From positions 5,270,001 through 5,334,000 of the forward strand of contig CM007990.1 of NCBI GenBank assembly GCA_002189035.1: DNA of 64,000 bases. The letters run 5' to 3'. Below are positions 1 through 64,000 of this stretch, one piece after another. The position numbers were made by a program, and so were the translations under genes. The first letter of the stretch is position 1. Every line of letters begins with the position of its first letter. Source of the stretch: Utricularia gibba. Lineage: Eukaryota > Streptophyta > Magnoliopsida > Lamiales > Lentibulariaceae. Below the pieces are notes generated by a model that was not told the DNA's origin, searched no databases, and worked only from the letters and a program-made list of their open reading frames with translations.

Positions 1-1336
1 TGAAGGCCTACTGAAAATTCAAAGTACAACCTGGTTTAATAGAATCAGTAGTAGCTTTTGAAAAAAAGGGAATTCAAGCTGTTGAAGTATGTTTCGCAAG
101 AACGATCCAATTGGAGTAATGGAATTGGGAGTAGGTTATTCTGGAAAACTCTATGCATGATCATCGGAAGTGAAACCTTTTTTAAAGAAGTTATTTCGCT
201 GCTCACAGCAGTCGATCTCGTTCTTAGACATGTTCCAGAGCAATGCTTTTTTGTTTTTCTGTAGGGTGGGAACTCTATCAATTGATAAGTCTGAAAGGTT
301 ATACGTGATGGGAGGATTAGAGTATCCAAAAGATGGATGATCATCTATTCCTCTATAAGGTTGGAGGACAAGAACAACACAAAACCGTGGTGGCTGCCCT
401 CCGGAAGAAAAAGCAGCATATTTTAAAAAGTCGACCGGAGCTGAGAAGGAGGACGGAGATGCCACCTGCGTGAGGGTTTACAGAAGCTCAAAATCGTGCA
501 AGAAATCAACGATCTTTGATGTAACCTACCCAGTGTACAAAGTACCTTGCTGGATTCCAACCATCCATAATCATTTTTTATTTGCTTCTGTTTGACACTT
601 CCCAAGAAGGCGTGGAGGTTAAAAGGCGAGGTGAATTAAGACAAAAGGTACAAGTACAGCGCTGGAGCATAAGGGGAGCATGTGGAGACGCGGGGAGTGT
701 CGGTGTCGGGGACCCCGTCGACTCCCACCACTTACCATTCTCTTTCACTCGTACACCCATGGCTGCGCGAGTTTAAAGCAGAGTCCTTGTCCCCATGACA
801 AGTCATACATCACCATTCATTCTTCGCTGCCCTATCTTCACCATACTTTCTTACATTAGCTATTACAGAAAGTTTACAAAAGAATGCCAACATACAATCT
901 CAGAATCCAAAATCATATTAAGAACTCAGCATCGCTTCAGTTTTTCCAGATCCTTGTTCAGTTCAGGCCGATCGCTCCGCGCCATAACCAGCAGCTCGCC
1001 CTGCCTGCTGCAGCGTGACGAAGTTTGAAAAGGGTTGTGGTGTGGGCAGATTTCCCGAAATGGTGCAACGCAAATGTCAAACATTTTGAATGGTACATTG
1101 ATTAGAATCGGGAGGCGCCCACAATACCCTTCATGATTACATTATGGAAATTTGACATTTTAGAATACTCGGAGTCTGTGTATTTGTTCAAAACCTTGAG
1201 TACCATCAAACAAACAAACAAAATGAGCGTGATCTCATCTTCCTATTCCGAATTACAACACGTTGAAGTATGATCTCGACGATATTCGAACTACCATTCA
1301 AAAGCATTGATCTTACAATACCAAAATGACCATTTA
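1..1336. other. Unassigned left edge, no supported gene
   Basis: No protein family is recognisable on either strand. A plus-strand frame stays open from about 363 to 594, just after a possible splice acceptor, but its translation resembles nothing I know and the neighbouring frame is open too. It could be the 3' end of a gene lying left of the window, or noncoding. The rest is mixed-composition sequence without repeats I can define. Confidence 0.4.
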
Positions 1337-1621
1337 GGGCACGTTTGGTGGGGGTGGTTAGGCTAGTTTTATCAGGTTGGGTTTAATATTATCCTTGTTT
1401 GGTAGAAGTGATTAGTTTAACATCAAGAGTAAATTAAACATCACTTTTTCTGGTTTTATAGGTTTAAATTCAACTCATCCCCCTCATGGGTTTAAAATAA
1501 ACAAGTCGCATTATAAACCCGGATTTAAATAAACACTACTACCAAATACGTTTTTATCTAAACCTGACATAAATTTAAACTTAATTTTAAACCTTAGTAA
1601 TTCTAACTACCAAATGTGCCC
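1337..1621. mobile_element. Tourist-like (PIF/Harbinger) MITE, 285 bp
   Basis: The element begins GGGCACGTTTGGTGGGG and its other end, read on the opposite strand, begins GGGCACATTTGGTAGTT, so it has imperfect terminal inverted repeats of about 15 bp. It is flanked on both sides by TTA (1334-1336 and 1622-1624), the 3-bp target duplication typical of PIF/Harbinger-derived Tourist elements. The interior is A+T-rich with no open frame for a transposase, so it is non-autonomous. Terminal repeats and the duplication are seen directly; the superfamily is inferred from them. Confidence 0.8.
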
Positions 1622-1674
1622 TTAAGGAGTGACAAACACGGACAATAAACCTCAAAACTGTGCATGTACAAAGC

Positions 1675-1876
1675 TGGGCCTGGGAATTAGGCCTTCAATA
1701 TTCTGGACCTGCTGCATACCAGACATGGGCCACCTCAGACCCAATAAGGCCCGTAACGCCCCCATTCCACATGTATACTATATAACCCACGTGAACCAAA
1801 ACACTCACGCCACGGGGCCCTGCAACTACTACAACGTGGGAGCCCGTTGGGCCCAACAGCGTCAACGCGGCCCAAT
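1675..1876. promoter_or_regulatory. Cluster of site II (TGGGCC/GGCCCA) elements
   Basis: Copies of TGGGCC or its complement occur at about 1675, 1725, 1848-1857 (a perfect TTGGGCCCAA palindrome) and 1869, with further GGCCC cores between them. In plants these are site II elements bound by TCP factors and are frequent in housekeeping promoters. Here no recognised gene lies next to the cluster, so its target is unknown. Motifs are seen; the function is inferred. Confidence 0.4.
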
Positions 1877-2289
1877 GTCCTAGCATCCGTACGGTTTTCA
1901 CGCCCACCATATCTAACACTACCTTCCAAATTCCAATCTCCATTGAAACAACGACTAAAAAAACAAAAACAATTACAGAACATGACCTGCGCCTCGTGCA
2001 TTAAATTTTGACCTTTTTTATTTAAAGAATAATTACTTACCTTATTTAATTTTTATGTTTTGTGAACCTTATTTTAGAAATTAGTAGCCCAATCCGGTAC
2101 TATAAGGCAAAGAAGATGAGGGGGTGCATAGCGGGTATACTACAAATGGAAATTATTTTGGAAGTGGCATCAGAAAAAAGGCACCAACACATTTATCTAT
2201 TTGATATTAAATATTCGAATAAAACCAATCATCATATCTATGAATTTGGAGAATTAATGCATGGTTCATTCATATGGAAAATATTAAGG

Positions 2290-2515
2290 TGTATTCTTAA
2301 AAATTTTTAAAATCGATTTTTACTTTTCAAAAATAAAAATAATTTTGTTTTAGAAAACCATGAATTATAAAAGTAATTTTATCAAAAAAAAATTTTGTAA
2401 CTGTAATACAAAAATTATTTTTGAAAAAATAAAAATTAGTTTACTTTTACTTTTTATTTCTAATTTTTTAAAATAATTTTGAAAAGTAAAAAACGATTCT
2501 AAAAATTTTCTAAAA
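2290..2515. repeat. A+T-rich inverted-repeat element (MITE-like)
   Basis: The arms at 2290-2333 and 2472-2515 are imperfect reverse complements of each other, sharing the core CG-TTTTTACTTTTCAAAA preceded by an AAAATTTTTA-type tract. The 138-bp interior is almost pure A+T and noncoding. The long imperfect arms resemble a foldback or MITE-type element, but I see no clear target-site duplication, so the class is left open. Confidence 0.5.
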
Positions 2516-3074
2516 CATTGCTTTAGACTTTTTTTTTGTTAGCTTATCGAAAAGGACTTTTAAAAAAATTATAATTTATTATAATGATATTTATTTTTAA
2601 TACATTTATTGAAAAATAAATCAATTATATTTGATAAAAAATTCTTTTTGAATGTGTATACAAAGAAAAGTCGAGTTTAGTATTTTTAATTTTCGTAAAA
2701 AAATGAAAAATTATTCTAAATTCATAATTTCTATTTTTTAATAAAATTCATTTCGAAATATTTTTTTATAAAATAATAAATTGTTTAAAAAAATAAAGTT
2801 ATTTTTCGTTTTCATTCTTCGTTGTGATTCTGGGAATGGATTTTGCGATGAGGATGGTAGGGTTTGAAAAACTGTGTAATTTCTCTTTATCATGATGACG
2901 ATGATGATAAGAGGTATTACAGACTTATTGAGTACCGAATATCCTGGAGAAGCAGGGGTACCGACGGCCGACCGGAAACATTAAAAAGATACTAAACAAA
3001 CACCACAACGATGGGTGTCTTCTTATTGGAAAGCAAAGACAGGCAGTTGAATGCGGCGGAAAGCATCCTTCTCT

Positions 3075-3523
3075 TCAGTTCACGCTGCAGACGAAGAAAG
3101 AAGGAGATCAGAAGAGTGTGGAGGCGGAGGTGAGATTTTTAATATCATAATGTGTTGAGGGGGGTACCTGTTGCAGTCGACAGTGGGGCTCACTGGGTAC
3201 GGGAGAGTCACCCCACACCTACCGGGGAGATCAATGGCGCGCTGTAGATAACCCTGATTTCCATTCGCGTTACTGGCGATGTTCTTCAAACAGTTGCAGA
3301 CGATGCGGCGGTCAGCTGTGGTGACGGCCTGGTTGTTGAGGTTTGCGATACCTTGGCAGCACGGGGGAGTTGGAAACCCGCCGAAGACGATGTATGCTGC
3401 ACATGGGCGCAGGGCGTTGCTCACGTCGTCGCAGGTGATGGCGTCGGCCGAAGGGACGCTGAGGAGGATGGTGGCAGCCACTAAGGCGGCGATCGCGATG
3501 AAAACGCTGGAAGACTTCGCCAT
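3075..3523 (-). CDS. Non-specific lipid-transfer protein, type 1
   Basis: Secreted 121-residue lipid carrier of the apoplast, a family that binds acyl lipids in an internal cavity and serves cuticle deposition and defence. Coding exons, in minus-strand order, are 3523-3168 and 3084-3075. The long exon encodes a signal peptide of about 28 residues (ending ADA before ITC), then the eight-cysteine pattern C, C, CC, C-x-C, C, C in the usual spacing. A GT donor follows DCN-AG at 3167. A good CAG acceptor at 3085 gives a 10-nt last exon, so the protein ends DCNSVN. Reading through the donor adds about 28 spurious residues. A TATA box lies 39 bases upstream of the start codon. It is the first of four minus-strand paralogues. 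Confidence 0.9.
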
Positions 3524-3561
3524 TTGAAGGTGCTTGCTTGTAATCTGGTGGACAGGGACTG

Positions 3562-3569
3562 CTTATATA
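3562..3569 (-). promoter_or_regulatory. TATA box of the first LTP gene
   Basis: TATATAAG on the minus strand, 39-46 bases upstream of the start codon at 3523, predicts a very short 5' leader. Confidence 0.6.
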
Positions 3570-4353
3570 GAACTGGAAGAAGAGAACGATCCCCTCCTCG
3601 CTTGTACACCGTACCGGTACCTGTAAGTTTTCTGTAGCAGCCAAGTATGTGTTTTTTATTACACGCATCCTACTGACTTTCCGATTCATGATCCATATCG
3701 ACGACGACGACTTCGATATGCGGCTTCCTTCCAAAGCTGGGGAATAGAAAATGCATGAAAATCACATAAAACCAGTTGACGTTCAGGATTCATGCACCGA
3801 ACCTTGATAGGCTTCGTCCTCCGCCAAAGCTACGCCTAATAATCGCTCTAGTCCTGTTTTAATGCCACCAGTACGATATCTTTTTTTTATAAGCATTATT
3901 CCAATAGGCGAGGGTTGCAACTATCACATCACTTAAGACGGATGGATCCGACGGAGTATGACATCCAGAAAGACATTAATGGGAGTCTGTTTGGAGACGA
4001 TGAGCAAATGTTCGCGCAGCGTTCTATTTTCGTTGTAGTGTAATTCTGAAAAATGGAAAACACTTGAAAGAGGAACGGTCTGTTCCAAATACGTAAACGG
4101 GTGACGTTGACATGGAGAATCTCTGAATTTAATGTTTCTTCCAGCATCAGTTTGGGCTTTCCACGCGTTATTTTGCATGGAAATCAGAGCTGGTTCTGTG
4201 AGTGAAGCATTTCGTTACTGATTTAGAACTTCAGATTGAAGTTTTGAGGGGACAAAAGTAGGTTAAAATACTGAAACATAAGATCTGCTGGTACAAAGAA
4301 ATGGAAGAAAACCGTAAAAGCAACGCTACTGCATGAGCTTCAAGGCGACCCCT
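3570..4353. other. Intergenic between first and second LTP genes
   Basis: Upstream region of the first LTP gene and downstream flank of the second. I see no open frame of recognisable family, no repeat and no RNA gene. Confidence 0.5.
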
Positions 4354-4781
4354 TCAGTGAATGCTGCAACGAGAATTTCGTGAGAAAAGAAAAGAAATAA
4401 AAAGGACATTGAGCTATTTAAGGACAGGTTTCTTTCTTCACCTGGCGCAGTCGATGTTGGGGCTGATGACGTACGGAAGCGTGAGGCCGCACTTCCCTGG
4501 GAGATCAGCCGCATTCCGGAGAATATTCGGGTTGGCGGCGGCGTAGCTGGAGTAGCTTTTCAGACAGTTGCAGATGGTTTGTTTGTCGCCCGCCGTGCCG
4601 GCTCGGCCGTAAATCCCCTGGACGTTCTGGCAGCACTCCCCGCCGGGGACCCGCCGTAGACGATGAAGGTGAAGCATGGGTTCAGGGCGTTGGTGACTTC
4701 TTGGCAACTAACTGCAGCGTCAGCCACCACGAACACAGACAATGCAGCTGCGGCGAGAAAAACCCACGAATATCTCGCCAT
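4354..4781 (-). CDS. Type 1 lipid-transfer protein with a one-base frame break
   Basis: Second minus-strand LTP paralogue, about 116 residues if the frame is mended. Exons are 4781-4442 and 4363-4354. The start codon at 4781 opens a signal peptide (MARYSWVFLAA...) followed by the first two cysteines. The frame is lost at the CCCC run at 4645-4648, where one base is missing. The remaining six cysteines, starting with ECCQ and running through CNC, KCG and DCA, continue in the adjacent frame. The intron donor is at 4441 and a TTGCAG acceptor gives a 10-nt last exon ending SIH-stop, matching its paralogues. All else is conserved, so an assembly error is at least as likely as a pseudogene. Confidence 0.75.
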
Positions 4782-6071
4782 GGAAATGCTCGCAGTGCAG
4801 CGCTTACAGTAGATGCGGAGTCCGCATGTGCCGGCTTTATCTAGAAGCCGGCGAATGGTGGAATCCACTAGTGTGAGTAACTGTAAAAGCGGGAAGATGG
4901 TAGATGGAGCGCCATTGAATGCAGAGTTAGTGCCGCAGCGGCCCCCATCGCGTGCCCCCTTCATCGTTTTGTGCTCCATAAGACACGCTTTAACGCCATC
5001 GCCATGTGCTCACCAGACACTAACCACCATTACAAAATAATTAAATATACCATAAGATGCATTATTGCAAAAATACTCAAATTATTCAAGAATTTAGGCA
5101 CACGTTTATGCACGTGAATAAAAATTAATTAACATGCATAATTACTCTAATTACGTTTTTAAAACTTTTATTCTACCTAATTATTATTACATTAACCAAA
5201 TATTTTAAAAACCTATTTTAATAATTAAGCTTTAAATTATTTTAAAATATGTCTTTTATTTCTGTAAAAACATAGTTCTAGAGAGGCATACATTTTGGTG
5301 GGGGAAAAGACGCATTTGCCACTAGATTAGTGCCCTTCTATTGCGCAATCTCACGTGATGGACTATAGCACGTTTGTTTCAGTTGTATGATTAGGGCAGT
5401 GTAAAATAGGTCATGAGATTGGTTGGTGTAATAAATATTATTTAAAATATATTTTTATAATTTGTATAATTTTTAAATTGAGAAAATCACAGCTAAGTGG
5501 ATACCGATTATAAATTTGACCATCATTTTTTCACTATATTAGAAATTTGACCATGTATACTGTATATTTTTTCATTATATGAGATAGAATGCAAGAGTGA
5601 TCACTCTTCTAAATTATCCGTCAATAGATAGATTTTTTTTCATTTGGGAGTACAAAATTTGATGTCAATAGGTGTCTATGGTTATCCAATTATCGATAAG
5701 GTATTGAATTATTTTCATTTTTGGGTATATTTAATTATTGAAATATCTGATTAGGGGACAGAAATGCACGATTGTTCCTACCAGAAAACCTCCATAATAT
5801 AGAAGCTGGAAGACACAACAATGGAGGTCATTATTGCATCCTATGAAATTATTGCACGAATTTTTGCTCTCAAATTCGATATTTAATTGAATTTTTTGTT
5901 TATGTGATAATTTTTGTTTTTTTTTTCAGATAAATAAGGCACACTTCTCACATAGACAACTGAAAAAAAAATACAGACAAACAGAAATGCTACATGCACA
6001 TTATTCATTGCATTATGAAACTCGATAAAATTTCATGTGCTGTCTGCGACGGATCCAACATCCCACCTTCT
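4782..6071. other. Intergenic between second and third LTP genes
   Basis: The first 240 bases are the promoter side of the second LTP gene and contain its copy of the shared upstream module. From about 5030 to 6000 the sequence is A+T-rich without open frames I can support. Confidence 0.5.
4879..4945 (-). promoter_or_regulatory. LTP upstream module, copy 1
   Basis: Divergent copy of a block also found upstream of the third and fourth LTP genes: an AACTGTAAAA element followed by CATTGAATGC and a GGCCCC core in the same order. It lies roughly 100-165 bases before the second LTP start codon. Confidence 0.45.
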
Positions 6072-6508
6072 TCAGTTAATCCTGCAGAATCCGATCCACG
6101 AGTAAGATATCCGTATTGGAGGAGGGAGCATGAAGGGTACTGGTGTGTTTATTACCTGGAGCAATCGATGCTGGGGCTGATCTTGTACGGGATGGAGACG
6201 CCGCAGGATCCAGGGAGATTGACGGCGCGGCTGATTCTCTCGGGGTTCACGTAGTTTTGATACCGAACGTAGAAATCCTTCAGGCAAGAGCACACGGTTC
6301 TCCGGTCGTACGTGGTGGTCACCTGGCCGTAGAGGCCGGTGATGCCGGGGCAGCAGTTCGGACCGAGGGGTGGCCCATTCAGAACGTAGCTGATACATGG
6401 GATCAGGCTGTTTTGCACGTCGTCGCAGGTGACTGCGGCGGCCCTCGGCACCACCGCCATGACGGCGGCGAGTAGGGCGAGGAAAACACACAAAGCACCC
6501 TTGGGCAT
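6072..6508 (-). CDS. Non-specific lipid-transfer protein, type 1
   Basis: Third minus-strand LTP paralogue, 120 residues, secreted to the cell wall. Exons are 6508-6156 and 6081-6072. A signal peptide of about 25 residues (ending AAA before VTC) precedes the full eight-cysteine motif: TC, PC, NCC, CSC, SCG and DCS. The donor GTAATA at 6155 and acceptor CTGCAG give a 10-nt terminal exon, so the protein ends DCSRIN. Frame is intact and all cysteines are present, so this copy should be functional. A TATA box lies 79 bases upstream of the start, and a conserved LTP module lies just beyond it. It is closest in sequence to the fourth copy (shared YDRRTVCSCLK-type stretch). Confidence 0.9.
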
Positions 6509-6586
6509 TCCTTAATGCTAAGACAAGGACAAGGGAAGAAGATAGGTGCTTGCTTGTGTTGGAGTGAAGGGTGATTTGATAGTAGA

Positions 6587-6594
6587 TTATATAA
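6587..6594 (-). promoter_or_regulatory. TATA box of the third LTP gene
   Basis: TATATAAT on the minus strand, about 80 bases upstream of the start codon at 6508. Confidence 0.6.
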
Positions 6595-6611
6595 GGGGAA
6601 ATTGAGGTTAG

Positions 6612-6711
6612 TGGGGTAATTTTACAGTTGGGAGTTGGGTGCATCTCCTTGAATGCCTTTATTGATTGGCCCCTAACATCTTGTTCCAATTGGGGCCTCC
6701 AATTAAATTTG
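6612..6711 (-). promoter_or_regulatory. LTP upstream module, copy 2
   Basis: Contains, on the plus strand, TAATTTTACAGTTGG, then GTTGGGTGC, CTTGAATGC, ATTGATTGGCCCC and a CCTCCAATT end. The same elements occur in the same order upstream of the fourth LTP gene, with strong sequence identity. It is probably a co-duplicated promoter block. Confidence 0.6.
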
Positions 6712-6905
6712 GTTAGAATCCACATTTCACCTCTCTTCCAAAACAATCTTGAAATTAATTATTCGATATATCGAACGATTACATATAAAAATCAAGTATA
6801 TAATAAACACAATTCATATTATAAAAAATTAAAACAGATAAATTGATGTAATTTTATAGTATAAATTCAATGCATCTAACTTTTTATTTATTTATTATTT
6901 TTTTA

Positions 6906-7016
6906 ACTAGATTTCAAATTAATATAAAATTCATCTTGGTTGTTCTTCCAACGCATCTATTTTTTTTATTTTTTTTAACTAGATCTCAAATTAATATAAA
7001 ATTCATCTTGGTTGCT
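6906..7016. repeat. Tandem duplication, 72-bp period
   Basis: The stretch starting ACTAGATTTCAAATTAATAT at 6906 recurs with one or two changes at 6978, both copies ending in TTCATCTTGGTTG and both preceded by a T-rich run. It is a local duplication in A+T-rich spacer. Confidence 0.75.
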
Positions 7017-7484
7017 CAAATACAAATTAATTGATACCATATTGAAATTACGAATATTATTAGTAGAACAATCACACGAAAAACTATATATAAACAAAAA
7101 ACACAAATCACATTACTATGATTAATCATCATCAACATTAATAATTTATATTTTTTTTACATAATTAGCCATTTCATTTCCAAATACAACTAGAATGTCA
7201 TGGAGATTATCGTAATTTCAATGTTGTATTGTAGTTGGGACTTGGGTTCACTTAGTTGCCTCCAAAGACGAGTAAAATGTGTTAAAAAAAGGAATTAACT
7301 TTAGGGAAAACAGAGGCACACATGGGGGTATATAGATAATACTGAACACGATACAAAGGGCTACGTCCAAAAGCCGTGGGGTCGAGAAAAGACCCATCAT
7401 TATTCTAACGCTGCTACGACAAAGTTACTAGCATTACTGTAACCCCCATCGTCCATGCGCGCGCTCCTTCGGACCGTTTCTTCT

Positions 7485-7925
7485 TCAGACAACCCTGCAA
7501 GGACGGCACATGGGTGAGTACTCTCTTTACCTGCATATAAGAATCAGGGCTTGTTAACGTTCCGAACCTGGTGCAGTCGATGCTCGGGGAGATGGTGTAG
7601 GGGATCCTGACGCCGCATGAGCCCGGGAGATTGGTGATACGGTTCATGATGATGGGGGTGACGTACTGAGCGTACTGGGAGTAATAGCCTTTCAGGCAGC
7701 TGCAGACGGTTCTCCGGTCGACCGTACCCGTCGCCTGGCGGTACAGGCCCTGTATTCCGCCGCAGCAGTTGGTCATCAGAGGAGCCTGGCCAATAATGTA
7801 GGTCAAGCATGGGTCAGGGTGCTTCTCACGCTGTCACATGAGACAGCCGCCCCGGCCTTGGGGACGCCCACGACTGCGGCCATGGCCACGATGAGGAGAA
7901 CCCACATGGAGGTGAACTTCGCCAT
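7485..7925 (-). CDS. Type 1 lipid-transfer protein with a one-base frame break
   Basis: Fourth minus-strand LTP paralogue, about 122 residues if mended. Exons are 7925-7568 and 7494-7485. The start at 7925 opens a signal peptide (MAKFTSMWVLLIVAMAA...) and the first cysteine (AVSCDSV). The second-cysteine codon is missed because the CCC run at 7811-7813 appears one base short, putting a stop a few codons on. From the next codon the other frame continues cleanly through NCC, CSC, SCG and DCT. Donor GTTCGG at 7567 and acceptor TTGCAG give a 10-nt last exon ending RVV-stop. As with the second copy, everything else is conserved. Confidence 0.75.
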
Positions 7926-7970
7926 TGCTGATAGCAGTCGATGGGTTGGTTAGCAGTGGAGATGGGTAAG

Positions 7971-7977
7971 TTATATA
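7971..7977 (-). promoter_or_regulatory. TATA box of the fourth LTP gene
   Basis: TATATAA on the minus strand, 46 bases upstream of the start codon at 7925. Confidence 0.55.
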
Positions 7978-8219
7978 GGAGAAAAAAATGGAGGATTTCC
8001 TTCACTTACCGCAATCAAAACACAGCACTCATTGTACCACACAAAATTCTGCAGCATCATTAAATTCGCGTCTATCACTTGTACCCTTTCACCTTTTCTC
8101 ACTTTTACCACTCTGATAAACCGGAGACCCCTTGAAAACTAGGGTTTACAGCAGTAAAAAACAAAGGGTTTACTGTGTTGACTGCGTCATCCCCTTTTTA
8201 CCCTTCAAGTGTGTCCAAT

Positions 8220-8320
8220 TCGGTGTAATTTTACAGTTGGTGGTTGGTGCCGTACCATTGAATGCAGTTATTAATGGCCCCTGTCAGAATCAACGTGGGG
8301 ATGGGCCCTCCAATTGCAAC
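8220..8320 (-). promoter_or_regulatory. LTP upstream module, copy 3
   Basis: Closely matches the block at 6612-6711: TAATTTTACAGTTGG, GGTTGGTGC, CATTGAATGC, TATTAATGGCCCC and CCTCCAATT in the same order. It lies about 300 bases upstream of the fourth LTP start codon, farther than in copy 2. Confidence 0.6.
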
Positions 8321-10701
8321 TCTGTTCCTGCCATAAACCACGTTATAATCCGCATCCTCCCCATTAATTCCCACGCATACTTAGTTTGTGTAGGATAGGG
8401 AATAATTCTATTTTAAATAAAAATAATAATTTTACAAAAAATAATAAATCTTGTATGAAATTTTCATCATCCCTATTGGGGTTTTTTTTTCATATTTTTT
8501 AATAATATTTAAATTTCATCCCATTAAAATAAAAATAAAATGTCAAGACGATGGTCTCCTTTTTAAGCATTTTATATATAAAAAAACATGCTAATTAAAT
8601 ATGCGTGTCTTAAATTACCATACAAATCCAACATTTACGGATTCGATTCGAAATCAATAGGAGGCGGTGGCAGTTGGAAGTTGGACAGATTCATACAACA
8701 CTTGAAGACACTACTTATATTCTTGTCCGGATTCCGGTTGATAGAATATACATAATAAATTATAATACATTTTTTAGTTTGTAAATTTAATATTGGAAAT
8801 TTTAATTTATCTAATTATATTAATTTATTTTATATTAATTTTAATTAATTCAGAATAAGAAAATCCTTTTTATTCCAATTTTTGAACTAAACACACTGCA
8901 GTATTTTTAAAAAGTGGTAAAATCAAATAAAAGCCAAAATTAAATGATATTTTTTTCCTCAAAAAATATTGTATATTTTTAGTAAATGTTTTTATTCTCC
9001 ATTGCGTGGATGGGCGGTGATGGCGACGTCCATATTGCCACATTTATGTGCCTGCAGAGGGTAACCTCATGTTTTACGGTCTTCTTTATTTTTTTTACCG
9101 TGATGGGGGGTGAATTTCAAAGCATCATGTGGTCGCATGTGGTCATTATTTACCACGCTGTAAAAAAGACAAATAACGGTCCAATGAGGCACGGACACGC
9201 ATCACAACCGATCATTGATTATTCGAAAATCATTAATTACAGAATTATTTTGCTAAATATAATATTTAATTACGTGTCACAACCGACCATGCAAAATTCT
9301 CAATTTCAATAGACTGTTAAATGTACGACATTTGATGAATCTGCTATTAAAAAAAATTTAAATTTGAAATAGAAAATCTAATAGAGGGAGATGACAATGT
9401 GGGATTTAAATATTCAATATAAGATAAGGAAATTTTATCCTAATTTAATTTTATTTTATTTCAGTATTGTCGATTTTCTGGAACTTTTTTCCCGATTTTT
9501 TCAATTAAATCGATATGTAAATATTTCACTATTAAAACCTTTTTCGATATATAAATTCATGGCCTCCCGCAAGTTGGGCCGCGGGCTTGAACGCAACACG
9601 GTACCAGGCCGGGCCGTGAACTGGACCCCACATTTGGTACGGGGGCCACCCACTAAGGCGGCCGGTACCCACTCCATTAACTAGAAGATGGAGGAGCCGC
9701 CGGTCTGGGCTGGGTTCAGCACAGGTCTAACGCCGCCGGTTCGGTCGAATATTTATATTGTAAAATAATATTAGAATTATTGAAGTTGAAGGGGTTCTTC
9801 CCCTACTGCCAAGGAAGGTACACGGCCATTCTTAATCTATTCAATTCTGACTTTGTGGATGAAATACCGTTTAGCATGCTAGGCGGACCCTCTCTAACCA
9901 CATTTTGCTTATTTTTAATCTATTATTTTACGAGATTCGAGATTCTAAATTGATCCTAATGTTGCTTTGGTAGTTCTTTAAACTTCTAAACCATAGTTGT
10001 GTGAATGATACATGCCGATCGCCAACCTAAATCAAGAAAACTGCATGGTCAATGGTGTTATGTTGTCGAATTCTAGTTTTGGATTTAAGTATTGTATAAT
10101 TGGGTGCTCGTATTATATTCTATTTGGTACAACTTTTCTAAAACTTTGTGTTAGATCTATATCACGTTCAAATCTCGTGATTTTTGGAGTTCGATGATGG
10201 TAAAAACATGAGAGAAATAGGAATGAATATTATGGATAGTATTTACAATAATGTATCATCATAGCGGTATTAAAATCAAAATCAATTAATTTTGATGACA
10301 TGAAAAATTAAATATGTAATTTTATAAATTTGAAGATAAAATATTTATAAAAATATAAATTAAAATACATAATGTAATTTTAAAAGTTGATAATTAAATT
10401 CATAATAACTTGGAATGATGAATCCAAACTCCACCCTTTTTGTAATAAAACGGATTAACTGACACAATTCTTGAATTCCCACAAATGCGGAGTAAGAGAA
10501 TACCAAATAATCTGTTACAAAAAAGTAATAATTGTATTATTTCCGTAGACATGCAATATATTCTAACAAAGGACACTGGGCAATATTTGAATGGCTGGGT
10601 TGTGTTCGTAGGAAGCAGCCGCGCATACAGTTTTTTAGTACTCGTAGAGGTGAATAATAAAATGATGGTAAGACTTTGCCATTTTTTATGCTGTTAATTT
10701 C

Positions 10702-10709
10702 TATAAAAG
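10702..10709 (+). promoter_or_regulatory. TATA box of the first peroxidase gene
   Basis: TATAAAAG, 79 bases before the start codon at 10788. Confidence 0.65.
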
Positions 10710-10778
10710 GTGTAGGCAGACTGTGACTACGTATCAGGCACAAGCACTCTCTGAGTAGAGAGAACAGCTTCGGTGTAG

Positions 10779-11911
<1,133 letters not shown>

Positions 11912-12643
11912 CCTGCCTTTTGTTTCATTTGACGTTGGGGTTGTATTGTACCCATTTTACGGCGCTGATAATAAACACGTTTTTCTTAAAAAAAAAAATT
12001 ACACTTTTTCTCCTTTTCATATTTTTTATTATATATCTTCCCCAAAGCACGTGTACTGTCACGTGATACAACGGTAATAAGGTTTTATATTCAAAATAAA
12101 CCACATAATTTGGAGTTGAATCCATTTTACATTAAATTGAATTTAAATTATCGAAAAGTATTATGAAAATAAAATTAATATTTTAAATTTTTTAATTTTA
12201 TGCAAAAATTATTGAATTAAACCCATAAAACATGATCTCAGAATGAATTGAATCTAATCCCTAGTTTAATATTATATTTTAAAATACAAAAAAAATTCTT
12301 AAAAACTTTGGAATTAAAAAATGAATACTATCGGGCTTTATCAAAATATTAAAATAATAAGAAGAAATAAAGAGGAAACGTATAAAAATGAAAAACCGGT
12401 TATCGAAAAAGGTGTGAAGAACACATTATTAGAGGACAAAGTTATAGAGTTAAAATAAAATAAATAATACATTTGAAAATGAAATAATGAAGTATATTAA
12501 AAATTATAGATAATTAATAATTGATTGAACATAATCTTTTATAATATGATAATCGTTTTTTGTAAACTTAGATTGATCCATTAACACATAGATCACGTTT
12601 CATAAGGAGACCTTTCTCGAGCCTGTCTTCTCCGCATGCACTA
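11912..12643. other. Intergenic, A+T-rich
   Basis: 3' flank of the first peroxidase gene, with AATAAA at 11970-11975, then very A+T-rich DNA without supported features. Confidence 0.5.
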
Positions 12644-13049
12644 ATGGACCGCGCCACCGAACCTGAACGTGATGCCCTTTTCATGAAGCAGCTGTCCGAT
12701 AGGCACAACTATAAGGATGATGTAGAACTGAATACCTAATACTTTCCATCTGGTTCTTCTTCATCCACTGGAACCAGGGCTCGAAGTCAACTTGGGATCC
12801 TGAAAATCTGGCCCGTTCCCAAGCATCGGACTCTGACTCTGATGAAAATACTGCATTTTTCTTCTGGGAAACAGAAAAGAACAAAGCTGGAGATCTCTGT
12901 CTGGAAAAAAAATGCAACAGGACGAAATTGCGGTAAGATTAATGGGCATAGACGTTTCTCCATCCTATTTTTCTCCCTGGAGCACCAAACTTGAGACAAG
13001 GACCAGTTGTCCTTCCCTGCAAATGGATGGAGAATGCCTTCAGTATTAA
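12644..13049 (+). pseudogene. Possible decayed gene fragment with a VARLMGL-like motif
   Basis: Higher-complexity sequence in A+T-rich spacer. A plus-strand frame from 12644 encodes 31 residues (MDRATEPERDALFMKQLSDR...) and stops at 12739. A second frame carries an acidic stretch (SDSDSDENTAFFFWETEK) over roughly 12778-12936. A third frame, 12912-13049, encodes QQDEIAVRLMGIDVSPS. That last motif resembles the VARLMGL motif of plant LONGIFOLIA/TRM-type proteins. The three frames in succession would fit a frameshifted relic. The evidence is motif resemblance only and the open stretches could be chance. Confidence 0.25.
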
Positions 13050-18335
<5,286 letters not shown>

Positions 18336-18712
18336 ATATAGTTATTGGGCTGGAGATGCAAGACCGGGCCTTAGAAACATATGAACCCGGCCCATTGAAT
18401 GTTATGTTGGTTTTGATGAAATTTCTTAATGTACGTTCAATAATATTCGATAATGGTTGTGAATAAAAAAAGAAAAGAAAAAAGTCAGTACAATAAATTG
18501 TTTTTAAATTATAATTATGGATTCAATTCAAACTCAATTACAATTTTTATTCTTTTAAAAAATATTTTAAAATATAATTAAAAATTATTTAAATTGATTT
18601 AATTTATGATAAAAAGCTTCTGTTCAATCCTTTTTTAAAATATCGTATAACCCGCGCTTCTGTCTTGGAAGCGATCATTCTGGGAGATGCAGAGCTAGTA
18701 ATCGCTGGCGGA
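18336..18712. other. Intergenic between convergent peroxidase and WNK genes
   Basis: Shared 3' flanks of two convergent genes. It holds a few GGGCC/GGCCCA cores at 18344-18395 and is otherwise A+T-rich. Confidence 0.5.
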
Positions 18713-21122
18713 TTACTCCGGAAAATCCCCAATGGTTTCTTGGAATCCAAATTCTTCTACACATCCGACGGTTTTGAACAACCGCCGCTTGCTTATCTCC
18801 TCCACGAGTTTCTGATGCAGCATCTTACTGCGTGAATCTACGAGCGATCCGGTTCTGGTTAGTTTCCTCTCCTGTGTTCTTGGGCTAGGGTGTGCCGATC
18901 TGAGATCGGGAGAGTGTTGTTTTGGGGAGATCGATTGAAGATTTAATGCTTGAGGTGGGAAGTGCGGTTTCATTCCGAAGTCCATAGCGTAGTCACAAGG
19001 GCTATGGGAAATCCAATCGTCGGTTAATCGGGTTCCCTCTGTGGAAAATAAAACGTATGACGTTTTCAGATTAGTATGATCTGTGTTTCAAATTATGGTT
19101 TTTGATCCATGAATATTTTAGTGGATGAGTAGCGGATGTTTTTCATGAAATGGGAATTACCATACCTTGAAGCCACTGTTGCATTGTGAGTCTGAATTCT
19201 CGTAAAGTTAAGCGACGCGGCAAGGAGGTGTTGGAAGAACAAGAGGAGAAGGTGTGGAAATAGTTTTCGTTGCAATCATCTTCATCGCCGGAATCGTCAT
19301 TTTGCTGCCAATGAGGTTCAAATGGGCTTGATTTTTTCAAAGTCGGGACCAAATTGGAAATCTCATCATCGATCATGTTTGCAATCTCGAGCGCATCCCA
19401 GTTCGTAATGTCTAGCTCTTTCACCATTTCTGTAGCCACATCCAATGGTCTGTCCTCGGTTATGTCGAATGGGAAGTATATATTTCTGGTTTCACCTGAA
19501 TTGCTCAATTGTTATTGTGATATTGAGAAGTAATAGTAGGCAAGGAATGATATTTTGAAAAGTACCATCTTTATCGCATATCTGTACTTTGAGGAAAATG
19601 GTATCGCCATCAGGGTTCATTGTCCCTGTTATGGTCATCTCAGTTTTGCCCTCTGATTTCTCCAAATGTCTAGGATTGGGACTCAGAGAAGCCTTTTGAA
19701 ATAATGAAGCATGTAATTCTTTGCTTTCATCGATGGAAAGAAACGGATCCTTCAGAAGTTGACTTGCAGGTGGCCTACTGGAAGCCTTCTCTAAGCATCT
19801 TCCTATGAAACTCCTGGCTCTTTCGTCATCAATATGGTAATATGCAGCAGGTAGTTTTCCCTGTGATGAAAAAAAAACATTTATTGGTTTATGTTTAGTT
19901 ACTGTCTTCGAATGTACATTTTGGAAACAAAATAGAGCTTACCGAGGTCACTTTCTTGTAAATTTGAGCAGGGTTTGTGCATTCGTTGTATGGATACTCA
20001 CATGTAAGCATCTCCAGGACGCACATGCCAAAAGAGTAAATGTCTACAAGCTCATCATACTCCTCTTCGTACAATTCTGGTGCCATAAATTCAGGAGTTC
20101 CTGAAGGTTCCAGTAAAAGGCATCTAAGTTAATATGATTTCTAATGATTTTTTTGGTTATTGTGGAAATACATATGTATACTTAGGTGACACTTTTTTAT
20201 GCATGATTTTAGGTTCCTCTGCTTAAAAAAACAAAGCGAAAGTGTATATATGTACATACCTATGACACTGTGAGCACTTTGGGAACCCTGGAGGATTGCT
20301 GCTAACCCAAGATCGCCTATTTTGACCTGGCCAAGATGGCCATTGACAAAGATGTTATCACATTTCAGATCACGGTGAATCACTGGTGGATCCCGGGAGT
20401 GCAAATATTGTAGCCCCTCCAGAATCTGGCGTGCCCAGTTCTGAATTGTTCTGATACTCACCTTCTTGTACCTCATCCTGTACCTGTTCAAAGCTAGCGC
20501 CATGTTTGATTAGTTATCTTAGCTCTCCAGTCTATACTGCGAGAATTAATAAGCTGAACTAAATTGGGAATGTGGCTTACTCTCTCAGGGTCCCTGAAGT
20601 GAACATTTCAGTGATGAAGTTGAAGGTTCGGCGATCAACATTTGTCCATGAAGCATAAAAGCGCATGATAGAGTTGTGATCCAGATCTTTGAGCAAGTGG
20701 ACCTCACTGTACACCCTTCGCAGGTCCTCAGGTGACTTGAATACCTCATTGATTTTAACTTGATTCCATGCTACTTCGATTCCTAGATGCTCATCGAATG
20801 CTCTGTATACTACCTTAGTTGCTCCTTTACCAAGAACTTCTTTAAACTGCAATCACCAGTTTTTTATCAATACAACTGCATCCATTTTCAGCTGATCAAA
20901 TTTTATACTACATATTTGAAGCAACAGTTCCCAAGGGAGAAAACTTAAGTATGAATATTTGATAGTGATTGAGCTGAATTGTTTTTTCATGTGCATAAGA
21001 ACTAGAGCTGTAACTTTTCTACCAGAGATAGAGTTTCAGAAACTTACACGCCCATATCTTCCAGATGGATCCATCTCCACGTATAGTGTATCCCTTCGCC
21101 TGTCATTAGCTCTATCTTCCAT
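18713..21122 (-). CDS. WNK (with-no-lysine) protein kinase
   Basis: Plant WNK Ser/Thr kinase of 557 residues, a cytosolic family tied to ion homeostasis, flowering and circadian regulation. Seven exons: 21122-21048, 20846-20581, 20483-20260, 20100-19943, 19860-19566, 19495-19166 and 19038-18713. All phases agree. The N-terminus reads [20 protein letters not shown]. The beta-3 lysine position is replaced (EVAWNQVKI) and a lysine sits in the glycine-rich strand ([10 protein letters not shown]), the WNK hallmark. The catalytic loop is [11 protein letters not shown] and the DFG position is DLGLA. The C-terminal part has an OSR1_C/PF2-like stretch ([18 protein letters not shown]) and a low-complexity tail. 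It separates the peroxidases from the second LTP group. Confidence 0.93.
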
Positions 21123-22511
21123 GTTTTATGCATGTCCTTCAGTCTGGTACATATTTTTCTCTCAACTAGAGTATCTAGCTATGCTACACTTCTGTTGTGT
21201 ATAGGAAAAGACACCGAGCAAGAACCTGGACAACCTGAGCAATCTATCCTCCCCAAAGCATGTCTTGAAAACTCTTACTTCTCAGCATCATCCATTTTGG
21301 ATTCCAATCCATATGCTAGAGTCTTTTCCCTTGTGTGTTTACAGAGATAGGATGGAGATGGCCAAGGTGCAGTTGACCTGGGGCTCCTGGCTGTTTTAGA
21401 AGGAACTGGGTATCTTGAATCAAGAAATTGATGGCCATCTTTCCTGAGAAGAGATTTCAGAGGGTTCTGTTAGAAATAAGGTACATTGAAATGCCTGACC
21501 TCACTATATATTAAGTACATATACGGCACTATCGATATGGAAAATCAGTAGCGAGATGTATATATATTCTTAGAGAAAGTCAGATTATGGTTTTTATAAT
21601 ACCAATAATTGAGCACCTCCGAGTTGACCATCGAGTACACCCACCCATTGTCATATTTGTGAGTCCATAGTCTTGCATTCATCAAGTTAAAATTTACATT
21701 CGCCTTTAGCATTTAAGTTAACTCCTTACCTTGTTCACTATGCAATTGTCATGTAATGCTTATCATTTTATCTTCACCAACGGCCATGCTTAGGTGATTG
21801 TATATTGCACAACCGAGCCGTTGGTTTGCACACTGGTTTCTTGGCCTTCCATCCGTAGCTCCCCTGCAAGTGCGAATGTAGAAAGTCGTCAGTGAAGCAG
21901 GAGGAGGTCTCTTCCCCATCGTCATGTCGTGCGTCATCCTCCAGGCTACGGCCTCCTTACAGGTAGCCAACATTTCTTCCTCCACTGGCTACTGTTCGCC
22001 TCAGTCTGTTACTGCCTCACTTGGTTTTATTTCTTTCTTCATCCTGTCTCCTGTCCTTCAATTATTGAAGAAATAATGCACTATTTTAATGCATCACTCC
22101 CAAAGAACTTCCTCTGGTGCAGGTTCTATCCACTCTACTCAGACGACTAAAACACCAATACTGTGGGAACCAAAAGGTATTTGTGTTCTTCGGCTTTAAG
22201 CTTTGCTCCTGATATCATTTCTGTCGCATCAACGTGATCATTTTTTGAGCTTGGGAGTCTGAGTTCTTTTCAGCACTTTCAACAGGGTTTGGATATCCAT
22301 CGACTAGCTTGCTGTTGATCAATAAAACTCTCCAGATCCAAAACCAAACCACATGGCTCTGGCAAAAAGAAGACACTCAAGTAAGCAAACTTGGACCACC
22401 GTGTGTCACTCTTTTCCACGAGGACTATTCAGCCAACTCACATGCTGCTGCCAAACTTTTCTCTGGTATAAACAACCACCATCCTTCTCTTGCCATCCCC
22501 AAGTAAAAAGC
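21123..22511. other. Divergent intergenic region, WNK and LTP promoters
   Basis: Upstream regions of the minus-strand WNK gene and the plus-strand LTP gene. Open frames within it (for example 21749-21985 and 21929-22150) resemble no family. Confidence 0.5.
22467..22474 (+). promoter_or_regulatory. TATA box of the fifth LTP gene
   Basis: TATAAACA, 45 bases before the ATG at 22512. It rules against an upstream in-frame ATG at about 22353. Confidence 0.6.
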
Positions 22512-22939
22512 ATGTCACCATCGATTACGACCTTCGTCGTGCTCATTTGCTTTGCTGCGGCTGCAGGTTCCGCCGTCGGCGCCATCACCTGCCAGGGGGT
22601 CCTAACCACCCTAACACCGTGCATTTCGTACGCCCAAAGGGGCGGTTACTTGCCGGTCACCTGCTGCGACGCCTTCAGAACTCTGAATGCTGCTGCATCC
22701 ACCACGCCTGACCTTCAGGCTGCTTGCCGATGCGTTATATCTCTTGTTTCAGCAGTTGGCGGCAACCCCGGTTTTGTCAACGACATTCCGGTTAAATGCG
22801 GCGTCCCGTTCCCGTACAAGTACTACCCTTCACTCGACTGCGCCACGTAGGTTCACTGTCCTCATGACGTAACCCTACTTTTACAGTTCGTTTTAACAGA
22901 GACGACTGATCCCCGTGTATTTGCAGGGTGCATCGTTGA
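22512..22939 (+). CDS. Lipid-transfer protein, second subgroup
   Basis: Secreted LTP of 115 residues. Exons are 22512-22846 and 22927-22939. A signal peptide of about 24 residues ends near VGA before ITCQG. The eight cysteines are complete: TC, PC, TCC, CRC, KCG and DCA. The start at 22512 is preferred to an in-frame ATG 159 bases upstream because the TATA box lies between them and only this start gives a normal signal peptide. The donor at 22847 and acceptor TTGCAG give a 13-nt last exon, so the protein ends DCATVHR. The VHR ending and the TPDLQAAC stretch mark a subgroup different from the minus-strand LTPs. Confidence 0.92.
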
Positions 22940-23169
22940 TCCCATGCAACGAAGAAGATGCAGTAAAACCAGCAGTGTGTTACCGTCTGGTCGCCCAACT
23001 AAGTGCAATGCTTTATCTTCCTGTGTATCCATGGATGATCCTCTGTATTAAGCAATGATTAAGTCTGCTAAACGCGATTATTAACTGGGACGAAAACCAA
23101 ATCACATGCTGCGTCTGCCGAACTCTCTTATACATATAAGCCGTCGTTTCTCGTTCACCCACGCCGGAG

Positions 23170-23591
23170 ATGGAGAGTTCCATGATCCTGAAGATGGTCG
23201 CTGCCATTTGCCTTGCCACGGCCGTCGCGTCGGGCGATGGTGCTATCACATGCGGGGGGCTCCTCAGGACCATGGCGCCGTGCCTGGCCTACGTCCAGAG
23301 GGGCGGCTTCTTGCCGGTCAGCTGCTGCGACGCCGTCAGAGCTCTCAACTCCGCCACACAAACGACCCCCGATCTCCAAGCTGCCTGTGGATGCCTTAAA
23401 TCACTCGCTCCCCCGTTGGGCGCCAACCCCAGCTTCCTCAACGGCCTTCCCGGTAAATGCGGGATACCCTTCGGGTATCAGTACACTCCTACAATCGACT
23501 GCTCCACGTAAGTCCATGAAACGATAAACGGAATTGGGTTTACACGAACTCCGGCGAACTGATCCCATGAACTTGCAGGGTGCATCGTTGA
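23170..23591 (+). CDS. Lipid-transfer protein, second subgroup
   Basis: Secreted LTP of 116 residues and tandem duplicate of its neighbour. Exons are 23170-23507 and 23579-23591, with a consensus GTAAGT donor. The signal peptide (MESSMILKMVAAICLATAVA) is followed by GAITCGG. The cysteine pattern is complete: TC, PC, SCC, CGC, KCG and DCS. The terminal 13-nt exon encodes VHR-stop. The start has a TATA-like TACATATAAG about 35 bases upstream, implying a very short leader. The frame is intact. Confidence 0.92.
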
Positions 23592-24407
23592 GGTGTTGAG
23601 GCCATGAAGAGCCAGCCCCGGCAAGCAGGCAACAATGTGTGATGATTGTGTATGTCTGCCTCATGGGCAATGAATAATCCCCTTTCAAATCACTAATTCA
23701 AAAGAAGAAGAACAAGAAAGCTATTCTCATCTTCATATATTCTCGTTACTTGGAAACTGTCACAAAAATGCCCACTTCTTCAAAAGCGGTGAAAGTTCAA
23801 GAAATGCAATGTGAAGAACAACACGTAATAAAGTGTTTAATGCTAATAAACCCCAAACCATCACGTAATCACCCAATTTGTGCCTCGTTTTGTTAGCGGT
23901 TGAATGACCAAAAAACCTTCTTTAGCTTCGTATTTGAGTATGCCCCATATATCATTTTGTAAAATTACTACTAAAAATAAAAATAATTATTTAAATTTGA
24001 AATATTTATATATTTTTCAAAAAAACTTATTGAATCCAATCTAAAAAATCATGTATTTGGGATTAAATCATGTATAATGTTTTAATCGATAGTTTATGTT
24101 CGATTAGATTGAAATTTGACCTGTCAAACTGATCAGTGTCTAGAAAATTCATTAAATCACTGTTTTGATTGGTAAAAAGGAAGGGAAATAATTAAAGGTA
24201 TTCTGAATTTTATTCGAAAATCCATGAGCTTAAAAATATCATTTTACGAAAATAATTATTTAAAGAATTTAATTTCATTTCCAAGATGGGAATTAAGTGT
24301 GTAGTAAAATATTTGAGTATTTATAGAAATTATAAATTTAATAATCTTTATTAATGGAGTATTGTTCTCTATATCAACCCAACCGCCGGCGAAAGAGGGA
24401 GGGAGCC
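23592..24407. other. Intergenic between sixth and seventh LTP genes
   Basis: 3' flank then A+T-rich DNA. A TATAAAT at 24331 lies 77 bases upstream of the next start codon and is its likely TATA box. No other feature is supported. Confidence 0.5.
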
Positions 24408-24830
24408 ATGGCACGTACGTCCAACTTAATCGGGTCGATCGTCGTGGTCCTTTGCCTGGCTGCGAGGGCAGCTCCGGCCGACGGGGCTATCACCTGCGCA
24501 GGCGTCTTGACAACGCTGTCTCCGTGCCTGGAATACGTCCGAAACGGCGGGAGCCTGCCGGTTGGTTGCTGCGACGCCCTGAGGAAACTGAATGCTGCAA
24601 CCCAAGCGACGCCTGATCTCCAGGCTGCCTGTGGGTGCGTCAAAAGCCTTGTTCCGGCACTTGGCGGGAACCCCGGTTTGATCAACGGGCTCCCCGCCAA
24701 GTGCCAGATCCCGTTCCCCTATAAGTACTCTCCTTCGCTCGACTGCTCCACGTAAGGAGTCTGGGTTTTAGGGTTAATCCTGCTGCGGCGCAGTGGACTA
24801 ATCGCTTTAGTTTGCAGGCTGCACCGCTGA
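24408..24830 (+). CDS. Lipid-transfer protein, second subgroup
   Basis: Secreted LTP of 118 residues, third plus-strand copy. Exons are 24408-24751 and 24818-24830. I take the ATG at 24408 (MARTSNLIGSIVVVLCLAAR), which opens a standard signal peptide. An in-frame ATG at 24354 adds a charged stretch unlike a signal and sits at the expected transcription start. All eight cysteines are present: TC, PC, GCC, CGC, KCQ and DCS. The last 13-nt exon encodes LHR-stop. The frame is intact. Confidence 0.92.
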
Positions 24831-25473
24831 TCGGATGACGACGCCGACGCCGGGATGAGGTTGCCGAGCGACGTGTCACGCATCGGAAATAATGTGATAA
24901 TATCGGAAATATTGTGGTTATAAAATAATTAAACTAGTTTATAGTTTTGTGCCCTCGATTTCTTAAATTAGCATTTTCACCCCATACATTTGGCCCAGTC
25001 AATTGGTAACAGGGGTTCGGTTCCGGGTGTTCCACCCGACGGCAGCCGCCGTGTGCTGCGTTTGGGCTAATCGTTAGTACGGAATCAGCGTTTGTATCTG
25101 GGCGCTATGAAAATGCATATCGCAAATCTAGAAAAACGGTTGCTTGTTCTAGAGTTACTTCCGCGTTTCCGACGCCGAATCTTCGTGTGGAGTCCTGAAG
25201 TTCAGAAACCCTATGCCGATTGTAAGGTACAGAGTTGGTTTCTCTGTGTAAATCCTTGAAAAATTACTGCATCATTGATTTTGCTTTTGTGTATATCACG
25301 ACCCACCCAGGAGCGTTACACTGCAACTCCGTTTACCGATTTCGATTCATCGACTGTTTTTCTCTTTGGTGCAAAGTATAGTGAATTCTTTTACTCTTTT
25401 ATTATCCTCAAAAAAGACACTACGCAGAATGGCAGCAAGCGTAAACATCCTTCCCTGAAAATCTACCATTGTT
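24831..25473. other. Intergenic between LTP and vacuolar sorting receptor
   Basis: Convergent 3' flanks. A short tRNA-like stretch at about 24990-25040 was examined and rejected. An open frame at 25275-25535 overlaps the last receptor exon in the wrong strand and is a shadow. Confidence 0.5.
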
Positions 25474-28262
25474 CTAAGCATGAGATTCAGGTGCCTCACC
25501 GTGATTATCCAGTGGCATGTACTGGGCCATTATAGCTCGAATCTCAGAATCCATGTACTTCTGCAAATTGTTGAATCGAATTACAATCGCAGCACTTCCG
25601 GTAAATCCGCAGGGTGGATGGAGAAACAAATGTAGCAGGTCTTACCCGGATGCGATACTTGTAAAAGGCGTATCCTGCTACTCCAACTACAGCTAGAGCG
25701 ATCATTAGCACCCATAAAATGGTCCAACTGTTTCCGGACCTGCTGCTACCTTCGCCTGTAAGTTTTTTCTCATAACACAGTTGAGTGCAGGGTTCAATGT
25801 GAAGTTACTTCAGAAACTCGTGTACTTACCAATGCATGTATCGTGTTCATGTATGTATAGTAAGTTGTTCCTGCAAGTGCATTCGTAGCTTCCCCATGTG
25901 TTCTTGCAGTTGCATTCTGGGCACTGGCAAGCTAGCTTTTCTTTGCATTCGTCCACATCTGGATCCAAGTTACCGAAGGTGGTGAGCTGCAGATTCGCTA
26001 TTGGACAGAAACGGTATGTCTCTTGTTTTCATACCTTCACATGTGTCGACTCCATTACCCTTGAATCCCACTGGACACTCACAGCCAGTATCAGCATTCT
26101 GAAAGTAGTAACAGAAACTCATTGTGATCAGTAAATGAAGAGAACAGAATGAGGCTGCGGGAGTGAGCTTTAATAGATTCCCCCTATGGGGAATCTGCCT
26201 GTGATGAGGATGCTTGGAACAGCAATCCTCAGAAACTTACAAAGCATGCTGAGTAGGTCCTTCCACCCTTCGTCCCCTTCCAGCAGCCTCCATTATTTAG
26301 CTCACATCTTAGTGAACCTGACACTGTGATGAGGCGCTTCTTTTAGGATTTGAGATTGACCCTGAATGATCTAGTTGGCAAGAGCACAGAGGAGCTTCTT
26401 CCCATGTGTCAAAGAAACCATTACCAGAACACTTTGTGTAGCCATCACCAGAGAACACTATCCCCCAACTGTAGGGCATTCACAAACTCTCCCACGGAAG
26501 GTGTCCTGCAAGCAAACACCACCTAGCTTTAGATACCACTTAGTAGCCAATGATCGAAAATGGGTCATGGATGGCCCGATGTCAAGGATTCTGAAAACCA
26601 TGGAAAAAACAGAGTACCCTGCAAGCAGTGATGTTACTGAACTTATCCTTCCAGCATCCACCATTGTTCTCCAAGCATTCGTTTGTTTCCATGTCTACCC
26701 ACAGAATGTATCAGAATGAACTTCGAGTGTGCTTAGTAGAACAAATGCAGAAACCAGTACCGGTTGTCAAGCAGATATCAGGCTCTGTTGTCTCCTCAAA
26801 ACCTGCACAAATGGCCCTGAGAACTGCCCCTTTTTCCAGCTTCCCTGTTGGTTTTTGGAAGTGACGAGTTCCGGTCACGTCCGGGAGGTTGATAATCATC
26901 GGAAACAGGAAACAGTTACCTCTATACTGCTTGTTGTTTATGATGAGAGTTGGCAGTATGGTAACATCTCCTCGTGAGTTCTTCCCTACCTGAGGAAACT
27001 AAGTCACACCCTGGTTGGATTCACAACCGAAAGATCTCAAAAGCATCCAACCTGTGCTTCCTGTTCTTGTTTCAAGATTGGGTTCTCCACATCCTCCTCC
27101 GTGTCGCCGATGCATTCGTCGATCTTCTTCACATCAACGCCTAGAGATTCACAGACCAGAAAACCAGTGATTAGCAAGCAAGAGTATGCAACAGTAACAG
27201 AAGCATCCACCTAGAGACTGGATCACTTGATCTGCACACTCTTTTGTATACTTCTTCTGGTTCATGGGACACCGTATTGAGAAATCATTTACATAGTCCC
27301 ACCATTGCCAAGGCTTTCCTCTCTCGCTTGCTACCTTAAAAAAGCAAGCTTGGCGTAGATTCTGCAGAACAACATCCTTTCCATCATACCCTTCACTGAA
27401 ATCCTGCTCAGGATCAGGTGCGCAGTATCTTCCATTGTTAATGCATTGTGATTTGCACTGTTTGCTCGACAGGAAGGCCTCTGGGCAGTACCATGTGATG
27501 TAGTGTGGTGTAAACTGAGTGTACCCTTTCTTCTCCAGTATCTGCGCCACCCCTCTGAAGTTCCGAACGAAATCTAACTGGCTGTCGCACTTGGGGCCGC
27601 ACTCATCGTTCGTGTTCGTCCAGAACTCATACTCAACCCTCTCATCAGGATGTGGAAGGGACTCACTCCAGTCCAGATTCACACTCACCATGTGCCCTTT
27701 AGACAGCTGACTCTTGATCTTGTCCGCAAGCTGCTTGGTAATAAGAGCTGAAGGGATGTTGATGTCCTTGAGATAATCAGCTTTTGCATCAGTTTCCCCT
27801 GGAGTGTCCATGGTGAGGAGAGGCTCATCAACATCATCTCCGACAAGAAGTGCTGCCGCTCCAACATTCTGGGCGTGCCATGCTTTCAATGTGAAGTAGC
27901 AATCTGCAAGATGTGTTAGAGATCAGCAGCAGCAGTCTGGAAAGGAAGAGCTGGAGAAAGCTACCTCCTCTGTCGAGAAGAAGAACCACTGGGATCCCTC
28001 CAGGCTTGTTGTTCAAGGGGATGTCTCCGTCTTGGAACTTCCTGCATCCCTTCTGGTTCTCAGGTTTTGGAGGATACAACACAGAGCCGACCATGGAGCC
28101 TCCATACTTGGGGACCCCAAAGTTCCCGATCGCAGACTCGTACACACCACTTATGGATTCAGGGGATGTCACTTTTAAGCTGTTTTTCTCCACTACAAAT
28201 CTCCCGAAGCAGCCCCCGCAGGTGACAAACACCAACAACACATTGAACCGGGTGCGGTTCAT
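25474..28262 (-). CDS. Vacuolar sorting receptor (VSR/BP-80), one-base frame break
   Basis: Type I membrane cargo receptor that carries soluble proteins to the vacuole, about 619 residues. Twelve exons: 28262-27965, 27903-27211, 27140-27052, 26989-26920, 26844-26761, 26694-26618, 26505-26425, 26317-26241, 26098-26035, 25958-25830, 25755-25646 and 25560-25474. Order: signal peptide, protease-associated domain ([16 protein letters not shown]... to DRGDCYF), central cysteine-rich region, EGF-like repeats ([23 protein letters not shown]), one membrane span near residues 565-590, and a cytosolic tail with the AP-binding YMPL motif, ending PESHA. Exon 7 is 81 nt where phases demand 82. A C run at 26462-26466 (G run in the gene) is one base short and creates a premature stop just after ECPTVG. 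Confidence 0.9.
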
Positions 28263-28939
28263 CTCCGATCCTGAAACCCCAGCAGAAGGGGATTGGGATC
28301 CTGTGAACTCTGAGTCAAAAGAGATCTACTGCCTCAAACAAGAAAGTTGAACTCCGAACGAGTTGACTTTGCGTGATGGGAAGAAACGTGCACTTGTTGC
28401 TTAGAAACATTAACTAATACTTGTAGGCGAAGGCTGGAGCTAACGTCAGATAGGGAAATGGGACCAGTCCTGTCGAACAACACGACCGGCGAGTGCTTCG
28501 CAAGCAAAGCAACCCGTTTCTGTACGGGTGGAGTCCATGTTTGGCAGTTTCTGATCAACATTATATATAATTTTAATATAAATATGGATTAATTTTTTTC
28601 ATTTTTTATCTTGGATAATTTTATTTTTTTAAAAATTTCTGTTTATGTGGGCCCAGATGGGCCCATGGCCCAGCAGGCTATCCAGGCCGCCGTTGCTGAG
28701 TTCATTAATTAGGGATGTCAAAATTAACGAAATTCAAAATTGATTAAAAAAAGAGCGATGTTTATTTGTTTGGAATTTGGAATTTGCGTGTAGCTGCTTC
28801 TATGTCGTTGGCCACATGGCGGCGAATTTACCTACCCCTCAACGCGCCAGAGATTGAGATTGAGACACCAACACGGAGTTTCTGACATTTGATGAACAGT
28901 TGCGACGATCTTCTTCCGTCTTCGGCAGTGAGTATCAGA
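28263..28939. promoter_or_regulatory. Divergent promoter of VSR and ATS3-like genes
   Basis: 677 bases separate the minus-strand receptor start from the plus-strand ATS3-like start. At 28649-28676 there are three GGGCCC/GGCCCA elements within 28 bases (GTGGGCCCAGATGGGCCCAT, then GGCCCA), a dense site II cluster. The arrangement suits a shared bidirectional promoter; the motif is seen and the function inferred. Confidence 0.5.
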
Positions 28940-29802
28940 ATGAGGTCCGTTTTTGTGTCCCTGGTGTTTGCTCTTGTGTTGTCTGCTTCTGAATCGAGAT
29001 CGATTGTTTCTCACCCGGAGCCTCTATCGTCTATCGAAATCAACGCGACCCAGGTTATTGAATTTCATGAATCTTGTATTTTAGAAAGACTGTTTTTGTT
29101 CATTGTTTGCTCGTTTGAACACTAATTTTGGTGTGCAGAACGCTGGGACATGTCCTTTTTCAGTCAGCATCCGGACGAGCTGTTCTTCTACTAGATACAC
29201 TCGGGATAGTATCAGTCTTTCTTTTGGCGATGCCTATGGAAATCAGGTTTGGTTAAAAAGCGCAGAAGTTTGATATGATCATTTTTTGCAGTGATACTGA
29301 GCACTTTGTGATGTTGGATGAATGCCTGTGATGGTGTTTTTCTTTCTATAACCAATCTTTTGATGTATGAGAATCTGCGGAAAACGAAAATATTCAGACT
29401 TGGATGTTTGAATACAGTGCCTATGACATGCATCCTTTTAATTGCTTTTTACCTTAGTATTGTCTGGTCTTGTTTCAGACATTGTCTCGGAAATTAAAGT
29501 TTGCAGTTTAACACAGTTTGTATCTTCAGGTTTATGCTCCTAGACTTGATGATCCAGGATCAAGGACGTTTGAGCAGTGCTCCACAGACACATTTCAAAT
29601 CTACGGGCCCTGCACTTACCAAATATGCTACCTGTATCTCTACAGAAGTGGATACGATGGCTGGATTCCATATGATGTCACCGTCTCTGGGTACAATACT
29701 CAGCAGGTGAGTTTCTACTACAATGTGATCATCCCCGCAAACATCTGGTATGGATTTAACAACTGTTACCGCACTGGAGCCGCTTCTGTCAGTATGAAAT
29801 AA
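28940..29802 (+). CDS. ATS3 (embryo-specific protein 3)-like PLAT-type secreted protein
   Basis: Predicted secreted protein of 164 residues. Exons are 28940-29053, 29139-29246 and 29530-29802, all phase 0. The start at 28940 gives a signal peptide (MRSVFVSLVFALVLSASESRS); an earlier in-frame ATG would bury it. The mature part has CPFSVSIRTSCSS, then ISLSFGDAYGNQVYAPRLDD and GPCTYQICYLYLYRSGYDGW. These are hallmarks of the ATS3 family, which has a PLAT/LH2-like beta fold with conserved cysteines. ATS3 is known as an embryo-expressed gene of unclear biochemical role. The third exon reads through a GTGAGT because the downstream residues (FYYN, WYGFNNC) match the family. Confidence 0.85.
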
Positions 29803-30307
29803 CGTTGTCTTGCTATATACAATCTGTGATTCTGATGGCCATATTATAGCCTTCTGGATGAGTCAATTGTCGGGCTCTGGTGTTCTGGAGCTCTCTTATG
29901 AGCCATTGGAAATGAGATGAGACATGCAATAAGTACTGCCCCTGATGTATACCTGTGTTTTTACCTTGAAATAAAAAGCTTGCTTCTCACGATCGCCATG
30001 CCTAGATGATTTTGTCAAGCTTCTTCTCTTTGTTCTAGCTGAGTTTTCAGATCTACAAGTGAGGGCTGAAAAAACCCAAGAGTCCAGTTTGAAATTCAGA
30101 CATGTTTCTTCTTCACCTGCAGTGTTCCAAGTTTTTTTCCAAGGATTCTTCATGGATGAATATGATTTTAGTCATCCGTACTCGTACGGAATAATGTGGG
30201 GAAAATAATATTTAATTAATATGTGAATAATGACGCCTATTAGGAATATCATCAGATACATTCATTCATTCCTCGGCAACTATCAATGCAGATGATTCAT
30301 TGTGTCT
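29803..30307. other. Intergenic, convergent 3' flanks
   Basis: 3' side of the ATS3-like gene and of the small coiled-coil gene. AATAAA lies near 29970. No gene is supported. Confidence 0.5.
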
Positions 30308-30935
30308 TCAGCTTCCACTAGAAGTATGAGAAGCGGTTGCGCCGTCGGCGGCCACGGTGTTCTTCATCTTCTCTTCCTCCTTCTCCCTCAAGGATCGAAT
30401 CGGGGAAACCCTCTACACGAAGAATTCACGAAAGGAGCATTTCAGAGTGTGAACAAGTGAATGAGTTCATGACGGTGAGAGGAGCGTGACTTACAAGGCA
30501 AGCTGATTTGATTTGCTTGAGCCGATACAAGCGATCCACCTCAATCTCCAGCTGGTTCTGCAGTTCACCTCTTTTCGAAACCTCGTCCATTTTCGAATCC
30601 AAGAAACGAACCCTCTGGTTCAGGAGCTGCTCGGTTGTCACCTTGTCCGCTCTCTGCCTCTCTAATTTCGCTCGGACGGATTTCAGCTCATCCGCCAACG
30701 ATGAGTCGAAGTGTCTCATATCCATGGGTGGTTGGGTTTTGGACTTGGGGTCGTAAATCGGAGGATTGCTGTTGTTCTCCTTGTTGGAGATGTGAATGGG
30801 GTGGATCTCGGATTGTTTCTTTGGAAGTGGGTTTTCGGTTGGAGTTTTGGATGGAGTATTCTTGGGTGCGAGTGGTCTGCGGCCGTGACTGTGGCGGTGG
30901 CCGACGGTTGGAGCTGAAGGAGGTGGCGACGACAT
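30308..30935 (-). CDS. Small coiled-coil protein of unknown function
   Basis: Predicted 181-residue protein. Exons are 30935-30495 and 30412-30308, split by a phase-0 intron with GTAAGT donor. The first 75 residues are rich in Pro, Ser and basic residues (MSSPPPSAPTVGHRHSHGRR) and probably disordered. Residues about 80-145 form a charged heptad-like helix (ADELKSVRAKLERQRADKVT, then RGELQNQLEIEVDRLYRLKQ). The second exon encodes RVSPIRSLREKEEEK, then a short tail to SSGS. I do not recognise a named family. The clean splice phase and codon pattern support a real gene. It shares a 463-bp divergent promoter with the STN8-like gene. Confidence 0.75.
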
Positions 30936-31398
30936 TTGGCCTCTCTATCAATTCTGCGAGCGAAAGTATAGAAGAATAAAGGGGGACAGTGTCGGTGATT
31001 GGGGTTTGAATTTGAATCAAGGAGGGGGATTAACGGCTACTGTGGATCGTGTGGTCGTGATCAGATTTGAATGCTTTTCAAGCTCGAGTTCCAATACAAG
31101 CCGTGAACAGTGAGGATTAAAAAAAAAGTTCCAATGGGGACGACGATGCTCTTTTTCTTTCTACTTGTAGGCAAAAAATATCGTGGCAATTTTTATTTAT
31201 TGGGTTGGCCTTTCTTTGGTTTTCTTTTCCCTTGTTGAAAATATATACGTGGTCGCGACCAAAGATGGATGAAATTAGGGAGCTCTGGTCCTCATGCTGT
31301 GGATAACAAAGGACACTGATCATGGATCTCAGAAAACTGACGCGTGGATGGGCTTCTCTCATTAGGCTGAAGCAGTTAGAAGTTTACAGGTTTGCTTC
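30936..31398. promoter_or_regulatory. Divergent promoter, coiled-coil gene and STN8
   Basis: 463 bases separate the minus-strand start at 30935 from the plus-strand start at 31399, so both genes must use this short interval. No TATA box is obvious on either side. Confidence 0.45.
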
Positions 31399-33365
31399 AT
31401 GGCTTCTCTTCTATCTCCGGCGGTAGCTTCTTTTCATCAGGATTCAGAATCCATTAAACTAGGCAATTTGAGAAGCTTGAAGCATGCCCCACAACGCAAT
31501 TTCTGGGCCTGTGAATCCAGGAAGAGACTTGTCAAGTGTAATGCATTCCTGGAAGATGTGTTGAGTCAAGTCGTTTACCTGGACCAAACATTTCTCCAGT
31601 ATCCTCCGCTGAATCAGCTGGAGAGAGCTACAGATGAACTCCCAGAAGTTCAGAAATGGGGATTGTTGGTCCTTGCCGGAATTACTTGGATTTACTTGAC
31701 TGCTAGACCTGGTATTCTAATTGGCGCCGTTGATGCGTATATTTTTGCCCCTCTACAGGTGGGTTTAGACACTTTGATCGGGAGGAGGAGTTTGAAATCA
31801 GATGATTTCTTAATAGGGGACAAAGTGGGTGAAGGGTCATTCGGGGTTGTATATGCTGGGGTTATTATTCCCAAGAATGTTAATGCGGGTGAAGTTCCAC
31901 GCAGAAAATCTGGGAGAAAGTCTCTGTTAATGGATGAAAGATTCAAGCAGAAGGTTATAATGAAACGGGTAGGCATTGTAATTGATCGCAGCAGAATTTC
32001 TTTTGTGGTTGATTATTCATGTCTAAACTTCTTTTGGGTTTAGACAAGCTCAATGACCCTTTGTTCACTTCGGAGGCCAATGATGCTTTTTTAAAAAAAA
32101 ATTTCATTCTTTAGGTGAAGGTTGGAGTTCAGGGAGCTGTTGATTGTGGCGATTATGAAGAATGGTTTAACTACAGGCTATCGAGGGCTGCTCCTGAGAC
32201 GTGTGCTGAATTCCTTGGGACTTTTGTTGCTGATAAAACAGATGATGTGTACTTGAAGGGGGAGAAATGGCTTGTCTGGAAATATGAGGTATACTTCATT
32301 TCCATATATACTGTATTCTATGACATGTTTATTCTCAGGGAGCCATTTATTGGTTACCCGCTTCTGTTATGAGATCTCCTGTTTGATCTCTATCGGAACA
32401 CATATAGGTGTTGTAACCAACTTTGACTCTCTTTTCTAATGACTTAAAATAAGTTGATAAAGATCAAGCTCAATATGCATTTGCTTTTGCTTCTTGTTCC
32501 CATGGTTTCATTTTTGTTGCGCTTTATCATCATGCAGGGGGATTTAAACTTGGGGGATTACATAAGGGACCCAAGCTTTCCCTTGAATCTAGAGAGAGTC
32601 ATGTTTGGACGTGCTTTACAGGGTGTGGACTCAGTTAAGCGCAGTGCCTTAATCATCAAGCAGATAATGCGTCAAATTATCACTTCCCTGAAGAAAATCC
32701 ACAACACAGGAATAGTGCACCGGGATGTGAAGCCGTCGAACTTGGTTGTGACAAAGAAGGGCAAGATCAAGCTCATAGATTTTGGGGCCGCAACAGATCT
32801 TCGAATAGGCAAGAACTATACTCCAGACAGAACCTTGCTTGATCCTGACTATTGTCCACCTGAACTTTACGTAATGCCTGAGCAAACTCCAAATCCACCT
32901 CCTGAACCTATTGCAGCCATGTTCTCCCCTATCCTGTGGCAGGTACATTTTGCAACTTTAGTCTGTTTTCTTTTGGGCCTGATGTTCTAGTGATCTGATC
33001 CGAGTGTGTCGTCATTGTTGCAGCTAAATAGTCCAGATCTTTTTGACATGTATTCTGCTGGAATAGTGCTGCTTCAAATGGCCATACCATCTCTACGGTC
33101 GACTTCAGGTCTCAAGAATTTCAACATGGAACTGAAAACATATGGCTATGACTTGAACGAATGGAGAGAAAAGACTCGAAGGAATCCGGATCTCTCGGTC
33201 CTCGATATGGACTCCGGCAGAGGATGGGATTTGGCCACAAAGCTTATATCGGAGAGAGGGTTTTTCCAGAGAGGAAGGTTATCTGCAGCAGCTGCCTTGA
33301 GACACCCATATTTTCTTCTGGGTGGTGATCAGGCAGCTGCTGTTCTCTCAAGACTCAGTTTGTAA
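31399..33365 (+). CDS. STN8: STN8-like thylakoid serine/threonine kinase
   Basis: Chloroplast kinase of 496 residues. STN8 phosphorylates photosystem II core proteins such as D1, D2 and CP43. Exons are 31399-31968, 32115-32288, 32538-32942 and 33024-33365, all phase 0. The N-terminus is a Ser-rich, acid-poor transit peptide (MASLLSPAVASFHQDSESIK). A membrane span follows (WGLLVLAGITWIYLTARPGI). The kinase domain starts at KVGEGSFGVVYAG, with catalytic loop HRDVKPSNLVV and a DFGAATDLRIG motif. STN7, the paralogue for LHCII, is longer with a different N-terminal region; length and the TWIYLTARPG stretch favour STN8. Confidence 0.88.
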
Positions 33366-34256
33366 GAATCACTCGCAGTTGATGACCGAAGCTTTTGCAA
33401 ATACTTTTTCGGCTTATACAGAGAAATAAGCATGTCTGGAGCTCGCCAAAACACTTCAGCCTCATTGGCAATGGCAAGAGGAGGAGGAAGTTCGCCCAGG
33501 CAACTGATGGGACGACGGCGGCACTGTGGGACCCACACGGTTCCTGCCTCCACCGGCGCTCCTCTCGTATATCTTTGTCGGCCGCTATCGCCGCCTTCAA
33601 TGCGTTGGCACCACCGCCCTTGCCAAGCTGTCCTGAAATTCGCACTTTTCAGTCCATATCCCACGTGTACGGCAATTAATCCTCTGGGGTTATGATCATA
33701 ACGAACGTTTTAGCAAATTTAAGCAACCGCTGCTTCTTGGATCTATGTGCTTAACGTCCAGTGCCGGTAAACCATCCCATTTACCCCTCTTCTTGCTCTG
33801 GGTAACTTGGACTCTGTTTCCATTCTCCGCCTCATTTTCATCTCTTTACTGCTTCTCGTCTCGAATTCTTGTATACCCAGAAGCCCATGCCTTTCTTTTC
33901 TCTGTTTGTGGTTGCAGTTGAGTTGAAGTTAGAATTTTCGGGTTCCAATTGCTGATATTTCAGGTATTTCTTGTTTTTATCTTCGTAGACAAGGTGGGTT
34001 TTGCACGGATCTGAACCGGTTCAGTGAAACTCTTCAGATCGGATTCTTTGGGACCTCCCTTTTCTTCTTGGGTTGAGTTTGAGTCAACTGCATTACGTTG
34101 GGTTTTCTTGTATTCCTTTTTGTTTTTTTGGGTTGATTTTCTTATTTTTTTAGTCATTTTTTTTCGTCGCTTTCACGCACTTTCAGATACGTCAATGTGC
34201 TTTCTTCTTCTTCGTTTTTTCAGATTTTCTGGGCTGTATACAGTGCTTTACCATAG
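33366..34256. other. Intergenic, 3' flank of STN8 and leader of the receptor kinase
   Basis: Open frames at 33355-33695 on both strands overlap each other and resemble no family. From about 33770 on the sequence is pyrimidine-rich leader of the receptor-kinase gene. Confidence 0.5.
33964..34223 (+). other. Probable 5'-UTR intron of the receptor-kinase gene
   Basis: A CAG|GTATTT donor at 33964 and a long polypyrimidine tract ending TTTTTTCAG at 34223 frame a 260-bp interval just before the start codon at 34257. Leader introns are common in this receptor-kinase family. No transcript evidence is available here. Confidence 0.45.
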
Positions 34257-36901
34257 ATGAAGAAGAGAAACAAGCCTTTGCTGGTTTGGGATTTTGGTCT
34301 TCTGTTGCTCTTGTACGTTGCTGGTCTTGTGTCTGCAGCTAATTATGTTCCAACAGACAAGATTTTCTTGAATTGTGGAGGCCCTGCTGATTCTAGTGAT
34401 GCTGATGGGCAGACTTGGACTTCAGATATTGGCTCCAAGTTTTTATTATCTAGCACTAGATCATTCCCTGCTTCAGCATCTGTGCAGCTGCCTGATGTTC
34501 CTCAGGTCCCTTATATGACTGCCAGGGTTTTCGAGTCCGAATTCACGTATTCATTCCCAGTTTCTTCTGGCCACAAGTTTGTTCGTTTGTATTTCTACCC
34601 TGCATCTTACAATGGTCGAAATGCTTCTGATGCATTCTTCTCCGTGACTTGTGGGGATACACCCTTTTGAGCAACTTCAGCGCTGCTCTTGTCTCAGCAT
34701 CTTTGAACTATGACTACATTGTGAAGGAATACTCTGTTAATGCCCCCTTGGAGGTGTTGAATATCACATTTATGCCTTCGGCTAATGCATCAAACTCGTA
34801 TGCATATGTTAATGGAATTGAGGTGGTATCCCATCCTGATATATATAGTTCAGATGGAAGAATATCTGTGGTTGGACAAGCTTCAGGTTTTACTATTGAC
34901 AACAGTACAGCTCTTGAGAATGTGTATCGTCTGAATGTTGGTGGAAATGTGATTTCACCCTCAGGGGATACAGGCTTGTTTAGATCATGGAGCGATGACT
35001 CGAATTATATTTTTAGTGCAGCAAATGGAGTTACAGAATCTCTTGATCAGGATATGAAGATTACTTTTCCTACAGGAACCCCAAGCTATATTGCACCTAT
35101 GGATATGTATGCTACTCTGAGATCAATGGGGCCAAATGCATCTGTCAATGTGAACTACAATCTAACTTGGGTGTTTGATGTCGACTCGGGCTTCTCCTAC
35201 CTCATTAGGCTTCATTTCTGTGAGATCACTGATGTCATCACCAAGGTAAACCAGAGGGTTTTTAGCATTTTTTTGAACAACCAAAATGCAGAGCGAGAAG
35301 CAGATGTGATTGCATGGGCAGGGGGTCCTGGGACACCCTTTCACAAGGATTACATTGTTGTTTTTCCAAATGGACCTCCAAGGCAGCAGCTTTGGCTTGA
35401 TTTACATCCCAACACCATTACCTTGCCTCAATATTATGATGCTGTATTGAATGGGTTGGAAATTTTTAAGATCAATACTAGCAATGGAAACCTTGCTGGT
35501 GCTAATCCGGAACCACTTCCTCAGCCGCCAGTGGATACCTCTAACCACTTTCGAGGATCACATAATGCTCACAGATCTGCCATTTTGGGAGGTGCTGTGG
35601 GAGGAATTGCAGCATTCCTTGTTATTGGCTTGGCTGTATCTCTTGTGTCGAGGAGGACATGGAAAAAGGATTCTGTATCCAGTGATGGTTGGCTTCCCCT
35701 GTCTCTGTATGGAAACTCGCATTCGTCAGGATCAGCCAAGACAACTACTACAGGCAGCATTGCTTCATCCCTTCCTTCAAACCTTTGCCGACACTTCTCA
35801 ATTGCTGAGATTAAAGCTGCCACCAATGACTTTGATGAGGCTCTTCTCCTTGGAGTTGGTGGTTTTGGGAAAGTATACCGTGGAGATGTTGATAGTGGCA
35901 CAAAAGTTGCGATAAAGCGAGGGAATCCCCTGTCCGAGCAGGGTGTTCATGAATTCCAAACCGAGATTGAGATGCTCTCTAAACTCCGACACCGGCACCT
36001 GGTTTCCCTGATAGGGTACTGTGAAGAGAACTGTGAAATGATCCTCGTCTACGATTACATGGCTTATGGGACTCTTCGTGAGCATCTGTACAAGACCCAA
36101 AAGCCACCATTGCCTTGGAGGCAGAGGCTTGAGATTTGCATTGGTGCAGCTCGGGGTTTACACTACCTGCACACTGGTGCAAAGCATACTATAATCCACA
36201 GAGATGTGAAGACGACAAACATTCTCTTGGATGAAAAGTGGGTGGCCAAGGTTTCGGATTTCGGCCTGTCGAAAACCGGCCCTTCTCTGGATCACACCCA
36301 TGTAAGCACAGTTGTGAAAGGAAGTTTTGGCTATCTTGATCCTGAGTACTTCAGAAGACAGCATCTGACCGAAAAATCAGATGTATACTCTTTCGGGGTT
36401 GTTCTTTTCGAGGTGTTGTGTGCTCGCCCTGCTTTAAACCCAACCCTGCCAAAGGAACAAGTCAGCTTGGCTGAATGGGCTGTGCAGTGCCACAAGAAGG
36501 GCACGTTGGACCAGATGATTGATCCTTATCTCAAGGGAAAGATAGCATCAGAGTGCTTCAAGAAGTATACTGAGACGGCAGTGAAATGCGTCTCAGATTT
36601 TGGAACGGATCGACCTGCCATGGGAGATGTGTTATGGAACCTTGAGTTTGCTCTGCAGCTCCAGGAAAGTGCAGAGGAAAGTGGGCTGATTCCTAAAGCT
36701 GGGGAGGTCGAAGAATTTGAAGATCAGTGCAAAGGGAAGAAGGATGCAGACTCATCACCGGGTTATGGTGGTACCACTACCGAGTCAAAAAGCAGCGGAA
36801 CAACACTCAGCACCAGCGGCCAAAGTCTCATCAGTGAGAGCTCCGATGGGCCAACTCCAAGCGCTGTGTTTTCAGAGATTATGAATCCAAAGGGCAGGTA
36901 A
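34257..36901 (+). CDS. FER: FERONIA-like malectin receptor kinase (CrRLK1L), one-base frame break
   Basis: Plasma-membrane receptor kinase, about 881 residues, of the family that senses RALF peptides and wall integrity. Single coding exon. Order: signal peptide (to about residue 27), two malectin-like domains ([18 protein letters not shown] at the start), a membrane span near [20 protein letters not shown], and a kinase domain with [28 protein letters not shown] and DFGLSK. The C-terminus [15 protein letters not shown] matches FERONIA itself. The frame breaks at the GGGG run at 34653-34656. The upstream frame ends CGDTPF-stop while the family motif YTLLSNFSA continues in the next frame, as expected if one G is missing. 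All catalytic residues are intact, so an assembly error is the simplest reading. Confidence 0.9.
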
Positions 36902-37215
36902 GTTGACAAGGTTGTTCTTTTATCCTCAAATCGAGTCTATTAACCAAGATACTTATGGTTTTGTGGAATTCGGACGCACAATGTATTTGTGAATTAAGAT
37001 CCTATACTGATACCCATTCCTTTGTTCACCTCTTGAGCTTGTTGAATAATTTCCTTTGTGTTAATCAGAAAACTTGGGTTATATAACGTAGAGTTAGTAC
37101 ATACATACACAGATACTGAGTTGGATTTCCAGATGAAAACAAGCACAAGGCCTCTCCAGACAACATTATTAAGCACTTACAGACAGAATGCAGTTGTTTA
37201 GGGAACAAAAGGTAG
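36902..37215. other. Intergenic, convergent 3' flanks
   Basis: 314 bases between the receptor-kinase stop and the thioredoxin stop on the opposite strand. Nothing further is seen. Confidence 0.5.
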
Positions 37216-37951
37216 CTAGCTCTGGGATAGCGTCTGGTTCTCAAGAATGGCAGTCAATTTCTTCTGCAGTTCCGGTTTGTTAGCTCCGACAAGCTTGTCT
37301 AGTTGCTGACCATCTTTGAGGAAGAAGAAAGTTGGAGTTGCTTTTATGTCCCATGAAGTGCTAAAATCCTATACCGAAGAAATGTTCAGGAAAACGTCTC
37401 CTGTGATTGATTCATACGGCACAGACAGGAAGAACAACTCACAGTAAGTTCATCAACATCCACAGCCAAAAACATAGCTGAAGGGTACTTCTCAGATAGC
37501 TCAACAAAGTAAGGCGCAATCATTCTACAAGGGTCACACCATTCAGCACTAAAATTTGCAATCACCTGGTCCAAATAACCAGTCAGAAGCTAAATCACTC
37601 CACAAAAAAACAGCTCAAAGCAAGGAAACTCCATTAGCAACTCAAAATGCATCTCAGGAACAGAGATTATGAATGGACTAGAAAATGTTAGTCTCACAAT
37701 TTTCCCATCCCTCTGAGCCTCAGCAATTTTCTGTTCCCAACTTTCCATTGTTCTAATCATCTCCACATTTCCACCAGCAAAATGAACATGACTATCATCT
37801 GCATCCTGCTTCTTGGGCTACAGTACAAATGATTCAGAATAGCAGCTTGGTAGCCCATTGCGCGATAAATAACTACAAGGGAGTCATAACGCTTCCCAAA
37901 TTGGCATATCTGTGAAAACTTTCTCCTTACCTTAACGATACAGATGCCCAT
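37216..37951 (-). CDS. h-type thioredoxin (TRX h9-like) with WCDPC site
   Basis: Predicted 138-residue disulfide reductase. Exons are 37951-37931, 37817-37698, 37565-37443 and 37368-37216, all phase 0. The seven-codon first exon encodes MGICIVK. A glycine at position 2 followed by cysteine suggests N-myristoylation and palmitoylation, as known for the h9 subgroup of membrane-associated thioredoxins. The body reads [20 protein letters not shown], then IANFSAEW and, after the active site, [20 protein letters not shown] and [10 protein letters not shown], close to h9 proteins. The active site at 37527-37541 is WCDPC instead of the usual WCGPC: both cysteines are kept and the residue between is Asp. 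Confidence 0.88.
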
Positions 37952-39051
37952 TCGGCCCTGCTTCCCAGAATCTTTAAAAGCTATCTAAAACAACCTGAAG
38001 CACAACACGTGAACCAGAAAAGGAAGAGACGAACCCGCAACAACAAAATTAGTAAATGATCAGCTCACGATAACGCAGAAACAGAAATCACCACATCCAC
38101 TAAAGATTAAATTACCCCCACATAAAGTGAAAACAGAGAGTTGAAATACGGTACACAGAATGAGGATAACCCATGATCCGAAAATCGAATACATATATAA
38201 AAAAAAATGTTACCTTTGGACCCAGGTGGATAGAAAAATTGATGACAACGAGATCATGAAAGTGTAGATTGAATTGTTTTCTGTCTTTGTTGATTCGCTT
38301 TACATCTGCATCTACGCGTCGCTATCCCTTTTCCAGAAGTCTGGAGAAATTTTACAAGGCGAATTTGAGGGGATTTTGTAGAAAACTATTACAGCAGAAG
38401 ACAACGCCTGTGGAGCCCGTTCGTGTTGGTTCCAAAAAGAAATTGTAATTTCTCAAATATAATTTTTATTAAAAACGGGAAATGGTAGATTAAATTAAAA
38501 AAGTAATTTATTATAAATCGTGCAATTTATTTATACGGTATATATATGAATCCTGCCGCTCCTGGGCGTGAAATTAAACGCATCGCGGCGCTTCTTCAGA
38601 TCTTGCTAACGCTGTAGCTCTACATCGCTGCGCAGATTCTTCGATTTCAGAGGAGGATTTGTTTGGAGGATTACTTCGATTAAATGCAGTTTGGTTTTTG
38701 AATCTGCTTCATCGTTTATTGGTCGTCTTCATTTCCGCTTGCTGCTGTTGCTTCGGTATTTTGCTTGAATCCAGGCTTCACACTGTCAATGAGCGGTGCT
38801 TTTGATTTATGTTGTTACACTGGAAATCGGAGTTTTGTCGAGCTGATTTGATTTCATGCTGCTTTGCATATTCATCGGTTGGAGAGTTTTCATTTGATTT
38901 TGTGAAACGCGCTGGGTTTTGGATCGATTTTCTATCTGATTATCTTCGAGGTATTCGGATCTGTGTATTGATTCTAGTTTTGCATGCTATCAGCTCCGTT
39001 GCAGATTGATAGCGGTGGAATTAGGATTCGTGGTGTATTATTAATTTTGTG
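37952..39051. promoter_or_regulatory. Divergent upstream region, thioredoxin and coiled-coil genes
   Basis: 1.1 kb between two divergent start codons. The right part (about 38570-39050) is probably leader of the plus-strand gene, and a TTGCAG at 38999-39004 could close a leader intron. No TATA box is certain. Confidence 0.4.
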
Positions 39052-41566
39052 ATGGATAATGATAAGAAGAAGAAGAAGAGAAATAAGAAAAACAAGAACA
39101 AGAATTTCAATAGCGCAGTAGAGCATGTGGCCGTTGATGATAAAGAATTAAATGCTGGAGCTCAAAGTCAATCTGCCGACACTGGACAAGATAGTGATAG
39201 TCAGGTGTCGGTGAATATTGATGCAGATTCTGATGGACATCTTAGAAATGGAACTGCTGTAAGTTTTTATGTAACAAGTAACTATGAGCACACATGAATG
39301 ATACGTGTATTCCTGTGAGTTTGTTCTTGTTTGTGTTAAAGGTGGCTGTCTTTATTTTGACATTTTGTGATCCGGGATCCGTTTGCAGATAAAATTACCC
39401 ATGACAGAAGAAAAATCCTGGCTTGATAGAGAGGTGTGGACAAAGTGATACTTCCATCAAGTTTGTTACCTGGTTTATTGCTTTTTTGAAAATTACTTCC
39501 ATTTTCCCTGTGCACCGTTATTATTGGGGAAAAAAAGAAACTAACATTCTGCTGCAAAGTGTACGTTCTTTGAGATGTTATAAAACCAGTGTCCTCTATG
39601 AAATCCTTTTGATTTCAGTTTCCCTTTGTTGTTTTATAGTCACTTTAAAAGTCTTGTCACTTGTGATTATCAACTGTTTTCCTTGGTGTAGGTATGACTT
39701 CTGGATTTACTAACACATTTTTGTGGTCGCCTACAGGCTTTTCTTGAGGCAAGGATCAACCAGTTACTGAAGGAAAAGGATGTTTATCATCACATGCAGG
39801 CCAGTTTCCTTGTGATGTGCGTTTATATAATATTTTTTGTCGGAAGGAGCTGACAGCATACTGGCTGTGTATTTTCCTAAGCAGATTACCCAGAAAGAGG
39901 CAATTGAACAACTGCATGAAGAAAAGAATGCATCCATCGAAAGAGAGGTAGAAATAGCGACTCTCACATCTAATGATGTTTACCTTTAGATGTGACATTT
40001 TGAAGATGGGGCTGTACCACTTATTATTACAACTAACTCTTGAGGACATATTTACACATGATAATAGTTTCCTTGCAGGCCCGTCTTATGGAAAATGTTG
40101 TAAAGCTGAATGAGCAAACAGGTGCACTGATGTTGAGACAGGTGGAGTTTGAGGATAAAATTCTGGAATCGCAACATACTCCCCATGCTTGCACATATTT
40201 TTAAAGCGTTTTCAATGAAACTGATGCTTTGTAAGTGTTAACAGGGTAATTTGGAACAGACGATTCGACAATTGGAGAGGGAAATAGATGAACACCAGCA
40301 GAAAGCGGTAATGCAGGATTATTACAGTTCCACATCTAACTTCAATAAATGTCATCTTGCCTCACTCGAGCACTTTATTTTAAGCACGCCAGAACTCTTA
40401 TGTTCATTGTGGTAGTTTGAATGTGGCAGAACTCCGACAACGAGTCAATAGTCAACCTGACTGTTCAGATAACAAGATTACAATCACAGGTACCAAACAC
40501 AGTGATGTTCACCCTGATCCTGCTGCAGTAATGTTACTTTTTTTATGTTCTGATACTGGCAGGTGACTGAGTTGGAGCATTCAAGGGACAGTCTTATAGA
40601 AGAAAAACAAGTATTGACTGGACTTATTAACGGTCTAGAATTGCGGATAAAAACTCTTGAATGTTCTGATGGCACCCAAAACTTCTCCGTTAATAAAAAA
40701 ATGGTAACATACTTTTCACATTTTTTTTCTCACCTGCCAATTTGTATTACACTGAAGTACTATTTTTCCTTGGCATTTTCGAGAAAGGATGTGCTTGGCT
40801 TCACCATGTTACTTTTCTTTTCTGAATTAGATTCCTGAAGATCTAGATCTGGACCACAGTACAGTAGCCACAAATGCAATTATTGAAAATTTGATTCCTG
40901 AAAGCTCACACCTCACTGAGAAGGTTCGTGAATATCTGTAATTTACCATGACTTACGATTTATCATATGCTGAACTTGGATTCTAGTACACATCCTGCAT
41001 CTACCACAAACTAAGCACAAAAGCGCACAATCCGAGTTTCTTGAGAAGCAAATGTGGTCATGACGAATGAAATATATTTTCAGGTGTCCAATGAAGTTGG
41101 CGTCTCACCCCTCGGCTCCATTCAGGGAACCGCAATCAACAGCTCACATGACATCTCAGTTTCAGTACATGATTCAACAGTTAGAGGTCATGATATCCAG
41201 AGACCTGTACCGGTAGTTGCCACACTACCCCATGTTAGCAAGCTGATGCCTTTCTCAAGCAGTACTCAATCGTTGGAAGATGTTCTGCTCGAAGACGAGG
41301 ACATTAAGCATTTTAATCCTAATGGACTCACATTCAGCAAGTCAAGTGAAATAGAGGAGGTAGATGATGAAAATGTTGTTCAGGTACCACCCACAGACCG
41401 TGAAGTCCAGAAAACCATGTTGGAGGCAACTCAGTACGACGAGACGTCGGATGTCCCTCTGACCGAGGCTCCACTGATTGGGGCTCCATTCCGCTTCATT
41501 TCCTTTGTTGCCAGGTACGTCAGTGGAGCTGATCTAGTAGCCAACACCGGTCAAAAACCAGGTTAA
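39052..41566 (+). CDS. Coiled-coil protein of unknown function
   Basis: Predicted 430-residue protein from ten exons: 39052-39258, 39389-39433, 39737-39811, 39885-39947, 40079-40141, 40245-40307, 40430-40489, 40563-40703, 40831-40923 and 41084-41566. Every intron is phase 0 and most exons are multiples of 21 codons, as in long coiled coils. The N-terminus is very basic (DNDKKKKKRNKKNKNKN), possibly a nuclear signal, then acidic. Exons 2-8 encode heptad-like helices (AFLEARINQLLKEKDVYHHM; GNLEQTIRQLEREIDEHQQK). The C-terminus holds EAPLIGAPFRFISFVARYVS, a hydrophobic patch that looks like a conserved membrane or partner-binding motif. I do not recognise a named family. The exon 3 donor (GTGATG at 39812) is the least certain junction. 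Confidence 0.75.
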
Positions 41567-41784
41567 CATTTTTATTTCATTATATTCACGAGACAAGGAA
41601 AAGGAAGTTATTTAGAAACTTTTCTTTGCTTGTAAAATATGGGTACTGCAACTGCAGTGTTTCAGCCATACACAGCTTGGAGCAGAAAATGTTGATTCAT
41701 TTTGTTGTATCGGAAGTATAAACAGTGTTGCTTTTGTCCATTCAAAAGAGTACAATGATGTGCTTTTTGACATATATCACCATT

Positions 41785-44234
41785 TTAGACGGGGCCAAAG
41801 GGCTCTGGCAGGGGTTCAAATCCATTATCAAATACGAGTTCTTGATCGGGCTTGTCATCGATACTGTGAAGCCAGTTTGTGTTCTTGACATCTTCTTTCA
41901 GGAGCATCATGTCATACCTGGAGCTTTCATAAATATCAGGGCAAGTGATCTTTGCCGAGTGTTCATATGTAACCTCCGCAATCCTTCTTTCAGAATGTCG
42001 AACGCCAGGGCTGACCTTCTCTGCAACTGTATCGTTGCTGGCAGCAGAGATGCTGCTACTAGCCGATCCTGACCAAGATTGGTTTTTCTGTCTGCTAGAC
42101 CGAATGCTATGAGGAAATAGCTTGGCAGCTGCAAGCGACATTGGTCCATTGATTCCGTTTCTGATGTCCTGCGGCAGAAAGGGAAGGAGTGAGGATGCAA
42201 TGCAGCCAGCAGCTGTATGAATTAGCATGGAAGCGTTGATGAACACATTCTGATGGGCATAAAAAAAAATGCAGTTGCATCATAATCTTCAATCCATGAG
42301 CTTAATGCATGCAGATAGTAACTGACAATTGGGGGAGTTACCATATGCCTTATTGCCATGTCAAGAGAACTCTTTGAAAGTGTTCTGCCAAAACCTGTGC
42401 TGTCTGAAGATGTCTTTAGAGGCTTTCGAGCTGGAGATTCTCTATGGGAGTCGTCGACTCCCTCGGTTGTTTGTCCCTTGGCATTCGAAGAAATTCCTCC
42501 CTTTGTGGAAATCGGAGAAGGATGTCTCCTTAAAGCACTGATAGTAGCAGAAATAAGACCATTCCTTTCAGCAACAGGAGCTGCGCCAGTCCGGGACCTG
42601 CCAACTGATGAAGGCCGCCTATCCGGTAAGGTCGTACGAGGAGTTTGTGGTGTTTTTTGCGAACAATCAGGCAGAGGGGTAGGTTGTGGCGAAGGCCGGA
42701 CCCGCGCTCCATGGGAACCAGGGCAAGAAACTGGAGTAATACTTCGTCCATTACTCAGACTACGTCCACCATTGGCTGCAGGTCCAGCAGAGACAGAAGA
42801 TGAATAGGTAGTACTGTGACGAGTAGGAGTCGAGGGCCTTGATGCAATTCGGGCGGGAGTGCCATTCGAATTTGTAGAGGTTTGAGACCGGGAAGTGGGA
42901 GTAGAAGGTCTAGAGTGTAAAGATGGTCTTGGCTTATCCACTGAAGAGGAGCTCGCAGCAGGTCTGGGGCTGGAAGGAGGGGTGGATCTGGAAACTGATG
43001 GCCTGGAAGAAGGCGTTGAAGATAAAGAGCGTCTAGCAGGAGTGACTGGCCTAGCATGAGATGAAACGGAAGCAGAACTTGTGTTGAGGATGGCTGTTGA
43101 TTTATTCGAATAGTTGCTATGCCGCGAACTAGATACAGAAGGCCGGGTCAATGAACTGCTACGAGATGGCTTTACTGCGTCAGCGTGCTCCGACCATGAT
43201 GTTGATAGCTGAAAATGGAAGATAAGTGCGTTGAGGGATGGCGTAATTACTAGAACGAGCGACAAGGTTAAGAATTCGGAGAAGTGAATGGCTCGTATAC
43301 CTGTGAGGGCCTGGTTGTAGATGTTGATGTGGCCGAACTGCGGCCCCTTGGACCCAGAGGGGAGACATGAGTTTCGTTTCCATTTGAAGAAGGGGCCATT
43401 GGAGTTCCAGGAGGAGTGAGAAGCCTATGAAATGAAACAAATAATATTTAATTGCCAAAAAGATTCCTTAAGATCACACATGTAAACAAATCCATGGGAT
43501 TTTCTTAAGAAGGTATATTATCAAGCTACAGTTCAGATTATATTCAACAAAGGCAGTAACGATGGGAAGCTAGAAAAAGTAGCCAATACAAAAGAAGATT
43601 GGGAAAGCGCCTGGTAATGCTGCCATTGGAGAACGATAATGATATATGGTATTTGGTACAGATTTGGTCAACTGAACTCACTTCCTCTCTTTTGTGAAGG
43701 AAGTTCCTCAAGCATTAAACATGGTTAAGCACAAAGTAGATCCGACTGAGAATTTACGAAAAATTCAAGAAGATAAGGAAATAATTACCAGTCATAATCA
43801 TGTTTCTCTCCACCAGAAGACAACAAATCCTCCGATCCATTGTGTGCTTGCTTCGCAGATCCAACAGATTGTTTTCCCAACTTCAGTGACGCTGCAAAGA
43901 TTGAAGCACCACGAATCAGGTGAAGTCCAACAAACGCAACGAAAAAAGCTTGAAAAGCCTCGAACAGAGAACAAGAATTATCAAGAAGCGTTTCCATCGG
44001 TCACCAGCCACAATAAATTCCAGGTAAACAAAATCACGCCGACGGAATCCCGAAACGAGTGGCAAAAGTACCATCGGACTCGTCGGTTCTACGGCTTTTC
44101 GAGAAGAGATCCACTTCATCGGCGGCGAAATCCTTCAGATTAAACGCTCCATTATTAGCGCTAAGACCGCGGCGATGGATGAGCAGCATACTACGGCCAT
44201 TGCCGATGAGAGAATCTCTAGAGTTTCGACTCAT
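41785..44234 (-). CDS. Basic proline-rich (BPP-type) microtubule-associated protein
   Basis: Predicted 546-residue protein; the related Arabidopsis basic proline-rich proteins bind microtubules. Exons are 44234-44072, 43891-43789, 43424-43301, 43208-42342 and 42168-41785, with consistent phases. The N-terminus has the family pattern HRRG...DEVDLFSKSRR, then KLGKQSVGSAK, a DDLLSS-like EDLLSSGGEKHDYDW and LLTPPGTP. The 289-codon fourth exon is rich in Ser, Pro, Thr and Arg (RPSTPTSRSQTSTNSNGTPA) and includes TTLPDRRPSSVGRSR. The last exon is more acidic (DIRNGINGPMSLAA...) and ends EPFGPV. Family membership rests on these motifs in order; no folded domain is expected. Confidence 0.85.
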
Positions 44235-45911
44235 CCGTGGCCGCGAAAACTACTCGCCGCGACGGAGAGAAACCGGAGAATCCAGGATCACGAAGCGCAG
44301 CACGTAATGCGTGAGAGTCACGAATAGGGAGAAAAGAGAGGGAGCATGGGGAGGGAAACCGAAGGCGCAAGGAAAACGAATGAACACCAGGGAAATATTA
44401 CCGTCTACCAAATCATCACAATTAAACGGCGTCGTCCCGTGTCGGCTCCCACCCGGTCCACCCTAAAATTTTCACCGCGCCATAACCGCTGGTTTGTCAT
44501 TTTCCTTTTTTAAAAAAAACATATTAAAATATAATTAATGATAATTGGCTAAATACCGATGAGATGTAACTAGAATCATCACAAATAATGTAATTAATAA
44601 TAATATTTTTGTTGCGTTGTTGAATGACGACTGCTGCGGCATTGAATGCCCTTGTCTTCGCAATTGATTACCTCATGTCGTCTCCATGTGCTCGCACCAG
44701 ACGGTTGGGCGGTGCAAAGAGCGACCGCTGGATGCCGGAGCTCGCCGTGCGCCTCCTCCATTCACAAATTTTATATTTCACAGATTATTATATACCAAAA
44801 AATTATTCAATTCAGTAGATATTTTGTCGATACCAAAAAAATTGTGTATTAATGACGTCATCAAATTAGTCAATAGCAGTCGTGGTGTCAGACACGTGGG
44901 GATCGATTATTCAGGTTGAGGGGTCTCTCTCCGTTGATGTGAAAGTTGTGTGAATTTCTCCCTCACGACAATTTCGCGTTTTTTTGTTGTATTTTAATTA
45001 TATTTTTCGAAATTTAGCCGCCCGAATTCTAGTATTTTTTTATTTTACTAAAATTTTGTTGATCCTTCTATTAAAAAACTGTGTAATTTTTTGGGGGTAA
45101 AAAAGAATGAACGGGTGCGAAGGTGGGAAGGGGAGATGGGCGCGGGAGGCGGCGAGTCCATCTCGACAACTACGGTCCCCGGTTCATGCCTGCGAGTCGC
45201 ATGAAGACACTCGGACACTCGAAATGGACACTTTGGCAGCATGTTTCTTTCACCCACCCGCGGACCCCAAGAACCGTCTCAGTCCCTCCGAGTTACGCCC
45301 CGTCGCTCGCTTTGGATCGGATCTGACCCGATGGTTCAATACATTTTTCCAAAATGAAATTTATTCGAAATTTACTCGAAATTTCGCTTTTGAATTTTGG
45401 ATCAAATCCAAAAATTCGAATATTAATCGGGCCAGGGTTTAAATTAAAAAAATTATATTCATTTTAGTTAGATAATGTTATTTTAAAGAATTTATTAAAA
45501 GTATATTCTTATAAATCTAGGTGTTGGGTGTCCACTGTCCGCTCAAAAACAACGCGCGTCCGTGTGGCTTCATGGAAGTCTTTCTTAGGCGGTGTTTACT
45601 GGGAAAAAAAATTGAGGTTTTTTTTTGTTTTTAAATTTTAATAAATAAGATTGATGGGGAGGGTACATCCCGTGCCGGATGTTGACTGGGAAACCCTCAA
45701 AATTGTACCAACAGATCAATTTACTGGGGAACGAAAACGAATTCAAAATAATTTCGCGGCACTTCACCGGGATCCTGATCCGGGGAAGTTTCTGCAGCCG
45801 TGGAGCAAGGAAGTAGCATTTCACGTAATGAATTCATCTCTTGCGGCTTGTGTTCGTGTTATGGGAGCTATTCGATGTTGCTAGGGCTAAAAGCTCTGCG
45901 AAGGATTTGAA
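44235..45911. other. Divergent intergenic region, BPP and GCP2 genes
   Basis: Upstream of the minus-strand BPP gene and the plus-strand GCP2 gene. A G+C-rich patch lies at about 45107-45300 and A+T-rich DNA elsewhere. At 44639-44702 there is a partial match to the LTP upstream sequence (see findings). Open frames here resemble nothing. Confidence 0.5.
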
Positions 45912-48900
45912 ATGGATACTGCTGCTACCAGTCCTCCAACTCCCAAGTGGAATGTTTTTCGCGCTTCCCCTATTGGGAGGTTACGCCAGGTTTGGAGTGA
46001 ACTCTGGAGTACCTGGAGTTTTTTTTTGTTTTTTTCAGAGAGTATCTTGTTGACATTTTGGTCTTTTGAAGCAAACAAAATATGCATCCGGAGTTGCTGA
46101 ATCGCAGGATTTGTCCTATGATGCTTTCGGGTATGTTAGTGATGTTCTTTGTGTGGCTCGGTGTAAGGCATTCCTTCAGGCTCTTTTGGGTTTCTATTAA
46201 TGTCCTTTTAATTTTTGAACAAATGCAGCCCTGGAGTGAACAAGCCAATAGGCTGTTATCCTGTGGCTGTCCAGGTATTACTTTCTTTTAGAAATATTTC
46301 TTTCGGATTTGTGTTAATTCTTCATTTTTGGCTTCTTGTTTGTTTGTTTTTTTTTCTCCCTTTTGTGTATTCGAGAGTTTTTATTGTTTTTTTTGTGCAC
46401 ATTTTACATGTAGGAGTTGATTCTTATCGATGATATCCTATCTGCCATGGTTGGGATAGAAGGAAGATATATTTCAATAGAAAGGGTGCATGGGGGGACT
46501 TATTCTGTGAGTTTCCAAGTTGACGCGTCCATGGATTTAGCTCTTCAGGTAAAAATTCTTATGCATGTTTCAACTTCTCTTCATGAGGGATTTCACTTGT
46601 AAAATTGCTTCCTCTGATTCTAGTAACCGCTTATCTAACAATTTCTTCTATACCAATGCTCTCAGGAATCTGCAAAGCGAATATTTATTCTCTGTGAGAG
46701 CTACATGATAATTAACCAGTTTGCTGAGTCGAAGTCCCAATTCAAAAGCGGTCTTGTAAATCATGCTTTTGCTGCTGCTCTCAGAACGTTAATTCTTGTA
46801 GGTTTTCCTCCTTTTCTCTATGTTTATAATCACTGTTTGTTGGTTCTGGTTAGTTATGCCTTGACATGTCTGGTGTTAATTTCTAAACATCTATGTGTGA
46901 TAACATCTGGTTTTGAAGTTCCTTTTCATGATAATACTCCTTACTCGAAGGATGAAATTTGAATATGCAGCTGAGCTGTTCCCACATATATTTTCAGGAT
47001 TACCTAGCTATGGTGGCTCAGCTCGAACATCAGTTTCGCCTTGGGAAACTGTCTGTTCAAGGGTTATGGTTCTTTTGCCAGGTTAACTTGCCAGTGGCTT
47101 GATATTTGTCAATCTTTTTCAGCGTCTTTCTAATCTTTCTGTAATTTTTTTCTTGTAGCAAGTGGTGAGGCCAATGCAAGCTTTATCCATTGTGATAAAG
47201 AAAGCTTCAGATAGTAAGACTATTGGCTCTGCTGTACTTAATCTCTTGCAAAGCCAGGCATGATGATAAAATCCATTACACTTTGTTGAAAGACTCTAGC
47301 AGATTACATATAGTAGTATCACCAAGAAGCTTACCAAATTCTTTTTATGTCAGGCCAAGGCCATGGCTGGTGACCATATGGTGAGGTCTTTGCTGGAGAA
47401 AATGTCACAATTGGCTAGTCAACCGTACCTTAAAATGCTGGAGAGGTACTATAGTGGTGTTTCATTGTGCACGATATGGCATCATTAGCTTGAAAACCCT
47501 TTTTACTGCATACAAAGATAGCGTGTGTTTGGGATTGTGAACCCTGAAGATATCATCAAGTTTCATATTAAAAATGAGCTTCATTAACTATTAATATTGT
47601 CCGAATTTCAATTAGAATAATATTGGAGCCTTGTGTTTATGAATTTCTAGTTTTACTCTTGCTCTGTAATGTAACTATCAATTCATTGTCTACTAAAGCA
47701 ACAATTCCATGAGAAAGTTGAGGGTACATGCAGAATTTTATTTTACTGCTTGTTTAGGCCATAGAGTAAAACACTATGCTATAGTCTGCAATTTTACTCA
47801 CTGGAGTTCATTTCTTTTACAGGTGGGTATACGAAGGTGTGATCGATGACCCTTATGGTGAATTTTTCATAGCTGAGAATAAGTCTCTTCAAAAGGTAAC
47901 TTATGATTACTATACAAACATAGTGTTCGTGCACTGCTAATTGACATCATGTCAATATTACTAGGAAAGTCTCACTCAAGATTATGATGCAAAGTATTGG
48001 AAACATAGATACAGCCTAAAAGAAGACATTCCTAGTTTCTTAGCTAATGCTGCTGAAACGATTCTAACAACTGGGAAGTATTTGAATGTGATGCGAGAAT
48101 GTGGGTACTGCATTCAGGTCTATTCTATGAAATTCTCTGGTGCTCTTCTCTTTTGTTAATAAATTTTGTAGATGTTGTTGAACGAGTTTTTGTAAATAGG
48201 TACCAGTAACTGAAAATTCAAAGTTAGCAATGGTTGGATTCAATCATCGACCCATTGAGTGTATCAAAACTGCATATGGTTTTGCAAGTGGTGAATTACT
48301 AAATCTCATAAAGGACAAGGTTTGCTTTATATATAGAACATATTTTATTAAGAAAATATTTCGAACATGGCCTCATTAATTTCGTGCAGTATGATTTGAT
48401 GGGAAGACTAAGATCAATCAAGCACTATCTACTCCTTGATCAGGTACGTCATTGCATGGAACTATGCATTGTCATCTGAAACGCAGGATGGTCTCATTCT
48501 CACAATTTGAAGTTATTTCATTAACGTATCTCAAGCTGTAAAACTGGGGCTCTATTTTTAAATTTCAAATTGCAGGGTGATTTTTTAGTTCATTTTATGG
48601 ATATAGCTCGGGAAGAACTGTTGAAAAAGCCAGATGAGATATCTGTTGAGAAGCTTCAGGTGCGCTCATATGTTGGTCGTTTATGAAGCTTCTTTTTATT
48701 GCTATGATTATTTCTTGGTTTCAATGCATCCTATTGGATGCCATGTCCCTTCTTTGTGGTGATTTCTTATGTTAATTTAACATCGTATTAGTCTTTGCTG
48801 GACCTTGCACTTCGATCCACAGCAGCAGTAGCAGACCCATTTCATGAAGATTTGACATGTTGTGTGGTTAGTGCAAAAATTCTTAATTTTGAAGAAGCCT

Positions 48901-50354
48901 TGAGAATTGATTGTATCACATGGTTCAAAAATCCTCACTTCCAGGAAAGGACAACTCTTTCGGAGAGGCTAAGTGCTCTAAAGAAACACTCCGCAAGCCA
49001 AGTTTCAAGCATTCCCGAGCCAGAAAACCCTGTCAACATCACTGGATTGGAGACATTTTCTTTGGGTTTCAAGGTTTGCTCTTGATTTTTCTGGTGCTTC
49101 TCACAAAATAGGACATCTGTAAACGCTGAGAATTATGCTTTGTTTTGTAAATCATGTGAATCTTCTTCAAATGTATTGGTCGATTAGTTATCCCTTCACA
49201 AGTTTGTTTCATTGCAATTGATTAATCAAGCACCTATCTTTTTAGGTCCGCTGGCCAGTATCATTGGTTATCTCACGGAAAGCTTTGACAAAATATCAGT
49301 TAATATTTCAATTTTTGTTCCACTGCAAGCATGTGAATCGGCAACTTTGTGGAGCATGGCAACTACATCAGGTATGGAAACTCAATCTCCCTTTTTTTGT
49401 CTTCTCAAACCCTAGTTTTACAGTTTTTTTCTAAATGTTTTTCTGTAGGGTCTGCGCAGACTAGATATGCAGGGGATAGTGATTTCAGTTTCATCTTTGC
49501 TGTGCCGAAACATGCTCAAATTTATCAGCAGCCTTCTTCACTATCTGACATTTGAGGCATGTCCCCACAACCATTTTCTCTTCCTTCCTAAACAGCCGTT
49601 TTATGTTTTCTCTATTATATGTTTAGGTTCTAGAGCCAAATTGGCACGTGATGCATAGTAGGCTCCAAACTGCTAGGAGTATTGACGAGGTAAGAGGAAT
49701 CACGTCCATTGCACTGCCTCGACTGAACTGCATAAGAACTTAAATTCCTTAATGCCTTGGAATGGCTGTTGCTGCATCCCATTCATTTACTCGTTTTCAA
49801 CGCAGGTGATACAATACCATGACTTTTTCCTCGAGAAGTGTTTGCAGGAGTGCTTGTTTTTTTCTCCTATTCTTTTCAAGGTATTTCTTTCTCCTTTTCA
49901 ATATAGTTTTCTACCCTCTCAATGCTTCCTTCTTTCAATGACATACTTCCCGAATGGCGCAGAAGCTGGAGAAGATGCAGATGATATGCCTTCAGTATGC
50001 CTCTGCAACCCAATGGCTGATCGCGTACTCCACAGACACTCCAAACACCGGGGAGCCCGGCCTCAACAAGTGCACAAAGCTGAAGCAGCGAACTCCTTCC
50101 CAGATGCAGAATGCAGCATCCGAGAACACCTCTGTTGTAAAATCCATCCTGTATGCCCCCCTCTCTCCACCATCCTCCACCATTCTCTGATTCTCTGCTT
50201 TTGCTGACCACATTAACATGAAATTCTCAGGGAGTTCGAGAGGCAGTTCAGTGGCGAGCTTCAAAGCCTCGGACCAATACTAAGCACCAGCTGCCGTGCC
50301 GAGCCGTATCTGACTCATCTGGCTCAGTGCCTCCTCGGCGTTGGCAGGGTCTGA
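45912..50354 (+). CDS. GCP2: Gamma-tubulin complex component 2 (GCP2/SPC97)
   Basis: Microtubule-nucleation subunit of 698 residues; with GCP3 it forms the gamma-tubulin small complex. Twenty-one exons: 45912-45989, 46072-46130, 46229-46274, 46414-46548, 46666-46797, 46998-47081, 47159-47257, 47354-47445, 47823-47895, 47965-48117, 48200-48319, 48390-48443, 48576-48659, 48792-48866, 48945-49073, 49246-49371, 49449-49556, 49627-49689, 49806-49880, 49963-50150 and 50231-50354. All phases agree and no stop intervenes. Family signatures are WVYEGVIDDPYGEFFIAEN (GRIP1 region) and VHFMDIAREEL, RWPVSLVISRKALTKYQ and FHCKHVNRQLCGAWQLHQ (GRIP2 region). Introns 7 and 17 use GC instead of GT donors. Confidence 0.93.
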
Positions 50355-50980
50355 ACCGGAACCGGTCCACGAGAGACACACCCGGTCTTGCTTCTAACCT
50401 ATCCACTCCCTTTGTGTCGGTGAATGTTTTTTTTACCGAATATTCTAAATAGAAACCGACTTTCCTATCTCAATAATCTCTTACAGAATATTTTAATATT
50501 ATTTCCCAATAATTTTAAAATAATATTTTGGAAATAAAAACTCAGGGGATTCGGTAATACTTTTTTTGCTTGAAATGTGTAGCCGGTCATAAATGTAATT
50601 TACCGTGAGGCCGACCAAATAATGCAATATCGTAATCAAGGGGTGTCATTATCTTGTCAATTATGATTAATTAGTAATTACACTTTCACATGTAAAAAAG
50701 GCGAAAAGGCCCGGCCCTCTTAATTCTTCTTTATGCTTCAGGTCCCCCCCCCACTACTCGCATGTGACTTCTTGTTTTTCTCCTCCGCTCGTAGGTTTCA
50801 GGTGGCCTGTGGCTGAGCTCCGGCAGTCGCCGCCGCCGTATTTGGTTGATCGTCATTGGCCGGTGGATAGGTTGGATTCGGATTTATTCCGATGAATTAG
50901 CTTTAGAATTCTGTTGCCGATGTTTGGATTGCAGTTACAGGATGAATGATCGGGTTTAATTTATACGGTTTCAGTTTCGT
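50355..50980. other. Intergenic, GCP2 to RING gene
   Basis: 3' flank of GCP2, then promoter and G+C-rich leader (about 50780-50980) of the RING gene. Nothing else is supported. Confidence 0.5.
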
Positions 50981-52225
50981 ATGGAAGAGATTTCTGGAGA
51001 ATCCGGTGCCGGAACATTGGGTTTTACTTCATCCGCGTGTCCTTTATGCCATGATGTAGATAACGATGGCGAAATTGAGTATAGATGTATTTGTGCTGAC
51101 TGCAAATTTTTGTTGATGGAGGATCTTGATTCAGAAGATTTGATAGCCGCGAGGATGAGGTACAGAAGCTCTGATTCCGTTGAGAGTATGGTTTCTCGAG
51201 ATTTTTCACGAATGGCTGGACAGGCCAGGGGAGTGGTGTTCTCAGATAATGAAAGTGATGGTCTTGATTCTTTGTATGGAGAAAGTGAATCTGATGCTAC
51301 TAGCTTTAGGATATATGGGGCCTTGCCTAGTGAGCCTAGCGATACCAGTTCTCTTAGCACCAATGGAGGTGACTCTGATGCCTTGGTTGATGCCCGGAAT
51401 TCTGAAAACTTTTTCGGTTCAAGTGATGAAGGTGATATAGAGGAGAGTGATACTGATATCGATCCAATGAATGTTGGTCCTGTTTTGTGGAATTCGGATG
51501 ATGAATTTGGAGGAGCTGAAGATGAAAGTCATTGGGAGGATGTTGACATGGAAGCCAACCTCATTCAGCCTTCAAGATCCAGATCACATCTTCATTTGCC
51601 ATCTAGTTTTGATGCTAGGAACATCCACATGAATTTGGGAAGACAAGCCTCGGCACGGAGCACTTTTCAATTGCGAATTCTGGACAGTTTCTTTTACACA
51701 GAGGGTATGATTCATCCCGATGTCAGAGGATTTGGGCAAAGATCAAGCAAAGGAGCAGCTGCTTCTGCATCTTTCGTTAGTAGTTTACCACAAACAGTGA
51801 TCGATGAAGATAATCAGGAAAGTACTGCATGCGCAATATGCAAGGATCCCTTTGCAGTTGGTGCACATGTGAAACAGCTTCCTTGTCATCACATCTATCA
51901 CTCTTGTTGCATCTTGCCATGGTTAAGTTGTCGAAACACTTGCCCACTTTGCCGTCATGAGCTTCCGACCGAGCAAGAATTCTTGACATCTGCTGTAACA
52001 TACATTGCTGCTGAACCAAGCTCAGCGATTAACAGAGCTTCATCAATTCAGAGACCCCCTGCATACAGCTGCAGAAACAGAATGTTGTTCATTGCTGCTC
52101 CTGTAATTGGCTTGCTTGGGATTTCACTCATGTTATGGTTAGGAGGGGTGAATCCTCTTCCCAGGAGAAGATGCCGAATCAGAAATCTTTCCAGCAGCCG
52201 TCAGCTTTGGTGGCCATCTTTCTAG
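50981..52225 (+). CDS. RING-H2 E3 ubiquitin ligase, membrane-anchored
   Basis: Predicted 414-residue ubiquitin ligase in a single exon. The N-terminal region has a small cysteine cluster (SACPLCHDVDNDGEIEYRC, then ICADCKF) that could bind zinc. A long acidic, serine-rich and probably disordered region follows (SDEGDIEESDTDIDP and similar). The RING-H2 domain lies at about residues 283-326: CAICKDPFAVGAHVKQLPCH, then HIYHSCCILPWL and NTCPLCRHELP. This gives the C3H2C3 set of zinc ligands. Near the C-terminus a hydrophobic stretch (MLFIAAPVIGLLGISLMLWL) is a likely membrane anchor, followed by a basic tail. Substrate is unknown. Confidence 0.88.
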   Translation: MEEISGESGAGTLGFTSSACPLCHDVDNDGEIEYRCICADCKFLLMEDLDSEDLIAARMRYRSSDSVESMVSRDFSRMAGQARGVVFSDNESDGLDSLYGESESDATSFRIYGALPSEPSDTSSLSTNGGDSDALVDARNSENFFGSSDEGDIEESDTDIDPMNVGPVLWNSDDEFGGAEDESHWEDVDMEANLIQPSRSRSHLHLPSSFDARNIHMNLGRQASARSTFQLRILDSFFYTEGMIHPDVRGFGQRSSKGAAASASFVSSLPQTVIDEDNQESTACAICKDPFAVGAHVKQLPCHHIYHSCCILPWLSCRNTCPLCRHELPTEQEFLTSAVTYIAAEPSSAINRASSIQRPPAYSCRNRMLFIAAPVIGLLGISLMLWLGGVNPLPRRRCRIRNLSSSRQLWWPSF

Positions 52226-52625
52226 CTAACAGTCTCATTGATGGTTCAGTAACGGCCAGGAGGACATTGTTTTGCAAAGAAACCAGTTTTAGTCAAATCG
52301 ATCGAACAGGATAAGGGTGTGGGTCAGTGAGTGAGTGAGCGGTGGTCTTCCCTCTAACATGTTTACGGTGTTCATTTCGTGATGGTACAGCAGTCATCAG
52401 CTCCCCGGTTGGTAGCGATTGGGTTGCAAGGGAGTTAACTGGTTTCAGCCGGATTGAAGGTGTGATTTGGTGGTGGTGTGTTATTATTCCTAGAAAGAAA
52501 ATTCATTTATCTAACGCATTTCTTATGTTTGTTAAAAGATAGTACTGCGTTGTATTGGTCATGCTTGATGCAGCTTGAAGTGTATGGATTTCACAAAAAT
52601 GCCGAGGAGTAACAAGCCCAGTTAG
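52226..52625. other. Intergenic, convergent 3' flanks
   Basis: 400 bases between the RING gene stop and the FolD stop on the opposite strand. No feature is seen. Confidence 0.5.
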
Positions 52626-53993
52626 TTACATACACAAAACGGAAGCACGCTTTGCAGACTCAAGCGTGTTGTGAAGCAGCATAGCAACCGTCATGGGTCC
52701 AACTCCACCGGGCACAGGCGTTATAGCAGAGGCTACACTTCTCGCTTCCTCGAAGCAGACGTCTCCGATCAGACGGTAGCCATGCTCGCTTGCCGGATCC
52801 TGAAAAGCAAGACTCAGATAGTTTACTACAACAGTAAAAGCTGTGGTTCCTCTACTGGCAAAAGAACACGGGCGGTACCTCAATGGGATTGGTTCCCACA
52901 TCAACCACAACTGCACCAGGCTTCAGCCAACTCCCACGCACAAGATTCGGCACTCCGGCGGCCACAATCAGGATGTCCGCTTCACGAGCAACATCCTCGG
53001 GGTTACTTGTGAACGGATGAAGGATAGTCACAGTAGCATGGTGCCTCTGAAAAAGATGGGATGATGGCTGATTGATAGCAGACTTGGCTGAAGAAAAGAA
53101 AAAGAAAGGGATGTTACTTGCAGCAGTAAGGACATAGGTAAGCCGACGATGTTGCTCCGGCCGATCACCACAGCATTCTTTCCGGTGACATCAATACCAG
53201 ACTGAAGAAGCAGCTCCATGCACCCCTTTGGTGTACATGGAATGAAAAGTGGCTCTGCTCCTTGCATCGCCAGATTTCCGATGTTCATAGGATGGAAGCC
53301 ATCAACATCCTTCTCCAGTCTCACAACGTTGAGAACTTCCGCTACGTCCAAATGCTGTTGAGGTTAGACGTCGTGCATTTTAAGACCAAGTCCTACAAAA
53401 CCTGCTGCTTCTTTCGTCGTTCAAGAAGCAGAAAGATCACCTGAGGCAAGGGGAGCTGCACGATGATGCCGTGTATCGATCGATCCTCGTTGAATCTGTG
53501 TATCACGTCACGGATTTCGGATTCAGTGCACTTCTCTGAAAGGGCGGAGATCTCGAACTTGATTCCGGCTTCTCTGCATGCGATCTCCTTATTCCGGACA
53601 TACGTTTGCGAGTCTCTTCGTTCTCCCACTACCACAACAGCCAAACCAGGAACAAGACTAATGGATTCCTTCATCTGGCTCACCTCAAATGCTATCCTAG
53701 ACCTTATCGTCAGCGCCACCGCACTCCCGTCAAGGACTCTACCACGACTGCTGTTCTTCGCTGTCACAAGACAATCAAAACACCAGCAACCACCGGAAAA
53801 AATCGAAGCGAAACACGGAACACTTACACCAATCTTGAGTTGAGCGGTTATCAGAATCAGACAGCCAATCATCGGCAACATCGAGAGATAGAAGGGACGG
53901 CGACTTGATGATTTGGCTACTGAAAGCACGCGGCAGAATCGAACGACTCATGGGGCGGAGAAAACCGGCAACGCGCCTTATGCCGCCCCTCAT
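52626..53993 (-). CDS. FOLD: FolD: methylenetetrahydrofolate dehydrogenase/cyclohydrolase, organellar
   Basis: Bifunctional folate enzyme of 354 residues that interconverts 5,10-methylene-, methenyl- and 10-formyl-tetrahydrofolate with NADP. Exons are 53993-53828, 53760-53441, 53354-53118, 53046-52879 and 52799-52626. The first exon encodes an Arg/Ser-rich presequence ([20 protein letters not shown]), predicting mitochondrial or plastid import. The catalytic domain shows [20 protein letters not shown] (the Y and K of the YxxxK active site), [40 protein letters not shown] and [18 protein letters not shown] (Rossmann phosphate loop), and ends near [20 protein letters not shown]. All expected residues are present. 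Confidence 0.93.
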
Positions 53994-54398
53994 CCTTTCG
54001 CGCTTTCCCTTGCTTCTTCTTCTTCTTCCGAACGCCTGCTACGGGAAATCGTATAAGGGTTTTCGGTCCAAACAATCGACGAACTCGTGTTATTCCAGAT
54101 AGATCTCCAGTCAACAGAGTGCCGTACAAACTTCAAAGCTTGATTCCCTTAACTATAGCATTCGAAATTCCACGTCATAATTTGCATTTATTTATTATCC
54201 GCTCCTTTGTTCTCGAAATATCTATTTGAAAAATTACTTGTAAAAACGATTAATGATTTTTTTATTCATGTGAAATATTGTGCCACCTTTGAAATCGTTC
54301 AAAACTTAAGCAGCTGATTTCAGCGTCCTCGTTATTGTCGGGGTTCTCCAACTCACACTGAGAATCTCGAGTTCTCCTTGGAATCTTAATGGCGGGAG
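53994..54398. other. Intergenic between FolD and RidA
   Basis: About 405 bases holding the FolD promoter and leader and the RidA 3' flank. A T-rich tract lies near 54180-54300. Confidence 0.5.
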
Positions 54399-55545
54399 TT
54401 ACTGGGGAAGCACCGCCGTGCATTCGATTTCAATCCTGGCGTCCAGTGGCAGCGCAGCCACCTGAAAGGTGGAGCGAGCCGGTGCCGGTGCTGGGAAGTC
54501 TGCAAAACAAAACGCAGCACAGGGTTGGACCTCTCTTCCACAGTCAATCAGTGGGTGATGTGGTGGATGGTTCCAGGAAACTTACACTTGGCATATATCT
54601 CATTCACTTTCTTGAAGTCCTTGAGATCAGCCAACCTGCACAGGAACGAAAGCATGGATTGGTTGCAATTTCCATGGGTGTCACAGAGAATTGTGAAAGC
54701 CTAAAAAACACACATGATTGTTGTCTTGACAACTGAGGAATAGTTGGCACCGCCTGCTTCAAGGATCCTTCCCATGTTCTTGAGTACCTAGCGCCAGTCA
54801 CCAGAAGATGCGATGACGAAATCAAGCCACCACAAGAGCGTAGAAGGGATAAAAGGATGATACTAGCACTCAACCAATGGCAGACTAACAAGCACTACAA
54901 GCAACTAGAATAGGAGGACTTGCTTCATAATATGAGCAACATGAGCGTCTTGCTTCATAAGATTCATTCAAAATTACCCTTTAGCAGAGATTCCAAGAAG
55001 AAGAAGAAACCTAGCGAGTATATATACCTGTTCGGTTTGTTCCTCCACAGTTTCTGAGACGAATTTCCCTGTCTGCATATGGTGAATAGAATACATGTAG
55101 GTATTACTTATCTCGCCCCTGTTTACAATGATATAAAACAGCAGCATTCCAAGGATCACGAACCTCTGGGACGAGCCCAAGAACTCCGGAAACAAAGAGA
55201 AGATTGTTGGCTTTGATGGCTTGCGAATAAGGCCCCAGTGCCAACGGGGCTTTGTCCGTCTGAACAGCTTCCTTCACAACTAAATCCAATAGTAACAAAA
55301 TCAATCAAATCTCGAAGGGAAATAGCATCAAAATGAAGCACAACACATCAGTATATCTGACCCATGTTCGGGATTGTGGAAATGCCACAAGACGCAAACG
55401 CCGGAGATCGACCTGACCGGAGTAGGTTACTCCCAACGAGGGAGACACACCCTTTACCCACATAAAAAGCCCCCACACTCCGAATCTTTCCGGCGTCAAC
55501 TGCCGGCAGCCGCATGCTCGTCGCGGCGGCTACCCAACTTGCCAT
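54399..55545 (-). CDS. RIDA: RidA reactive-intermediate deaminase, chloroplast
   Basis: Predicted 189-residue enamine/imine deaminase that clears reactive 2-aminoacrylate-type intermediates and protects plastid branched-chain amino acid synthesis. Exons are 55545-55362, 55279-55164, 55072-55028, 54787-54714, 54635-54586 and 54499-54399, with consistent phases. The first exon is a plastid transit peptide (MASWVAAATSMRLPAVDAGK). The catalytic domain shows APLALGPYSQAIKANNLLFV, SGVLGLVPE, TGKFVSETVEEQTEQ, VLKNMGRILEAGGANYSSVV and, at the end, PARSTFQVAALPLDARIEIE with the substrate-binding Arg of the PARS motif and the Glu of IEIECTA. It ends AVLPQ. Confidence 0.93.
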
Positions 55546-55925
55546 CGACGATTTGTCGGAGAATCAACTTCCTTGCTCCTTATAAATTCGCAGCAGCACG
55601 TAGCGAACTCTTAGTGGGCTTCATCCAATTCACCACAGGCCCAAACTCCACTTTCCTTTTTCGGCAGTAGGGTTTTTTTCGAGTTCACTTACTAATAAAA
55701 TAATTATCAATAAATCGTGTACTCACCCCTTGTAGACTTAACATTCATAAAATAAATAATGATTAATAGACAATTAGTTCGAATTTGCATTCGAAATCTA
55801 TATTAATAATTATGTAAACAATTTTAAAATATTTGTAACTTTTTGAATTTTTTATTAATTGCAACATATTGACTTTTTGATAATTTAAATTCATCGTTAG
55901 TTAAATTAAACTACTAAAAACATAA
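55546..55925. promoter_or_regulatory. RidA promoter with two site II elements
   Basis: AGTGGGCT at 55613-55620 and AGGCCCAAA at 55637-55645 lie 70-100 bases upstream of the start codon, the position usual for site II elements. The rest is A+T-rich down to the IQD stop codon. Confidence 0.5.
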
Positions 55926-57184
55926 TTATAATTGATTAAAATCAAATCGTTGCTTAGCAAAGTCACAAGAGTAGCCAATTCTCCCGATGACGAGGTTCTT
56001 GAAGACGATGGCTTCCTGAGCTCGAGAGCCTCTCCTGGGCATCCTCTTCCACTCGGATCCCAGCTCCGGTCGCTGCCTGGGTGCACTGCGAGACCGCATC
56101 TTCGCCTTGAACGTCTCCGTGTTCGCCATGTAACTCGGACACACACTTCCGACGCTGCTACTGCACACGCTGTTCGCTGCCGGCGTCACGGGCTCGTCGG
56201 CGCCGTACCCGGACTCGAGTCCCAACGTATGGGGATCACGCCCGCCTCTGGGTTTGTCCCCCAAGTCGAGCCCTGTATCCACCTCCACGATCTTGGGGCT
56301 TCCGTCTGAAACCGGGGTTGCTTCAGGGGATGATGCTGAGAGCTCTGCTTTCACGTTGTACCTCTGTCATCAACGCACCGCCGATTTCAAAAAAAATGTG
56401 GCCGACCAAATAAATATATGCAACATGTCGACCTACCGGTGGAAGTCGTCGGGGTTGGGAGACGGCGATGATTTTCCGGGCCCGAATGGTGACTTGAGCT
56501 CTCATTAGAGCGTGCATGCTGTGAAAAGTTGCGGCGGCTTGTTTCCGTACGAGAAATCCTTTCACCAGCGCCTGGATTTTCACCAGCCCTCTGAGTGCCC
56601 GGAGAGCCTTTCGAGCCTGAAACACGAGAAACAAGCTCGTTAGATTCAAGCCCTCTGTGAATGGCGTGGGGTGTGTTTTTTTCTAAAGGGGAAGACGATC
56701 GGCTCTTGTCCAAACGAGCCAGCCGACGGAGAAAAATGCAGCTGAGTTGACATTTGAAGTGACAACACTTCCAATCTTAAACGAATGCAGGGAAGAGTTG
56801 ATGTACCAGGAATCCACGGAAGCAAGATTGGATCTTGACAGCCGCCCATTTCTCACGCCCCCGGTTCGTCAGCCTAACCACGGCAACTGCCGCCTGAGCA
56901 GCCGCAACCGCCGCATCCGCAGCCGCAGCCGTGGCGGCGGCGACAGCGATAGCGTGTTTGCTCTGCTCGTCATCAGCACCGCTGTAAAAGCATCTCAGCC
57001 ACTCGGCCTCCTCTGGCGTGATGTTCGGGTTGTTGAAAAGCCCTCCGGAGAACCCGAAGCTCCGGCTCCAAGATGCCTTTTCCCGGTCGACGGTGGGAAC
57101 GGTTATACTTGTAGCAGCATTCTTCTTCTTCGCCATCTTATCACGGCCGAAGAGTGCTCTGAGCCACCGCCCTGTTCTTCCCAT
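55926..57184 (-). CDS. IQ67-domain (IQD) calmodulin-binding protein
   Basis: Plant-specific scaffold protein of 331 residues that binds calmodulin and usually microtubules or nuclear bodies. Exons are 57184-56807, 56616-56437 and 56363-55926, phase 0 throughout. I take the ATG at 57184 ([20 protein letters not shown]), the classic IQD start, over an upstream in-frame ATG. The IQ67 region spans the first junction: [10 protein letters not shown] then [20 protein letters not shown], followed by [20 protein letters not shown]. It holds three IQ-type motifs with the conserved intron position. A long Ala/Val run ([20 protein letters not shown]) precedes it. The C-terminal exon has [20 protein letters not shown], a known family motif near the end. 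Confidence 0.92.
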
Positions 57185-58476
57185 TTTCTTCCTCCGGCGA
57201 AGCTTTCCGATGATGGGAGGATAAAGAGATGCGGTTGGTGATTGGAGAGAAGATGCCTGTTGTGGGTACAAAAAAAAGGTGTCGGGCGAGATTCTAGTGT
57301 GAATGGTCTTCTTCTATTCCCTGAAAAGCTGAGCAATGGATAAAAACCAGTGAGGAATGCACCGGAATTCGTAACAGTAAATTCACTATTCACATACGAC
57401 CAAGAGACAAGGAAGTAGAATTTCACGGGGAATGTTTATGCACCCAAACACCGCACCCCTCATCTTCCCCATCCAGTGACAAGTGAACATGTTTTCTGTC
57501 TATAAAAGAGATGACCTGCTGGTTATACAAACAGAATCATTTTCTCACAACACAAGTAAAACCCGTACATCACTAAAGAACACAAACAAAGTATACTCAG
57601 ATCAAGCATAATATGATCCATTGCACAAAGAAGAATAATATGCGTATTTGATGCAAAGAGCACCCGTGATGCTTCCGCTTCTTTTTTCTTCTGTCAGCAA
57701 GCAGGACAAAGAAAAAACAAAAGTAGTTCCATACGACAGAATTGGCACCACTCTATCACGTTGAAAAAACAACACATGATTCAAGAAAAAAACTGTAGGC
57801 CCCCATAGGCCAGGTTTCCTACCTTTTCTCTGCAAGAGTTGGATGTTGTTTGTGGCGAGGGACAAGTAGAGACAAATGACTTCATCTTTCAACGTATACG
57901 GACAAGAACTCATCCCTAGAACAGCAGCAGCAGGAGCCCATTTTGCTAGTCAAAGCCTATGAGAACTTTTTATAGCAAACAAAATTTTGGTGGATGTGTG
58001 TGGGAATGGAGCGTGATGGTGATGAATCCCTACTTGTGGAAGCCATAGTTCTGTGTGAGCGGTTGGCATAAGAAAAACCTTTGCAAATATGAGACTTTCT
58101 CATCAGAAATATTATAACCTTCAAATGTGGGTAGGAACGGTAGAGGACAGTCATAGCAACCGGAGGACACTTCGAGCATTACGGTTAGTTCAAGGATACC
58201 ACAGAAACACTTCTTGAACCGCCAGGGGAGAACTTTGGCAATTGCCATTGAGTCTTGGTTCCGGTGGTGCTCTAATCGTAGCCAGCCATTCCCAGTATCA
58301 GACCATCTCAATGAAGCAGGAATGAACACATCTAAATATCACCCCTGGTTCAGTTTATTGAATAACTAGGATATTAAGATTGAATATTTCAATGATTTTC
58401 AAGTCATCATGGTACATCACTAAAAGATTCCTCGCAAGTGACTGCAAGAGAAATCGAAGTTTGAAACTTTACCAAC
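57185..58476. other. Intergenic between IQD and dehydrogenase genes
   Basis: Leader and promoter of the IQD gene (to about 57450), then a stretch with no recognised gene. A 99-codon minus-strand frame at 58030-58329 matches no family. The last 100 bases are the 3' flank of the dehydrogenase gene. Confidence 0.45.
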
Positions 58477-59496
58477 TCAGAACTTGTCTTTCTGGTGTAA
58501 AGAGACATTGTTGAGATTCTCCAGAGCTAAAATGAGAGCTTGAGTTCCCAAATCGCCATGACCATGAGCTTTAAGAGATAGATACAGCTGCTGCGCCAAA
58601 GCCAAACCAGGAAGAGCCAATCCCATATTCTGGCATTCCCTCAAGCAAATCCCCAAATCCTTGACAAAATGATTCACATAGAAACCCGCTTCAAAATCCC
58701 TACTCAATATCCTGTTTCCATATAAATCCAACGATTTGGACCCGGCAGCGCCGCCGGAAATGGCGTCTAGGAAATGATTCAGATCAAGGCCAGCCTTGTG
58801 AGCATAGATAAGGCCTTCACATAACCCCACCATCGTCGAAGCAATTGTCACCTGGTTCGCTAATTTGCAAAATTGACCCTTTCCAGGACCACCCATATAG
58901 AAAACTCTTCCTAAATGGCTCAGCAATGGGCTAACCCTAGCCACCACGGATTCATCGCCACCGGCGAAGATCGACAGCGCCGCGAGACGAGCACCTCGGT
59001 CTCCCCCAGAGACCGGAGCGTCAATTGACGAACACTTAACAAGTGATGCGGCGGAATGTATTTCCACCGCAAGGGAGGGATCAGAAGTAGTCATATCGAC
59101 AATGACACCGCCGCTTCGGAGACCCGCGATTGCGCCAGAATCAGCGTCCAGGATGACCTGGCGTACGTCGGAAGGATACCCGACAATCGAGAAAACGATG
59201 TCCGACTGAGAGGCTAAAGCTTTAGGAGAATCGGCCCACCGAGCGCCCATGGAAAGCAGAGACTCAGCCTTGGCCCGGGTGCGAGTGTAGACAGTGACAG
59301 CGTAACCGGCGGAGATGAGATGAGAGCACATGGACCGGCCCATAACCCCGGTCCCAATCCACCCGATCTTGGTGACCGAAGGACCAACCGGTTCATCAGA
59401 GGAAGCGGCGGCGGCAGCCATGGAGCGGCGGAGTAGGGCAGAGGGAATGAAGACAACGGAGCGACGGAGCGAGTGCAGGGATGACGACAGCCGCAT
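58477..59496 (-). CDS. 3-hydroxyisobutyrate dehydrogenase-like protein, mitochondrial
   Basis: Intronless, 339 residues, beta-hydroxyacid dehydrogenase family, NAD(P)-dependent. An Arg/Ser-rich N-terminus (MRLSSSLHSLRRSVVFIPSA) suggests mitochondrial targeting. The dinucleotide fold begins KIGWIGTGVMGRSMCSHLIS. The substrate-binding motif is DAPVSGGDRGA and the catalytic lysine lies in GPGKGQFCKLANQ. The all-helical C-terminal domain ends with LENLNNVSLHQKDKF. Length fits the plant 3-hydroxyisobutyrate dehydrogenase-like 1/2 group more than the valine-degradation enzyme itself. Glyoxylate or succinic-semialdehyde reductases are related alternatives, so the substrate remains uncertain. Confidence 0.88.
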   Translation of the reverse strand: MRLSSSLHSLRRSVVFIPSALLRRSMAAAAASSDEPVGPSVTKIGWIGTGVMGRSMCSHLISAGYAVTVYTRTRAKAESLLSMGARWADSPKALASQSDIVFSIVGYPSDVRQVILDADSGAIAGLRSGGVIVDMTTSDPSLAVEIHSAASLVKCSSIDAPVSGGDRGARLAALSIFAGGDESVVARVSPLLSHLGRVFYMGGPGKGQFCKLANQVTIASTMVGLCEGLIYAHKAGLDLNHFLDAISGGAAGSKSLDLYGNRILSRDFEAGFYVNHFVKDLGICLRECQNMGLALPGLALAQQLYLSLKAHGHGDLGTQALILALENLNNVSLHQKDKF

Positions 59497-60303
59497 TTTC
59501 CTTTTTTATTTTTGTAAATACACATAAATGAAACAAACATACGGCTGGAAATAATTGAAATTAGATACCCCATGTGCCCCTAGTCCCAATTATAATAAAC
59601 TATGCAACAATTAACGGGACATGACATCATGAGGTGCATCACTAGGCACAACCATCCATCAAACCACATTCCAATTTTGTATAATCCATACAAGTTTTCA
59701 TAACCAAAATCAAATCACGAACCATTATTCGATAATTGGTTTCGTCATTTTGATCCGATTCATGAATATCCAATCATCTGATGAAGATTAGATTTCGAAA
59801 TATGACCTTATGTTAAACTTTAAAAGACTGTTCTCCTGATTGGTGTTGTAATTCGTTGATTAATTTGTATAACCATTGAGGAACTTTTTTTTGTATTTTA
59901 GATACTTTCGTGATAATATTGGTTTTCTCAATATTCGTAGTTATATTAATGATTAAAAAATAGTCCCCTGGTGTATAAGATACATAAAAATATACTTTCT
60001 GTAAAAATAATTTTTATGTTATTTATAAAATATATATGCAAAAATTCAATTTAAATATATTATTTAATAGGAATATTTCTAATAATATGCAGAAAAAGGG
60101 AGGAATAGAATAATTAAGTGATTCAATTATTGAGTTTCAGAAAGGGATAACAAACCGTTGTCCATAATAAATTGATATTAAAAGTGGATTAATTAATTGA
60201 TGAAATATGGATTATGAAATAAATTGCAAAACCTATAGCGTTGAAAATGAATTGCGTGTGATTTTTTCTACCTACGGATTGTTGGATGGGGATCATACAT
60301 TGA
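59497..60303. other. Intergenic, A+T-rich
   Basis: Upstream of the dehydrogenase gene and 3' flank of the ATL gene. No repeat or gene is supported. Confidence 0.5.
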
Positions 60304-61436
60304 CTACGCGCCGGTTAGGTTCCTCCGCCGTGGAGCTTCGTGTTGACGACTCGGCCGTCGGGGGATTTTAATTTGGGGCCAGAGAGTTCTTCCGCTGCCG
60401 CCACCCGTGTATGTTCGCCGTCCAGTTGTATCGAGAAATCTTGGGTAGAGGGTGATATCTGAAAGCGACCTCTTATCTGTTGTATCGATGGAACCCGGAC
60501 GGTGAAGCGGCGGCGCGTGATTGATCTCCGAGAGCTTTTGCTCTAGAACTCTCTTCCTCTCTATTTCTTCCTTGATATCGGTTATTGATTTACCGTAACC
60601 GCTGTCTACTGGGGCGGTCGCCGGTATCCGGGCTCTGGAAACGTCGGTTATCATTTCGGAACTGAGTAGGATAAGGTCCGGGGAGCTCATACTACTCCAC
60701 CGGGGTTAATCGACGGCTCGGCCGCGATGATTTCGTGATTGAATTTATGTAGATTTTCTCCCTCTCCTCCGACGCCGGGATCGCCGGCGAGACAGAGCGG
60801 CGCCGCTTCCTTCAGATCCCCAACCCTTAGCCTCGAAGACCAATCTCGATTCTCCTCCCGCCGGACGTACAAATCCGAATCGCAGGGTTGGAATCGGAAG
60901 CTTCTCGAAGACTGCGAAGCAAGAAGATCCTCCGCCGTAACTCGCCGGCGACAGAGCGGGCAGGTGGAGTGTTTCTCCAGCCAACTATCAATACACTCGA
61001 TGTGAAACGCATGTTTACACTTGGGAAGAAGCCGAAGAATCTCAACATCTTCATATTTCGCAAGACAAACAGAGCACTCGAGCCCTTCCTTGGCACCTTT
61101 CAGGGACTCGAATCGGAAAAAAGGCAGCGATTCGATCACGTTTTTATCGACGCCGGACGACCGCCGCCACGATCGGATGAAACCGCCGTCGTGGAATTGG
61201 AGCGCGCGGCGGCGTACGCGTCTCGGCCGGTGGCATAATTTGGCGTAAAGAAGAAGCATAAAAGTGATGGAGAACATGATGGACAACATGGCGATGACGA
61301 AGGCAAGCGTCGGCTGGAATCCAGCCATGGGATCCGGCGACGGCACAGAAGTAGCCGGCGAGCTGAGGGGATTCTGTGAACGCACATCGGCGGCGAGGAG
61401 GCAGAGCAGGAGGAGGAGGACAGGGACCATTCCCAT
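60304..61436 (-). CDS. ATL-type RING-H2 ubiquitin ligase (ATL42-like), frame broken near 60690
   Basis: Predicted membrane E3 ligase. As it stands the frame from 61436 ends at 60687 after 249 residues; with one base restored it would be about 377. Order: signal peptide (MGMVPVLLLLLCLLAADVRS), membrane span (LAFVIAMLSIMFSITFMLLL), the GLD-type region (GVDKNVIESLPFFRFESL), then a RING-H2 domain (ECSVCLAKYEDVEILRLLPK, CKHAFHIECIDSWL, TCPLCRRR). The first frame stops after INPGGVV. The adjacent frame from 60690 stays open for 128 codons and encodes SSPDLILLSSEMI and DKRSLSDITLYPRF, which resemble the C-terminal part of longer ATL proteins such as ATL42. Either one base is missing or the tail has been lost. 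The RING domain is unaffected. Confidence 0.82.
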
Positions 61437-62673
61437 TGATCTCTCTGGTTAAAACTGACGGATAACGATCCCCTAACAGCAACAAAAGGAATTAATTCCA
61501 ATTTATTTGAAGCCGCGCTAATTACAATAATTATCATGCAAATTAACCAATAAAATAATTAAAATTCACACCAAAATAAATAAACACCCTAAATTCATAG
61601 AAATAATCAAATCCGAAAATCCATTTTAATATCTGGAAATCCAAATAAAAAAAAAAAGCAATGATTGGTAGTTGGATTTCACAATGGAAATTGAAGAGCG
61701 TTGACTTTGTAATGGAGGCTGTTGTGGTGCTCTGTAGTTAGGGCTGGGACGGGGACTAGCCGGGGACGGGAGGGGGCATGTTTGAATCGGTATACTTTCC
61801 ACAATTGATTTGAATAGAACAAAAGTTACATAATTTTTAAAAAAATAATAAAATTTTCTATATATACTTTTAATTCCATGGAATAAAAGTTATTTATATT
61901 TAATAACGAAACTACTTATAGAATAATTATAATTTAGAAGCATAGTCTATTTACATGTCACAACTCGATTGCGTAGTCCCTTACGTGTTGCGGTTGACTT
62001 GGGGGGTTTGGACAGGCAGGGGGAAGGGGGGATGTGGTGTTGTTTGTAGTATTAAGAGGGGAAAGTAGGAGGGGGTCGCTAGTACATTATCTACACAAAA
62101 AGACTTGGTGGAGTGGTCAACTAGTGCAGAAGAAGAAAAACAAGAAGAAAGATCCAATACACTTCCCTTTGTGTGTGTATGTTTTTTTTTTTACAGAAGA
62201 AAAGGTAGGGTTAGGTTACTAACCCAAGGAATAATGAAAGCTAGAGCGTGGCATTTGTGGTGGCAAAATGCGACTCCAAACCAGGTCTCGGGTCATGAAC
62301 CCGACCCGAAGGTGGATCTATTACAAATTTTAAGTGTATGAGAAAATTGAATATCATGTATGTAAAATTTTGATTGTAATATGTGAGTTTGCTTGTTAAT
62401 AAAATTTCGATGATTAGAAAATGATGAAATATAGAGTTTGCTTGTTTATAAAATTGAGGATGAAATAAATTCAATATAGAGTACACTAAACTTTCATTGA
62501 TTAGATTAATATGAATTTATTTAAATAAATAGTAAAATATTTTATAATATACTTAAAATCAAGAATAAAACCAGAATACATTATTCAAGTCGTTTTTTAA
62601 CACACTTTTTATCACCTTGTAGAGAAGAAAGAACAACGTCAATGTCCCGAGCGGCGGCGGCGGCGGATGGAGT
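61437..62673. other. Intergenic between ATL and AAA ATPase genes
   Basis: Promoter of the ATL gene, then A+T-rich DNA with a short G-rich stretch near 62000-62030 and a CGGGTC...GACCCG inverted repeat at about 62288-62308. The end is the 3' flank of the ATPase gene. Confidence 0.45.
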
Positions 62674-64000
62674 TTAGTTCTGGAGCAACCTAAGTCCAGC
62701 CTCCAAGTCCTCCATGGTGATTGTGAGCAACGCCTCTGCATCTACACAATTTATATCCGTCCTCAGGTCCAGGTACTCTCTCGCATTCACCAGCATCGGA
62801 TCGATCAGCCCTCCGTTCATCTCCCCACGCTGCTTTTCTGTGGTTTCTCGTTCGATGAGGGCGGCGACTGCCTCTACGCTGCAACGGGGGTGCAGCTTAA
62901 ACCCATACAGGACACTGTCTTCACCGGGATTATGCATCTTGAGGTGGAGTATTGCGGCCAGGTCCTTGCAGCTGAAGTCGTCGAAGTGGAAGAACTTGGT
63001 CACCCTCCGGCAGAAGCCCTCGTTGGAAGATATGATGCGCTTCATGGGTTCACTGTACCCTGCAAATATTACGACTACTTTGCCACTGTCCATGAAGGAC
63101 ATGATCTCCTCTAATGCCTCCAACCCGTAGTCCTTGTCGTCTAGCTTCTGCATCGGTATTAAGCGGTAGGCTTCATCTACAAAAAGAATGCCTCCCTCAG
63201 CTTCCTTTATCTACGCAAGGAAGCAGGGATTCATGCTACTCGTATGTTGTGTATTCGCATATCATGCCGGAGCAAAAGGGGCTAATGCAAAGGAAGTGTT
63301 TTACCTTCCTTCTTGTCTTTGGCCCTGTATGGCCAACGAACTCTCCCACAAGATCTGTTCTTTGAACTTCAGTCACCCTGTCTGTAGGAAGTATGCCAAC
63401 CATGTGGAGTAGTTTCCCTAGTGCCCTAGCTACCATGGTCTTCCCTAAAGCATTAAGAACACCCATAACTGTCATTCTGGAGATGCATTTCATTGGAAAA
63501 GATGACAAAGTGCAATGTCACATGAGTATGCTGCTGCTGCATTCTCAAATAAGTACCTGTTCCAGGGTTCCCAAGGAAAGCCATGTGAGGTGGTCTTCTG
63601 GATCCCACCTGAAGACCAAGGGCACGTCGTCTCTCATCTAAAAGCATTCCTTTTGCCCATTTTCGAAGTTGCAATTTAATCAAGTTTAAGCCCACTATAC
63701 CCTCAAGTTCCTTTTCCAGGGCATCCAATTTGGCTTGTGTCTCACTGCATGCTTCAATAGCCTTCTGTTTTCGCTGCGTTTCAAGATGCTTGAGGAGGAG
63801 TGCTCTCAATGTCTCATCACCTGGTCCTTGTGAGAGATGATTCAAAGGGGTCATCCCCTCCTGCACTCAACGCTGTTTCCAGTAAGAATCAACTAAAGAA
63901 GAATGTTTGAAGGAGAAACATACATTGTCCTCAGCACTGCAGTCAGCATTATGCTCTAGCAAGCTTTTGACCGCAGCGCAGTCACCGGCCCTGAGTGCAT
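62674..64000 (-). CDS. Ankyrin-repeat/AAA ATPase (CbbX/SpoVK-like), 5' end cut by window
   Basis: C-terminal part of a plant protein joining ankyrin repeats to a CbbX-type AAA ATPase. Exons seen are 64000-63924 (partial), 63860-63557, 63444-63305 and 63210-62674, with matching phases. The first stretch (GDCAAVKSLLEHNADCSAED, then N and EGMTPLNHLS) is the end of an ankyrin array. A helical linker follows, then the ATPase: PPHMAFLGNPGTG joined across an intron to KTMVARALGKLL makes the Walker A loop, and GGILFVDEAYRL is Walker B. VVVIFAGYSEPMKRI and GFCRRVTKFFHF (with an arginine finger candidate) come next. It ends DLEAGLRLLQN. Function in plants is not established to my knowledge. The start codon lies outside the window. 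Confidence 0.88.

Follow-up and report, generated by a model that had tools for sequence, protein, structure and literature searches.

Single-base losses that break five genes of Utricularia gibba are very probably errors of its long-read assembly

Inspection of a 64,000-nt stretch of the Utricularia gibba genome (positions C2:5270001-5334000 of an assembly of 100.09 Mb in 516 contigs; hereafter, the window) showed five genes in which the reading frame is lost at one point, each time with a net change of -1. These breaks are very probably consensus errors of the long-read assembly, which would contain one base fewer than the genome at each of the five sites. The five genes themselves are most likely intact. 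The case for an artefact is strong for the five genes as a set, weaker for any one of them, and weakest for the two genes coding for lipid transfer proteins (LTPs), either of which could be a real pseudogene within the tandem array to which they belong.

RESULTS

Five genes of the window each lack one base

The initial annotation of the window had reported one net -1 break in each of two LTP genes and in the genes for a vacuolar sorting receptor (VSR), a FERONIA-like receptor kinase and an ATL-type RING ligase. Comparison with intact paralogs or solved homologs confirmed all five (Table 1). In tblastn searches with the intact tandem LTPs, the gene named LTP-A was found to switch from frame 3 to frame 2 at residue 51, while in the gene named LTP-B only 2 nt were left for the one residue lying between the two halves; the net change in each was -1. 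In the VSR gene a stop codon follows the sequence CPTVGG, and the family sequence carries on in the next frame at a run of five Gs (net -1). The VSR paralog present in contig C304 maintains one continuous frame across this site (CPTVHGVKFVGDGYT). Another frame change in the VSR gene, near 27.9 kb, is easily taken for a break but corresponds to a 61-nt GT-AG intron with a correct DRG^DCYFT junction.

Residues 1-128 of the FERONIA-like protein match the solved structure of FERONIA (6a5b), and the remainder matches it in another frame from the break interval on. No further break was found over the 2.6 kb of this gene. Its paralog in contig C451 (C451:1048665-1053560; 86% identical) is longer by exactly one base at this site, reading GGTGG against GGGG in the window; the run of Gs may therefore be a product of the loss, rather than having existed before it. 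Relative to its own paralog in C451, the ATL gene is one base short at positions 60702-60706 (ATTAACCCCGG; net -1). As the paralog sequences differ at these spots, the base lost from the FERONIA-like and ATL genes may or may not have been part of a run.

Table 1. Genes of the window with a frame break, and position of each break
Feature	Position in window	Strand	Description	Evidence
LTP-A	4439..4780	-	Lipid transfer protein gene, two frames	tblastn with intact tandem LTPs, sequence
LTP-A break interval	4636..4656	-	CGGCGGGTCCCCGGCGGGGAG	tblastn, sequence
LTP-B	7563..7926	-	Lipid transfer protein gene, two frames	tblastn with intact tandem LTPs, sequence
LTP-B break interval	7805..7824	-	ACCCTGACCC, also given as AAGCACCCTGACCCATGCTT	tblastn, sequence
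VSR	25900..28262	-	PA, VSR_TRX and EGF-type parts; 3' part mapped incompletely	
VSR break interval	26462..26466	-	G5 run	C304 paralog in a single frame
VSR intron	27904..27964	-	61-nt GT-AG intron, junction DRG^DCYFT	Sequence
FERONIA-like	34257..36898	+	CrRLK1L receptor kinase, single exon, two frames	PDB matches to FERONIA, paralogs
FERONIA-like break interval	34653..34656	+	TGTGGGGATAC	C451 paralog one base longer
ATL	60304..61436	-	ATL-type RING ligase, two frames	ORF pair, paralog alignment
ATL break interval	60688..60712	-	CGATTAACCCCGGTGGAGTAGTATG	One base shorter than C451 paralog

Over the coding sequence of the window, estimated by hand at roughly 26 kb, five single bases are thus missing. 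A search for a second copy of the five sites elsewhere in the assembly found none. The initial annotation also described the remaining splice sites and catalytic residues as intact. In the part of this claim that was checked, the peroxidases, a WNK-like kinase, FolD and a 6PGDH-like gene had their domains, and frame changes occurred only where an intron fits.

Two repeated sequences were also observed in the window. A 136-bp stretch at positions 59829-59965 is 91% identical to C515:225009-225144 and is present as well in contigs C4, C304, C2 and C1; it probably derives from an organelle or represents a small dispersed element. The other, at positions 10150-10450, is AT-rich, 200-300 bp long and repeated many times throughout the genome at 70-82% identity; it is probably a short mobile element.

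Loci assembled twice differ by missing bases

The strongest evidence for base loss came from two loci that were assembled twice. Contigs C377 and C321 align over 19.6 kb with at most seven mismatches, four of them at the edge of the alignment, and with 21 indel events, 19 of which involve a single base. C377 was the shorter contig in 17 of these events and C321 in four. Two of the losses in C377 fall in a stretch that C321 reads as an open frame of 262 aa. Contigs C316 and C412 showed one mismatch over 5.8 kb and 12 indel events, C316 being shorter every time. The loss of one C from a run divides a GRAS gene, intact in C412 as a frame of 615 aa, into frames of 229 and 412 aa in C316. Allelic copies would be expected to differ chiefly by substitutions.

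Fewer errors were found on the main contigs (at most four in the 19.6 kb of C321, and none in the 5.8 kb of C412). The error rate of the main contigs is overstated by that of the duplicates, which are small contigs of probably low depth. Four small contigs (C316, C377, C241 and C376) were seen to repeat parts of C412, C321, C304 and C413, respectively. The assembly is redundant and error-bearing, and C316 and C377, the two small contigs aligned in detail, carry many more missing bases.

Similar breaks are found in other gene families

If the breaks are an artefact of the assembly, they should be found in other genes too. Frame breaks were surveyed in the GRAS (PF03514, mostly intron-less; about 48 kb of matched coding length), HSP70 (PF00012; about 33 kb, duplicates included) and CrRLK1L (FERONIA protein as query) families, counting a junction only if neighbouring matched pieces shifted frame without room for an intron. 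The P450 family (PF00067) was left out because many of its genes scored only in part, which made breaks uncountable, and PPR_2 because its 150 short matches in long frames were a biased sample. Two GRAS frame changes, at C1:1229.5k and C4:1155.5k, were excluded, as true introns account for them. The final set comprised 23 junctions outside the window, 20 of them in GRAS and HSP70 genes, where the DNA was read at each, and three in CrRLK1L genes (one in C451 and two in C411).

A net change of -1 was observed at 21 of these 23 intron-less junctions, and an inserted base was required at none. As for the other two, the junction at C244:1855.1k (net -2) can be read as two successive -1 steps, with ALAARPG readable in the intermediate frame, while that at C414:3444.87k lies 1.5 kb from the contig end and looks like several losses. 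Counted by hand, the genes hit were 13 of about 39 for GRAS, five of about 18 for HSP70 and three of about 11 for CrRLK1L. This amounts to about three in ten of the genes sampled, with one base lost per 4-7 kb of coding sequence. The loss rate in the window matches that in the rest of the assembly, indicating that the window is not exceptional within the genome.

The initial annotation had tied the losses to G/C runs, in which it placed four of the five points. When the breaks were located solely by the boundaries of the alignments, 13 of the 23 had a G/C run of at least four within 12 nt. Positions drawn at random from the same loci would give 3.4, and a count of 13 was not attained in any of 20,000 resamplings. 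For runs of at least five, the corresponding figures were seven observed and 1.0 expected. A/T runs of at least four were not enriched near the breaks (one of 23, against 3.6 expected). The clustering at G/C runs is therefore upheld, but a restriction to such runs is too strict: about one fifth to one quarter of the losses lie outside runs, and A/T runs in non-coding DNA are shortened too. The C run in a PPTFRLTG-type GRAS motif was hit repeatedly (C375:1928k, C142:1759k and C1:4158k), as a context-dependent error would do. One HSP70 break was common to the two contigs of its locus, C304 and C241; this could be either an error made reproducibly or a genuine variant.

Selection on the FERONIA-like gene is not relaxed at the break

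Comparison of the FERONIA-like gene of the window with its C451 paralog gave dN/dS values of 0.12 upstream and 0.11 downstream of the break, with dS values of 0.35-0.42; comparison with a third copy, in contig C3, gave a dN/dS of 0.13-0.20. The shift of dN/dS towards 1 that relaxed selection would produce was not observed in this gene, the only one for which the ratio was computed. Purifying selection on both sides of the break indicates that translation of the downstream part has continued through essentially all of the time since the copies diverged, although these values would also be compatible with a real mutation of very recent date in one of the genes.

The C451 paralog has a -1 break of its own near the end of the kinase domain, while the C3 copy has a complete 876-aa frame. 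Two of the three closest FERONIA-like copies thus look broken in the assembly. That FERONIA is rarely lost, an argument based on gene identity put forward in the initial annotation, carries less weight than the other evidence, the third copy being intact. The proposal that the assembly loses bases systematically is itself supported by the net -1 breaks at G/C runs in other families, by the missing bases that distinguish the duplicate contigs, and by the intact selection on the FERONIA-like gene.

DISCUSSION

Base loss of this kind is an artefact already familiar from long-read assemblies, and not a biological feature. The U. gibba genome is listed as a PacBio assembly made with HGAP (PMC5793159). 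The probable cause of the losses is that short G/C runs, and some other positions, were under-called in a PacBio/HGAP-type consensus obtained without short-read polishing. It counts against an artefact that HGAP with Quiver, at the coverage listed, normally does better than one error per 5 kb.

In small genomes, homopolymer indels have been reported to generate frameshifts that inflate pseudogene counts (the Kastor paper, PMC12007338). The residual indels of such long-read-only assemblies resemble those of U. gibba in being of a single base, mostly deletions and located at homopolymers, in coming with few substitutions, and in leading to false pseudogene calls. The present case differs in that it concerns the nuclear genome of a plant sequenced with PacBio and was seen from sequence alone, in that the rate is high for the coverage reported, and in that coding losses occur in G/C runs, not in A/T runs.

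It is very improbable, though more credible than any other alternative considered, that all five are true pseudogenes of recent origin, such as would be expected where duplicates are being shed following a whole-genome duplication. As in frameshift pseudogenes formed after duplication, the frame is lost in copies of duplicated genes. Paralogs exist for the FERONIA-like (C451 and C3), VSR (C304) and ATL (C451) genes, so that one copy could be dispensable, and real decay is present in the assembly, namely in GRAS fragments with stops in C3 and in a psaA copy in C515. However, the five genes contain single-base losses only, all of the same sign, and no nonsense substitution, larger indel or second lesion was seen within them, unlike in genuine frameshift pseudogenes. 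In addition, the FERONIA-like gene maintains a dN/dS of about 0.11 across the break, not the relaxed selection of a pseudogene, and since its C451 paralog also has a -1 break, both recent copies would need to have died recently and in the same way. Finally, the same type of lesion affects about three in ten of the conserved genes sampled, HSP70s included.

The psaA copy in C515 provides a picture of what true decay looks like. The psaA and psaB genes were chosen as a high-coverage plastid control, but the contig turned out to contain a decayed psaA (C515:70080-72380), with several in-frame stops spread along the gene plus frame changes. The decayed psaA adjoins an intact psaB. The contig is 267.5 kb long, and is probably a mitochondrial contig with plastid-derived DNA.

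There is scarcely any likelihood that the sequence is correct and that the frame is restored when the genes are transcribed or translated, by programmed frameshifting or slippage at G/C runs. Breaks do cluster at these runs, and a C run at one homologous position is the break site in several GRAS genes. But bases are also missing away from runs and from non-coding DNA, and most GRAS paralogs keep their frame and need no shift. C377 and C321 disagree on run length, as do C316 and C412, so that the sequence itself is unreliable; programmed frameshifting would be expected to go with a certain and conserved run length. Just as little credence is given to the narrower idea that some of the shortened G/C runs are real, with the plant restoring the frame by slippage in RNA or protein synthesis; the candidate sites would be the GRAS C run and the break that C304 and C241 have in common in an HSP70 gene. 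Consensus error therefore remains the preferred explanation for the five breaks.

Base loss is not a universal explanation for the gene losses published for U. gibba, and each claim needs a check of its own. An N-terminal truncation of DCL3 has been published for this species with RACE support (PMC8333044). The assembly contains four Dicer-like loci, among them a DCL3-like gene (C213:2754300-2763300; C213:2761.9k) with a PAZ domain and two RNase III domains. A helicase or Dicer-dimer domain was absent from all plus-strand frames over about 6.8 kb upstream of the PAZ domain. Base loss was thus rejected as the origin of this truncation, given that the helicase and Dicer-dimer domains are missing upstream of PAZ, and the DCL3-like gene in C213 agrees with the truncation published.

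Apparently dead genes in this assembly cannot be trusted unless the reads are checked. Claims on gene loss, pseudogenes and gene counts made from it are affected, and genes split by a lost base would inflate the counts. The U. gibba assembly is a reference for the study of genome reduction and carnivory, in which gene loss is central.
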